DNA of 49,065 nt from Gammaproteobacteria bacterium (GTDB lineage: Bacteria > Pseudomonadota > Gammaproteobacteria > Ga0077536), in NCBI GenBank assembly GCA_019747795.1, contig JAIEQK010000261.1, positions 1 through 49,065 on the forward strand, read 5' to 3'. Position numbers and translations under genes: made by a program. Under the pieces are notes generated by a model, which saw only the letters and a list, made by a program, of their open reading frames with translations, made no database searches and had not been told where the DNA came from. Within the stretch, counting starts at the first letter, position 1, and every line of letters begins with the position of its first letter. This document shows positions 1 to 49,065 of this stretch, piece after piece.

Positions 1-124
1 CGCGCGGCTCGCGCGCATCCTGGTGCGGGCAAGCCGCGGCCTGGCGGCCCGCGCGGAGAACGCCGACAGCCTCGCGCGCGACATCGAGTTCACGGTGCTG
101 CGCCTGGTGGAGGGCGCGCGCTGA
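1..124 (+). CDS. C-terminal tail of an unidentified protein (cut by the window edge)
   Basis: An open frame enters from the left edge (codons start at base 2) and ends with TGA at 122-124. The visible 40 residues are rich in Ala, Arg and Leu and look helical; no motif is recognisable. It converges on the ABC transporter gene, whose stop lies 4 bases downstream. It may be the end of a real gene on the plus strand, but the fragment is too short to name, and in DNA this GC-rich a chance open frame cannot be excluded. Confidence 0.4.
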   Translation, partial: ARLARILVRASRGLAARAENADSLARDIEFTVLRLVEGAR

Positions 125-128
125 GCAT

Positions 129-1886
129 TCAGATCGGCGCGCTCACCAATCGTCCACCGCTCGCCTCGTTGGGCTCGAGCTGCAGGCGTCGCGCGTGCCA
201 GGCGGCCACGGTAGGTCGATGCGCGATGCTGATCACCGTGGTGTCCGGCAGCCGGTCGCGCACCAGTTCGTAGAGCTTGCGTTCCAGCGCGTCGTCCAGC
301 GCCGAGGTCGCTTCGTCGAGGAACAGCCAGTCGGGCCGGTAGAGCAGCGCGCGGGCGAAAGCCAGGCGCTGCTGTTCGCCGGGCGAAAGTCGCTGCGCCC
401 AGCGATGGTCCTCGTCCAGTGCCGGCACCAGGTGCCCGAGCTCGCAGGCGGTGAGCGCCGCGGTGATGTCCGCGTCGCTCGCGCTGGCCGCGCCGGCCGG
501 GTAGCACACCACTTCGCGCAAGGTGCCGAGCGGCAGGTAGGGCCGCTGCGGCAGGAACAGCGTGCGCGCGCCGGCCGGCACGCGCACGCGGCCCCGGCCA
601 AAGGGCCAGATGCCGGCCAGCGCGCGGAACAGCGTGCTCTTGCCCGAGCCAGAGGGGCCGGTGAGCAGCAGGTTCTCGCGCGGCGCGAGCGTGACGGCCG
701 CGTCGTCCAGCAGCACGCGGCCGTCGGGCAGTTCGAGAGTGAGATGCTCGGCGGCGAGGCTCGCGTCCGCGGCGTCGCTCTGCAGGTTGACGCCGCGGCC
801 TTCGGCGGCGGCACTCTGCGCGTCCTGGATGGCCTCGTGAAAGGAGGTCAGGCGATCGACCGTGGCCTTCCAGGCCGCGATCGACGCGTAGGCGCTGACG
901 AACCAAGACAGCGAATCCTGCACGCGACCGAAGGCCGAGGCGATCTGCATGAGCCCACCGAGCTGGATCTGGCCGCCGAAATAGCGTGGCGCGCCGACCA
1001 TGAACGGAAAGATCACCGCCAGCTGGTCGTACATGTTGGTGAACCAGCCGAGCCGCTTGTTGCGGTTCATGAGCTTGACGAAATTGTCGACCACATGCTC
1101 GAAGCGTGTGCCGAGGGCCCGTCGTTCATCGTCCTCGCCGCGGTAGAAGGCTACGCCCTCGGCGTTCTCGCGCAGGCGCACCAGCCCGTAGCGCAGGTCC
1201 GCCTCGAAGCGCTGCTGCTGGAAGTTGAGCGCGATGAGCGGCCGGCCCAGCTTGTGGGTGATGAAGGTGCCGAGCACCGCGTAGCCGATGGCGAACCACA
1301 CCATGTATCCCGGCAGCGTCACGTCGTGGCCGCCGAGGGTGAAACTCAGGGGACCGGACAGACCCCACAGGATGGTGATGAACGACAGCAACGTGACCAC
1401 CGAGCGCATGAAGTCCAACGCCAGCGCGAGCGTGCCCTCGGTGAAGGTCTGCAGATCTTCCTGGATGCGCTGGTCGGGATTGTCGGTGCCCTGGTTGCGC
1501 AGTTCGATGCGGTAGTAGCAGCGATTGGCGAGCCAATCCTGGAGGAACACGCCGGTCAGCCAGCGTCGCCAGCGGATCTGCAGGAGCTGGCGCAGGTAGA
1601 TCTGGTAGACCGCCACCGCGATGTAGACAAAGGCGATCACCGCGAACTTCGCGAGCTGCGCCTTGAACGCGTCGAAGTTCTTGTCCTGCAGCGAGTTGTA
1701 GAACGCGTTGTTCCACTCGTTCAGCAGCACCAGCAGGTAGACCAGGCCGAGGTTCAGGCCCACCACCGCGGCGAGCAGCAGCCAGGCCGCGCCCTTCTCC
1801 TCCGACTGCCAATAGGGTTTGACGAGCGCCCACACCTTGGCGAACTGGCCGTGTCCGGTGATGGTGAGAGGCGAGGTGCGGGTCAT
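129..1886 (-). CDS. SbmA/YddA-type ABC transporter, fused permease and ATPase
   Basis: The product is 585 residues. The N-terminal half (about 1-330) has several membrane segments and resembles the ABC_membrane_2 domain of the SbmA/BacA, YddA and peroxisomal ABCD families. The C-terminal half is a complete ATPase: Walker A GPSGSGKST near residue 411, signature LSPGEQ near 500 and Walker B LFLDEATS near 519. The protein presumably works as a homodimer in the inner membrane; family members move acyl-CoAs, vitamin B12 or peptides, and the substrate here is unknown. I chose ATG at 1886; the frame stays open to 1943, but that extension is Arg-rich and reaches into a repeat. The next gene upstream on this strand is a RidA-like gene, separated by a REP-like hairpin pair, so co-transcription is uncertain. 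Confidence 0.85.
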   Translation of the reverse strand: MTRTSPLTITGHGQFAKVWALVKPYWQSEEKGAAWLLLAAVVGLNLGLVYLLVLLNEWNNAFYNSLQDKNFDAFKAQLAKFAVIAFVYIAVAVYQIYLRQLLQIRWRRWLTGVFLQDWLANRCYYRIELRNQGTDNPDQRIQEDLQTFTEGTLALALDFMRSVVTLLSFITILWGLSGPLSFTLGGHDVTLPGYMVWFAIGYAVLGTFITHKLGRPLIALNFQQQRFEADLRYGLVRLRENAEGVAFYRGEDDERRALGTRFEHVVDNFVKLMNRNKRLGWFTNMYDQLAVIFPFMVGAPRYFGGQIQLGGLMQIASAFGRVQDSLSWFVSAYASIAAWKATVDRLTSFHEAIQDAQSAAAEGRGVNLQSDAADASLAAEHLTLELPDGRVLLDDAAVTLAPRENLLLTGPSGSGKSTLFRALAGIWPFGRGRVRVPAGARTLFLPQRPYLPLGTLREVVCYPAGAASASDADITAALTACELGHLVPALDEDHRWAQRLSPGEQQRLAFARALLYRPDWLFLDEATSALDDALERKLYELVRDRLPDTTVISIAHRPTVAAWHARRLQLEPNEASGGRLVSAPI

Positions 1887-1944
1887 GCGGTGGTTCCCTG
1901 TTGTTGTGGCGAGGCGCTTGTCCCTTGCGGGGCGCAGACGCACT

Positions 1945-2026
1945 GTAGGTCGGGCTTCAGCCCGACATTCATGCCGAGGCCGTCATCGAAGCGAGGGAGT
2001 AAATGTCGGACTGAAGTCCGACCTAC
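1945..2026. repeat. Inverted pair of GTAG-headed REP-like hairpins
   Basis: GTAG at 1945-1948 precedes the hairpin GTCGGGCTTCAGCCCGAC (1949-1966). After a 38-base spacer comes GTCGGACTGAAGTCCGAC (2005-2022) followed by CTAC (2023-2026), the same unit reversed. A GTAG head next to a short imperfect palindrome, in inverted pairs, is the design of REP/SMAG elements mobilised by RAYT transposases. A related pair occurs at 46522-46593. It lies between two same-strand genes and may also stabilise or end transcripts. Confidence 0.75.
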
Positions 2027-2052
2027 GACGTGAGGCCAGCGCCCGAGTTCCC

Positions 2053-2523
2053 TCACTCCACTTCCATCACCGCCTCGATCTCCACTGCCACGCCGAGCGG
2101 CATGCTCATGGCGCCGACCGCGATGCGGGCGTGGGCGCCGCGTTCGCCGAAGATCTCGAGGAAGAGCTCGGAGGCGCCGTTGATCACGGCGCCGATCTCG
2201 GTGACGTCGGGCAGACAGTTGACGTAGCCGGCCACGCGCGCGATCTGACGAATGCGATCGAGGTTGCCGTCCAGCGCCGCGCTCGCCTGCGCGAGCACGT
2301 TCAGGGCCGAGAGACGGGCCGCCGCGCGCCCCTCTTCGATGGTGAACTCGCGGCCGATCTTGCCGACGTAGCGCAGTTCGCCTTCCCACTGCGGGATCTG
2401 GCCGGAGATGTACAGGATGTTGCCGATGCGGGAAGCGCCCTTGATCTTCGCCACCCGCGGCGGCTGGGCGCGGGGGATGACGATGTCGAGCGCGGCGAGT
2501 CGGGCGGCGATGCTCGGGGCCAT
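2053..2523 (-). CDS. RidA/YjgF-family protein
   Basis: The product is 156 residues and belongs to the RidA (YjgF/YER057c/UK114) superfamily: small trimeric proteins that hydrolyse reactive enamine/imine intermediates, or act as deaminases in catabolic clusters. The ILYISGQIP segment near residue 40 and the late MPLGVAVEIEAV segment are characteristic; a diagnostic active-site Arg cannot be assigned without alignment. It is longer than the usual ~130 residues because of an N-terminal extension, as in several non-RidA subfamilies. The start at 2523 is supported by an AGGAG about 8 bases upstream. The SDR gene ends 32 bases upstream on the same strand, so the two are probably co-transcribed and act in one pathway. 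Confidence 0.85.
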   Translation of the reverse strand: MAPSIAARLAALDIVIPRAQPPRVAKIKGASRIGNILYISGQIPQWEGELRYVGKIGREFTIEEGRAAARLSALNVLAQASAALDGNLDRIRQIARVAGYVNCLPDVTEIGAVINGASELFLEIFGERGAHARIAVGAMSMPLGVAVEIEAVMEVE

Positions 2524-2555
2524 GGCGAGGTGCTCCTGGACTGTGAGCCGGGCCG

Positions 2556-3314
2556 TCAGCGTGCCACGAGTCCACCGTCCACGGCCATGGCGAGACCGGT
2601 CGTGAAGGACGCGCCATCCGAGGCCAGCCACACCACCGCGCTCGCGATCTCCTCTGGTGCCGCGACCCGCGCCATGGGTTCCTGCTTGGCGAGGTTGTCG
2701 AGAAAGCCCGGGCGTTCCTGGTCGGCGGCCGCGGTCATGCCGGTATGCACCGCGCCCGGGCACACGGCGTTGACGCGAATGTTGTGCCGCGCGTACTCGA
2801 TGGCGGCGTTCTTGGTCAGCCCCACCACGCCGTGCTTGGCCGCAGAGTAGGCCGGCGCCCAGCCGAGACCCACCAGGCCCGCCACCGACGCGGTGTTGAT
2901 GATCGAGCCGCCCTGGCCCTGCGCGAGCATCTGCTTCAATTCGGCCTTCATGCACAGCCACACGCCGGTCAGGTTGACGGCGATGACCTTGTGCCAGTCG
3001 GCCACCGGGTAGTCGGCGGTGCGGGTCAGCACGCCGCCCACGCCGGCGTTGTTGAAGGCGATGTCGAGCCGGCCCCAGGCGGCGACCGCATCGGCCACCA
3101 TCGCGTCGACCGAAGCTTCATCGGCGACATCGACCCTGCAGGCGCGGGCATCGCCGCCGGCGGCGGAGATGGCGGCGACGGTCTCCGCGCAGTCGACGAT
3201 GTCCGCCACCAGCACGCGCGCGCCTTCGCGCGCCAGCGCCACGGCGCTCGCGCGCCCGATGCCCGAGGCGCCACCCGTCACCAGGGCAACCTTGCCCGCG
3301 CATGTTCCCGTCAT
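2556..3314 (-). CDS. Short-chain dehydrogenase/reductase (classical SDR)
   Basis: The product is 252 residues, the standard length of classical SDRs. It has the cofactor motif TGGASGIG (13-20), NNAG (88-91) and the catalytic set N114, S143, Y156 and K160. Asp38 at the end of the second strand favours NAD(H) over NADP(H). The ATG at 3314 is preceded by GGGGAG about 8 bases upstream. The substrate is not evident. A second SDR with the same N-terminal style lies at 5150-5914 on the other strand, with an amidohydrolase between them, suggesting paralogues recruited to one catabolic route. The gene reads away from the amidohydrolase and toward the RidA-like gene. Confidence 0.9.
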   Translation of the reverse strand: MTGTCAGKVALVTGGASGIGRASAVALAREGARVLVADIVDCAETVAAISAAGGDARACRVDVADEASVDAMVADAVAAWGRLDIAFNNAGVGGVLTRTADYPVADWHKVIAVNLTGVWLCMKAELKQMLAQGQGGSIINTASVAGLVGLGWAPAYSAAKHGVVGLTKNAAIEYARHNIRVNAVCPGAVHTGMTAAADQERPGFLDNLAKQEPMARVAAPEEIASAVVWLASDGASFTTGLAMAVDGGLVAR

Positions 3315-3408
3315 AGCATTGACTCCCCATCGACCCGACGAAATGCCGGCAAGAGTGCAGCAGGGCTCGGCAAGATGCCACCCCGGGCACGGCCGCGAAG
3401 CGCGGCCG

Positions 3409-3414
3409 TATACT
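3409..3414 (+). promoter_or_regulatory. Candidate -10 element for the amidohydrolase gene
   Basis: TATACT lies 36 bases upstream of the ATG at 3450, in the 135-base divergent gap between the SDR and the amidohydrolase. No good -35 is visible at the usual spacing. TATACT, TACAAT and TATAAT recur ahead of several genes in this window. Confidence 0.4.
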
Positions 3415-3449
3415 GCGGCGAGTCGCGTCCATCGCACCGGGGAGGGAAA

Positions 3450-5129
3450 ATGGCTGGCAGCACCTTGTTCCATGGCGGGCGGGTCATCACCGTCGACAGC
3501 ACCTTCAGCAGCGCTGAAGCCGTGCTGGTGAAGGACAACCGCATCGTCGCGGTGGGCAAGGATGCCGAACTGCTGACCCGCGCCGAGCGCGACACTGCGC
3601 GCATCGATCTCGTCGGTCGCACCCTCATGCCGGGCTTCATCGACACCCACGGCCACGTGGCGCTGTTCGGCCTGGACGAACTCAAGGTCTCGCTGACCGG
3701 CGCGACCACCCGCGAGGCGATCCTCGCGCGCCTCGCGCGCGCGGTCGCCGCCGCGGAGCCGGGCGACTGGGTGGTGGCGATGCCGATCGGCGACCCGCCC
3801 TATTTCCTCAACGCCGAGGCGGTGCGCGCGGCGGGCGCGGTGCCGAGCCTCGCGGACCTCGATCGCATCGCCCCGCACAACCCCGTCTACATCCAGGCGC
3901 CGACCAACCGCGTGCCCAACTTCGCGGTGCTGAATTCCGCCGCGCTGCGCGCCGCCGGCATCGACGGCAGCACGCGGGTCTCGCCGCACTCCACGGTGGA
4001 ACTCGACGCCGCCGGCCGTCCCACCGGCGTGCTCGACGGCGCGCTGCAGCCGATCTACAACGCCGATCCGCTCTACCAGATGATCGAACGGGCCGCGCCG
4101 CGCGCGGGTTACGCCGAGGTGCGCGACGGCATCGCCGCGCTCGCGCCGAAGTTCGCCGCGAGCGGTACGACGACGCTGCTCGAGGCGCACCTGACCGAGC
4201 CCGAGGAACTGCGCGCCTACGTCGAACTGCTGGCCGCGGAGCGGCTGCCGCTGCGCGTCTTCTACACCTTCGAGATCGACGGGCGCGACAGCCTGGAGAA
4301 CATCGAACGCTTCCTGCGCACCCTGCGTTTCGCCGCGGACGACGGCTTCGGCGACGCGCGCGTCAAGGTCAACGGTGTCAGCATCGGTCTGGACGGCCCC
4401 TACTGGCATGGTGCGGCCTGTCACGACGAACCCTATCCCGGACCCTTCGGCGAAACGGTGAATCCCGGGCCGCTGATCCCCCCCGCCCACTACCGGGCCA
4501 TCCTCGAACTCGCCGCACGCCTGGACTTCCGCATCCATGCCGAGGCCGCGGGACGCGGCTCGATCCAGCTCGCCCTCGACACCTTCGCGGCCATCGACGC
4601 GGTCACGCCTATACGCGACAAGCGCTACGTGCTCGAACACTGCGAGTTCCCGACCAAGGCGCAGATAGCCACTTGCGCGCGTCTCGGCGTGGCGCCCACC
4701 ACCAGCACCAACTTCATCTACGGCAAGGGCGAGGAGGTCTACCGGCGGCGGCTCGGCGAGCGCTGCGCGGCAGTCGCCATTCCACTACGTGACTGGTTCG
4801 ACGGCGGCGTGCCGGTGGCGCAGAGCACCGACTGGGGTCCGCACGAACCGCTGTTCACGCTGTGGCAGAGCCTCGCGCGCCGCGCCGGGCTGACCGGCGA
4901 GGTGATCGGGCCTGAGCAACGCATAAGCCGCGAGGAGGCGATCCGCGCCTACACCATCAACGGCGCCTGGGCGCTCAGGATGGAGCACGAACTCGGCTCG
5001 GTGGAGCCCGGCAAGCTGGCAGATCTGGTCGTGCTGTCGGGCGACCCGCTCACCTGCGCGGAAGACGACATCAAGGACCTCGCGGTCGAGCTCACCATGC
5101 TCGACGGCGAGGTCGTGCATTGCACCTGA
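3450..5129 (+). CDS. YtcJ-type metal-dependent amidohydrolase (Amidohydro_3)
   Basis: The product is 559 residues, normal for the YtcJ/Amidohydro_3 family of the amidohydrolase superfamily. The small N-terminal beta domain is followed by the metal-binding GFIDTHGH (His67 and His69). Later come a conserved LEHCEF segment and QSTDWGPHEP, matching the barrel's metal and general-acid region, and the C-terminal GSVEPGKLADLVVL typical of these enzymes. There is no signal peptide, so it is cytosolic. It would hydrolyse an amide or cyclic amide, but the substrate cannot be inferred. The start follows GGGAGGG closely. The SDR gene begins 20 bases after the stop with its own ribosome binding site, so the two form an operon. 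Confidence 0.88.
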   Translation: MAGSTLFHGGRVITVDSTFSSAEAVLVKDNRIVAVGKDAELLTRAERDTARIDLVGRTLMPGFIDTHGHVALFGLDELKVSLTGATTREAILARLARAVAAAEPGDWVVAMPIGDPPYFLNAEAVRAAGAVPSLADLDRIAPHNPVYIQAPTNRVPNFAVLNSAALRAAGIDGSTRVSPHSTVELDAAGRPTGVLDGALQPIYNADPLYQMIERAAPRAGYAEVRDGIAALAPKFAASGTTTLLEAHLTEPEELRAYVELLAAERLPLRVFYTFEIDGRDSLENIERFLRTLRFAADDGFGDARVKVNGVSIGLDGPYWHGAACHDEPYPGPFGETVNPGPLIPPAHYRAILELAARLDFRIHAEAAGRGSIQLALDTFAAIDAVTPIRDKRYVLEHCEFPTKAQIATCARLGVAPTTSTNFIYGKGEEVYRRRLGERCAAVAIPLRDWFDGGVPVAQSTDWGPHEPLFTLWQSLARRAGLTGEVIGPEQRISREEAIRAYTINGAWALRMEHELGSVEPGKLADLVVLSGDPLTCAEDDIKDLAVELTMLDGEVVHCT

Positions 5130-5149
5130 CAAGCCGAGGAGACGACGAC

Positions 5150-5914
5150 GTGACGGGCATGCTGGAAGGCAAGGTGATATTGGTGACCGGGGGCAGCACC
5201 GGCATCGGGCGGGCGACGAGCCGCATACTCGCGCGCGAGGGCGCGACGGTCGTGGTGGCCGATCTGCAGGACGCCGCGGGCGAAGAGACCGTGGCGGCGG
5301 TGCAGGCTGCCGGTGGCCGGGCCGAGTACCGCCATCTCGACGTCGGCGACCACGCCGCGGTGCGCGCGCTGGTGGCCGACATCGCCGCGCGGCACGGCGG
5401 CCTGGACGGCGCGTTCAACAATGCCGGCATCGAGGGGCCGACCGCCAAGATCCTCGAACTGCCGCCCGCCGACTGGGACCGCGTGCTGCGCGTCAACCTG
5501 ACGGGTGTCTACGCCTGCATGCAGGCCGAGGTCGAACAGATGATGAAGCAGAAGCGCGGCGGCGCCATCGTCAGCACCTCGTCCGGCGCCGGCCTCATCG
5601 GTATCCCCGGCGCGGCGGCCTACAACTCGTCCAAGCACGGCGTGGTGGGCCTGACCAAGACCGTGGCGCTCGAGTACGCGCGCTACGACATTCGCGTGAA
5701 CGCCGTGTGTCCGGGCTTCATCGACACCCCCATGCTGGACCGCGTGACCGACGCCAGCGTCAAGATCCGCGAGCAGCTGATCGGCGCCGTGCCCATGCGC
5801 CGCGTGGCGCGGCCGGAGGAGATCGGCGAGGCCGTGGCCTGGTTGCTGTCACCGCGCGCGAGCTACGTGACCGGCGTGGCGCTGCCGGTGGACGGCGGCT
5901 GGGTCGCGCAGTGA
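5150..5914 (+). CDS. Short-chain dehydrogenase/reductase (classical SDR), GTG start
   Basis: The product is 254 residues with TGGSTGIG (13-20), NNAG (90-93), N116, S145, Y158 and K162; Asp38 favours NAD(H). I prefer GTG at 5150 over ATG at 5159 because GAGGAG at 5136-5141 is 8 bases from the GTG, and because the resulting MTG N-terminus parallels the paralogue at 2556-3314. It follows the amidohydrolase in the same operon and could oxidise or reduce a product of that hydrolase. The substrate is unknown. A long perfect inverted repeat follows it. Confidence 0.9.
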   Translation: MTGMLEGKVILVTGGSTGIGRATSRILAREGATVVVADLQDAAGEETVAAVQAAGGRAEYRHLDVGDHAAVRALVADIAARHGGLDGAFNNAGIEGPTAKILELPPADWDRVLRVNLTGVYACMQAEVEQMMKQKRGGAIVSTSSGAGLIGIPGAAAYNSSKHGVVGLTKTVALEYARYDIRVNAVCPGFIDTPMLDRVTDASVKIREQLIGAVPMRRVARPEEIGEAVAWLLSPRASYVTGVALPVDGGWVAQ

Positions 5915-5944
5915 GGCCACGCGTCGCGACGTGATTGTGTGACC

Positions 5945-5980
5945 GCCTCGCGTACGGCGCGCCGTCGTCGTACGCGAGGC
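5945..5980. terminator. Perfect 12-bp inverted repeat, possible terminator
   Basis: GCCTCGCGTACG at 5945-5956 pairs with CGTACGCGAGGC at 5969-5980 around a 12-base loop. It lies 31 bases after the SDR stop and 20 bases before the dedA start. There is no T-run on either side, so intrinsic termination is not assured; it could instead be a leader hairpin or a protein-binding palindrome. Confidence 0.5.
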
Positions 5981-6000
5981 TCGGGTATCATCCCGGCCCC

Positions 6001-6654
6001 ATGGACATCCTTCTGACCCTGGTGGACTTCATCCTCCACCTCGACGCCCACATCGCCGAACTGATCGACAGCTACGGCGCCTGGACCTACGCCATCCTGT
6101 GCCTCATCGTGTTCGTCGAGACCGGGCTGGTGGTGATGCCTTTCCTGCCCGGCGATTCGCTGTTGTTCGTCGCCGGCGCGTTCGCCGCCCGTGGCCAGTT
6201 CGATCTCACCACGCTGGTCGTGTCGCTGGTTGCCGCGGCGGTGCTCGGCAACACCAGCAACTACTGGATAGGCCGCGCGCTCGGGCCCAAGGTGTTCGGC
6301 TGGGAGAACTCGCGCTTCTTCAATCGCGCCGCGTTCGACAAGACCCACGCCTTCTACGAGCGGCATGGCGCCGTGACGCTCATCGTCACGCGTTTCCTGC
6401 CCTTCATGCGCACCTTCTCGCCCTTCGTCGCCGGCGTCGCCGCCATGACCCACGCGCGCTTCCAGTTCTTCAACATCGCCGGCGGGCTCGCCTGGGTGGT
6501 GTCGCTGTGCGTGGCGGGCTACTGGTTCGGCAACATCACCTGGATCCGCGAGCATCTCACCCTCGTGATCCTGGCGCTGATCATCATCCCGGCGCTGCCC
6601 ACGGCCCTGGTCGCGGGGCGCGAGTGGCTGGCGGCGCGCCGCCGCGCCGCCTGA
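6001..6654 (+). CDS. DedA-family membrane protein
   Basis: The product is 217 residues, typical of DedA/SNARE-associated proteins such as E. coli YqjA and YghB. It has the family signature VFVETGLVVMPFLPGDSLLF near residues 38-57, the conserved YWIGRALG segment, and the re-entrant RFLPFMRTFSPFVAG with its conserved Arg and Pro residues, then two C-terminal membrane helices. DedA proteins are inner-membrane lipid scramblases or flippases linked to membrane potential and undecaprenyl-phosphate or phosphatidylethanolamine recycling; which applies here is unknown. The gene converges on the PF06684-type gene with 6 bases between stops. Confidence 0.9.
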   Translation: MDILLTLVDFILHLDAHIAELIDSYGAWTYAILCLIVFVETGLVVMPFLPGDSLLFVAGAFAARGQFDLTTLVVSLVAAAVLGNTSNYWIGRALGPKVFGWENSRFFNRAAFDKTHAFYERHGAVTLIVTRFLPFMRTFSPFVAGVAAMTHARFQFFNIAGGLAWVVSLCVAGYWFGNITWIREHLTLVILALIIIPALPTALVAGREWLAARRRAA

Positions 6655-6660
6655 GGGGGC

Positions 6661-7224
6661 TCAGCGCGCGCCGAACAGGCTGACCACGTTGTCGCCCGCC
6701 GCGCGGGGCGGCGCCGGCGGCTGGTCGGCGATTGCCACCGCCAGCACGATTTCATGGGGGCGCGGCGCGTCGGCCACGCGTACCGCGATGGCTTCGAAGC
6801 GTTGCGCGAACGGATTGCGCTGACGACGTCCGAGCGGTACTTCGATGCTGGTGCCCTGCCCGCCGAGCTTGCGTGCCGACGGCACCAACTCCGCGTGCGC
6901 CGCGCGCCACGAGCGCGCCGGGCCGAGCAGCTGCGGATGCAGCACCGCGGTGGCGTGCTCGAGGTCGCCCGCCGCGCCGACGATGGCCGCCTTGCCATAG
7001 CAGCGCAGATCGCGCGGCGCGAGCCCGAGCGCGGTCGCCGCGTACTGGCCGAGCAGGCCGGTCAGTTCGTCGCCGATGGCGCCGAGGGCTTCCAGCGCGG
7101 CGTCCGGCGACAGGCAGCAGGGATTCTCGATCACCGCGAGCGCGGCGGCCCGCCGGCCGACGTCGTGCCGACCCACGAGGGGTTGGACGATGGTGAACAG
7201 CTTGCGAATACGGGCGGGCGGCAT
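6661..7224 (-). CDS. Amino-acid-synthesis family protein (PF06684-like)
   Basis: The product is 187 residues. It starts with MPPARIRKLFTIVQPLV and contains CYGKAAIVGAAGDLEHATA and GGQGTSIEVPL, the conserved blocks of the PF06684 amino acid synthesis family (formerly DUF1185). The name comes from weak genetic evidence; the biochemical role is not established, and such genes often sit beside amidohydrolases and dehydrogenases in catabolic clusters, as here. The ATG at 7224 has GAGGA a few bases upstream. It is convergent with dedA. No signal peptide or membrane segment is visible. Confidence 0.75.
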   Translation of the reverse strand: MPPARIRKLFTIVQPLVGRHDVGRRAAALAVIENPCCLSPDAALEALGAIGDELTGLLGQYAATALGLAPRDLRCYGKAAIVGAAGDLEHATAVLHPQLLGPARSWRAAHAELVPSARKLGGQGTSIEVPLGRRQRNPFAQRFEAIAVRVADAPRPHEIVLAVAIADQPPAPPRAAGDNVVSLFGAR

Positions 7225-7326
7225 GGGAGTCCTCGCTCTGCACCGCCGGTGCGGTGCTCGGCTCTGGACATCGGCCGCCGGCGGCGCAACTTGCGCGCCG
7301 CGTGGTCCGGTTCGGAGCGGGAAGAA

Positions 7327-7402
7327 TGGTGCCCTGGGCAGGAATCGAACCTGCGACCTACCGCTTAGGAGGCGGTTGCTCTATCCGCTGAGCTACCAGG
7401 GC
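7327..7402 (-). tRNA. tRNA-Arg (anticodon CCU)
   Basis: Read on the minus strand, a 76-base cloverleaf starts GCCCTGG and ends CCAGGGC-A-CCA with an encoded CCA. The D arm has GCTC...GAGC. The anticodon loop CTCCTAA is closed by ACCGC/GCGGT and gives anticodon CCT (reads AGG). The T arm GCAGG-TTCGAAT-CCTGC is intact. It stands alone, with an adenylate cyclase gene running the other way. Confidence 0.97.
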
Positions 7403-7410
7403 ATGGGGCT

Positions 7411-7416
7411 ATTGTA
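7411..7416 (-). promoter_or_regulatory. Candidate -10 for tRNA-Arg
   Basis: On the minus strand TACAAT ends 8 bases before the tRNA 5' end, placing the transcription start within a few bases of the mature end. No clear -35 is visible. Confidence 0.4.
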
Positions 7417-7636
7417 GCTCGCCCGTTCCGCCCGCGCGCCGTGGTCCGTACGCCTCCGCATTTGTCAGAGAACGTTGCAATTCGGTGAACAATGCGCATT
7501 TCCGGCGGCAAATCGTTGCGCCTGTCATGCGTGCCTAGCACCATCTTTTCCGCGCCAGGGGAGGGCCCTGCGAGCAAACGGCAGTGAAAGGGCTCGCGCT
7601 GCATTCTCCATCACCGAGTGGACGGACGGCGACGAC

Positions 7637-10006
7637 ATGAACAAGCCTGGCATCGAGACCGTGCCCGCGGTCTCCGACCTGTTCGAGCGGCGATTGAAGG
7701 ACAGCATCCTGCGTCGCGCGATCGAAGTATTTCCCGCCGCGGCCCGCGACGACCTGGTGCTGCAGGTCGACGACCTCGCGCGGCGCCTGGATGCGCTGGT
7801 CGAGGCGACGCGCAAAGTACGCGAGTCGCTGTCGTTCGACGTCATGCTGACCCGCTTGATGGCGCTCATCACCCAGGCCTTCGACGCCGACCGCAGTTCG
7901 CTGTTCCTGTACGACGCCGAGACCCGCGAGCTGGTCTCGCGGATCGCGCAGGGCGACAGCCTGGGCGAGATCCGCTTCCCGGCGGACGCCGGGATCGCCG
8001 GCGCGGTGTTCCACAGCGGCCAGCCGGCCGTGATCCTGAACGCCTATGCCGATCCGCGTTTCAACAGCGCGGTCGACGCCGCGACCGGCTATCACACCCA
8101 CAACATCCTGTGCGTACCGCTGCGCACCCGCGCCGGCGACGTGATCGGCGTGACCGAAGTGCTTAACAAGCGCAGCGGCGACTTCACCGCCGCCGACTCG
8201 GCGCTGCTGCAGGCCTTCACCACCCATACCGCCATCGTCATCGAGTCCGCGCAGCTGGCCGAGCGCGCGCGCGACTCGCAGCGCGAGGAAGCGCGCATCC
8301 TGGAGGTCACCCAGGCGGTGTCCTCCGAGCTCAACATCGACAAGCTGCTGCGCAAGATCATCGGCATCGCGACCGACCTGCTCGACGCCGAGCGCAGCAC
8401 GCTGTTCCTGCACGACCCGGTGACCGATGAACTCTGGTCGCGGGTCGCCGAGGGGCTGGCCGAACGCGAGATTCGCATTCCCGCGCACCGCGGCATCGCC
8501 GGCGAAGTGTTCACCAGCCGCGAGGCGGTCGTGATCGCCGACGCCTACGCCGACCCGCGCTTCAATCCCGAGGTCGATCGTCACACCGGCTATCGCACGC
8601 GCTCCATCCTGTGCGTGCCGGTGCTGAACAAGCACGGCATCGCGGTCGGCGTGATGCAGGTGCTGAACCGCCGCGGCGGACCGTTCCGTCCGCGCGACCA
8701 GCGCCGCCTGGAGATGCTCGCCGCGCAGAGCGCCATCGCGCTCGAGAACGCGCGCCTGTTTCGCGAGGTGCTGGACGAGCGGAACTACAGCGAGAACGTG
8801 CTGCGTAGCCTGTCCGATGCGGTGCTCACGCTGGACAACGGCGGCAACGTGGTCAAGGTGAACGAGGCGGCGGTGAAGCTGCTGCGCGTGCGCGCCGAGC
8901 AGATCCTCGGCGCTTCGACCGAGAAGCTGTTCGGCCGCGGCAATCCCTGGCTGCTCGCGAGCGTGCGTCGCGTGCTGGAGGGCCGCCAGCCGGACCTCGG
9001 CGTGGACCAGAAGCTCTTGACCTTCGACGGCGCGAGCGTGGCGGTGAACTACCACGCCACGCCGCTCGCCGACGCCGCCGGCGCGCCGCTTGGCTGCACG
9101 GTGATCATCGACGACATCACCGAGGAGAAACGCATGCGCGCGACCATGGCGCGCTACATGACCGCGCAGGTCGCCGAGCAGGTGCTGGCGGCGGGCGAGT
9201 CGGTGCTCGGCGGGCGTTCGCAGAACGTCACCGTGCTGTTCTCCGACATCCGCGGCTTCACCGGCATCGCCGAGCAGCTCGGCGCGCAGGAGACCGTGTC
9301 GCTCCTGAACGAGTATTTCACCGAGATGGTCGAGATCGTGTTCGAACACCAGGGCATCCTCGACAAGTACATCGGCGACGCGATCATGGCGGTGTTCGGC
9401 GCGCCCTTCGCCTCGCCGCGCGACGCCGACAACGCGGTCAAGGTCGCGATCCGCATGCAGCGCGCGCTGGCCGGCTTCAACGCGCGGCGCCGCGCGCAGG
9501 GGCGGGCGGAACTCGAGGTGCGCATCGGCATCAACAGCGGCGACGTGGTGGCGGGCAACATCGGCTCGGCGCGGCGCATGGACTACACCGTGGTCGGCGA
9601 CGGCGTGAACGTGGCGGCGCGCCTGGAAAGCGCCAACAAGCAGCTCGGCACACGCATCCTGATCAGCGGCTCGACCCGCGAGCAGCTGCGCGACTACTAC
9701 CGGCTGCGGGAAATAGACCTCCTGCAGGTCAGCGGCAAGCGCGAACCGGTGCCGGTGTTCGAAGTCCGTGGCCACGGCGACGATCCACTCGCGCCGCGCG
9801 AACTGGAACTGCTCGATCGCTTCGCGCGCGGCCTGGCCGCCTATCGCCACCGCGCGTGGGCCATGGCCATCGGCCATCTGGACGCGGTGCTCGACATCGA
9901 CGGCGACGACCGCCCAGCCTGGCGGCTGCGCGAACGCGCGCGCCACTACGCCAGGCAGGAGCCGCCCGCGGATTGGGACGGCGTCTGGCGGCTGGATGAA
10001 AAGTGA
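7637..10006 (+). CDS. Soluble class III adenylate cyclase, GAF-GAF-PAS-CHD
   Basis: The product is 789 residues without membrane segments. In order: GAF (about 66-205), a second, closely similar GAF (about 232-375), PAS (about 384-500) and a class III cyclase domain (about 530-715). The catalytic domain is intact: metal-binding Asp537 (LFSDIRGF) and Asp581 (DKYIGD), transition-state Asn658 and Arg662 (NVAAR), and Lys577 plus Asp649 at purine-recognition positions, which favours ATP over GTP. It should make cAMP under control of small ligands or redox signals bound by the GAF/PAS modules. A short helical tail follows. The start at 7637 has only a weak ribosome binding site. A kinase with a cyclic-nucleotide-binding domain lies 6 kb downstream. 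It converges on glnS. Confidence 0.9.
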   Translation: MNKPGIETVPAVSDLFERRLKDSILRRAIEVFPAAARDDLVLQVDDLARRLDALVEATRKVRESLSFDVMLTRLMALITQAFDADRSSLFLYDAETRELVSRIAQGDSLGEIRFPADAGIAGAVFHSGQPAVILNAYADPRFNSAVDAATGYHTHNILCVPLRTRAGDVIGVTEVLNKRSGDFTAADSALLQAFTTHTAIVIESAQLAERARDSQREEARILEVTQAVSSELNIDKLLRKIIGIATDLLDAERSTLFLHDPVTDELWSRVAEGLAEREIRIPAHRGIAGEVFTSREAVVIADAYADPRFNPEVDRHTGYRTRSILCVPVLNKHGIAVGVMQVLNRRGGPFRPRDQRRLEMLAAQSAIALENARLFREVLDERNYSENVLRSLSDAVLTLDNGGNVVKVNEAAVKLLRVRAEQILGASTEKLFGRGNPWLLASVRRVLEGRQPDLGVDQKLLTFDGASVAVNYHATPLADAAGAPLGCTVIIDDITEEKRMRATMARYMTAQVAEQVLAAGESVLGGRSQNVTVLFSDIRGFTGIAEQLGAQETVSLLNEYFTEMVEIVFEHQGILDKYIGDAIMAVFGAPFASPRDADNAVKVAIRMQRALAGFNARRRAQGRAELEVRIGINSGDVVAGNIGSARRMDYTVVGDGVNVAARLESANKQLGTRILISGSTREQLRDYYRLREIDLLQVSGKREPVPVFEVRGHGDDPLAPRELELLDRFARGLAAYRHRAWAMAIGHLDAVLDIDGDDRPAWRLRERARHYARQEPPADWDGVWRLDEK

Positions 10007-10015
10007 TCCGCGGGC

Positions 10016-11695
10016 TCAGCCTTCGCCGGCGAGCTTGGCCCAGGTGTCGCGCAGCGTCACGGTGCGATTGAACACCGGCCACTCGGCGGTGGAATCCTGC
10101 GCGTCGCGGCAGAAGTAGCCGAGCCGCTCGAACTGGAAGGCGTCGGCGGCCGCCGCGGCGAGCGCCGGCTCGGCGCGCGCGGCGCGGGTGACACTCTGCG
10201 AGCCCGGGTTCAGGTGGGCGAGGAAATCGTCCTGCGCGGCCGGATCCGGCACGTCGAACAGCCGATCGAACAGCCGTACTTCCACCGGCAGGCCGAGGGT
10301 CGCCGACACCCAGTGGATGATGCCCTTGACCTTGCGCCCGTCCGGCGTCTGGCCGCCGCCGGTGGCGGGGTCGTACTGGCAGCGAAGCTCGACGACCGCG
10401 CCGCTCGCGTCCTTCACCACCTCGCTGCAACGGATCACGTAGCCGAAGCGCAGGCGTACCTCGGCGCCGGGCGCGAGCCGGTGGAACTTCTTGGCCGGCA
10501 CTTCCATGAAGTCGTCGCGCTCGACCAGGATCTCGCGGGTCAGCGGCATGCGCCGCGTGCCGAAGGACTCATCCTTGGGGTGATTGGCCACTTCCAGCCA
10601 CTCCACGTGTTCCGCCGGCCAGTTCTCGATCACCACCTTGAGCGGGTCCAGCACCACCAGCGCGCGCGGCGCGGCGCGGTCCAGTTCCTCGCGCACGCAG
10701 TTCTCCAGCACGCCCATGTCGATCACGGTCTGCTTCTTGGTCACACCCACGCGTTCGCAGAAGGCGCGGATCGCGGCCGGCGGGTAGCCGCGCCGACGCA
10801 TGCCCTTCAAGGTCGGCAGGCGCGGGTCGTCCCAGCCGCGCACGTGGCCGTCGCGTACCAGCTGCAGCAGCTTGCGCTTGCTGGTGATGGTGTAGTTGAG
10901 CTCGAGCCGCGCGAACTCGATCTGCTGCGGGTGGCAGGGCACGTCGAGCTGGTCCAGCACCCAGTCGTACAGCGGCCGATGGTCTTCGAATTCGAGCGTG
11001 CACAGCGAATGGGTGATGCCTTCCAGCGCGTCGGAGATGCAGTGCGCGTAGTCGTACATCGGGTAGATCTTCCACGCCTCGCCGGTACGGTGGTGCGGGG
11101 CGTGGCGGATGCGGAACAGCGCCGGGTCGCGCATGTTGATGTTCGGCGAGGCCATGTCGATGCGCGCGCGCAGGATGTGTGCGCCCTCGGGGAACTCGCC
11201 GGCGCGCATGCGGGCGAACAGGTCGAGATTCTCCTCGACGCCACGGTTCCGGTAGGGGCTGTCCTGGCCGGGCTCGGTCAGGCTGCCGCGGGTCGCGCGG
11301 ATCTGCTCCGCGCTCTGGCTGTCGACGTAGGCCAGGCCCTTGCGGATGAGCTCGCAGGCGTAGTCGTAGAGCGCCTGGAAATAGTCCGAGGCGTGGAACA
11401 GGCGCTCGCTCCAGTCGAAACCGAGCCAGCGCACGTCGGCCTTGATCGCCTCGGTGTATTCCTCGTCCTCGGTCTCGGGGTTGGTGTCGTCGAAGCGCAG
11501 GTTGCAGGTGCCACCGTATTCCAGCGCCGTGCCGAAGTTCAGGCAGATGGACTTGGCGTGGCCGATATGCAGGTAGCCGTTGGGCTCGGGGGGAAAGCGC
11601 GTCGCCACCCGGCCGCCGTGCTTACCCGACGCATTGTCGGCGTCGATGATGTGGCGAATGAAATTGGCGGGCGGGTGATCGGGCTTGGCATCCAT
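10016..11695 (-). CDS. glnS: Glutaminyl-tRNA synthetase
   Basis: The product is 559 residues, close to E. coli GlnRS. It shows the class I signatures HIGH (43-46, in [10 protein letters not shown]) and the KMSKS counterpart in [12 protein letters not shown], where Thr replaces the Met of the usual VMSKRK. The catalytic core is followed by the two anticodon-binding beta-barrels ([18 protein letters not shown]). It charges tRNA-Gln directly in the cytosol. ATG at 11695 gives the expected N-terminus; no strong Shine-Dalgarno is seen. A consensus -10 lies upstream on the same strand. Its stop is 9 bases from that of the adenylate cyclase gene. Confidence 0.97.
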
Positions 11696-11728
11696 GGACG
11701 GTGAGCTTGCGGTCGTGAACGAACGACG

Positions 11729-11734
11729 ATTATA
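11729..11734 (-). promoter_or_regulatory. Consensus -10 (TATAAT) for glnS
   Basis: The minus strand reads TATAAT 33 bases upstream of the glnS ATG. The -35 region is GC-rich and does not match the consensus. Confidence 0.5.
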
Positions 11735-11860
11735 GGGCCAGGTGTGGGCCATCGGCCCGCGCGCTGACGGTGGTCAGCACCGACCTGCGCGGCCGCTGGC
11801 AGGCTTCCGCGGAATGCGTGGCGCGGCCGCCGAATCGGTCGAATCGATGGCACCCGGTGC

Positions 11861-11866
11861 TACAAT
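11861..11866 (+). promoter_or_regulatory. Candidate -10 (TACAAT) for the PilZ-DUF1631/kinase operon
   Basis: TACAAT follows GGTGC; a start near 11873 would give a leader of about 165 bases before the ATG at 12040. The -35 region around 11838 (GTCGAA) matches the consensus only weakly. Confidence 0.45.
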
Positions 11867-11972
11867 CCAGCGTCGAATCTTCGCCATGCTCCGCGCCCGG
11901 AGCGTTCCGGCGGTGAGGGTGGTCGCGGTCCCCCGGAATTAAAGCCGCGGGGCCGCCGGCACGATGGTAGTA

Positions 11973-11997
11973 GGTGGCGCGCCGGAAGCGCGCCGCC
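11973..11997 (+). other. GC hairpin in the leader of the PilZ-DUF1631 gene
   Basis: GGCGCGC (11976-11982) pairs with GCGCGCC (11988-11994) around a CGGAA loop; flanking bases extend the stem to about 10 pairs. It lies about 40 bases before the start codon and is not followed by a T-run. It could affect translation of the operon. Confidence 0.4.
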
Positions 11998-12039
11998 GAG
12001 AGACCATCGAGGCGGTTCCAAGAGGCATAGTTCGCGAGC

Positions 12040-15000
12040 ATGGCAGCACAGCAGGGGCAGGGCGGCGGCATCGAGCAGCGCCGCTACGTGCGAGTGCCGA
12101 TCAACCTCGAGGGGCTGATCGGTCTGCACGGCCGTGCGCCGGTGCCGTGCACTGTGCGCGACTTCTGCGCGGGCGGCATGTTCATCAGCGTCGATCCGGC
12201 CGCCTACGCCGGCCTGCCGCCGAATGCCAACGCGATGCTGTTCTTCGCGCTGTTCGTCGACGGCGTGAAGCAGGATTTCCAGGTCAGGCTGTCGGTCGCG
12301 CGCGCGGTCGCGAGCGGCCTCGGCGTGTCCTTCGTCGAGCCCGACCAGCGCGCGCTGGAACTGCTCGGCGCGCTGGCCGCGGCCCACGCGCCCGCGCCTG
12401 CCCCCGAGACGGCGAGCGAACTTGGTCGCACCCAACAAGGGTTCGCCCCGGAATTCGCCGGGCTCATCGAGCCGCTAAAGGCGCTCTGCGGTCAGCATGT
12501 CAGGCAGCTGTGCGAGCGCTTCCTCGAACGCGTCGACCAGGTGCTGTTCCTGGCCGCCCGTGACGCCGGCAACAACGTCGATCAGAACCGTTACCTGGAC
12601 GGCCAGCGCGAGGTGCGCGGCCGGCAGAAGCGTGTGCGCGAGGCGGTGCCGGCGCAGATCGAGACCGGCGTCGCCATCCTGCGCAACCCGGCGAGCGAGA
12701 CCGAACAGGACGCCAAGGCGCTCGGTCTGTCCGACCTGGCGCTGGTCGACAAGGACGAGTTCGAGGAATTCCTGGTCATCTCCGAGATGGTCTCGGAACT
12801 CGAGCCCGAGTTCAGCGAGCCGCTGCTGGCCGTCGGCCGCCGGCTCAGCTACCTGGCGAACCGCGAGGTGGATCTCGCCAGCAACCCGGTCAGTCCCGGG
12901 GCGCTGTGCAACGCCGTCGCGGAATGCCTGAAGGGCCTGCAGTCCGACCGACGGGTGACGGCGCGCGTGTACAAGGTGCTGCACGAGGTGATGTCGGCCA
13001 ACCTCGGGCGCTTCTACGAAGAGCTGAACGCTCTCCTGGTCGCGCGCGGCATCCTGCCGGTCATCGAAAAGGACAAGCCGGTGCTGAAGAAGCGCCCGGC
13101 GTCGAGCTTCGACGCGCCCGCGCCGGAGCCGGAGCAGGTGGCGCCCGTCGAGCAGAGCGACGAGGACCTGCTGAACCTGATGCCGGGGCCGGAGAACTAC
13201 CAGGGCCGCAACGTCGCGCCCGCCACGCGCGCGGGCGCGCCGGCCAGCCTGAGCGCGGCGCCGCCGACGCTCTCCGAGGGCGCGTTCCCGACCGGCGCCC
13301 CGCAGCCGCCGCCCGGTTTCGGCGTTCCCGCGCAGGCGGTGCTGAGCGCGGCGCCCAGTCTGCCACCCGGGTACGCGCCCGCGCCGCCCGCGGGCGGCAT
13401 GATCCAGGGCGCGCCGCCCAGCCTGCCACCGGGCTATGCGCCGGCTGGCGTCGCGCCCGGATTCGCCCCGGGTTCGGTCGCCCCGGCCGGGATGCCGGCG
13501 GTGCCGGCCGGCGCCTATCTCGCCGCGGCCCCACCCAGTGTGCCCGCCGGTTACCAGGTCGCGAGCGCGGCGCCCAGCCTGCCGCCCGGCATGGTGGCGG
13601 GCGACGCCGCCGCGGGCGCTGCCGGCGCCGGTCTGCCTGGCGCGCCGATGGTCGGCGCGGCGATGGTCGACGTGTCCGCCACCGGCAGCTACGGCGGGAT
13701 GTACGCCTTGCCCGCCGGCTGGGTCAGCAGCGGCGCGCGCGGCGTGCTGCCCAGCATGCAGCAGGGCTACAGCGCCGCGCAGACCCAGCTCGCCCTGCGT
13801 CGGCAGCTGGTGCCGGATGGTGGCATCGATCTCTCCGAATCCCTGCGCCAGCGCGGCGACTACAGCCGCACCCAGATCCTCCAGGGCCTGTCCGAACTGC
13901 AGTCGGCCTTCGTCGCGCAGAGCGCGCCGCCGCTGCTCGACGTCGAGGCCATCAAGCAGCGCATCACCGAGGCGCTGCTGGGCGACGGCGCGCCGCGCAA
14001 GCTGATCGCCGGCGAGGCGGCGGACGCCATCGAGGTGGTGGCCAATCTGTTCAGCGCGCTGTTGCACGATGCGCTGATCGCCAAGAGCGCCAAGCGCCAT
14101 CTGACCCGCCTGCAGCCGTCGGTGCACAAGGCGGCGATGCTCGATGCGGAATTCTTCGCCTCGACCGCGCACCCGGTGCGCCAGATGGTCGATCGCATCG
14201 CCCAGCTCAGGGACGGCAAGGGCGAGCCCTTCGAGCAGCGCGACCAGCGCATCCAGGACCTGGTCGATCGCGCCAACGCCCAGTTCCACGAGGACGTCGA
14301 CGTGTTCCAGCCACTGCTGGCCGAGCTCGACGGCATCCTGGGTGAACAGCGCGCGGAGTATGACGAGCGGGTGCGGGGCGTGGTGGCGTCCTGCGAGCAG
14401 CAGCAGCGGGTGCTGGACGAGCGCCGCGGCGGCAACCAGGAACTCGGCGACACCCTGTCCGAGCGCGCCGCCGACCTGCCCGAGGAATGGAACCGCTGGC
14501 TCGAGCGTTCGCGCGCGCTGGCGGTGGGGCAGCAGGCGTTGATGAACGCCAACAGCGCCAATCCGAACCTGGTGACGCTGGTCTGGAAGGAGCAGCGCAG
14601 CCAGATCTTCGTGTTCGTCGACGAGATCGGCAACAAGGCCAGCACGCTGACCCTGCAGCAGGTCGCCATGTACCTGCGCCGTGGCGTGCTGCGCGTGCTG
14701 GACAGCGAGGCCGAGGAGCCGCCGCTCGAGCGCGCCATGCTCGGCGTGGTCGACCAGCTGCACAGCCAGGTGGAGGAACAGGCGACGCGGGATCCGCTCA
14801 CCGGCTTCCTCGCGCGGCGCTTCTTCATCGAGGCCATCGACGCGGCGCTGGCGGCCGGCGAGTCCGGCGGCGCCAAGCACGCCGCGTGCTGCCAGGTGTC
14901 GATCGAGAACCTGAAGCAGATCAACGAACAGTTCGGCGTCGAGACCGGCGACGGGCTGCTGAAGGCCTGCGCCGATGCGCTCCAGGGCGCGCTGCGCGCC

Positions 15001-16107
15001 AAGGGGCTGGTGTACGGCCGCCTGAGCGGCTCGGAACTCGGCGTGTTCTGGCCGAGCGGCGGGGTGCAGATCGCGCAGAAGCGCCTGCAGGCCGCCATCA
15101 CCGCGCTGAAGGGCGTGGCCCTGGTGCTGGACGACAGCGAGCCGGCCGGTGACTCGACGCTCGACATGGGCCTGCAGTCGCTGTCCAGCGCGGCCACCGT
15201 GGTGAGCGCCATCCATGCCGATTTCGTCATCGGCCTGACCGGTAGCGACGATGCCGTGGTGCAGGCCGAGAGCCTGCTCGGCGCCGCGCGCGATGCCTGC
15301 GAGACGGCGCGCGGCCAGGGGACGGGCACCTTGCACGTGGCCGGCAGCGAGTCCGAGCAGCGCCGCGCGCTCGAGCAGATGGTCGCCTATGCCGGGCGCG
15401 CGCTGGAGCGGGATCGCCTGGTGCTGCTGGCGCAGAGCGTCACCAGCCTGAACGACGGCGAACTGCCGCCGGCCCTGCACGTGGTGGTCACCGCCCGCGA
15501 CCGCAACGACCGCACCATTCCCCACCACCTGTTCGGACCGGCCCTCACGCGATCGCGGGCGGCGGCCGATATAGACCTGTGGGGCTTCCGCCAGACGCTC
15601 GCCTGGATGCTGGCCCACGAGGAGGAGGTGGAGCGCTACGCGATGGTGATCGTGCCGCTCTCACCGGCGTCGATGAAGAGCGAGCAATTGCCGCAGCAGA
15701 TCATGGGCGAGTTCATGGAGATACCGGTGCCGCCGGGCAAAATCTGTTTCGAGATCCCGGACAGGGACGTGGTCGCGAATCTCGCGGAGACCGGCGATCT
15801 GATCACGACCCTGCGTGACTTCGGCTGTCGCTTCCTGCTCGACGAGTTCGGCAGCGGACACGCCAACTACGACTACATCAAGCGCCTCGAGGTGGACTAC
15901 GTCACCATCAAGAGCTCCTTCCTGCTCGACGCGCAGAAGAATCCCAAGGACTTCGCCATGGCGAAGTCGATCAACGAGCTGGTGCACTTCATGGGCAAGA
16001 AGACCGTCGCCAAGCAGGAGCGGGGCGTGGATCTCGCGCCGACCATGCGCGAGATCGGCGTCGATTTCCTCTATGACCTGGCCGAGCAGGCCCAGCTCCT
16101 GCCCTGA
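12040..16107 (+). CDS. PilZ-DUF1631 protein with degenerate GGDEF and EAL domains
   Basis: The product is 1,355 residues. PilZ (about 12-115) has the c-di-GMP-binding RxxxR (R14-R18) and DFCAGG, where Cys replaces the usual Ser. A DUF1631 region (about 140-330 and 590-900) is split by an Ala/Pro/Gly-rich linker (about 335-590) containing several near-copies of SLPPGYAPA. A GGDEF-like domain begins at DPLTGF (918), but its signature is SGSEL (about 996-1000). An EAL-like domain (about 1110-1355) has His where the EAL Glu belongs, keeps FEI and DEFGSG, but has TIK for KID and AKQER for AEGVE. Neither domain should make or degrade c-di-GMP, so I read it as a large c-di-GMP sensor or scaffold. 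It is co-transcribed with the kinase gene 8 bases downstream, suggesting that kinase as partner. Confidence 0.85.
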   Translation: MAAQQGQGGGIEQRRYVRVPINLEGLIGLHGRAPVPCTVRDFCAGGMFISVDPAAYAGLPPNANAMLFFALFVDGVKQDFQVRLSVARAVASGLGVSFVEPDQRALELLGALAAAHAPAPAPETASELGRTQQGFAPEFAGLIEPLKALCGQHVRQLCERFLERVDQVLFLAARDAGNNVDQNRYLDGQREVRGRQKRVREAVPAQIETGVAILRNPASETEQDAKALGLSDLALVDKDEFEEFLVISEMVSELEPEFSEPLLAVGRRLSYLANREVDLASNPVSPGALCNAVAECLKGLQSDRRVTARVYKVLHEVMSANLGRFYEELNALLVARGILPVIEKDKPVLKKRPASSFDAPAPEPEQVAPVEQSDEDLLNLMPGPENYQGRNVAPATRAGAPASLSAAPPTLSEGAFPTGAPQPPPGFGVPAQAVLSAAPSLPPGYAPAPPAGGMIQGAPPSLPPGYAPAGVAPGFAPGSVAPAGMPAVPAGAYLAAAPPSVPAGYQVASAAPSLPPGMVAGDAAAGAAGAGLPGAPMVGAAMVDVSATGSYGGMYALPAGWVSSGARGVLPSMQQGYSAAQTQLALRRQLVPDGGIDLSESLRQRGDYSRTQILQGLSELQSAFVAQSAPPLLDVEAIKQRITEALLGDGAPRKLIAGEAADAIEVVANLFSALLHDALIAKSAKRHLTRLQPSVHKAAMLDAEFFASTAHPVRQMVDRIAQLRDGKGEPFEQRDQRIQDLVDRANAQFHEDVDVFQPLLAELDGILGEQRAEYDERVRGVVASCEQQQRVLDERRGGNQELGDTLSERAADLPEEWNRWLERSRALAVGQQALMNANSANPNLVTLVWKEQRSQIFVFVDEIGNKASTLTLQQVAMYLRRGVLRVLDSEAEEPPLERAMLGVVDQLHSQVEEQATRDPLTGFLARRFFIEAIDAALAAGESGGAKHAACCQVSIENLKQINEQFGVETGDGLLKACADALQGALRAKGLVYGRLSGSELGVFWPSGGVQIAQKRLQAAITALKGVALVLDDSEPAGDSTLDMGLQSLSSAATVVSAIHADFVIGLTGSDDAVVQAESLLGAARDACETARGQGTGTLHVAGSESEQRRALEQMVAYAGRALERDRLVLLAQSVTSLNDGELPPALHVVVTARDRNDRTIPHHLFGPALTRSRAAADIDLWGFRQTLAWMLAHEEEVERYAMVIVPLSPASMKSEQLPQQIMGEFMEIPVPPGKICFEIPDRDVVANLAETGDLITTLRDFGCRFLLDEFGSGHANYDYIKRLEVDYVTIKSSFLLDAQKNPKDFAMAKSINELVHFMGKKTVAKQERGVDLAPTMREIGVDFLYDLAEQAQLLP

Positions 16108-16115
16108 GCGCCGCC

Positions 16116-17408
16116 ATGAGCACCAACGAGCACATTCCCGCCAAGATCGGCAAGTACGACATCGTCGACGTGCTCGGCAAGGGCTCCATGGGCCTGGTCT
16201 ACAAGGGCCACGACGCCTACGTCGATCGCGCGGTGGCGATCAAGGTCTCGACCAACGCCGACGCCGAGGACGACGGCGAGAGCATGGCCAAGCGCATGTT
16301 CGTCAACGAGGCGCGTTCCGCCGGACGGCTCGATCACCCGAACATCCTCAAGGTGTACGAGGCCGGCGAAGAGAACGGCATGCCCTACATGGTGATGGAG
16401 TACATCAAGGGCGGCGACACCCTGCGTACCTATTGCAAGCCGGATACCCGGTTGCCGATCAAGACCGTCATCCACCTCGTCCGCCAGGCCGCCGACGCGC
16501 TCGATTATGCCCACAGCCAGGGCGTGCTCCATCGCGACATCAAGCCGGCCAACATCATGCTGACCGAGGCCGGCGTGGCCAAGCTCGGCGACTTCGGCAT
16601 CGCGCGGCGCATGGGCGTGGACCAGACCCAGATCATCGGCTGGTTCGGCTCGCCGCTCTACATGTCGCCGGAGCAGGCCCAGGATCGCGATCTAACGCCG
16701 CAGTCCGACCTGTTCTCGCTCGGTTCGGTGTTCTACGAGATGCTGGCCGGCACGCCGCCGTTCGCCGCCAAGGGACTCTCCAGCCTGATCCAGAAAGTGG
16801 TGTGCGAGGATCCGGTGCCGCTGACCGAGGTCTGCCCCGACGTGCCCGAGGTGGTCTGGCGGGTGGTGAAGAAGATGCTCACCAAGGACCTCGCCGGCCG
16901 TTACAAGACCGGCCGCGAGATCGTCGCCGACCTGGACAAGGTGGCCGAGCTGCTCGAACGCTCGCCGGTGATGCTGAGCGAAGAGGACAAGATAGCGCGC
17001 ATGAAGGAACTGGCCTTCTTCGCGCAGTTCTCGAAGAACGAGCTGAAGGAAGTGTGCAAGGTCGCGACCTGGCGCACCTACGCGGCCGGCGAGACGGTGT
17101 TCGCCGAGGGCGACAAGGAGCGCGCCTTCTTCGTCATCGTCGAGGGCTCGGTGGCGGTGGCGATCAACGGCACGCGCATTCGCGATCTGGAGACCGGCGA
17201 GTGCTTCGGCGAGATGGAATACCTGTCCAACACGGGCCGCACGGCGAGTGTCGCCACCAATCGTGAATCGACCATCATCAAGGTCGATCGCGACTTCAAG
17301 GAATGGGCGTCGCTGCCTGGCCAGGTGCGCCTGAACCGCGCCTTCCAGGAAGTGCTGATCGAACGCCTGCAGGCGACCAGCAAGGCGCTCGCCCGCGCGC
17401 TGCGCTGA
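16116..17408 (+). CDS. Ser/Thr protein kinase with C-terminal cyclic-nucleotide-binding domain
   Basis: The product is 430 residues with no membrane segment. The Hanks-type kinase domain (about 11-275) looks fully active: GKGSMG loop (about 20-25), Lys43 (VAIKV), HRDIKPAN (H139, D141, K143, N146), DFG (159-161) and SPE in the activation segment. After a short linker, a cNMP-binding fold (about 300-420) carries an intact phosphate-binding cassette: Glu366 (FGE) and Arg375 in GRTAS. Thr376 next to the Arg is the residue that favours cGMP in eukaryotic PKG, while most bacterial sites have Ser or Ala there. The architecture suggests a kinase switched by cAMP or cGMP. It forms an operon with the PilZ-DUF1631 gene and converges on dgkA. 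Confidence 0.92.
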   Translation: MSTNEHIPAKIGKYDIVDVLGKGSMGLVYKGHDAYVDRAVAIKVSTNADAEDDGESMAKRMFVNEARSAGRLDHPNILKVYEAGEENGMPYMVMEYIKGGDTLRTYCKPDTRLPIKTVIHLVRQAADALDYAHSQGVLHRDIKPANIMLTEAGVAKLGDFGIARRMGVDQTQIIGWFGSPLYMSPEQAQDRDLTPQSDLFSLGSVFYEMLAGTPPFAAKGLSSLIQKVVCEDPVPLTEVCPDVPEVVWRVVKKMLTKDLAGRYKTGREIVADLDKVAELLERSPVMLSEEDKIARMKELAFFAQFSKNELKEVCKVATWRTYAAGETVFAEGDKERAFFVIVEGSVAVAINGTRIRDLETGECFGEMEYLSNTGRTASVATNRESTIIKVDRDFKEWASLPGQVRLNRAFQEVLIERLQATSKALARALR

Positions 17409-17420
17409 GCTCGGCGCGCC

Positions 17421-17795
17421 TCAGGCGCCGCCGAAGCGCAGCCAGGCGATCGTTCCCCACACCAGCGCCACCAGCAACGCGGCGAGCAGACCGGCGGCCG
17501 CGCCGTAGTCCTTGGCACGGCCCGAGAGTTCGTGGCGTTCGGCCCCGATGCGATCGACCAGCGCCTCGACGGCCGAGTTGAACAGCTCTGCGATCAGCAG
17601 CACCAGCAGGGCCGCGAGCAAGAGCGCGCGGTCCAGCGCGTCCCGTCCCACCCAGAACGCCAGCGGCGTCAGCACCGCGCACAGCAGCACCGCGTCGCGA
17701 AACGCGGTCTCGTGGCGCCAGCCGGCGCGAAATCCCTGCCAGGAATAGACGCAGGCCTTCAACAGGCGGGCGATGCCGTGACGCGGACGGGCCAT
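17421..17795 (-). CDS. dgkA: Diacylglycerol kinase (prokaryotic DgkA type)
   Basis: The product is 124 residues with three membrane helices, as in E. coli DgkA. The catalytic block AELFNSAVEALVDRIG followed by HELSGRAKDYGAAA is essentially canonical, with the conserved Glu, Asn and Asp residues. It phosphorylates diacylglycerol, or undecaprenol in some species, at the inner membrane and recycles lipid by-products of envelope synthesis. ATG at 17795 is the only good start. It is transcribed away from lexA, as in several proteobacteria where dgkA and lexA are neighbours. The gap between the two genes is 168 bases and contains the lexA control region. Confidence 0.95.
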   Translation of the reverse strand: MARPRHGIARLLKACVYSWQGFRAGWRHETAFRDAVLLCAVLTPLAFWVGRDALDRALLLAALLVLLIAELFNSAVEALVDRIGAERHELSGRAKDYGAAAGLLAALLVALVWGTIAWLRFGGA

Positions 17796-17928
17796 GGCGG
17801 TCAGCGCGATCCGGCGGGCCGTCGGGCGGAGCGCGGGAACGGCGGGCGCGGCGCGGAGGAGGTCATGGAACTGTGAGTGTCGGTTGAAGCGGGCGGCAGT
17901 ATAGCGGAGGCTTGCGCACGCGCCGGGG

Positions 17929-17960
17929 CTGGATATACTTACACCTGTTTTTATATACAG
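17929..17960 (+). promoter_or_regulatory. lexA promoter with SOS box
   Basis: CTGTTTTTATATACAG at 17945-17960 fits the E. coli-type LexA operator CTG-N10-CAG exactly and lies 3 bases before the lexA ATG. A weaker copy, CTGGATATACTTACAC (17929-17944), abuts it and contains the -10 element TATACT (17934-17939). Transcription would start inside the strong box, so LexA should block it directly. This supports SOS control of lexA, imuA and imuB together. There is almost no room for a Shine-Dalgarno sequence. Confidence 0.92.
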
Positions 17961-17963
17961 ATA

Positions 17964-18590
17964 ATGACCATGGTCACCGGTCTGACGGCCCGCCAGGCGG
18001 AAATCCTCGCGCTCATTCGCCGCACCGTGCAGCAGACCGGCATGCCGCCGACCCGCAGCGAGATCGCCGCCGCGCTCGGTTTCCGCTCGCCCAACGCCGC
18101 CGAGGAACACCTGCGCGCGCTGGCGCGCAAGGGCGTGATCGAACTCGTGCCCGGCTCCTCGCGCGGCATCCGCATCGCCGGCGAGGCGAGCGCGGGGGAG
18201 GTGCAGGGTCTGCCGGTGGTCGGGCGGGTCGCGGCCGGTCAGCCGCTGCTGGCGCTCGAACACATCGAGGAACATCACGCGGTGTCGGCGGAGCTGTTCA
18301 AGCCGCGCGCCGACTACCTGCTCAGGGTCGCCGGCTCGAGCATGCGTGATGCCGGCATCCTGGATGGCGACCTGCTCGCCGTGCATGCCACGCGCAACGT
18401 GCGCAACGGCCAGATCGTCGTGGCGCGTATCGATGACGAAGTCACCGTCAAGCGCTTCAGGCAGCGCGGCAACCGGGTGCGCCTGCTGGCGGAGAACCCC
18501 GAGTTCGCGCCCATCGAGGTCGAGCTCGGCGCGCGTGAACTGGTCATCGAGGGGCTCGCGGTCGGCGTCCTTCGCACCCGGTTGCCATGA
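17964..18590 (+). CDS. lexA: LexA repressor
   Basis: The product is 208 residues. The N-terminal winged helix-turn-helix domain (about 1-70) includes [13 protein letters not shown] and [14 protein letters not shown]. The self-cleavage site is Ala91-Gly92, and the catalytic dyad is Ser126 (AGSSM) and Lys163 (VTVKRF), all offset by seven from the E. coli positions. It represses SOS genes and cuts itself when RecA filaments form on damaged DNA. An autoregulatory operator sits just upstream. ATG at 17964 is chosen; an in-frame ATG two codons later is possible. The stop overlaps the imuA start as ATGA, so the three genes form one mutagenesis operon. Confidence 0.97.
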
Positions 18591-19225
18591 GCCTCGAGGA
18601 TCTCCTGCAACGTGCCCAGGTGTGGCGCGCCGGCCGCGCTGCCCCCGGCGTCGGCCTCGCCAGCGGCTTCGCCGCGCTGGACGCCATCCTGCCGGGCGGC
18701 GGCTGGCCCACCCGCGGCCTGACCGAGATCCTCGCCGCGGGCAGCGGCATCGGCGCGCTCCGCCTGGTGCTGCCCGCGCTGGCCCGCCTGAGCCGCGAGG
18801 GGCGCTGGATCATCTGGGTCGCGCCGCCCCACATTCCTTATTCACCGGCCCTGTCCGGCCACGGGTTGGATCTCACCCGCGTGCTGGTGGTGGATTTTCC
18901 CGAGGACGAACGCAACGCCGCCGCCCAGTCCCTGTGGGCCTATGAGCAGGCGCTGCGTTTCGATGCCTGCGGCGCGGCCCTGCTGTGGGTCGACCGCCTG
19001 CCGCAGCTGCGCCTGCGCCGCCTGCAGCTCGCCGCCGAGAGCGGCGCCACCTGGGGACTGCTGTTCCGTCCCGCGGCCTGCGCCGCGCAGGCCTCGCCGG
19101 CGCCCCTGCGGCTCGAACTGCGGGCGCTCGACGCGGCGTCCGCGCCAGCCGCGCTGCAGGTGCGCCTGCACAAGGCCCGTGGCCGCCATGCCGGCCAGTG
19201 CTGCCGGCTCGAACTCGAAATATAA
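18587..19225 (+). CDS. imuA: ImuA, SOS mutagenesis accessory protein
   Basis: The product is 212 residues and related to the RecA/SulA fold. The N-terminus [15 protein letters not shown], then [24 protein letters not shown] and [16 protein letters not shown], are the conserved ImuA blocks. There is no usable Walker A, as is normal for the family. ImuA works with ImuB and the DnaE2 (ImuC) polymerase in damage-induced mutagenic translesion synthesis. It overlaps the lexA stop by four bases (ATGA) and ends 14 bases before imuB, so LexA repression should extend to it. Confidence 0.9.
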
Positions 19226-19239
19226 GAAGGAGCATCACC

Positions 19240-20817
19240 ATGCCCAGTTCCCTGCCCCTGTTCGACTCCGCGCCCTTGCCTGTCGCGACCCGCGGTCCGC
19301 GTTCCACGCCGGAACGCTGGCTGCCGACCCGTCCCCTGCCGGCGCCGACCCTGTGGCTCTGCCTGCATCTCCCGCAGCTGCCGCTGGAAGTGCGCACCCG
19401 CGGCCTGCCCGCGTCCCGCGCCTGCGTGCTGGTGGAGGGCGAGGGCACGCGTCGCCGCGTGCTGATGGCCAACACCCGCGCCGCGACCCTGGGGATCCGC
19501 GCCGGCATGCCGGTGGGCGCGGCCCACGCGCTCGGCGAAGTGGTCGAACTCGAGCGCAGCGTGGAGGCCGAGCAGGCCGCGCTCACCCGGCTCGCCCATT
19601 GGGCGATGCAGTTCTCGCCCCTGGTCAGCCTGGTGGCCCCCGACGGCGTGCTGCTCGAGGTGCGCGGCAGCCTGCGCCTGTTCCAGGGCGTCGAGGGCTT
19701 GCTCACGCGCCTGCGCCAGGGCCTGAAGCAGCTCGGCTACCGCGCCCAGTACGCGGTGGCGCCGACGCCGCTCGCCGCCACCGCCCTGGCGCGCGTGAGC
19801 GCGCGTGCCGTGGTGGAGGACATGCACGAATTGCCGCGCCATCTCGCCGGTCTGCCGCTCGCGGCGCTGCGCCTCGCGCCGGCGGAGGAGGAGGCCCTGG
19901 CGAGCGTCGGCGTGCGCACCGTGGGCGAGTGCCGGCGGCTGGCGCGCGCCGACCTGGCGCGACGCCTGTCGCCCGCGCTGCTTGATCATTTCGACAAGCT
20001 CCACGGCCTCGCGCCCGATCCCCGTGCCGCGCTGCCGGTCCCCAATCGCTTCGAGAGCCGGCTCGAACTGCCCTGGGAGGTGAGCCATGCCCAGGCGCTG
20101 GTGACCGCGGGCGAGCGCCTGCTCCACGAATTACAGGGTTTCTTGCGCGGCCATAACGCGGTGACCCGGCTGCTGCGCTGGCGTCTGCGGGATCGCAGCG
20201 GACACTGGCAGAGCTTCGAACTGCGGCTCACGCAGCCGGGACGCGAGCAGGCGCACATGCTGCTGCTGTTGCGCGAGACCTTGATGCGCATGAGCCTGGC
20301 GGCGCCGGTCACGGCCATGGAACTGCTGGTCGACGACCTTGTGCAGGGCCGGCCGGGTGAAGGCGCTGACCTGTTCGGCCAGCGCCCGGCGGCGCAGGGC
20401 GAGGCCTATGCGGCGTTCATCGATCGTCTGCGTGCGCGTTGCGGTGACGAGGCGCTGCGCGGCGTGGCGCTGGAGGCGGCTCATCGCCCCGAGGCGGCCT
20501 GGCGGTGGCGTCAGGGCGAGGGGCTGACGCTCGCCCAGCGGGTCGGCGCGCGCAGCCTGTCCGCCGCTGGACGACAGGCGCGTCCGCTGTGGCTGGTCCG
20601 AGAGCCGCTCACCCTGCCGACCCACGAGGGCATCCCGCATTTCGAGGGACCGCTCACCCTGGCGCCCGAGCGTGAACGCATCGAGGCGGGCTGGTGGGAA
20701 GGGCCGGCACCGGCCCGCGATTATTTCGTCGCCCGCACCCCCCGTGGCGGTCGCCTGTGGGTCTACAAGGAACTGGAAGGCGAGCAGCGCTGGCGCCTGC
20801 ACGGCGTCTTCGAATAG
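19240..20817 (+). CDS. imuB: ImuB, inactive Y-family polymerase homologue
   Basis: The product is 525 residues. It has the Y-family finger/palm/thumb layout but lacks the catalytic acids: LWLCLHLPQLPLEVR stands where active polymerases have a DxD motif. The DGVLLEVRGSLRLF segment is typical of ImuB. ImuB is a non-catalytic hub linking the beta clamp, ImuA and DnaE2. The first residues (MPSSLPLFD) resemble a beta-clamp-binding QxLxLF motif with Ser in place of Gln; its position at the N-terminus is unusual. A strong Shine-Dalgarno (AGAAGGAG, 19225-19232) supports the ATG at 19240. dnaE2 does not follow; a terminator ends the operon. Confidence 0.92.
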   Translation: MPSSLPLFDSAPLPVATRGPRSTPERWLPTRPLPAPTLWLCLHLPQLPLEVRTRGLPASRACVLVEGEGTRRRVLMANTRAATLGIRAGMPVGAAHALGEVVELERSVEAEQAALTRLAHWAMQFSPLVSLVAPDGVLLEVRGSLRLFQGVEGLLTRLRQGLKQLGYRAQYAVAPTPLAATALARVSARAVVEDMHELPRHLAGLPLAALRLAPAEEEALASVGVRTVGECRRLARADLARRLSPALLDHFDKLHGLAPDPRAALPVPNRFESRLELPWEVSHAQALVTAGERLLHELQGFLRGHNAVTRLLRWRLRDRSGHWQSFELRLTQPGREQAHMLLLLRETLMRMSLAAPVTAMELLVDDLVQGRPGEGADLFGQRPAAQGEAYAAFIDRLRARCGDEALRGVALEAAHRPEAAWRWRQGEGLTLAQRVGARSLSAAGRQARPLWLVREPLTLPTHEGIPHFEGPLTLAPERERIEAGWWEGPAPARDYFVARTPRGGRLWVYKELEGEQRWRLHGVFE

Positions 20818-20897
20818 CGCCTGAGACGCGCGCGCCCACCCGCCGTCTTCACCTTCACGCTTGGCACGAGCTTCTTTGCCGGTGCCCCCCGGCCCCT

Positions 20898-20944
20898 GGT
20901 GCCGACGCCTGCCGAACCCCGCGGCGGGCGTCGGCGCCCTTTCT
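20898..20944 (+). terminator. Rho-independent terminator after imuB
   Basis: GGTGCCGACGCCTGCCG (20898-20914) pairs with CGGCGGGCGTCGGCGCC (20922-20938), about 17 pairs with few mismatches and a 7-base loop, followed by CTTTCT. It lies 80 bases past the imuB stop and would separate the SOS operon from the next one. Confidence 0.8.
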
Positions 20945-21142
20945 ATCCCAGCATCGAATGGGCCATGTGCATGACAAACGCATTGCACAAAGTGCCAACT
21001 AGGGGGCAAAATCCGCCCCGGAATGGGGGGGAAGCAGCATCGACACGCTTGCCGCGAGCGCCGTACTGGGGAGCACGACGCCGCCGGTCTTCATTTTGTC
21101 TGGATATTGCGGGCTTAATTTCGCTAGCTCACTAATGTTACG

Positions 21143-21203
21143 AACCGGTTATAATCTCGGTCGCTGCGTCAGGGGGGACAAACCAGGCTCGCGCAGGTTT
21201 GTC
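21143..21203 (+). promoter_or_regulatory. Promoter and operator-like palindrome of the sphingolipid operon
   Basis: A consensus -10, TATAAT, lies at 21150-21155; no good -35 is visible. The 8-bp palindrome AACCGGTT (21143-21150) overlaps it. Downstream, GACAAACC (21177-21184) and GGTTTGTC (21196-21203) form a perfect 8-bp inverted repeat with an 11-base centre, about +15 to +41 from the expected start. This position suits a repressor site; an RNA hairpin in the leader is the alternative. Confidence 0.55.
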
Positions 21204-21232
21204 GATTCGGTCCGCTCAAATCAATTCGAGAC

Positions 21233-22990
21233 ATGATGAAAGCCACCATAAGAAACAGCCAATTGCCGCTGCGCAACGCCGACTTCGACACCCTGGTCGA
21301 AGCGCTCGAATATGCTGCCGAGGGCGAGGCGGGATACAACTTCTACGACGGCCGTGGTGAGTTGTTCGCGGTGCTGAGCTATCGCGAGTTGCGTGTCGAG
21401 GCGATGGCACTGGCCCGCCGCCTGCGCGGACTGGGCTGCAAACGTGGCGCACGCGTCGCCATAGTGGCGGAGACCGAACCGATGTTTCATCGGTTTTTCT
21501 TTGCCTGCCAGTATGCTGGCTACATCCCCGTGGCCCTGCCCGCCGGCTTCCAGCTCGGCGCGCGCAAGGCCTACGTCGAGCAGCTCGAACGCATGCTCGA
21601 CAGCTGCGGCGCCGACCTGGCCGTCGCCCCCGAATCCCACGTCGGTTTCCTGCGCCAGGCGGTCGAACGCCTGAACCTGGTCAAGGCCGGCACTCCCGAC
21701 GAATTCGATGCCCTGCCGGAAGCGGACTGCGTGCTCGAGCCGCTGCGCGCGGACGAGACGGCCTACCTGCAATACACCTCCGGCAGCACGCGCTTCCCGC
21801 GCGGCGTCGAGATCTCCCAGCACTGCGTGATGACCAACCTGCGGGATATCGCGGTGCATGGCCTCAAGATCACGCGTGAAGATCGCATGGTCGCCTGGCT
21901 GCCCCTGTACCACGACATGGGCCTGGTCGGCTTCGTCCTGCTGCCGCTGGGCAGCCAGCTGTCGGCGGATTACCTGAGCCCGCGCACCTTCGCCATGCGC
22001 CCGCGCCTGTGGCTCAAGGTCATCTCGCAGAACCGCGGCACCATCTCTTCCAGCCCGCCTTTCGGCTACGCGCTGTGCGCCAAGCGCCTGCGCCTGACCG
22101 ACCAGGACCGTTATGACCTGAGTTCCTGGCGCGTTGCCTGCGTCGGCGCGGAGCGCATCCATCCGGAGCCGCTGCGCCAGTTCGCCCATGTGCTGGCGCC
22201 CGCCAAGTTCGATCCCCGCGCCTTTGTCGCCTGCTACGGCATGGCGGAGTGCGCGCTCGCCATCAGCTTCGCCGATCTCGGCGCCGGCATCAGCGCGATC
22301 AAGGTCGACAAGGAAACCATGGCCACCACCGGTCGCGTGGAACCCCTGCCCGAGGGCGCCGACGAGCGCGCCGAGGACACGCTGACCTTCGTCGACTGCG
22401 GCGAGATCCTGCCCAGCTTCCAGATGGCCATTCGTGACGACGAAGGCCGCGACCTGCCCGACTACCAGTGTGGTCGCATCTGCCTCAAGGGGCCGAGCGT
22501 CATGTCGGGCTACTTCCAGAACCCGACCGCCACCGCCGAGGTCCTGTCCAAGGATGGCTGGCTCGACACCGGTGACATCGGCTACCGGGTTGGCACCCAC
22601 GTGGTGGTGACCGCGCGCCGCAAGGACGTGATCATCGTCAACGGCCGCAACATCTGGCCGCACGACCTCGAATACGTGGCCGAGAGCCTGCCCGGCGTGC
22701 GCTTCGGCAACGTCTCGGCCTTTTCCTTCGCCGACGACAGCGGCGCCGACCAGGTCGTGATGGTGGTCGAGTCGCGCGAAACCAATCCGGCCAAGATGCG
22801 CAGCCTGATCGACGAACTCAAGTCGCTGATCAACACGCACTTCGGCATCACCTGCCACATCGACCTGGTGCCGCCGCGAACCCTGCCGCGCACCTCCTCG
22901 GGCAAGCTCTCGCGTTCCAAGGCCAAGCAGGACTTCCTGGCCCGCGCGGAGGCGCCACAGGGCGCCAGCGCCCTGGGCGCCCACGGCTGA
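21233..22990 (+). CDS. Fatty acyl-AMP ligase / acyl-ACP synthetase, candidate sphingolipid enzyme
   Basis: The product is 585 residues of the ANL superfamily. The phosphate loop YTSGSTRFPRG starts at Tyr181; later come YGMAEC, a TGDIGY motif and the C-terminal RTSSGKLSR with the catalytic Lys. Overall it looks like a fatty acyl-AMP ligase, the type that transfers the acyl group to a carrier protein rather than to CoA. The ACP gene two genes downstream is the obvious acceptor. In Caulobacter an acyl-CoA synthetase-like gene of this kind is required for ceramide synthesis beside spt, acp and cerR, the same set as here. ATG at 21233 and 21236 are both possible; neither has a strong ribosome binding site. 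It is the first gene of its operon. Confidence 0.85.
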   Translation: MMKATIRNSQLPLRNADFDTLVEALEYAAEGEAGYNFYDGRGELFAVLSYRELRVEAMALARRLRGLGCKRGARVAIVAETEPMFHRFFFACQYAGYIPVALPAGFQLGARKAYVEQLERMLDSCGADLAVAPESHVGFLRQAVERLNLVKAGTPDEFDALPEADCVLEPLRADETAYLQYTSGSTRFPRGVEISQHCVMTNLRDIAVHGLKITREDRMVAWLPLYHDMGLVGFVLLPLGSQLSADYLSPRTFAMRPRLWLKVISQNRGTISSSPPFGYALCAKRLRLTDQDRYDLSSWRVACVGAERIHPEPLRQFAHVLAPAKFDPRAFVACYGMAECALAISFADLGAGISAIKVDKETMATTGRVEPLPEGADERAEDTLTFVDCGEILPSFQMAIRDDEGRDLPDYQCGRICLKGPSVMSGYFQNPTATAEVLSKDGWLDTGDIGYRVGTHVVVTARRKDVIIVNGRNIWPHDLEYVAESLPGVRFGNVSAFSFADDSGADQVVMVVESRETNPAKMRSLIDELKSLINTHFGITCHIDLVPPRTLPRTSSGKLSRSKAKQDFLARAEAPQGASALGAHG

Positions 22991-23003
22991 AGAAGCGCCC
23001 CTC

Positions 23004-23933
23004 CTGAAGCGACCCATCGCCCTGACCGGGGCCACCGGGTTCATCGGCCGCGAATTGCAGCGCCAGCTGCTCGCGGCCGGGCACCCGGTGCGGGCACTGC
23101 AACGACCCGGATCGCGCCGCGCCGACGCCCTGTTGCCGGGTGTCGAGCGCGTGGCGGTCGGACTGGACGATCCGCCCGCGCTGCAGGACGCCCTGCGCGG
23201 GGTCGACGCGGTCATCTCCTGCGCGGGCGCCGTGCGCGGCGCATGTCCCGCGGACTTCGGCCCGGCCAACGTGGCAGGCGTAGCGAATCTCGCCGCCGCC
23301 GCCGCCGCGCAGTCGGATCCGCCCTTCTTCCTGCACATTTCCTCGCTCGCCGCCACGCGCCCGACGCTGTCCGACTATGCCGGGAGCAAGGCCGCCGGCG
23401 AGGCGGTGCTGCGCGCGGTGCCGGGGTTGGCGTGGTGCATCCTGCGTCCGCCGGCGGTCTACGGGCCCGGCGACAAGGAACTCCTGCCGCTGTTTCGCGC
23501 GATGCGCTTCGGGCTCGCCGTGATCGTAGGTCCTGCGGAACAGCGGCTGTCACTGCTGCACGTCGAGGACCTGGCGCGCGCGGCGCTCGCGGTGCTCGAG
23601 CACCGTGATGCCTGCCGGGGCGGGGTGTTCGGCCTCGACGACGGCACGCCCGCCGGTCATGGCTGGCCGGCGATCGTCGCGGCGGGCCGCGGCCGGCTGC
23701 CGGTGCTGTCCCTGCACGTACCGCGCGTGCTGCTCGCGGCGCTCGGGCGCCTGAACCTCATGCTCGCGCGTGTCACCGGGCATGCACCCATGCTGACACC
23801 GGGCAAGGTCCGCGAGCTTTCGGAGCCCGAGTGGCTCTGCGATAATTCCGAGTTCCACGCCGCGACGGGCTGGCGCCCACGCGTGGCATTGCAGGTCGGC
23901 ATCGAACGCTTGTTCGCCGCACATTCCTCCTAA
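23004..23933 (+). CDS. cerR: CerR-like NAD(P)-dependent epimerase/reductase, apparent CTG start
   Basis: The product is about 309 residues, an extended SDR. From the proposed start it reads MKRPIALTGATGFIG, with the cofactor motif at 9-15, Ser113/Ser114 (HISS) and the catalytic Tyr125-x3-Lys129 (YAGSK). No ATG, GTG or TTG occurs in frame before the cofactor motif; the first TTG (23055) would delete that motif, so CTG at 23004, with AGAAG 8 bases upstream, is the best start. In bacterial ceramide synthesis CerR reduces the oxidised sphingoid-base or ceramide intermediate. Its place between an acyl-AMP ligase and ACP/spt supports that role. Function is inferred mainly from context, since this family is broad. 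Confidence 0.72.
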   Translation: MKRPIALTGATGFIGRELQRQLLAAGHPVRALQRPGSRRADALLPGVERVAVGLDDPPALQDALRGVDAVISCAGAVRGACPADFGPANVAGVANLAAAAAAQSDPPFFLHISSLAATRPTLSDYAGSKAAGEAVLRAVPGLAWCILRPPAVYGPGDKELLPLFRAMRFGLAVIVGPAEQRLSLLHVEDLARAALAVLEHRDACRGGVFGLDDGTPAGHGWPAIVAAGRGRLPVLSLHVPRVLLAALGRLNLMLARVTGHAPMLTPGKVRELSEPEWLCDNSEFHAATGWRPRVALQVGIERLFAAHSS

Positions 23934-23951
23934 TCACACCGGAATCACGTA

Positions 23952-24197
23952 GTGGGTACTGAACTGGCGGTCGAAGACCGGCTCATAGCCTTGCTCGGCA
24001 AGACCCTTGGACCGGACGCGGTCCTCTCACCCGCCACCAACCTGGTGGGTGATCTCGGCCTGGAATCGATCCAGGTGATCGAGTACCTGTGCGAGGTCGA
24101 GGACCATTTCGATCTCGCCATCGACGAGGCGACGCTCGCCGACGTACAAACCATAGGCGACCTGGCCGCCGTGATCCGCAAGCTCGGCAAGGACTAG
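23952..24197 (+). CDS. Dedicated acyl carrier protein (GTG start)
   Basis: The product is 81 residues. The phosphopantetheine site is Ser39 in LGLESIQVIEYL, with Glu-Ser-Ile instead of the usual Asp-Ser-Leu; the following helix is acidic, as expected for ACPs. It begins with GTG at 23952, 18 bases after the reductase gene, and ends 4 bases before spt, so it is in the same operon. This is unlikely to be the housekeeping AcpP (no fab genes nearby). It probably accepts the acyl chain from the ligase and presents it to the synthase. Confidence 0.9.
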   Translation: MGTELAVEDRLIALLGKTLGPDAVLSPATNLVGDLGLESIQVIEYLCEVEDHFDLAIDEATLADVQTIGDLAAVIRKLGKD

Positions 24198-24201
24198 ACC
24201 C

Positions 24202-25407
24202 ATGGCCCTGCTCGACAAGTTCGACGCCGCGCGACGCACGCGCGACACCCTCGCCGCGCTGCCGCTGAATCCCACCGACGTGGTGATCGAGGAGGTGCTC
24301 TCCGCCACCGAGGCCATGATCCAGGGGCGCCGCACCATCATGGCCGGTACCAACAACTACCTGGGCCTGACCTTCGACACCGGCGCCATCGCCGCCGGCC
24401 AGGCGGCGCTCGCGGCCAGCGGCACCGGCACCACCGGCTCGCGCATGGCGAACGGCACCTATCGCGATCATCTATTGCTCGAGCGCGAGATCGCGGCGTT
24501 CTTCGATCTGCCCTACGCGATGGTGTTCTCGACCGGCTATTCCGCCAACCTCGGTTCGCTGGCCGCGCTGCTCGCGCCCGGTGACGCCGTGTTGCTCGAT
24601 TCCGAGGCCCACGCCTCGCTGTTCGATGGCTGCCGGCTGTCCGGCGCCGACATCTTCCGCTTCAAGCACAACGACGCCGACAGTCTCGCCAGTCGGCTGC
24701 GTCGCCTGGGCGAGCGCGCAAGTTCCGCGCTGATCGTCGCCGAGGGGTTGTACAGCATTCGCGGCGACTGCGCGCCCCTGCGCGAGTTCGCGGCGGTCAA
24801 GCGCGAGTTCGGCGCCATCCTGTTCGTCGACGAGGCGCATTCGCTTGGCCTGTACGGCGATCATGGCCGCGGCCTGGTGGAGCAGGAGGGCGTGGCCGAG
24901 GACGTCGACTTCATCGTCGGCACCTTCAGCAAGAGCCTGGGGTCCATCGGCGGCTTCTGCGTCAGCGCGCGCGAAGAGCTGCCGCTGTTCCGCTACGCGA
25001 GCCGCCCCTACATCTTCACCGCCTCGCCCTGCCCGTCGGTGATCGCCACCACGCGGGTCGCGCTCGAACAGCTGCGGACGCGGCCGGAACTGCGCAAGAC
25101 CGTGTGGGACAACGCCCATCGGCTCTACGCCGCGCTGGCCGAACTCGGGCTCGAGCTCGGACCCGACGTCAGCCCGGTGATCGGCATTTCGCTCCGCGAG
25201 CGCGAAGTGGCGTTCGCCTGCTGGCAGGCGCTGTTCAACGCCGGGGTCTACACCAATCTCATTCTCCCACCCGCCGCGCCGGACGGCGGCAGCCTCATTC
25301 GCTGCAGCGTCACGGCGGCGCACACCCGCGCGCAGATCGACCAGATCGCCGCGGCTTTCGCCCAGGTCTGCCGGGATATCGGCGTCGGCCGGCACGCCGC
25401 CGCCTGA
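24202..25407 (+). CDS. spt: Serine palmitoyltransferase (alpha-oxoamine synthase)
   Basis: The product is 401 residues, a PLP enzyme of the alpha-oxoamine synthase family. The PLP lysine is Lys244 in GTFSKSLGSIGG; GTFSKS followed by SIGG is the form seen in serine palmitoyltransferases, whereas KBL and ALAS have GTLGKA or GTLAKA. Other landmarks are TGSRMANG, SEAHASLFDG (the His stacking on PLP) and FVDEAHSLG. It condenses L-serine with an acyl thioester to 3-ketosphinganine, the first committed step of sphingolipid synthesis. It is soluble, with no membrane helix, as in Sphingomonas. It starts 4 bases after the ACP gene, which suggests acyl-ACP as substrate. It converges on the flippase gene with 9 bases between. 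Confidence 0.88.
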   Translation: MALLDKFDAARRTRDTLAALPLNPTDVVIEEVLSATEAMIQGRRTIMAGTNNYLGLTFDTGAIAAGQAALAASGTGTTGSRMANGTYRDHLLLEREIAAFFDLPYAMVFSTGYSANLGSLAALLAPGDAVLLDSEAHASLFDGCRLSGADIFRFKHNDADSLASRLRRLGERASSALIVAEGLYSIRGDCAPLREFAAVKREFGAILFVDEAHSLGLYGDHGRGLVEQEGVAEDVDFIVGTFSKSLGSIGGFCVSAREELPLFRYASRPYIFTASPCPSVIATTRVALEQLRTRPELRKTVWDNAHRLYAALAELGLELGPDVSPVIGISLREREVAFACWQALFNAGVYTNLILPPAAPDGGSLIRCSVTAAHTRAQIDQIAAAFAQVCRDIGVGRHAAA

Positions 25408-25416
25408 GCTCGCGCC

Positions 25417-26727
25417 TCAGTCCGCCAGGGCGCGGCGTACCGTCCAGGCCATGCCGGCGAGCGACGTGGCCCACAGCACCAGCGTCGCGATGCCGGGGGC
25501 GATGAGTCCGAGGCTCGGCGTCAGCAGCTGGAAGGTGGCGATGAACAGTACCGAGGCCAGCGCCTGGATGCCGAGCATCGCCTTCGCCACGCCGAGCGCG
25601 TAGCCGGCCGGGCGCAGCGGCGCCGCCGCGAGTTCGAGCGTGGCCGCGGCGATGAGCCAGGTGAGGACTGCCGACGCCGGGGCGAAGCTCGCGCCCACCG
25701 TCAAGGCCAGCAGCGTGTCACCCCACCAGGCCGACACCACCGCCAGCAGCAGCGCGGGCACACCCATCAGCGCCGCCATGCTCACCACCACGTGGCGAAA
25801 CGCGTGATCGCGACGGTGACGCAGGCGCGCGAGATCGGGATAGATCGCCTGGCGCACCAGCACCGCGGGCTTGGCCACCACGTTGGCGAACTCCCGCGCA
25901 ATTCGATACATGGCCGCGCCCTCGGCGCCGAGCAGCGCGCCGGCGTACAGCGTGCCCAGCGATTTCGGCACCATGTCGAGCGTCGCCTGCCAGTAGATGA
26001 CGTTCAAGAAGCTCCACAGGTCGGGATGCTCCTGGCCCATGCGCCGCAGTTCCAGCGGACCCCGCAGCCGCGACCAGGGCAGGCGCGCCGCCACTTCCCG
26101 CGCGCCGAACCACAGCACGCCCAGGTACTGCACGAGCTGGGAACTCGCCCACACCGCAGCGACGGTCTCGATGCTGGCATGGCCGCTCAGCACCAGGAGC
26201 CCCACCCCGAGCAGCCGCCACAGCCCGCTCGCCGCCTGCACGATGCTGATCGCGTCGAAGCGATCGAAGATGCGCAGCGCGCCGCTGGCGGTCGCGGTAC
26301 CGGAGAACAGCAGCACCGAGCAGTAGCCGACCGCGATGCGCGCGGTTTCGTCCGACCAGCCGAGCGGCTCCCGCGCCCACCATGCGATGGCGGTCGCGAG
26401 CAGCGTGCCGGACAGTGCGCTCAGGCAGTCGAGCGCGAGCGAGACGCGCAGCAGGCGTGCCAGCCCGTCGAGGTCGCGCTCCTCGTCCAGCGCCACGCCG
26501 TAGCGGACGATGGCCTCGAAGGGCTTCACGTTGCAGAACGCCCGCACCACCAGCATGTAGGCGCCGATCATCGCCACGGTGCCGAAGCCGTCCGGTCCCA
26601 ACGCGCGCGCGCTCAGCAAGGTCGACAGGAAGCCGAGCACGCCGCCCACGGCGCGGCCGCCGGCCAGCACCGCGAAGTTCTGCAGCACGCGCTTGAGCGC
26701 AGGCAGGGCGAGCGCGCGTTTCAGCAT
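25417..26727 (-). CDS. Polysaccharide/lipid flippase of the Wzx/MATE-like type
   Basis: The product is 436 residues with about 12 predicted membrane segments and almost no soluble domain. The N-terminal LQNFAVLAGGRAVGGVLGFLSTLLSARALGPDGFG resembles the start of oligosaccharide flippases and O-antigen export proteins. Such proteins move lipid-linked glycans or lipids across the inner membrane. ATG at 26727 shares its first base with the stop of the upstream gene (TGATG), so translation is coupled. It is the last gene of a three-gene operon with a CDP-alcohol phosphotransferase and a Tam41-like protein, and ends against spt. I infer transport of the lipid made by this locus; a general glycan role is also possible. 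Confidence 0.78.
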   Translation of the reverse strand: MLKRALALPALKRVLQNFAVLAGGRAVGGVLGFLSTLLSARALGPDGFGTVAMIGAYMLVVRAFCNVKPFEAIVRYGVALDEERDLDGLARLLRVSLALDCLSALSGTLLATAIAWWAREPLGWSDETARIAVGYCSVLLFSGTATASGALRIFDRFDAISIVQAASGLWRLLGVGLLVLSGHASIETVAAVWASSQLVQYLGVLWFGAREVAARLPWSRLRGPLELRRMGQEHPDLWSFLNVIYWQATLDMVPKSLGTLYAGALLGAEGAAMYRIAREFANVVAKPAVLVRQAIYPDLARLRHRRDHAFRHVVVSMAALMGVPALLLAVVSAWWGDTLLALTVGASFAPASAVLTWLIAAATLELAAAPLRPAGYALGVAKAMLGIQALASVLFIATFQLLTPSLGLIAPGIATLVLWATSLAGMAWTVRRALAD

Positions 26728-27635
26728 CAGCGAAAGCCACCGCGCCGGTACAGGCGCCACAGCGTGCCCCAGCCGAACAGCAGGGGGTGACGGCGCGCGC
26801 GCGGCGAGGGCACTTCGACCACGCCGGAATGCCGCGCCACCTTCCACACCACGTAGTCCAGCGGGTCGTTGAAGGTGAAAGCGGCCTTCAGCAGGCGCGC
26901 GATGGACAAGAGCTTGCCGAGCGCGCGGCGCGCGCGCCATTCGTGCTCGACCCTACGCCAGGCGAGCGCGGCGGGCGTGTGCCGCCAGCAACCATCGGGC
27001 AGCGCATCGAGGGCGAACTCGTGGGCCAGCGCGGCGAGATGGGCGTCGAGGGTCGAGGCATAGGCCTGGTACAGGCGCGCCGCCGCGTCGCGATCCTCCG
27101 AACGCAGTTCCGCGCCGTAGCTGCGGCCGAAGGCGGTGGTCCACAACTCGGCGGCGGAGAAGTTCTCGGGCAGCAGCGGCAGGCTCGCACGCAGCATGCG
27201 CCGCGCCGCGCATCGGCCGAGACCCGCGACGCGCGCGCGGACGGCCTCGTCGCGCGCCATCAGCACCATGTAGGGCTGAGCGAAGCGCGCCCAGAAATAG
27301 GAATGGAAGTCGTGGTCGAGCGCGCGCTCGAAGGCGTCCAGCGTCAGCGTCGCGTACTTCGCCGCCTGGCGCGCGGCGCCGTCGCCCACCGTGACGAAGT
27401 AGACGTTGGGCGGCAACAGGCGATTCGCGAATCCCGCGATTCCCGGCAGCGCGCGGTAGTCATCCAGCAGCACGTAGAAGTCGAGCACCGTGTCGCGCTT
27501 GCCGCGCAGGTAGGAGCCGTAGGCGAGCACCGCCAGCAGGTGCGCGCCGAAGCGCTGCTCGAACTGCCGCGTGAAGGCGGCGAGCAGCGGATCTTCGTCA
27601 GGCGTGGCGGCGCTCGCGTCGTCGGCCTCAGCCAT
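26727..27635 (-). CDS. Tam41-like CTP:phosphatidate (or lipid-phosphate) cytidylyltransferase
   Basis: The product is 302 residues. The N-terminal nucleotidyltransferase motif is AYGS (38-41) with LDFYVLLDD (51-59), followed by LPPNVYFVTV, a KYATLTL block and ELWTTAFGRSYGAELRSED. In order and spacing these match mitochondrial Tam41/Mmp37 CDP-diacylglycerol synthase (AYGS, IDF..VDD, GVYFNP, KYGVIS, a second acidic block). I therefore propose that it activates a lipid phosphate with CTP. It sits between a CDP-alcohol phosphotransferase and a flippase, overlapping both, and opposite spt, so ceramide 1-phosphate is a possible substrate as well as phosphatidate. ATG at 27635 overlaps the upstream gene by 8 bases. 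Assignment is from remembered motifs only. Confidence 0.6.
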   Translation of the reverse strand: MAEADDASAATPDEDPLLAAFTRQFEQRFGAHLLAVLAYGSYLRGKRDTVLDFYVLLDDYRALPGIAGFANRLLPPNVYFVTVGDGAARQAAKYATLTLDAFERALDHDFHSYFWARFAQPYMVLMARDEAVRARVAGLGRCAARRMLRASLPLLPENFSAAELWTTAFGRSYGAELRSEDRDAAARLYQAYASTLDAHLAALAHEFALDALPDGCWRHTPAALAWRRVEHEWRARRALGKLLSIARLLKAAFTFNDPLDYVVWKVARHSGVVEVPSPRARRHPLLFGWGTLWRLYRRGGFR

Positions 27636-28809
27636 ACGCACCGCGCGTGCCGGCGAAGGTGCGATAGGCGCGCGCGTGGTTCGCGGCGGCGGCGGGATCG
27701 TTGAGCCAGGACTGCAGCGGTCCGTGACGCAGCCGCTCACTGCACGCGTACATGAGCCGCAGCGCCATCAGCGCGCTGCTGCCGGCGGTCCACCAGGCCA
27801 CGCCGTAGAGCGCCCAGTCGGCGCGTCCGCAGGCGAGCGCGACGCTCATGATGACGAGGCAGGGATTGCGCCGCGCGGTCACCAGGCGGAAGTAGGCATC
27901 GAACGGGCGCCAGGCGAACAGGCTGCAGTCGCCGAGCGAATGGAACAACCCCTCCAGGGCGCGGCCCGCGAGGTAACCGCCGACGATGAGCCAGACCATG
28001 AGGCTGTGGGTGGCGGGCGAGAGGGCGTCGCCCAGGCCCTCGGCCCACAGCACGTACCAGATGGGCGGATGGATGATGTCCATGCCATGGTCGAGCCAGT
28101 GACCGAGACGGCTGGACTGCACCGTGACCCGCGCGAGCTTGCCGTCCACGGTGTCCAGCAGGGTCATGATCCAGCCGCACACCAGGCCCGGCAGCCAGGC
28201 GCCGACGGCGAACAGCCAGCCGGCCGCGATCACCAGCGCCAGCCCGGTCAGGGTCACCATGTTGGGCGTGATGCCGAGGCTCGCGCACCACCCGACCACG
28301 GTGCGCGCCGGCCGCGGCCACACGAACTTGGTGACGAGATCGGTGATGCCCTTGTAGGCGTTGCCGTACAGCACGCTCTCCAGCGCCTGGCGCCGCTCCG
28401 CGCCCATGGGCTCGAGCAGCGGCGGCTCGACGCGGCGGAGCGCCCGGTCGAACTGTTCGAGTTCGGCCGGGCGCAGCACGGGGGCGGCCGGTCGCGGCGC
28501 CTGTGGGTCGCTCATCGCCGCGGCGAACTCGGCCGCGCGCGGCCCGCCGCACACGGCACCCGCGAGGCCGCCGTCGGTCGGGCATTCGAGCAGCGCCTCC
28601 TGCTGGCGGCGCAGCGCGCTCACGGTGCGCTGCTCGAAGAGATAGCCGGCATGGACGAGGAGCACCTGTTCGGCGCTCGCCGCGAGGCCGATGTCGTCGA
28701 CGATGTCGTGGATCCCCACGGCGCGCAGCTGGCGCGCCAGGCGTTCGCGGGAACTGAGTCCCCAGAGGCGCAGCGGGTGGTCGCCGACGATGTAGGCAAG
28801 GATGGCCAT
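27628..28809 (-). CDS. CDP-alcohol phosphotransferase with N-terminal NTP-transferase-like domain
   Basis: The product is 393 residues. The C-terminal part (about 150-370) is a membrane CDP-alcohol phosphotransferase with every catalytic residue of D-x2-DG-x2-AR-x8-G-x3-D-x3-D: Asp219, Asp222, Gly223, Ala226, Arg227, Gly236, Asp240 and Asp244. These enzymes join a CDP-activated group to an alcohol or lipid. The first ~110 residues are soluble; LRLWGLSSRERLARQLRAVG resembles a fragment of a sugar-phosphate nucleotidyltransferase fold, as in bifunctional inositol-phosphate enzymes, but lacks its signature. It begins a three-gene operon. Neighbours suggest attachment of a head group to ceramide or another lipid. 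Confidence 0.85.
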   Translation of the reverse strand: MAILAYIVGDHPLRLWGLSSRERLARQLRAVGIHDIVDDIGLAASAEQVLLVHAGYLFEQRTVSALRRQQEALLECPTDGGLAGAVCGGPRAAEFAAAMSDPQAPRPAAPVLRPAELEQFDRALRRVEPPLLEPMGAERRQALESVLYGNAYKGITDLVTKFVWPRPARTVVGWCASLGITPNMVTLTGLALVIAAGWLFAVGAWLPGLVCGWIMTLLDTVDGKLARVTVQSSRLGHWLDHGMDIIHPPIWYVLWAEGLGDALSPATHSLMVWLIVGGYLAGRALEGLFHSLGDCSLFAWRPFDAYFRLVTARRNPCLVIMSVALACGRADWALYGVAWWTAGSSALMALRLMYACSERLRHGPLQSWLNDPAAAANHARAYRTFAGTRGAYG

Positions 28810-28813
28810 GGGC

Positions 28814-28882
28814 TATACTGCGAGCCTCGATGATCGATTAGTAAATCCTTGAATTATAGAAATTTCAGCGATCAGCGGTAAA
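28814..28882. promoter_or_regulatory. Divergent, AT-rich promoter region
   Basis: On the minus strand TTTACC (28882-28877) and TATAAT (28858-28853) are separated by 18 bases and point at the CDP-alcohol phosphotransferase operon. On the plus strand TATACT (28814-28819) could serve the metallophosphoesterase gene. The stretch 28830-28880 is notably AT-rich for this genome. Confidence 0.6.
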
Positions 28883-28887
28883 GCCTC

Positions 28888-29769
28888 GTGACGGTCCGCC
28901 TGCTGCATCTCACCGACCCTCACCTAAGCTCGCTGGCCGGCGTGTCGCTCTGGTCGTTGCGCGGCAAGCGGCGCCTGGGCTACCTCTCGTGGTGGCGCAA
29001 GCGCCGGCACCAGTTGAACGCCGCGACGCTCGCGCGCGTCACCGCCGCCGCCTGCGACGACGCGCCGGATCTCGCGCTGGTCACCGGTGACCTCGTGCAC
29101 ATCGGACTCCCAGCGGAACTCGCCGAAGCGCGGCGCTGGCTGGACGGTCTCGCAGCCCGCGTGCCCGTGGTGCTGGCGCCCGGCAATCACGATTGCTACC
29201 GCGCCGACACGGCGGCCGGCATCGGCGCGGCCTGGCAACCTTTCCTCTCCGACGCGACCGCGACCCCGCAAGGCTTTCCGCGCCTGGTGACGCGGGACGA
29301 GGTCACCGTCATCGCGCTGTCCTCGGCCGAACCGCGGCCCTGGTGGTCGGCCGGCGGCCGCCTGGGCGACGCGCAGCGCGAAGCGCTCGATCGACTGCTG
29401 ACGGCGTCCACTGGCCGCTTCCGCTGCGTGATGCTCCATCACGCGCCGCTGCCCGGCCAGGCGCCGGGCCGCAAGGCGCTGGACGATGCGGGCGAACTCG
29501 CCTCGCTCCTGGAACGCCACGGCGTTGAACTGGTGCTGCACGGTCATCTGCATCACAACGACGAACGTCACCTCGGCAGTCGCACGCGGGTGTTCGTCAG
29601 CGCGCCTGCCTCGAGCTGTTCGCGCGGCAATCCCGCGGCCTATCGCCTGTTCGACATCAGCCGCGAAGATGGTGAGTGGCAAGTCCACGCCACCTTGAAG
29701 GCGGAGGCGCAGGGCGTCATGCGCACCGTGGAGGCGCACAGCTGGCGCCTGCCCGTGCTGACCGCCTGA
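28888..29769 (+). CDS. Calcineurin-like metallophosphoesterase
   Basis: The product is 293 residues and cytosolic, with all metal motifs of the calcineurin-like phosphoesterases: DPH near residue 10, VTGD, GNHD, LHH and GHLHH. Family members cleave phosphomonoesters, phosphodiesters or pyrophosphates, including UDP- and CDP-linked lipids; the substrate here is unknown. It starts with GTG at 28888, with little Shine-Dalgarno. It diverges from the CDP-alcohol phosphotransferase operon through a shared promoter region, so a role in head-group metabolism is plausible. It converges on lptG, 3 bases from its stop. Confidence 0.88.
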   Translation: MTVRLLHLTDPHLSSLAGVSLWSLRGKRRLGYLSWWRKRRHQLNAATLARVTAAACDDAPDLALVTGDLVHIGLPAELAEARRWLDGLAARVPVVLAPGNHDCYRADTAAGIGAAWQPFLSDATATPQGFPRLVTRDEVTVIALSSAEPRPWWSAGGRLGDAQREALDRLLTASTGRFRCVMLHHAPLPGQAPGRKALDDAGELASLLERHGVELVLHGHLHHNDERHLGSRTRVFVSAPASSCSRGNPAAYRLFDISREDGEWQVHATLKAEAQGVMRTVEAHSWRLPVLTA

Positions 29770-29772
29770 GCG

Positions 29773-30843
29773 TCACCTCGCGCGCCTGATCGCCAGCACC
29801 GCGACCAGCAGCAGCAGCGCCGAGGGCGCGAGCGCGGTCGGCGCTGGCGGCAGGTCGAGCAAGGTGGCGAGGTGACTCGTGATCTGGTTGAAGAGATAGA
29901 AGCCGACGCCGGCCACGCCGCCGGCCACCACCCGCGTGCCGGGCGTGCGGCTGCGCGTCCCGGCCAGCACGAAGGGCAGGCCGAGCAGGGTCATGGCGAG
30001 CAGCGCGCCCGGCAGGGCGAGCTGCTGCCAGAACATCGCCTGGTACTCGCGCGTGTCCACCCCCGAACCGCGCATCTCGCGAATGTAGGCGTAGAGGTCG
30101 AACACCGACAGCGCGTGCGCCGGCGCGATCAGGGTGGCGAGCTGCTCGGGCGTGAGAAAGCTCTGCCACTCGAGCGTCGCCATGCGTCGATGGGCGACCG
30201 AGTCGTCGCCCAGCACGCGCTCGTCCACGTCGTGCAGCAGCCAGGTGCGCGCGTCAACGATGTCGGCCTTGTCCGCCTGCAGCAGGCGCTGCAGGCGCCC
30301 GCGCACGCCGAGTTCGTAGATCTCTATCTCGCGCGGGATGCGTCCGAAATCCACGCCGCCGACGCGCAGGAAGCGGTTGTCGCTGCGGCTCCAGAATTCC
30401 GCGCCGCCGATGGCGGTCTGCGGCAGGGTCTTGGAGCGGTACTCCTGCGCGTGGCGCTCGACCAGCGGCACCACCGTCGCGCGCGCGGCCATGGCGAGCA
30501 CGATCAAGGCCACGGTCGCGACCAGCAGGCCGCGCGCGATGCGCCAGGGCGAGAGGCCCGCGGCGCGCAGCGCCAGCAGTTCGCCGTGATTGGCCAGTGT
30601 GCCCAAGCCGAGCACCGAACCCAGCAGGGTCGTCACCGGCAGCAGGTCGATGATGCGCGTGGGCGTGGTCAGGATCACCACCGCGATGGCGTCGATGGTG
30701 GTGAAGCTGCCGACACCCACATCGTCCAGTTCCTCGGTGAGGGACATGAAGCCGAACAGCGCGAGCAACAGCGCAAGTACCACCACCGCGGACTTGCAGA
30801 AGTGCAGCAGGACGTAGCGATCGATCAGCGTGAGGCGAGGCAC
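29773..30843 (-). CDS. lptG: LptG-type permease of a lipid A/LPS export ABC complex
   Basis: The product is 356 residues of the LptF/LptG (YjgP/YjgQ) family. Hydrophobic helices at both ends (IDRYVLLHFCKSAVVVLALL early; a Leu/Ala-rich pair late) flank a periplasmic beta-jellyroll domain (about 130-260), the normal topology. With LptF and the ATPase LptB it extracts lipopolysaccharide from the inner membrane. GTG at 30843 is the only start giving a full first helix; it overlaps lptF by 19 bases. No pepA is adjacent, and the pair lies within the sphingolipid island, so a paralogue serving another anionic lipid is possible. Confidence 0.88.
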   Translation of the reverse strand: MPRLTLIDRYVLLHFCKSAVVVLALLLALFGFMSLTEELDDVGVGSFTTIDAIAVVILTTPTRIIDLLPVTTLLGSVLGLGTLANHGELLALRAAGLSPWRIARGLLVATVALIVLAMAARATVVPLVERHAQEYRSKTLPQTAIGGAEFWSRSDNRFLRVGGVDFGRIPREIEIYELGVRGRLQRLLQADKADIVDARTWLLHDVDERVLGDDSVAHRRMATLEWQSFLTPEQLATLIAPAHALSVFDLYAYIREMRGSGVDTREYQAMFWQQLALPGALLAMTLLGLPFVLAGTRSRTPGTRVVAGGVAGVGFYLFNQITSHLATLLDLPPAPTALAPSALLLLVAVLAIRRAR

Positions 30844-31907
30844 GGCGCGGCCCACGCGAGGCGGCGAAAGGGCGTGGCGCGCCACAGCACGAGCAGTGCC
30901 GCGGCGAGCAGGGCCGGCACCCACCAGATACTGGGCGCGAGTTGGTGCTCGACCCAGGTACGGCCGACGCCCAGCAGGTTGTAGTACACCGCGTAGACCG
31001 CGAGCGCGATCGGCAGCCGCGCGTAGCGGCCCTGGCGCGGTCGGGTCTCGGCCAGCGCAAGCGCGGTGAGCGCCAGGAGGGCCGTCGAGATCGGCGTCGA
31101 CAGCCGCCACTGCAGCTCGGCGCGGTCGTCGGGCGCGTCGGACAGCAGCAGCGCGGCGGTCGGTTCGGACTTGGTGCGGTACTCGCGGGTCAGGATGCGC
31201 GCGGCCTTGATTGACAACGTCAGGGTGTCGAAATTGCCGTAGAAGTCCGAGCCGCCGGCGATGTTCTTGTAGATGCTCGCCTCGGACAGCGTGAGGCTGT
31301 GGCGATCGCGCGTGGTGAAGGGCTCGAGCTTGCCGCTCGGCGCGGACACCACCACCACACCGTCGCCGCGCCGCTCGCGGATGAACACGCCGCGCAGTCC
31401 GCGGCCGTCGCGATCGATGTGCTCGACGTACACCGCGCGATCGTTGTTGTCGTAGAGATAGAAGCGATGGGCCTTGATGCGATCGAGTTCCGAGGACGCG
31501 TCGGCTTGCGCCTTCAGCTGGAACATCGCAGAGTAGACCCACGGCCGCACGGTGAAGGAGAACGCGCCGATCGCGACCGCGAGCAGCAGGCTGGCCATGA
31601 ACAGCGGCCGCTGCAGACGCAGCCTGCCGTAGCCGCAGGCCTGCATGGCGGTCAGTTCGGCGTGGCTGTTCAGGCGGCTGAAGCCGACGATGAGCCCGAA
31701 GTAGAGGCCGAGCGGCAGCAGCACTTCCAGCGCGATGATCGACTTGTAGAGCGTCAGGCGCGCGACCTCGTCGGCGCGCAGCAGACCGCCGGCGGCATCG
31801 GTCAGGAAGCGGGTCAGGCTGTAGGCCAGGAACACCACGGTGAGCGCGGCCGCCACGGCGGCGAAGCTCGCGCCGATTTCACGCAGAAGGTAGCGATCGA
31901 GCAGCAC
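30825..31907 (-). CDS. lptF: LptF-type permease of a lipid A/LPS export ABC complex
   Basis: The product is 360 residues of the LptF/LptG family. MLLDRYLLREIGASF is a standard LptF N-terminus, and LNSHAELTAMQACGYG matches the conserved cytoplasmic coupling helix contacting LptB. The periplasmic domain (about 130-250) includes the VFIRERR region. GTG at 31907 is the start. It pairs with LptG, overlapping it by 19 bases. It is divergent from an LptA-like gene, an arrangement unlike the usual one, where lptFG face pepA and lptA is with lptC/lptB. Confidence 0.9.
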   Translation of the reverse strand: MLLDRYLLREIGASFAAVAAALTVVFLAYSLTRFLTDAAGGLLRADEVARLTLYKSIIALEVLLPLGLYFGLIVGFSRLNSHAELTAMQACGYGRLRLQRPLFMASLLLAVAIGAFSFTVRPWVYSAMFQLKAQADASSELDRIKAHRFYLYDNNDRAVYVEHIDRDGRGLRGVFIRERRGDGVVVVSAPSGKLEPFTTRDRHSLTLSEASIYKNIAGGSDFYGNFDTLTLSIKAARILTREYRTKSEPTAALLLSDAPDDRAELQWRLSTPISTALLALTALALAETRPRQGRYARLPIALAVYAVYYNLLGVGRTWVEHQLAPSIWWVPALLAAALLVLWRATPFRRLAWAAPCLASR

Positions 31908-31908
31908 G

Positions 31909-32469
31909 ATGTTCGAACCGGTGAACCAGCAGGGCGGACCAGCCGGCTATGATGCGGAGCGCTTCGAGCACGCGCAACCGCTGGCGTGGCTTCTCCTGTG
32001 CGTGAGCCTGGGCGCGGGCGCGGCCGAGACCGCGAACAAGCGCGGTGACGATTACCGCGAGACCATCATCGCCCGCGCGCACGAGGCCTGGGAGTCGCCC
32101 GACGGCGGCACCATGTTCATTCGCGGCAACCTGGAACTGCGCGGCACGCGCTGGCGCATCCAGGCCGATGCCGCGCGCATCGAGGGCAAGCTCGGCAAGC
32201 CCGACACCGTGGTGGTGGACGGCACGCCGGCGCGTCTGGTCGTGACTCCGGAAGACGATTCGCAACCCTTCGAAGGCCACAGTCGTCATCTCGAATTCAG
32301 GCCGCAGGCCAAGACCGTCAGGCTCGAGGGCGCGGCGACCATCGTCAAGGGCCAGCAGTCGATCACCAGTGAATCGATTCGCTACGAGCTCGACAGTCGC
32401 ACGCTGGCGGCGGGCGCGCGTGGGCGGGTGAAGGTGGTGACGTCGCTACCGTCGAAGTCGCGGGACTGA
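31909..32469 (+). CDS. lptA: LptA-like periplasmic bridge protein, probable frameshift in signal peptide
   Basis: The open frame gives 186 residues. The mature part (about 40-180) aligns in order with LptA/OstA: TMFIRGNLELRGTRWRIQAD, VVVDGTPARLVV, PFEGHSRHLEF, VRLEGAATIVKGQQSITSES. Its N-terminus from ATG 31909 is odd, lacking a charged n-region. In another frame, ATG at 31949 or 31952 reads MMRSASSTRNRWRGF; inserting one base near 31990-31996 would join this to LLLCVSLGAGAAE and make a perfect signal peptide. I suspect a one-base deletion, either genuine or a sequence error. With LptF/LptG next door it would carry lipid across the periplasm. It converges on the HIT gene. Confidence 0.75.
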   Translation: MFEPVNQQGGPAGYDAERFEHAQPLAWLLLCVSLGAGAAETANKRGDDYRETIIARAHEAWESPDGGTMFIRGNLELRGTRWRIQADAARIEGKLGKPDTVVVDGTPARLVVTPEDDSQPFEGHSRHLEFRPQAKTVRLEGAATIVKGQQSITSESIRYELDSRTLAAGARGRVKVVTSLPSKSRD

Positions 32470-32487
32470 GCGCGGGCCGGCGCGCGC

Positions 32488-32922
32488 TCAGCGCCGCGGC
32501 CAGTGCTTGAGCAGCTGTTCGCGAATGCGCGCGTTGCGCGCGTCGTCGGTGGGATTCACCTGGTCGAGACGGGGCGGTCCGGGCCAGGCGGCGTCGGTGA
32601 AGGCCTGGCCTTCGAACGCGCGCATGCTGCCGTAGCGCGGCAGCACGTGGTAGTGCACGTCCGCGTCGACCATCATCAGCATCAGGTAGTTGATCTTCTC
32701 GTGGGCGAACGCCGCGGCGAGGGTCTGTTCGATGTCGGCGGCGACCTGCACCAGCTCCGCGCCCGCTGCCGGCGACACCGCGCCGAAGCTCGTGACGTTC
32801 TCCTTGCAGGCCAGCACCAGCGCGCCGAGCGTGACCTGCTGCGGACGCAGCAGCACCGCCCAGTATTCGTAGTCCGCGACCAGCGAGCCGGGATAGCCGA
32901 ACTTGCGCATGGTCGGGTTCAT
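32488..32922 (-). CDS. HIT-family hydrolase/transferase
   Basis: The product is 144 residues. The HIT motif reads DVHYHVLPR near residue 90: the nucleophilic and following His are present, but the first His of the usual HxHxH is Asp. HIT proteins cleave or transfer nucleotidyl groups, such as AMP-lysine, Ap4A or sugar-1-phosphate UMP. It starts 9 bases after the cytidylyltransferase gene and is the last gene of a five-gene minus-strand operon, so it may act on the CDP- or NDP-activated product. It converges on the LptA-like gene with 18 bases between. Substrate unknown. Confidence 0.8.
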   Translation of the reverse strand: MNPTMRKFGYPGSLVADYEYWAVLLRPQQVTLGALVLACKENVTSFGAVSPAAGAELVQVAADIEQTLAAAFAHEKINYLMLMMVDADVHYHVLPRYGSMRAFEGQAFTDAAWPGPPRLDQVNPTDDARNARIREQLLKHWPRR

Positions 32923-32931
32923 GATCGCGCC

Positions 32932-33684
32932 TCAGCCCGCCGCGCTGACGCCGCGCGCCGGGTACCAGGCCGACACCACGCGCTCGGCGCGCTCGAGGTC
33001 GGCGCGGTCGTCGATCTCGCACCAGGACAGGCCGTCTATCGGACAGGTCGCGACCAGGCCGTCGTCGGCCAGCTTGTCGACCGCCGCGAGGTACCACTGC
33101 TTGAGCCCAGTGCCGTAGCGCATCATGTGGTCGAGCTGCGCGGTGAAGCGCGCGCCGCCCTCGCGTCGGAAACACATCATGCCGATGGACTCGCCGTTCA
33201 CGGCGGCAGTGTCGAGCTTCTTGCCCACCCGCCGCAGCCGCCCGTCGCGCACGACGACCTTCATGTCGTCATCGTCGTAGGCGGGCTTGCTGTCGGTCAC
33301 CAGCGTCACCGCCGCGCCCACGTCGGTCGCCAGCAGCCGCTGCATGATGGCGGCCTCGAACAGCGTGTCGCCGTTGACGATGATGAAGTCGCCCTGCATC
33401 TCGTGGCGGGCAATCCAGCAGGTGCCGAGGTTGTCGCACTGGGCGAAGAACGGGTTGTAGAGCGTGCGTACCCGCACCTCGGTCTGACGGCGCGCGATGT
33501 CGTCGATGACGTCGGCGGCGAAGCCCGTGACCACCACCACTTCATCGACCGCGCACTGTGCGATCTCGTTCAGCTGCCACTCGAGCACCGAGCGATCGAG
33601 CACGGCGATGGCCGACTTGGGTTTGTCCGCGGTCAGCGGCAGGAGCCGCCGACCCTGGCCGGCGCTCAGGATGATCGCTTTCAT
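32932..33684 (-). CDS. LicC-like NTP transferase (phosphocholine/alcohol-phosphate cytidylyltransferase type)
   Basis: The product is 250 residues with one nucleotidyltransferase domain. The signature GQGRRLLPLTADKPKS (9-24) and IIVNGDTLF are those of the sugar-1-phosphate nucleotidyltransferase superfamily. YNPFFAQCDNLGTCW and the GESIGMMCF and CEIDDRADL segments are typical of LicC-type cytidylyltransferases, which make CDP-choline and similar CDP-alcohols. It would supply an activated head group for the CDP-alcohol phosphotransferase 5 kb away; this pairing is inferred. Its start lies 97 bases from the hydroxylase stop, and the HIT gene follows closely. CTP use cannot be proven from sequence. 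Confidence 0.8.
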   Translation of the reverse strand: MKAIILSAGQGRRLLPLTADKPKSAIAVLDRSVLEWQLNEIAQCAVDEVVVVTGFAADVIDDIARRQTEVRVRTLYNPFFAQCDNLGTCWIARHEMQGDFIIVNGDTLFEAAIMQRLLATDVGAAVTLVTDSKPAYDDDDMKVVVRDGRLRRVGKKLDTAAVNGESIGMMCFRREGGARFTAQLDHMMRYGTGLKQWYLAAVDKLADDGLVATCPIDGLSWCEIDDRADLERAERVVSAWYPARGVSAAG

Positions 33685-33781
33685 GCACTCATGTTCCGAT
33701 GGAGGGGATGACCCACGCGGGGGGCCGGCCAGGGCCGCGCGACTCTAGCACGAACCGCCGGTCAGGTTCGACCGCCCGGCC

Positions 33782-34558
33782 TCAGGGGCCGCGTCGGCGC
33801 GCCGCGACGGCGCGGTTCCACTCGGCAAGGTTCTTGAGCGGATCCTTGACGTAATGGGTGGCCTGCATCAGCTTCAGCACGAACTGGTTGAACAGCGTGC
33901 CGACCCGGTCCATCGGCCGGTCGATGTCGATGAACAGCACCGCGCGGTACTCGTCCGTGCCGTTCAGCACCTCGTGCTCGTAGGTGTCGTCGAACAGCAT
34001 CAGCTCGCCCTCGCGCCAGTTGAGGATCTCCTGGTCGACGCGGATCCAGCACTTCTGCCAGTCGCGCGGCACGCGCAGCCCCATGTGGCAGCGCACCAGC
34101 GCGCGGGTCGGGCCCTTGTGCGCCGGAATGTGATAGCCAGGCGCGAGGATCGAGAACCAGGCGTTCAGCAGGCCGGGCAGGCTGGCGAGCAGGGCGGCGG
34201 TCTCGGGGCAGGCCCGGCAGTTGTCCGCCACCGGCTGGCCGAAGATGTAGAGCGCGTAGGTCTTCCAGTTCGTGCCCTGGGAGATGCGCGCCTGGTCCGG
34301 GGAGATCTGGTGAAAGGCGGGGATGTCCTCGGGATGCTGCCACACCCGGTCGAACTCGGCGCGCACCTGCGGAAAGCCCGCCGCGAGCCGCGGCAGCCAG
34401 TCGAAGGTCTCGTTGGCCAGCACCGGCGTGGCGGGGATCAGTGAGTGCCGCCCCTGGAAATCGGTCACCGCGCGCAGGAAGCGCTTGCCCAGGCGATGCA
34501 CCAGGGCGCGCTGCCAGCCGCCCTTGCCGACCCGCGTCGCGGCCATCTCTTCAGCCAT
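33782..34558 (-). CDS. Aspartyl/asparaginyl beta-hydroxylase family dioxygenase (LpxO-like)
   Basis: The product is 258 residues, Fe(II)/2-oxoglutarate dependent. The two iron-binding His are visible at about 147 (IPAHKGPTR) and 195 (DDTYEHEVLN), and the Arg of GPTRALVRCH is in the 2-oxoglutarate region. Related bacterial LpxO enzymes add a 2-hydroxyl to fatty acyl chains of lipid A. Ceramides of many bacteria carry 2-hydroxy fatty acids, so in this operon, next to a ceramide-synthase-like gene, the acyl chain of a sphingolipid is a plausible target. ATG at 34558 overlaps the upstream gene by 8 bases. Confidence 0.82.
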   Translation of the reverse strand: MAEEMAATRVGKGGWQRALVHRLGKRFLRAVTDFQGRHSLIPATPVLANETFDWLPRLAAGFPQVRAEFDRVWQHPEDIPAFHQISPDQARISQGTNWKTYALYIFGQPVADNCRACPETAALLASLPGLLNAWFSILAPGYHIPAHKGPTRALVRCHMGLRVPRDWQKCWIRVDQEILNWREGELMLFDDTYEHEVLNGTDEYRAVLFIDIDRPMDRVGTLFNQFVLKLMQATHYVKDPLKNLAEWNRAVAARRRGP

Positions 34559-35393
34559 GCTTGAGTACCTCTTCGGCGAGCGCGAGGTCCGCGCTCGAAT
34601 CCACGTCCACCGCCGCGCGCGCGCTGTCCAGGCTCACGTGGGCGACCTCGCAGCCGGCGCGCGCGGACAGGTGCGCGAGCGCGGTGGCGAGCCGCATGCT
34701 GCGGGTCAGGTAGCGCGCCAGGAAGCCGAGCCCGATGCGGCTCGCCATGCGCCAGGGGCGCTTGCGATCCGCCTCCAGCCGTCGCCAGAACTCGAGCGCG
34801 GCGCGACCCGCGTGGGTGCGCAGCAGGAACAGGTTGGCGCCGCAGAAGGCGCCGTCGGCGAAGCGCAGCAGGGTGCGGCGTGTGTAGGGAAAGCGCGCAT
34901 GCACCGTCGGCCACGGCACGAGGCCGACGACGAAGTCGGCGCGGCTCGCGAGCGCGGCGCCGACGAAGCGGTCGATGATGCCGGCGTCGAGCAGCGCGTG
35001 ATCCGCCGCGGTCAGCAGCACCGGGTAGTGATGCAGCGCGGCGCTGGCGCGCAGCGCGCTGGCCGAGGGACCCGCGTCCGGCGCCAGCCAGCGGAAGTCG
35101 CCGGACGCGAGCAAGGCCTGGAACACCGGCTCGCCGTGGGCGATGGCTTCATCCGGCCCGACCAGCAGGCCGCCGTCGATCGTGCGGCTCGCGCGCAGGG
35201 CGTGCAGCACGCGGGTCACGCAGGGCGTGCCCGCCACCGGTACAAGCACGCTGGACGGCAGGCCATGCGCGCGCGCCAGCGCGTTGCCCCCTGAGCGTTC
35301 GCCGGCCAGCACGATGGCCGGCAGGCGCACGCGATCCCGGCTGTGGGCCGCATCGGCGATCCAACTTTCGGTCGCGCGCCGGCTGTCGTTCAC
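34551..35393 (-). CDS. NTP-transferase-like protein (MobA/GlmU fold)
   Basis: The product is 280 residues. LPAIVLAGERSGGNALARAHGLPSS resembles the nucleotide-binding LAGGxGxR...K loop of MobA-like NTP transferases, in a looser form. VLLTAADHALLDAGIIDRFV matches the D-H/N metal-binding strand of that fold. A C-terminal Arg-rich segment with LDSARAAVDVDSSADLALAEEVL closes as in molybdenum-cofactor-type nucleotidyltransferases. Start is GTG at 35393, overlapping the ceramide-synthase-like stop as GTGA; it overlaps the hydroxylase gene by 8 bases. The substrate is unknown; a role in activating a head-group precursor is inferred from context only. Confidence 0.68.
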   Translation of the reverse strand: MNDSRRATESWIADAAHSRDRVRLPAIVLAGERSGGNALARAHGLPSSVLVPVAGTPCVTRVLHALRASRTIDGGLLVGPDEAIAHGEPVFQALLASGDFRWLAPDAGPSASALRASAALHHYPVLLTAADHALLDAGIIDRFVGAALASRADFVVGLVPWPTVHARFPYTRRTLLRFADGAFCGANLFLLRTHAGRAALEFWRRLEADRKRPWRMASRIGLGFLARYLTRSMRLATALAHLSARAGCEVAHVSLDSARAAVDVDSSADLALAEEVLKHG

Positions 35394-36535
35394 GCGAGCG
35401 CTTTCTCGTAGACCCGGTAATGCTTGGACTGGCGCCCGCCGAGGATCTCGATGATGCCCTTCATCGCCTCGTTGGTTTCCAGGATCCAGGACATCTCGAC
35501 TTCTTCCACGCCCTTGCGAATGCCGGGCTCGCGCAGCGCCTGCACCACCGACAGTGCGAGGCCGGGACCGAGCCGGGTGTGATGCAGGCGGCGACGCACG
35601 CCCATCAGCGGAATGCGCGCCGTGCGCGGGTAGCCGATGAAGAGCCGCGAGACGAGCTTGGCCCAGCCGAAGGGCAGCAGGCGGCCGTCGAGATCGGCGA
35701 TGGCGTCGTTGACGTTCGGCAGCAGCACGATGAACGCCACGCCTTCGCCGTCCATCTCCGCGATCTGGATGAAGTCCGGCGGGATGATCATCAGCATCTC
35801 GTGGCCGATGGCGCGGAATTCCTCCTGGGTGAAGGGTACGAAGCCCCAGTTGTCGGCCCAGGCGTCATTGAAGATGTCGCACACGAGATCCAGGTCCGCA
35901 TCCTTGCGACGCTTGTCCAGCGCGCGGATGGTGACCTTGCGTTGCAAGCGTTCGAACAGCGAGTTCATCACCGGCGGCGGCTGGAAGTGCGCGCTGATCA
36001 GGTAGGCGAACATGTCCATCGCCTTGGTATAGCCGCAGGCCTCGACCCGCGGCCCGTACCAGGGCCGCGCGTGACCCATCATGAAATAGGGACGCGAGTC
36101 GAAGCCGTCGACCAGGAGACCAACCTCCTGGTTGATGTTGAGGCTGAAGGGCCCGCGCGCCTGGCGCATGCCGCGCGCGCGGAGCCAGGCCTCGGCCTGT
36201 TCGAACAGCGCCGCGAACACGGTCGGATCGTCGATGGCGTCGAGAAAGCCGAAGAAACCGGTCTGGTCGCGATGACATTCCAGATGCAGCCTGTCGACCT
36301 GCGCGCTGATGCGGCCCACCGCGTGTCCGTCGCGATAGGCGACGAAGCCCTGCCACTCGAGGTGCTTGAACACCGGGTGACCCGCCTTCAGCGCGTCGCG
36401 CCGTTCCATGGTGAGTGGAGGCACCCAGTTGGGGTCGTCGGCGAACACGCTGCGCGGCACGGCGATGAACTCGTCCAGCGAACGGCCGTCGGTCACCGGG
36501 ATCACGGAAAGGCTGGCGAAGCCGGGTGCGGTCAT
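35390..36535 (-). CDS. bcerS: BcerS/YghO-like N-acyltransferase, candidate bacterial ceramide synthase
   Basis: The product is 381 residues of the GNAT-fold YghO/BcerS-like family. Typical blocks are DDPNWVPPLTMERRDAL, VGRISAQVDRLHLECH, TGFFGFLDAIDD, RGPFSLNINQEVGLLVDGFD, and near the C-terminus EVEMSWILETNEAMKGIIE with YRVYEKAL. The Caulobacter member (bCerS) N-acylates the sphingoid base to give ceramide. Other members are uncharacterised, so the role rests on the co-occurrence with spt, acp, cerR and an acyl-AMP ligase in this window. It is first in its operon. ATG at 36535 was chosen; the frame is open to 36613 but that extension lacks family features. Confidence 0.7.
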   Translation of the reverse strand: MTAPGFASLSVIPVTDGRSLDEFIAVPRSVFADDPNWVPPLTMERRDALKAGHPVFKHLEWQGFVAYRDGHAVGRISAQVDRLHLECHRDQTGFFGFLDAIDDPTVFAALFEQAEAWLRARGMRQARGPFSLNINQEVGLLVDGFDSRPYFMMGHARPWYGPRVEACGYTKAMDMFAYLISAHFQPPPVMNSLFERLQRKVTIRALDKRRKDADLDLVCDIFNDAWADNWGFVPFTQEEFRAIGHEMLMIIPPDFIQIAEMDGEGVAFIVLLPNVNDAIADLDGRLLPFGWAKLVSRLFIGYPRTARIPLMGVRRRLHHTRLGPGLALSVVQALREPGIRKGVEEVEMSWILETNEAMKGIIEILGGRQSKHYRVYEKALA

Positions 36536-36567
36536 GGGCTGGAGCGGGGCGTGTCGGGACCGGGCGA

Positions 36568-36595
36568 ATGGTAGCCAAGTCGGCGCGCGGGTGAA
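36568..36595 (-). promoter_or_regulatory. Weak candidate promoter of the ceramide-synthase operon
   Basis: On the minus strand TTCACC (36595-36590) and TACCAT (36573-36568) are 16 bases apart, about 33 bases from the ATG. Both hexamers are imperfect. Confidence 0.3.
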
Positions 36596-36626
36596 ACCGC
36601 GAGGCGCGGGCAACGGGCGCGCGATC

Positions 36627-36632
36627 TATACT
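36627..36632 (+). promoter_or_regulatory. Candidate -10 (TATACT) for the cupin gene
   Basis: TATACT lies 33 bases before the ATG at 36665, followed by a good Shine-Dalgarno (AGGGGAG). The -35 is not obvious. Confidence 0.45.
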
Positions 36633-36664
36633 CCGCCATCCAACAACTCACCAAGGGGAGACCG

Positions 36665-37111
36665 ATGAAGCCGCAAGTCCCACAGGAATACGTCCAGATC
36701 CAGGATCTCGCCTGGCAGCCCTTTCCCGACGCCTTCTCCGAGGGCGGCATCCGCTGGAAGCTGCTGCACGTGTCGCCCGAGGTGGGCGCCTGGACCGCGA
36801 TCTTCGATTGCCCGCAGGGTTCGTCCTTCGCGGCGCACATTCATATCGGTCCCGGCGAATACCTGCTGACGAAGGGCAAGATGGAGGTGCGTGGCGGCGT
36901 GGAGGAGGGCGGCGCGACGGCGCTGGCGCTCGGCTATGGCTACGAGTCGTGCAACGCGCGCCACGACAAGACCTACTTCCCCGAGCCGAGCGAGTTCTAC
37001 ATGACCTTCCTCGGTCCGCTGCAGTTCATCCATCCGGACGGCAGCCCGCGCGCCGTGGTCGGCTGGCAGCAGGCCCAGGCGCTGTGGGCGCAGCAGACCG
37101 GTCAGGCCTGA
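36665..37111 (+). CDS. Cupin protein, acetylacetone/dihydroxyacetophenone dioxygenase-like
   Basis: The product is 148 residues with a single cupin barrel. SSFAAHIHIGPGEYLLTKGKMEVRGG is cupin motif 1 in outline, with two His and the Glu of the metal site; the late QFIHPDG supplies a candidate third His. Overall it resembles the ChrR/acetylacetone-cleaving and 2,4'-dihydroxyacetophenone dioxygenase group, whose members use non-haem iron. The substrate is unknown. It is a single-gene unit with its own promoter and a strong inverted repeat after it. It diverges from the ceramide-synthase operon, and I see no functional link to it. Confidence 0.75.
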   Translation: MKPQVPQEYVQIQDLAWQPFPDAFSEGGIRWKLLHVSPEVGAWTAIFDCPQGSSFAAHIHIGPGEYLLTKGKMEVRGGVEEGGATALALGYGYESCNARHDKTYFPEPSEFYMTFLGPLQFIHPDGSPRAVVGWQQAQALWAQQTGQA

Positions 37112-37123
37112 GCGTGACCACGC

Positions 37124-37151
37124 CTCACCGTCCGTGACCACGGACGGTGAG
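37124..37151. terminator. Perfect 13-bp inverted repeat after the cupin gene
   Basis: CTCACCGTCCGTG (37124-37136) and CACGGACGGTGAG (37139-37151) are perfect complements with only 2 bases between them. It begins 13 bases past the cupin stop. There is no T-run; a very stable RNA hairpin or a cruciform are both possible. It may end the cupin transcript and block read-through from tRNA-Leu on the other strand. Confidence 0.6.
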
Positions 37152-37250
37152 CGCCCGCGCGCGCGAGTTCGCGTCAGCGAGCGATGGAGACTCTTCGGGA
37201 GTGAATCGTTTGGGGCGTGAGCCGACGGATTATGCGAACATGTCCGTCGT

Positions 37251-37337
37251 TGGTGCCGAGGAGAGGACTTGAACCTCCACGGGGTCTCCCCCACTGGTAC
37301 CTGAAACCAGCGCGTCTACCAATTCCGCCACCTCGGC
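37251..37337 (-). tRNA. tRNA-Leu (anticodon CAG)
   Basis: On the minus strand an 87-base class II tRNA begins GCCGAGG and ends CCTCGGC-A-CCA with an encoded CCA. The anticodon arm CTGGT-TTCAGGT-ACCAG gives CAG (reads CUG). A long variable arm (TGGGGGAGACCCCG) and the T arm GAGG-TTCAAGT-CCTC are present. It runs away from rnr. Confidence 0.97.
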
Positions 37338-37347
37338 AAGAGCGCGC

Positions 37348-37377
37348 AATCTAATCGAACCCACCTGAGCGAGTCAA
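37348..37377 (-). promoter_or_regulatory. Sigma70 promoter of tRNA-Leu, overlapping the rnr start codon
   Basis: On the minus strand TTGACT (37377-37372) and TAGATT (37353-37348) are 18 bases apart and would start transcription just before the tRNA. The -35 hexamer ends on the first base of the rnr ATG on the other strand. Confidence 0.7.
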
Positions 37378-39599
37378 TGCGTCGAAGAGCACGCCCATCC
37401 TCCCCCAATAACGGACCACGCCAGCGCGATCGAGATCGCGAGTACGAACACGTCGAAGACCTGCCTTCGCGCGAAGCCATCCTGGCCGCGCTCGAAGCGC
37501 TCGAAACACCACAGCGTCTCGAAGATCTCGCCGCCCATCTCGACGTGCGCGGCCCGGCGGCGCTGAACGCGCTGGAACGGCGCGTGTTCGCCATGACCCG
37601 CGACGGCCAGCTGGTGCAGAACCGCGCGGAGCGCTTCGGGCTGGCGAGTCGCATGGACCTCATCGCCGGGCACGTACTGTCCCATCGCGACGGCTTCGCC
37701 TTCGTACGGCCCGACCAGGGCGGTGACGACATCTACCTGGCCCAGCGCGAGGCGCGTCGCACCCTGCACGGTGACAAGGTGCTGGTGCGCGTGGCCGGCT
37801 TCGATCAGCGCGGCCGTCCCTACGGCAACCTGGTCGAGGTGCTGGAGCGCGCCGTGACGGTGGTGGTGGGCCGCTACTTCCGCGACCACGGCATCGGCGT
37901 GGTGGTGCCGGACAATCGTCATATCAACCAGGACATCCTGATCCCCGAGGACGCCAGCGGTGGCGCGCGGGACGGGCAGATCGTGGTCGCGCGCATCGAG
38001 CAGCAGCCCGATCAGCGCAGTCGTCCCATCGGCCGCATCACCGAGGTGCTGGGCGAGCACATGGCGCCCGGCATGGAGATCGAGATAGCGATCCGCTCCT
38101 ACGGCCTGCCCGCGGAATGGCCCGCGGCCGCGCTAAAGGACGCGGAGGCGATCCCGGACGAGGTGCAGGCCAGTGAGATCGCCGCGCGTCGCGACCTGCG
38201 CGAACTGCCGTTGGTCACCATCGATGGCGCCGACGCGCGTGACTTCGACGACGCCGTGCACGCGCGGCGTACGGCCAAGGGTTTCGTGCTGCACGTCGCC
38301 ATCGCCGACGTCTCGCACTACGTGCGCTTAGGGACGGCGCTGGATGCGGAGGCCTACACGCGTGGCACGTCGGTCTACTTCCCCGACCGCGTCATTCCAA
38401 TGCTGCCGGAGAAGCTCTCCAACGGCATTTGTTCGTTGAATCCCGGTGTGCCCCGGCTCGCGATGGTGTGCGAACTCACGTTGGCCGAAGACGGCGAAGT
38501 GCGGCGCGCGCAGTTCTACCCCGCCACCATCCGTTCCCACGCACGGCTGATCTACGAGAAGGTCGAGGCCTGGTATCGCGGCGAGCGCGCGCAGCCGCTG
38601 GCCGACCAGCCCGAGGTGGCGGCGAACATCGAGTGCCTGTACGAACTCTACGAGGTGCTGCGCGCGCGGCGCGAGCAACGCGGCGCGCTCGACATCGACA
38701 CCATCGAGCCGCGTTTCCTCTACGGTGTGAACGGCAAGATCGAGAGCGTCGAAGCGCGCACCCGCGTCGATGCCCACAAGCTCATCGAGGAATGCATGAT
38801 CGCGGCCAACGTCGCCGCGGCCAAGTTCCTGCTCAAGCGTCGCCAGCCCGGCCTGTACCGGGTGCACGAGCCGCCGGCCGGCGAGAAGGTGCAGGCGCTC
38901 GGCCAGTTCCTGCGCGAACTGGGCCTGTCCTTCACCCTGGACCCGGACCCCGAGCCGGCCGATCTCGGCGCCATCCTGGTGGCCGCGCGCGAGCGACTCG
39001 ACAAGCGGCTCATCGACACCATGGTGCTGCGCAGCCTCAAGCTCGCGGTCTACAGCGCGGAGAACCTCGGGCACTTCGGCCTCGCGCTCGAGGCCTACAC
39101 CCATTTCACTTCGCCCATTCGTCGCTACCCCGATCTCGTCGTGCATCGCGCGATTCGCGCGGCGCTCGCCGAGGAGGCCGTCAGCGAGGACGCGCGCCAG
39201 TCGATGGTGGAGATCGCGAGCCAGACCTCCATGGCCGAGCGCCGCGCGGACGAAGCGACGCGCGATGCGGTCGCGTGGCTGAAATGCGAGTTCATGCAGG
39301 ACAAGGTCGGCGAGTGCTTCGGCGGCATCGTGTCGGGCGTGGCCGAGTTTGGCGTGTTCGTCGAACTGGACGACATCTTCGTCGAGGGCCTGGTGCACGT
39401 CACCGCGCTGCCCGACGACTACTACCAGTACGACGCCGTGCGTCACGCGCTGCGCGGCCGCGCCGGCGGGCGGCAGTTCAGCATCGGCCAGGCGGTCGAG
39501 GTGCAGGTCACGCGAGTGGACCTGGACGAACGCAAGATCGACTTCCGCCTGGTGGAGCAGAGCCGTTCTCGGCCGCGCCGCAAGGGCCGCCGACGCTGA
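37377..39599 (+). CDS. rnr: Ribonuclease R
   Basis: The product is 740 residues. After an Arg-rich leader, LPSREAILAALEAL begins the winged-helix domain; two cold-shock domains follow, then the RNB exonuclease domain with DGADARDFDDAVH (catalytic Asp cluster, about 280-295), and a C-terminal S1 domain (GGIVSGVAEFGVFVEL). It ends in a short basic tail. It is a processive 3'-5' exoribonuclease that degrades structured RNA and takes part in rRNA and tRNA quality control. The start at 37377 has only a weak ribosome binding site, but the following sequence matches family N-termini. rlmB overlaps its stop (TGATG). Confidence 0.95.
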   Translation: MRRRARPSSPNNGPRQRDRDREYEHVEDLPSREAILAALEALETPQRLEDLAAHLDVRGPAALNALERRVFAMTRDGQLVQNRAERFGLASRMDLIAGHVLSHRDGFAFVRPDQGGDDIYLAQREARRTLHGDKVLVRVAGFDQRGRPYGNLVEVLERAVTVVVGRYFRDHGIGVVVPDNRHINQDILIPEDASGGARDGQIVVARIEQQPDQRSRPIGRITEVLGEHMAPGMEIEIAIRSYGLPAEWPAAALKDAEAIPDEVQASEIAARRDLRELPLVTIDGADARDFDDAVHARRTAKGFVLHVAIADVSHYVRLGTALDAEAYTRGTSVYFPDRVIPMLPEKLSNGICSLNPGVPRLAMVCELTLAEDGEVRRAQFYPATIRSHARLIYEKVEAWYRGERAQPLADQPEVAANIECLYELYEVLRARREQRGALDIDTIEPRFLYGVNGKIESVEARTRVDAHKLIEECMIAANVAAAKFLLKRRQPGLYRVHEPPAGEKVQALGQFLRELGLSFTLDPDPEPADLGAILVAARERLDKRLIDTMVLRSLKLAVYSAENLGHFGLALEAYTHFTSPIRRYPDLVVHRAIRAALAEEAVSEDARQSMVEIASQTSMAERRADEATRDAVAWLKCEFMQDKVGECFGGIVSGVAEFGVFVELDDIFVEGLVHVTALPDDYYQYDAVRHALRGRAGGRQFSIGQAVEVQVTRVDLDERKIDFRLVEQSRSRPRRKGRRR

Positions 39600-40354
39600 T
39601 GGCGGCGAGCAGCAAGGATCTCATCATCGGCGGGCTGCACGCCGCGCGCACCACCCTCGAACGCGCCGCGGGCGACGTGCTCGAGATGTGGCTTCGGCGC
39701 GATCGCGACGACGGGCCGCTCGCGGCGCTGGCGCGCGACGCCCGTGCCCAGGGCGTGACCGTCCAGTTCGTCGAGCCGGCGACGCTGGCGCGACTCTACG
39801 GCGACGAGCATCACCAGGGCGTGGTTGTGCGCCGCCGTCCGCCGGCCACCGTCGAACTGGACACGGTGCTGGCGCGCGCCGCGGCCGCGGGCCGCGCCCC
39901 GCTGCTGCTGGTGCTGGACAACGTGCAGGACCCGCGCAACTTCGGCGCCTGCCTGCGCGTCGCCGACGGCGCGGGCGTGGACGGCGTCGTCTTCACCCGC
40001 GATCGCAGCGCGCGGGTGACCAGCGTGGTGGCAAAGACCGCGAGCGGCGCGCTCGACAGCGTGGCGCTGGTGTCGGTACCGAATCTCGCCGCGGCCTTGA
40101 AGGCCCTGTCCGCGGCGGGGGTCTGGACCCTCGGCGCGGCGCTCGAGGACGCGGTGCCGCTTTGGGAGGCGGATCTGACCCTGCCGAGTGCGCTGGTGCT
40201 CGGCAATGAAGGTGAGGGGCTGCGGCGACTCACGCGTGAACGCTGCGACCGCCTGGTGCGCATCCCCATGCACGGCGCGGTGGCGAGCCTGAACGTCGCG
40301 ACCGCCGCGGCGGTATGCCTGTTCGAGGCCTGCCGCCAGCGCGCGGCGGGCTGA
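39599..40354 (+). CDS. rlmB: 23S rRNA (guanosine-2'-O)-methyltransferase RlmB
   Basis: The product is 251 residues. A small substrate-binding domain begins IIGGLHAARTTLE and includes HHQGVVVR. The SPOUT knot has motif 1 NVQDPRNFGACLR, motif 2 LGNEGEGLRRL and motif 3 IPMHGAVASLNVATAAAV. RlmB methylates G2251 in the ribosomal P loop, using SAM, as a dimer. The order rnr-rlmB is conserved in gammaproteobacteria. ATG at 39599 shares a base with the rnr stop, so translation is coupled. Confidence 0.95.
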   Translation: MAASSKDLIIGGLHAARTTLERAAGDVLEMWLRRDRDDGPLAALARDARAQGVTVQFVEPATLARLYGDEHHQGVVVRRRPPATVELDTVLARAAAAGRAPLLLVLDNVQDPRNFGACLRVADGAGVDGVVFTRDRSARVTSVVAKTASGALDSVALVSVPNLAAALKALSAAGVWTLGAALEDAVPLWEADLTLPSALVLGNEGEGLRRLTRERCDRLVRIPMHGAVASLNVATAAAVCLFEACRQRAAG

Positions 40355-40390
40355 GGCCGGCGCGCCGCCCAGATTTCCTTTGCGCCGGCC
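40355..40390. other. 9-bp inverted repeat between rlmB and rpsF
   Basis: GGCCGGCGC (40355-40363) and GCGCCGGCC (40382-40390) are perfect complements around 18 bases. It directly follows the rlmB stop and overlaps the -35 of the next promoter. It could weaken read-through from rlmB. Confidence 0.45.
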
Positions 40391-40409
40391 GGGCGCCTCC
40401 GCCTACAAT
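40380..40409 (+). promoter_or_regulatory. Promoter of the rpsF-rpsR-rplI-dnaB operon
   Basis: TTGCGC (40380-40385) and TACAAT (40404-40409) are 18 bases apart. The start would give a leader of about 70 bases before rpsF, room for ribosomal-protein autoregulation. Confidence 0.55.
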
Positions 40410-40484
40410 ACGCGCCCCTCGCCCAGGCGAGGCCACTCCTTGCTTCACCGCCACGTCGGGAAGCTTCATCCATGAGGAGCGCAA

Positions 40485-40946
40485 ATGCGTCATTATGAAA
40501 TCGTGTTCCTGGTCCACCCTGACCAGAGCGAGCAGGTCGGCGCCATGGTCGACCGCTACCGTTCCATGATCGAGTCCACCGGCGGCGTCATCCACCGCTT
40601 CGAGGACTGGGGCCGCCGCCAGCTGGCCTATCCCATCAACAAGGTGCACAAGGCGCACTACGTGTTGATGAATATCGAGTGCGATCAGCCCACGCTGGAC
40701 GAACTGAACAGCGCCTTCCGCTTCAACGACGCGGTGCTGCGCAACCTGATCGTGCAGCGCGACGCCGCCGTCACCACGCCTTCGCCCATCGCGCAGGCCA
40801 AGGACGAACAGTCCGAGCGTGACGACGAGCGCGGTCGCCGCAACCGTGAAGGCAACCGCGGCGCGCCGCGTGGCGACGCCGCGCCGGCCGAGGGTGCCGC
40901 CGAGTCCACCGCCAGCGACGCCGAAGAAGCGCCGCAGACCGCCTGA
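40485..40946 (+). CDS. rpsF: 30S ribosomal protein S6
   Basis: The product is 153 residues. The first ~95 are a normal S6 ([34 protein letters not shown]). The C-terminal ~55 residues are a charged, low-complexity tail rich in Glu, Arg, Asp and Ala, longer than in E. coli, where Glu residues are added after translation. S6 binds the central domain of 16S rRNA with S18, encoded next. A good GAGGAG precedes the ATG. Confidence 0.97.
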
Positions 40947-40966
40947 CCTTCGGAGCCCGACACACC

Positions 40967-41191
40967 ATGGCCAAGTTCTTTCGCCGCAAGCGTTATTGCA
41001 AGTTCACCGCCGAGGGCGTCACGGAGATCGACTACAAGGATCTCGCCACGCTCAAGGCCTACATCACGGAAAACGGCAAGATCGTGCCGAGCCGCATCTC
41101 GGGCACCAAGGTGCGCTACCAGCGCCAGCTCGCCATCGCGGTCAAGCGCGCGCGCTTCCTGGCCCTGCTGCCCTATTGCGACGCGCATTGA
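40967..41191 (+). CDS. rpsR: 30S ribosomal protein S18
   Basis: The product is 74 residues, the normal length. [30 protein letters not shown] and [21 protein letters not shown] are canonical. It pairs with S6 on the small subunit platform. It begins 20 bases after rpsF. Confidence 0.98.
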
Positions 41192-41218
41192 GGCGTCGCT
41201 GACGCCAGGGCGGGCGCG

Positions 41219-42127
41219 ATGATCTCGCTCGCGCGCCTGGCGATGCGCGGCCCGCTGTTCGCGGCGGGACTCGCCGCGGCCCTGGTGCTGGCTTCGCTGC
41301 TGCTGGGCGTGCTGCTGATCCCGGCGGGCGCGCTCGTTGCCCTGACCACCCTGAGGCACGGACCGCGCGAAGGCCTGAAGGTCGCCGCGATCGCCGCCTC
41401 GCTGGTGGTCGCGGTTCGGCTCGGAATGGGCCACGCCTTGCCCGCCGCGTTGTTGCTCTGCCTGGTTGCCTGGCTGCCGGCCTGGTTGATGGCCGAGCTG
41501 CTGCGGCAACGGCGCGCGCAGGCCTGGCCGCTCTTGCTCGCGGCCGCGCTGGTGCTCGGCTTCGCGGTCGCCATGCGGCTCGCGGTGGGCGACGTGGTCG
41601 CCTACTGGCGTGAGGTCTTCGCGCCGGTGTTCGCGGCGCTGGAGAAGGACAGCGGCACGAAGTTCGACCAGGCCGAGCTCGCGGCCTTCGCGAGCCTGCT
41701 GCATGCGGGCAGCCTCGCGGGTCTGCAGATGATGCTGGCGGCGGAGATCCTGCTGGCGCGCTGGTGGCAGGCGGTGCTGTACAACCCGGGCGGCTTCGGC
41801 GCGGAGTTCCGCGAACTGCGCCTGCCGCGCGGGCTCGCCATCGCCGGCGGCGTGGCGGCGTTGGCCTACGGCTTCGGCGGTCGCGAGGCCTTGGGCTTCG
41901 CGGTCGCCGGTGACGCCTGCGTGATACTGGTGGTATTGTTCGCCCTTCAAGGGCTTGCAGTGATCCACTTCCTGGCGCGCATGCGCTCGCTGGCCGTCGG
42001 CTGGCTGGCGACCATGTACGTGATGCTGGTCCTGGTTCCCCAGGTGACCGGCCCGCTGCTCGCAACCACCGGGCTCGCGGACAACATCGCTGACTTCCGG
42101 CGCTTGCGCCGGCGTCAGACACCGTGA
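41219..42127 (+). CDS. DUF2232-family membrane protein
   Basis: The product is 302 residues with about 8 membrane helices and short loops (one soluble stretch near 135-155). It resembles the DUF2232/YybS-like proteins found between rpsR and rplI in many gammaproteobacteria. No enzymatic motif is evident and the role is unknown. The start at 41219 is 27 bases after rpsR; it lies within the ribosomal-protein operon, so expression should follow growth rate. Confidence 0.8.
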   Translation: MISLARLAMRGPLFAAGLAAALVLASLLLGVLLIPAGALVALTTLRHGPREGLKVAAIAASLVVAVRLGMGHALPAALLLCLVAWLPAWLMAELLRQRRAQAWPLLLAAALVLGFAVAMRLAVGDVVAYWREVFAPVFAALEKDSGTKFDQAELAAFASLLHAGSLAGLQMMLAAEILLARWWQAVLYNPGGFGAEFRELRLPRGLAIAGGVAALAYGFGGREALGFAVAGDACVILVVLFALQGLAVIHFLARMRSLAVGWLATMYVMLVLVPQVTGPLLATTGLADNIADFRRLRRRQTP

Positions 42128-42181
42128 CGCGGCGCGGCCGCGGCGGCAAGCATTGACACGATTTCGATTGAGGACGAAGTG

Positions 42182-42646
42182 ATGGAAGTCATCCTGCTGG
42201 AAAAGATTCACCGGCTCGGCAACCTCGGCGACAAGGTCAGCGTGCGTCCGGGCTACGGGCGCAATTTCCTGATCCCGAACCGCAAGGCGGTGCCGGCCAC
42301 GGCCGAGAACATCGCCAAGTTCGAGGAGCAGCGCGCCGAACTCGAGCGTGTGCAGGCCGATGCGCTCGGCCGCGCCAACGCGCGCGCCGCACAGCTGAAC
42401 GAGATGGCGGTGACCATCGCCGCCAAGGCCGGTGCCGAAGGCAAGCTGTTCGGCTCGGTCGGCACCGGCGACATCGCCGATGCACTGGTCGCGCAGGGCG
42501 CCGAGTGCGAGAAGCGCGAGGTGCGCCTGCCCGACGGTCCGCTGCGTGAGGTCGGTGAGTACGAGGTGGAGATCCACCTGCATCCCGACGTCAACGCCAC
42601 CGTCAAGGTCACGGTGGTGAACGAGGACGCGCCGGCGGCCGCCTGA
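42182..42646 (+). CDS. rplI: 50S ribosomal protein L9
   Basis: The product is 154 residues: an N-terminal domain [17 protein letters not shown] with the conserved GYGRNFLIP, a long connecting helix and the C-terminal domain ([15 protein letters not shown]). It binds 23S rRNA and limits frameshifting. I chose ATG at 42182, since MEVILLE is the standard N-terminus; a GTG one codon earlier is in frame. Confidence 0.97.
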
Positions 42647-42711
42647 GCCGCGGATTCCGCAGTCGAGAAATGGCTGGGCGGCGCGACGCCGCCCGACGAG
42701 GTGCACAGCCG

Positions 42712-44112
42712 ATGGCGGCGGACTTTTCCCCTGCGGCGCGCGCGCCCTACGACCCCGCGCTCGACGCGCTCAAGGTTCCCCCGCACTCCATCGAAGCCGA
42801 GCAGGCCGTGCTCGGCGGTCTCATGCTCGACAACGAGGCCTGGCCCAACGTGGTCGAGCGCATCGGTTTCGAGGACTTCTACCGCCGCGATCACGCCAAC
42901 ATCTTCCGCGCCATCGAGATGCTGGCGAACGACAGCAAGCCGTTCGACGTCGTCACCCTGGCCGAGTGGCTGAAGAATCGTGAGCAGCTCGGCGAGGTGG
43001 GCGGCATGGCCTACCTCGCGCAGCTCGCCGAGAACACGCCGAGCGCGGCCAACATCGCCGCCTATGCCGACATCGTGCGCCAGCGCTCCATTCTCCGGCA
43101 CCTGGTCAGCGCCGGCACGCAGATCGCCGAGAGCGCGTTCCGCACCGAGGGCCGCAATTCCGACGAGCTGCTCGATCTCGCCGAGAGCCTGGTGTTCGAA
43201 ATCGCCGAGCGCGAATCAAAGGGTCGGCGCGGCTTTCGCCCGATCAAGGACCTGCTGGTCGACGCGCTCGACAAGATAGACATGCTGTTCCAGCGCGACA
43301 ACCCGATCACGGGCGTGTCGACCGGCTACTACGAGCTGGACAACATGACCTCGGGGCTGCAGCGCTCGGACCTGATCATCATCGCCGGCCGCCCGTCCAT
43401 GGGTAAGACCTCCTTCGCGCTCAACATCGCCCAGCACGCGGCGATCAAGGGCGAGCTGCCGGTCGCGGTGTTCTCCATGGAAATGCCGAGCGAGCAGCTC
43501 GCGATGCGCATGCTGTCGTCCCTCGGGCGCATCGATCAGCACCGCGTGCGCACCGGCCGCCTGTCGGACGACGACTGGCCGCGGCTCACGCACTCGGTCG
43601 GCATCCTGTCCGAGGCGAAGATGTTCATCGACGACACGCCGGCGCTGACGCCGAGCGATCTGCGCGCGCGCTGCCGGCGCCTGGCGCGCGAGCACGGCAT
43701 CGGCCTCATCGTCATCGACTACCTGCAGCTCATGCAGGTGCCGGGCTCGAAGGAGAACCGCGCGACCGAGATCTCGGAGATCTCGCGCTCGCTGAAGGCG
43801 CTCGCCAAGGAACTGTCCTGCCCGGTGATCGCGCTCTCGCAGCTGAACCGCAGCCTGGAAAACCGCCAGGACAAGCGGCCGGTGATGTCGGACCTGCGCG
43901 AGTCCGGCGCCATCGAGCAGGACGCCGACGTGATCATGTTCATCTACCGCGACGAGGTCTACAACGAAGACAGCCCGGACAAGGGCATCGCCGAGATCAT
44001 CATCGGCAAGCAGCGCAACGGGCCCATCGGCTCGCGCAAGCTGCGCTTCTTCGGCGAGTACACCACCTTCGAGAATCTCGCCCACGACTACGTGTCCGAG
44101 TCGCGCGAATGA
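42712..44112 (+). CDS. dnaB: Replicative DNA helicase DnaB
   Basis: The product is 466 residues. The N-terminal domain begins KVPPHSIEAEQAVLGGLMLD and is joined to a RecA-like helicase domain with Walker A GRPSMGKTSFAL, Walker B LIVIDYLQLM, and SQLNRSLENRQDKRP and DLRESGAIEQDADVI. It forms the hexameric helicase at the replication fork. ATG at 42712 has GAGGTG upstream; an in-frame ATG at 42670 would add 14 residues. It overlaps alr as ATGA. Confidence 0.97.
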   Translation: MAADFSPAARAPYDPALDALKVPPHSIEAEQAVLGGLMLDNEAWPNVVERIGFEDFYRRDHANIFRAIEMLANDSKPFDVVTLAEWLKNREQLGEVGGMAYLAQLAENTPSAANIAAYADIVRQRSILRHLVSAGTQIAESAFRTEGRNSDELLDLAESLVFEIAERESKGRRGFRPIKDLLVDALDKIDMLFQRDNPITGVSTGYYELDNMTSGLQRSDLIIIAGRPSMGKTSFALNIAQHAAIKGELPVAVFSMEMPSEQLAMRMLSSLGRIDQHRVRTGRLSDDDWPRLTHSVGILSEAKMFIDDTPALTPSDLRARCRRLAREHGIGLIVIDYLQLMQVPGSKENRATEISEISRSLKALAKELSCPVIALSQLNRSLENRQDKRPVMSDLRESGAIEQDADVIMFIYRDEVYNEDSPDKGIAEIIIGKQRNGPIGSRKLRFFGEYTTFENLAHDYVSESRE

Positions 44113-45176
44113 CGCGACCCGCGCGGGTCGTGATCGACGCCGACGCCGCGCGTCACAACCTGGCGCGGGTGCGGGCGCTGGCGCCCAGCGCGCGCGTGCT
44201 GGCGGTGATCAAGGCCGACGGCTACGGCCACGGCATCGCGCGCATGGCACGCATCTTCGATGGCGCCGATGCCTTCGCGGTCGCCGCCATCGAGGAAGCG
44301 GTGACCATCCGCGAAGCGGGCATCGCCAAGCCCATCGTGCTGCTGGAAGGACCCTTCGAGCACGCCGAACTGGAGCTCGCGGCCGCGCTCGGCCTCGACA
44401 GCGTGGTGCACACCGAGGAACAGCTCGACATGCTGGAACGCGGTCCGCTGCCGCGCGCGCTGTGGCTCAAGTTCGACACCGGCATGCATCGCTTGGGCTT
44501 CGACCCCGCCGACGCGCCGCGCGCCATCGCGCGGGCGCGCGCGCTCGGCGTACCGCTGCGCTTCATGACCCATTTCGCCAACACCCACCACCGCGGTGAC
44601 GCGAGCGTGGCCGCGCAGATCGCGCGCTTCGAGGCCTTGCTCGGTGACACGCCGGGTGAGCGCAGCCTGGCCAATTCCGGCGCGGTGCTGGCCTACGACG
44701 CCGCGCACGGCGACTGGGTGCGGCCGGGGCTCATGCTCTACGGCGTGTCGCCCTTCGACGGCGAGGTCGGAACGGCGCTCGGACTCAAGCCGGTCATGAC
44801 GCTCCGCTCCAAGCTCATCGCCGTGCGCCGCGTGCGCGCCGGCGAGGCGGTCGGCTACGGAGGCGCCTACGTCTGTCCAGAGGACATGCCGGTCGGTGTG
44901 GTGGCCTACGGTTATGGTGACGGCTATCCGCGCCACGGCGGCACCGGCACGCCGGTGCTGGTGCGTGGCGTACGCACGCAGGTCATCGGCCACTGCTCGA
45001 TGGACATGATGACGGTCGACCTGCGCCCGGTGCCGGACGCACGCTTCGGCGATCCGGTGACCTTGTGGGGCGTGGGGCTGCCGATCGAAGAAGTCGCGCG
45101 CGCCTCGGGCACCATCCCCTATGAACTCCTGTGCCGCGTGCGCATGCGCGCGCTCTACGAGGAGGGCAAGCCATGA
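44109..45176 (+). CDS. alr: Alanine racemase
   Basis: The product is 355 residues, the size of the proteobacterial enzyme. PLP binds Lys35 in VIKADGYGHG; the VGYGGAY segment carries the second catalytic base (Tyr), and CSMDMMTVDL is conserved. It interconverts L- and D-alanine for peptidoglycan. It overlaps dnaB and radA by four bases each (ATGA), an order seen in many gammaproteobacteria. Confidence 0.96.
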   Translation: MTRPARVVIDADAARHNLARVRALAPSARVLAVIKADGYGHGIARMARIFDGADAFAVAAIEEAVTIREAGIAKPIVLLEGPFEHAELELAAALGLDSVVHTEEQLDMLERGPLPRALWLKFDTGMHRLGFDPADAPRAIARARALGVPLRFMTHFANTHHRGDASVAAQIARFEALLGDTPGERSLANSGAVLAYDAAHGDWVRPGLMLYGVSPFDGEVGTALGLKPVMTLRSKLIAVRRVRAGEAVGYGGAYVCPEDMPVGVVAYGYGDGYPRHGGTGTPVLVRGVRTQVIGHCSMDMMTVDLRPVPDARFGDPVTLWGVGLPIEEVARASGTIPYELLCRVRMRALYEEGKP

Positions 45177-46525
45177 AGGCCAAGCGCGCCTTCCAGTGCC
45201 AGGCCTGCAGCGCGACTTTCAGCAAGTGGGCCGGGCAGTGCGCCGAGTGCGGGCAGTGGAACTGCATCGTCGAGACCGTGGTGACCAGCGGCAACGAGCG
45301 GCGCGGTCGCGCAGTCGGCGCGCCGGCGCGCGTGCATGCGCTCGCCGACGTCGCGCGCGAGGAGACGCCGCGCCTCGCCACTGGTCTCTCCGAGCTCGAT
45401 CGCGTTCTCGGCGGTGGCCTCGTGACGGGTTCGGTGGTGCTGCTCGGCGGCGACCCGGGCATCGGCAAGACCACGCTGCTGCTGCAGAGCCTTGCAGCCC
45501 TGAAGAGCGTTGCCGGGGTGACCGCGCTGTACGTGAGCGGTGAAGAATCCGCGTCGCAGATCGCGCTCCGCGCGGAGCGCTTGAAGCTGCAGGCCCAGGA
45601 CCTGCTGCTGCTGACCGAGACCGATCTCGATCGGATTCTCGACGAAGCGAAGAAGCTCAAGCCCGCGGTGATGGTCGTGGACTCCATCCAGACCGTCTTC
45701 AGCGAGGCCCTGCAATCGCCGCCCGGCAGTGTCGCCCAGGTGCGCGAGTGCGCAGGCCGGCTGGTGAGCTTCGCCAAGGCCAGCGGCACGGCGGTGTACC
45801 TGGTCGGCCACGTCACCAAGGACGGCTCCATCGCCGGTCCGCGCGTGCTCGAGCACATGGTCGACGCGACGCTCTATTTCGAGGGCGACCCCGACGGCCG
45901 CTACCGCATGATCCGCGCGATCAAGAACCGCTTCGGCGCGGTCAACGAACTCGGCGTGTTCGCGATGAGCGACGGGGGCTTACGCGAAGTGAGCAATCCG
46001 AGCGCCATCCTGCTCTCGCGCCACGGCGAGCCGGTGCCGGGCAGCGTGGTGATGGTGACCCGCGAGGGCACGCGGCCGCTCCTGGTGGAAGTCCAGGCGC
46101 TGGTCGACGAGAGCCAGCTCGGCAATTCACGGCGGCTGACCGTCGGCTTCGATCAGAACCGCCTCGCGCTACTGCTCGCTGTGCTGAACCGCCACGGCGG
46201 CGTGTCCACGGCCGGCATGGACGTGTACGCCAACATCGTCGGCGGCGTGCGCGTGTCCGAGACCGGCGTCGACCTCGCCATCGTGCTGGCGGTGATGTCA
46301 TCACTGCGCAACCGGCCGCTGCCCATGGACCTGGTCGCCTTCGGCGAGATCGGCCTGGCCGGCGAGATACGCCCCGTGCCGGGTGGCCCGGAGCGACTGC
46401 GCGAAGCGGCCAAGCACGGCTTCAAGCGCGCCATCGTGCCGCGCGGCAACGCGCCCAAGCCGCTGCCCGCCGACATGGAGGTGCGCGTGGTGACGCGCCT
46501 GGAAGAGGCGCTGCGAGACCTGTAG
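45173..46525 (+). CDS. radA: DNA repair protein RadA
   Basis: The product is 450 residues. A zinc finger (CQACSATFSKWAGQCAECG, four Cys), a RecA-like core with Walker A GGDPGIGKTT and the RadA-specific KNRFGAVNELGVF, and a C-terminal Lon-like domain (STAGMDVYANIVGGVRV). RadA drives branch migration in recombination. ATG at 45173 overlaps the alr stop. The stop codon TAG (46523-46525) lies inside the GTAG head of a REP-like element, so the last residues abut the repeat. Confidence 0.96.
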   Translation: MKAKRAFQCQACSATFSKWAGQCAECGQWNCIVETVVTSGNERRGRAVGAPARVHALADVAREETPRLATGLSELDRVLGGGLVTGSVVLLGGDPGIGKTTLLLQSLAALKSVAGVTALYVSGEESASQIALRAERLKLQAQDLLLLTETDLDRILDEAKKLKPAVMVVDSIQTVFSEALQSPPGSVAQVRECAGRLVSFAKASGTAVYLVGHVTKDGSIAGPRVLEHMVDATLYFEGDPDGRYRMIRAIKNRFGAVNELGVFAMSDGGLREVSNPSAILLSRHGEPVPGSVVMVTREGTRPLLVEVQALVDESQLGNSRRLTVGFDQNRLALLLAVLNRHGGVSTAGMDVYANIVGGVRVSETGVDLAIVLAVMSSLRNRPLPMDLVAFGEIGLAGEIRPVPGGPERLREAAKHGFKRAIVPRGNAPKPLPADMEVRVVTRLEEALRDL

Positions 46526-46593
46526 GTCGGACTTCAGTCCGACATTTCTTCCAGGGCCTCACGCTGTCGTCGGCCGATTGAAATCGGCCCTAC
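46522..46593. repeat. Inverted pair of GTAG-headed REP-like hairpins
   Basis: GTAG (46522-46525) plus GTCGGACTTCAGTCCGAC (46526-46543); after 28 bases, GGCCGATTGAAATCGGCC (46572-46589) plus CTAC (46590-46593). The first unit is nearly identical to the units at 1945-2026; the second keeps the architecture with a different stem. It fills most of the gap between radA and the next gene. Confidence 0.75.
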
Positions 46594-46625
46594 AATGCGG
46601 CCTTCGCCATCGGAATTCTCTGCCC

Positions 46626-49065
46626 ATGTCTCGAGCGACGGAGAACGCTCAACCCGCAAGCAGCGTCGCGCTGCCCCTCTACTACTTCCTTTTCACCCTT
46701 TCCGGCTTTGCCGGCCTGATCTACGAATCGATCTGGTCGCACTATCTCAAGCTGCTGCTCGGCCACGCGGCCCACGCGCAGACCGTGGTGCTCGGCATCT
46801 TCATGGGCGGCCTCGCGCTCGGTTCGTGGTGGGCGGGCCAACGCAGCGCGCGCTGGTCGCGCCTGCTCCTGGGTTACGCGGCGGTGGAGGCGGCCATCGG
46901 CGTCTGCGCGCTGGTGTTCCACCCGGTCTTCGTCGCGGCCAGCGACGCCTTTCTCGACTTCGCCGCCCAGGCCGCGCTCGGCCCGCGCGCGCTGGACCTG
47001 GTGAAATGGTCATTGGGCGCGGCGCTGATCGCACCGCAATCCTTCCTGCTCGGCATGACCTTTCCACTGCTCTCCGCCGGTCTGCTGCGCGGCGTCACGC
47101 GCGCGCATGGCCGGGTGCTCGCCACGCTCTATGGACTGAACAGCCTGGGCGCGGCCGTGGGCGTGCTGGTCAGCGGGCTGTGGCTGGTGGGCGCCGTGGG
47201 CCTGCCCGGCACCATCGCGCTGGCCGGCATGTTGAACCTGGCGCTGGCCGCGGTGGTGTGGCTGGCGGACCGCGGCCGCAGGACGCCGCCCGCGTCTCCC
47301 GTCATCAGCGTGTCGTCCGCGCGTCTCGCGCCGTCCCGCCTGCTGTTCGCCGTCGCCGCGCTCACGGGACTGTCGTCCTTCATCTACGAACTGTGCTGGA
47401 TCCGCATGCTGTCCCTCGTGCTGGGCGCGGCGACCCATGCCTTCGAACTCATGCTGAGCGCCTTCATCCTCGGTCTTGCGCTCGGCGGCGCCTGGATCCG
47501 ACGGCGCATCGACGCGCTCGCTGATGCGCTCGCCTGGCTCGCCTTCCTGCAGCTCGCGATGGGCGCCTGCGCGCTGCTGTCGCTGGCGCTATACGCCCAG
47601 ACCTTCGAGGCCATGGCGTGGCTGCTGCGCGGCCTCGCGCGCTCGCCGGCAGGCTACGACCTGTTCCTGGTCGGCAGCCATGGCCTCGCCCTGTGCCTCA
47701 TGCTGCCCGCGACCTTCTGCGCGGGCACGACCCTGCCGCTCATCACCCATGTACTGCAGCGCGACGGGCAGGGCGAGCGCGCCATCGGCGGGGTCTACGC
47801 GGCCAACACGCTCGGCGCGATCGTCGGCGTGCTGGCGACCGTGCACGTGCTGATGCCGGCGCTCGGGCTGCGCGACACCCTGGTGGCCGGCGCGGCGCTC
47901 GACCTGATTCTCGGCGTCGCGCTGCTCGTGATGAGCACGGCCGGCATGCGCCGCGCGCTCGGTGCCGCGCTCGCGAGCCTCGCGCTGCTCGCCCTGATCG
48001 TCAGCGCCGTGCCGCTCGATGTCCGGCGCATGGCGTCCGGCGTCTATCGTCACGGCGTCGCGCGCTGGCCAGCCGACGCCGAGGTGCTGTTCCATGCCGA
48101 CGGCAAGACCGCCTCGGTGGACGTGCTCGGCACCGGCGGTGGCAAGCGCACCATCCTCACCAACGGCAAGCCGGACGCGGCCATCGGCCCCCTGGACCGC
48201 GCCCCGTCGCCGGACGAAGCTACCATGGTGCTGCTCGGCGCCGTGCCGCTCGCGCTCCATCCCGAGGCGCGGCGGGTGGCCAATATCGGCTTCGGTTCCG
48301 GGCTCACCACCGCCACGCTGCTGGCCGACCCGCGCCTCGAGCGCGTCGATACGATCGAGATCGAAGCGCGCATGGTCGAGGGCGCGCGCCAGTTCCTGCC
48401 GCGCGTGGCGCGCGCCTACGACGATCCGCGCAGCCGGATCGTGATCGACGACGCCAAGACCTGGTTCGCGGCGCGCAACACGCGCTACGACCTCATCCTG
48501 TCCGAGCCCTCCAATCCCTGGGTCAGCGGTGTGGCGAGCCTGTTCTCTGTCGAGTTCTACGCGATGGTGTCGCGCTACCTGGCGGAGGACGGGCTGCTGG
48601 TGCAGTGGCTGCAGCTCTACGAGTTCGACACCCGCCTGCTGGCGAGCGTGATCGAGGCGCTCACCACGCGCTTTCCGCACTATGTCATCTACCAGGCCGA
48701 CGACAGCAACCTGTTCATCGTCGCGCATCGCACGCGCGTCCCCGAGTCTCTGTCGGCGCGGCTGTTCGAAGCGCCGGCGATGGCCGCTGAACTCGAGCGC
48801 GTGGGGGTGCGCGACCTGACTGACCTGCGCGCTCTGCGCGTGGCGAGCGCGCACGTGCTCGAACCCTTCTTCGCCAGCTACCACGCGCCGCGCAATTCGG
48901 ACTACCGGCCCTATCTCGATCAGCACGCCCCCCGCGCGCGCTTCCTGCGCCACGACGCGGGCGCGGTGCTGGCGCTGCGCGATGCGCCGCTGCCGCTGCT
49001 GGACATGCTCGAACACGCGCAGCAGACGGAGGCCGCGCTCGCCAGCAGCGACACCCACGCGGCCG
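46626..49065 (+). CDS. Membrane protein fused to a spermidine-synthase-like domain (3' end beyond window)
   Basis: At least 813 residues are visible, with no stop before the window edge. The N-terminal ~440 residues hold about 12-14 membrane helices in two similar halves (FTLSGFAGLIYESIWSHYL and VAALTGLSSFIYELCWIRML are parallel), as in the transporter-like domain of SpeE fusions. The C-terminal part is an aminopropyltransferase/methyltransferase Rossmann fold: VANIGFGSGLTTATLL, DTIEIEARMVEGA, LILSEPSNPWVSG. Such fusions are common and mostly uncharacterised; polyamine synthesis is not assured. ATG at 46626 was chosen; the REP-like pair lies upstream. Confidence 0.8.
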   Translation, partial: MSRATENAQPASSVALPLYYFLFTLSGFAGLIYESIWSHYLKLLLGHAAHAQTVVLGIFMGGLALGSWWAGQRSARWSRLLLGYAAVEAAIGVCALVFHPVFVAASDAFLDFAAQAALGPRALDLVKWSLGAALIAPQSFLLGMTFPLLSAGLLRGVTRAHGRVLATLYGLNSLGAAVGVLVSGLWLVGAVGLPGTIALAGMLNLALAAVVWLADRGRRTPPASPVISVSSARLAPSRLLFAVAALTGLSSFIYELCWIRMLSLVLGAATHAFELMLSAFILGLALGGAWIRRRIDALADALAWLAFLQLAMGACALLSLALYAQTFEAMAWLLRGLARSPAGYDLFLVGSHGLALCLMLPATFCAGTTLPLITHVLQRDGQGERAIGGVYAANTLGAIVGVLATVHVLMPALGLRDTLVAGAALDLILGVALLVMSTAGMRRALGAALASLALLALIVSAVPLDVRRMASGVYRHGVARWPADAEVLFHADGKTASVDVLGTGGGKRTILTNGKPDAAIGPLDRAPSPDEATMVLLGAVPLALHPEARRVANIGFGSGLTTATLLADPRLERVDTIEIEARMVEGARQFLPRVARAYDDPRSRIVIDDAKTWFAARNTRYDLILSEPSNPWVSGVASLFSVEFYAMVSRYLAEDGLLVQWLQLYEFDTRLLASVIEALTTRFPHYVIYQADDSNLFIVAHRTRVPESLSARLFEAPAMAAELERVGVRDLTDLRALRVASAHVLEPFFASYHAPRNSDYRPYLDQHAPRARFLRHDAGAVLALRDAPLPLLDMLEHAQQTEAALASSDTHAA

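Follow-up and report, generated by a model that had tools for sequence, protein, structure and literature searches.

A gammaproteobacterial sphingolipid island that lacks the CpgB ceramide kinase, with DgkA as a possible replacement

Introduction

How could a lineage that keeps most of a pathway for a phosphorylated sphingolipid make that lipid when the characterized bacterial ceramide kinase is missing? In Caulobacter, bacterial sphingolipids can substitute for LPS and set polymyxin sensitivity (PMC11324152, PMC12275187). The window analysed here, a 49,065-nt stretch of DNA, holds a near-complete gene set for building, decorating and exporting a sphingolipid similar to that of Caulobacter, from which the head-group kinase is missing. 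Our preferred reading, to which we give a probability of about 0.5, is that this island makes a phosphosphingolipid of the ceramide-phosphoglycerate (CPG) type and that CpgB has been non-orthologously replaced by the membrane kinase DgkA. The pathway class of the island is well supported; the exchange of kinases is what we infer.

A compact set of ceramide genes

A stretch of 15.3 kb (21233–36535; Table 1) holds all five ceramide families: AasR, CerR, AcpR, Spt and an acyltransferase of the YghO/BcerS type. Family searches and identities place all five where the original prediction, made from the letters alone, had put them, and Pfam families bear out its claim that head-group, hydroxylation and Lpt-type export genes are interleaved with them: a CDP-alcohol phosphotransferase, two NTP transferases and an Asp/Arg-hydroxylase-family protein, and on the export side LptF, LptG, an LptA-like and a flippase-like protein. 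The two operons of that prediction are too simple a description: one run lies on the plus strand (21233–25407), three lie on the minus strand (from 36535 to 32488; lptF–lptG, from 31907 to 29773; from 28809 to 25417), and two further plus-strand genes stand alone. A gammaproteobacterial host is supported by an 87% identical Spt in a Gammaproteobacteria locus, whose genome (G001) has the same DgkA places as G023, a member of the window's genus.

Table 1. Features of the island and the dgkA gene, by position in the window
Feature	Coordinates	Strand	Evidence
DgkA, membrane diacylglycerol kinase, proposed ceramide kinase	17424..17795	-	PF01219 2.2e-30; outside island coordinates
AasR, specialised fatty acyl-AMP/acyl-AcpR ligase	21233..22990	+	NF006624 748 bits, cut-off 600
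CerR, SDR-type reductase	about 23004..23933	+	PF01370; 38% identical to E. coli cluster epimerase
AcpR, specialised acyl carrier protein	23952..24197	+	PF00550
Spt, serine palmitoyltransferase	24202..25407	+	NF047599 577 bits, cut-off 500
Flippase-like membrane protein, candidate CC_1166 analogue	25417..26727	-	PF01943 weak, below cut-off; start inferred
CpgC-like Tam41-fold nucleotidyltransferase	26727..27635	-	alignment A1; model versus Tam41; start inferred
CpgA-like CDP-alcohol phosphotransferase, extra N-terminal domain	27628..28809	-	PF01066
Metallophosphoesterase, CC_1158-like	28888..29769	+	PF00149
LptG-like second-copy permease	29773..30900	-	PF03739 216 bits; start approximate
LptF-like second-copy permease	30825..31907	-	PF03739 211 bits
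LptA/OstA-like bridge protein	31909..32469	+	PF03968 36.8 bits, cut-off 20.4
HIT-like protein	32488..32922	-	PF01230 20.6 bits, just under cut-off 21.5; start uncertain
CpgD-like CTP:phosphoglycerate cytidylyltransferase candidate	32932..33684	-	PF00483
Asp/Arg-hydroxylase-family lipid hydroxylase, candidate ceramide acyl hydroxylase	33782..34558	-	PF05118 3.5e-48
CC_1153-like NTP transferase	34551..35393	-	PF12804; 40% identical to plasmid cluster nucleotidyltransferase
BcerS/YghO-like ceramide N-acyltransferase	35390..36535	-	48% identical to E. coli YghO, 373 residues

Spt is 56% identical to E. coli spt, and its top PDB match is 2x8u, titled serine palmitoyltransferase (4.5e-117). Assignment to BioF (308 bits) or KBL (254–291 bits with the glycine C-acetyltransferase models) was rejected, as these scores fall under the respective cut-offs and its own model gives 577 bits. 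The acyltransferase fell into none of the families of Pfam or NCBIfam at E 0.001, and its identity to YghO places it within the BcerS/YghO type. Relative to the E. coli cluster, AasR is 45% identical to the fatty acyl-AMP ligase and AcpR 46% identical to the acyl carrier protein over 48 residues. CerR probably starts at a CTG; no ATG, GTG or TTG was found in its open frame ahead of 23055. As in the rhodobacterial ceramide set, the AcpR gene directly precedes spt, with AasR and the reductase nearby; the BcerS/YghO-type gene lies on the strand opposite to the AasR–Spt run and is predicted to form a separate transcription unit.

Among 24 Spt loci surveyed in named genomes, the order AasR–CerR–AcpR–Spt recurs in 16. 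Four further loci show CerR–AcpR–Spt on contigs that stop before AasR, two alphaproteobacterial loci have AasR–CerR–Spt with AcpR not detected, and the order was not found in the two spirochaete loci. Because the order recurs, the island is no chance grouping; gene content and order otherwise differ widely from island to island.

Head-group, hydroxylation and export genes

Orthology to the Caulobacter genes is assigned by family and via other clusters. The CpgC-like protein scores 416 bits against the profile of alignment A1, of which the window's own row is part, and is 35% identical to the protein encoded next to the kinase in a cluster on a Pseudomonas plasmid. Pfam Tam41_Mmp37 gives 18.3 bits, below its cut-off of 24; the structural model matches Tam41 (7ecd; Z 18.5, 228 residues, rmsd 3.1) and, by Foldseek, 6ig4 (2.2e-07). 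This fold fits expectation because CC_1161 is noted with a CDP-DAG synthase domain (PMC11324152), and, since Tam41 is a CTP:lipid-phosphate enzyme, the modelled fold suggests that CpgC probably needs a lipid phosphate. The CpgA-like protein, 41% identical to its plasmid cluster counterpart, has DG..AR...G...D...D residues that are invariant in 14 of 14 sequences. The CpgD-like protein is 45% identical to the plasmid cluster cytidylyltransferase, and its N85-x-x-T88 has the spacing of CpgD N90/T93. The HIT-like gene is present again in other islands.

The hydroxylase belongs to the PF05118 superfamily but falls under the cut-offs of the NCBIfam equivalogs OlsC (the closest; 199 bits, cut-off 450) and LpxO (115 bits, cut-off 500). 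Two of the four LptF/LptG (PF03739) matches in the genome are within the island, and the flippase-like protein is 24% identical to a "lipopolysaccharide biosynthesis protein" of the E. coli spt cluster.

By homology to Caulobacter, where these steps have been shown, AasR would load a fatty acid onto AcpR, Spt would condense the loaded fatty acid with serine, and BcerS and CerR would complete dihydroceramide. DgkA, an integral-membrane kinase, would then supply ceramide-1-phosphate in place of the absent CpgB. The Tam41-fold CpgC would activate ceramide-1-phosphate with CTP, CpgD would make CDP-glycerate by the chemistry shown for Caulobacter, and CpgA may add phosphoglycerate, giving an anionic phosphosphingolipid of the CPG/CPG2 type. 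The Asp/Arg-hydroxylase-family enzyme may hydroxylate the N-acyl chain, and LptF2/LptG2, the LptA-like protein and the flippase may export the lipid.

The missing kinase and the distribution of DgkA

The original prediction of a complete pathway stands for most genes and fails at one: CpgB is not found in the island, and the genome (99% complete) has no DAGK_cat match in a search whose controls were positive in 13 of 14, Caulobacter among them. DAGK_cat is likewise missing from all 15 island-bearing genomes of the window's family (f1) outside genus g10, and no kinase family was found among the 16 island proteins (Pfam, E 0.001). With CpgB absent, we propose DgkA as the source of ceramide-1-phosphate. 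DgkA is the sole PF01219 match in the window's genome and matches the PDB diacylglycerol kinase at 1.2e-31. In its favour, five residues taken as catalytic do not vary across 20 aligned DgkA rows, whether or not the genome bears an island. The E. coli diacylglycerol kinase of the laboratory ceramide assay is presumably DgkA as well; PMC3779446 describes ceramide being assayed using that kinase and ATP.

First, DgkA is found in 15 of 15 CpgB-less island-bearing f1 genomes outside g10, all of which retain CpgC; genus g10 has CpgB, and DgkA in none of 4 genomes. The remaining f1 genomes carry DgkA in 10 of 17 cases (9 were tested for Spt, none over the cut-off), and CpgC was not found in the island-free members G030, G031 and G064. 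Second, 42 genomes bear CpgC: 21 of the 22 that lack CpgB have DgkA, against 8 of the 20 that possess CpgB (Fisher p 1.3e-4, ignoring relatedness). On the Spt tree this pattern comes down to three changes in CpgB and eight in DgkA; an independent-pairs test, which takes relatedness into account, yields 2–3 pairs (median p 1), too few to speak for or against the association.

Other observations temper the case for DgkA. It has further roles and is common among island-free relatives. The gene adjoins lexA also in island-free G030 and G045; this adjacency is ancestral in f1, so the closeness of dgkA to the island is no evidence. The DgkA alignment shows no visible island-specific change. DgkA was not found in CpgB-less G011 (a 2.4 Mb record). 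Some CpgB-less genomes encode a different DAGK_cat protein, any of which could be the kinase there: a strong match that falls outside the CpgB group in G013, G014 and G301, and a weak match, still above the cut-off, in G010. Because cpgB adjoins cpgC in only 14 of the 20 genomes carrying both, its loss does not always leave a clean gap.

Alternative routes to the head group

The strongest alternative, itself unlikely, is that CpgC in this clade has changed chemistry and uses ceramide itself, making a kinase dispensable. Its loop at the GS..D active-site motif is two residues shorter in 19 of 19 window-type clade sequences (consensus RG--KRDT; QHDA in G024), and in none of the other 25 listed sequences is it this short. 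Against this reading, the usual motif persists in G318, G020 and G301, separate genomes without CpgB; the fold belongs to a lipid-phosphate enzyme; and the short loop may be a mere clade marker.

Improbable too, and next in order, is a route with no kinase step in which the CpgA-like enzyme moves phosphoglycerate from CDP-glycerate straight to ceramide. Choline/ethanolamine phosphotransferases act this way on diacylglycerol, so the general chemistry of CDP-alcohol phosphotransferases permits it, and CpgA- and CpgD-like genes are present in the island. Against it, two CpgB-less f1 members (G024, 62% complete; G027, 90% complete) have CpgC but lack CpgA genome-wide, and CpgD was not found in their islands; Caulobacter CpgA is required for CPG2, not CPG (PMC11324152).

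We give little credence to a third possibility, an unrecognised kinase inside or outside the island. The HIT-like and CC_1153-like genes carry no assigned step, and the non-CpgB DAGK_cat proteins occur in a few CpgB-less genomes outside f1; the Pfam and DAGK_cat searches of the island and the 15 f1 genomes argue against it, as does the presence of DgkA. Least probable is an ordinary CPG locus copy in which the missing kinase means a simpler or different ceramide lipid: the wide variation among islands would allow it, but all 15 CpgB-less f1 genomes retain CpgC, which was not found in the three island-free ones, and in Caulobacter CpgC and CpgB serve the same section of the pathway (PMC11324152).

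Comparison with known systems

Returning to replacement by DgkA, we extend it tentatively, at somewhat under even odds, to a gammaproteobacterial clade in which DgkA takes over from the ceramide kinase in a physiological sphingolipid role, the CpgC loop is altered and an Asp/Arg-hydroxylase-family enzyme replaces the DesA type. A lineage without the characterized ceramide kinase that mostly keeps the rest of the pathway would show this step to be exchangeable and offers a natural test of CpgC function. The same lineage supplies a candidate for a second class of ceramide hydroxylase and suggests what a side activity of diacylglycerol kinase, familiar from laboratory assays, might do in the cell.

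The layout, unrecognisable to the original prediction, turns out to be a version of the Caulobacter-type locus already in the literature (PMC11324152); what is new here is one absence, that of CpgB. According to that source, the ceramide (di)phosphoglycerate locus of Caulobacter crescentus (CC_1152–CC_1168, cpgA–D) shares with the window the five ceramide genes, the CpgA, CpgC, CpgD, CC_1153 and CC_1158 types by family, a second LptF/LptG pair and a flippase, and has orthologues in Azotobacter vinelandii, Pseudomonas luteola and Nitrosomonas eutropha. Unlike Caulobacter, the window's island and genome lack CpgB, and the Asp/Arg-family hydroxylase gene is inside the island, whereas the Caulobacter hydroxylase is the unlinked DesA-type CC_0202 (same source).

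Plasmid pBYT5-2 of Pseudomonas sp. BYT-5 (NZ_CP097491.1) matches 13 of the 16 window genes at 25–55% identity (AasR, CerR, AcpR, Spt, BcerS, CC_1153-like, LptF, LptG, CpgC, metallophosphoesterase, hydroxylase, CpgA and CpgD); the HIT, LptA-like and flippase proteins had no match among the 15 cluster proteins compared. Unlike the window, it carries, immediately ahead of cpgC, a kinase of the CpgB type (243 bits, CpgB model). The spt–yghO cluster of E. coli PCN033 shares the five ceramide genes, lptF/lptG copies and a flippase-like gene; none of its 13 proteins compared matched the hydroxylase, CpgA, CpgC or CpgD, or hit the CpgB model. Finally, E. coli diacylglycerol kinase belongs to the same family as the window's DgkA; there its action on ceramide served a laboratory assay (PMC3779446), and here we propose it as a physiological step.

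The sphingolipid island and its gene content

The original prediction held that the genes required for bacterial ceramide synthesis lie together on this island, and our comparisons bear it out: the synthase Spt scores above the NCBIfam cut-off for serine palmitoyltransferase and below those for BioF and KBL, the acyltransferase shares 48% identity with YghO, and the gene order is repeated in other Spt loci. The NCBIfam scores rule out a KBL/BioF synthase; the ten best solved-structure relatives of Spt are all titled serine palmitoyltransferase, and a separate BioF-like match lies elsewhere in the genome. AasR, CerR, AcpR and Spt each have a matching counterpart in the spt–yghO cluster of E. 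coli PCN033. Their order is found in 16 of the 24 Spt loci compared; four more sit at a contig end and show CerR-AcpR-Spt, two keep it without a detectable AcpR, and the two from which it is absent are both spirochaete. Very probably, then, this is a sphingolipid island of the ceramide-phosphoglycerate (CPG) type.

The window is one entire contig of 49,065 bases from a genome of 5.94 Mb. Overlaps of a few bases between several island neighbours suggest that these genes may be coupled. Four LptF/LptG matches occur genome-wide, two of them within the island, making the island pair a second set. CerR has no ATG, GTG or TTG before 23055, and its SDR motif starts upstream of that position; the sequence suggests a CTG start instead. 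The HIT-like gene is found again in other sphingolipid islands, for example at loci L017, L024, L142, L146 and L153.

Positions and strands of the island genes and of the preceding run
Feature	Position in window	Strand	Remark
EAL-type protein, Ser/Thr kinase, dgkA, lexA, imuA, imuB	12040-20817		Run common to island-free relatives
dgkA	17424-17795		Adjoins lexA
Island	21233-36535		16 genes
AasR, CerR, AcpR, Spt		plus	Suggested CerR start, CTG at 23004
Flippase-like protein, CpgC-like nucleotidyltransferase, CDP-alcohol phosphotransferase		minus	Flippase start and CpgC stop both 26727; CpgC start ~27635 overlaps phosphotransferase stop 27628 (starts selected by hand from open frames)
LptG, LptF		minus	
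BcerS, CC_1153-like NTP transferase, Asp/Arg-hydroxylase-family protein, CpgD-like cytidylyltransferase, HIT-like protein		minus	One run
HIT-like gene	32488-32922	minus	
Metallophosphoesterase; LptA-like gene		plus	Each a single gene

A missing ceramide kinase

In Caulobacter, ceramide is phosphorylated by CpgB (PMC10331486, in excerpt), and the window's genome, 99% complete, gave no match to DAGK_cat, the family of that kinase. The CpgB profile separates members (at least 94 bits) from other matches (at most 48 bits) among the open frames compared, with all members above 220 bits except L125/L163 and the fragment L083. CpgB adjoins cpgC in 14 of the 20 genomes that have both, lies farther along the same contig in four (G032, G038, G175 and G257) and is on a different contig in two. 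At L024, L142, L148, L149 and L122 it sits exactly between cpgC and cpgA; in the window, cpgA is followed directly by cpgC, with nothing between. An apparent CpgB–NTP transferase fusion at L145/L116 was discarded as a long open frame overlapping its neighbour in another frame. Among the open-licence papers listed by the searches, no description was seen of a CPG locus without CpgB, or of a role for DgkA in one.

In mitochondria and some bacteria, Tam41 makes CDP-diacylglycerol from a lipid phosphate and CTP. The structure predicted for the window's CpgC (mean pLDDT 82.6, residues 1-45 unreliable) matches Tam41 well above other folds, with Z 18.5 to 7ecd and 9.9 for the next family; against viral folds it gave only weak nucleotidyltransferase matches, the best at 3.5e-04. 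Because of this match and the use of a lipid phosphate by Tam41, CpgC would be expected to use ceramide-1-phosphate, and a kinase would therefore be needed.

DgkA as the candidate kinase

Every one of the 36 genomes returned for the window's family was searched. Outside one genus, the island-bearing members have no DAGK_cat protein (0/15) and all have the membrane diacylglycerol kinase DgkA (15/15); within that genus, CpgB is present in 4/4 genomes and DgkA in 0/4, counts in which G069 is entered on its kinases. The remaining 17 genomes have DAGK_cat in none and DgkA in ten, and none of the nine tested among them has an Spt over the cut-off.

Across the class, an Spt match at E 1e-120 was found in 23 of 369 genomes, 21 of them over the cut-off. 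Among the 42 CpgC-bearing genomes with a resolved CpgB state (earlier loci included), DgkA is present in 21 of the 22 without CpgB and in 8 of the 20 with it. The sole exception is G011, a 2.4 Mb record; four of the 22 carry a DAGK_cat protein of another group (G013, G014, G301 and, weakly, G010). The set leaves out G390, in which DgkA is present and cpgC lies at a contig end where cpgB would come next, and five genomes in which CpgC was not found: G015 (CpgB and DgkA), G211 and G321 (DgkA without CpgB), and G165 and G281 (neither). CpgC was likewise not found in the island-free G030, G031 and G064, and L018 was not among the genome-level searches. The Spt tree implies three changes of CpgB and eight of DgkA, and a relatedness-aware test on the 42 genomes yields only two or three pairs. 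From these counts and changes, CpgB was lost in lineages with DgkA, G011 excepted, but only about three times.

We take the E. coli diacylglycerol kinase employed in ceramide assays to be DgkA. That E. coli enzyme has been used in the laboratory to phosphorylate ceramide (PMC3779446, in excerpt). Its use on ceramide, the distribution of CpgB and DgkA, and a pathway that calls for a lipid kinase make DgkA the candidate: it would replace CpgB by phosphorylating ceramide, a reading to which we give a probability of about one half. These bacteria surely use DgkA in other ways too. That dgkA lies close to the island was rejected as evidence because the same run of EAL protein, kinase, dgkA, lexA, imuA and imuB occurs in the island-free G030 and G045; the position of dgkA beside lexA is ancestral. 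As in the window, imuB is followed by the island at L004, L005 and L008, but no imuB was seen in the flanking sequence available for L010 or L013; this points to movement of the whole island as one unit.

Alternatively, the CpgC of the window-type clade could have a changed chemistry, as its active-site loop is two residues shorter in 19 of 19 clade proteins and in none of the 25 others listed; separate CpgB-less genomes, however, have no short loop. The short loop does not strictly track the loss of the kinase, since G318, G020 and G301 lost CpgB without it. A bypass through CpgA, for which the chemistry of choline/ethanolamine phosphotransferases provides an analogue, is opposed by G027 and, with caution, by G024 (62% complete), which keep CpgC with neither CpgA nor CpgB anywhere in the genome.

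Modules and hydroxylation

The islands of G024 and G027 (L159 and L158) are reduced, without CpgA and CpgD, which suggests that CpgC and the CC_1153-like protein may form a first module and CpgA and CpgD a second. A Caulobacter CC_1153 mutant still makes CPG (PMC11324152, in excerpt), a phenotype that does not fit this split neatly.

Besides the window's genome, 14 genomes (each counted once) carry the PF05118 protein, of the Asp/Arg-hydroxylase family, in their islands: 12 belong to the window-type clade, and G386 and G333 to other families. It is also present in the cluster on plasmid pBYT5-2 of Pseudomonas sp. BYT-5; most of the other islands compared did not show it. Given this recurrence, and the DesA-type ceramide hydroxylase CC_0202 of Caulobacter (same paper), it is a likely candidate for a ceramide N-acyl hydroxylase.

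Comparison with known loci

Loci of this kind are already known. CC_1152-CC_1168 of Caulobacter is described with the same components, most of them also in Azotobacter vinelandii, Pseudomonas luteola and Nitrosomonas eutropha (PMC11324152, in excerpt). The window's CpgD-like protein has N85/T88, the same Asn–Thr spacing as residues N90/T93 of CpgD (PMC13228409, in excerpt; compared by spacing). L002, a record titled Klebsiella pneumoniae MAG, is probably a mislabelled bin: its Spt and that of the window are 87% identical, and DgkA occupies the same place in its genome as in G022, a member of the window's genus.

In E. coli PCN033 (L227, 3436-16406), the spt cluster runs on into lptG/lptF copies, a YtfJ-family gene and a flippase-like gene, and also has two hypothetical genes and yghS/yghT; of 5426 E. 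coli genomes, 4026 contain DNA like the window's spt. The window's BcerS matches 44 plasmid records. On pBYT5-2 (L228, 9569-27163), typed as conjugative, lies a whole ceramide-phosphoglycerate cluster with both kinase and hydroxylase, in which 13 of the 16 window island genes have counterparts.
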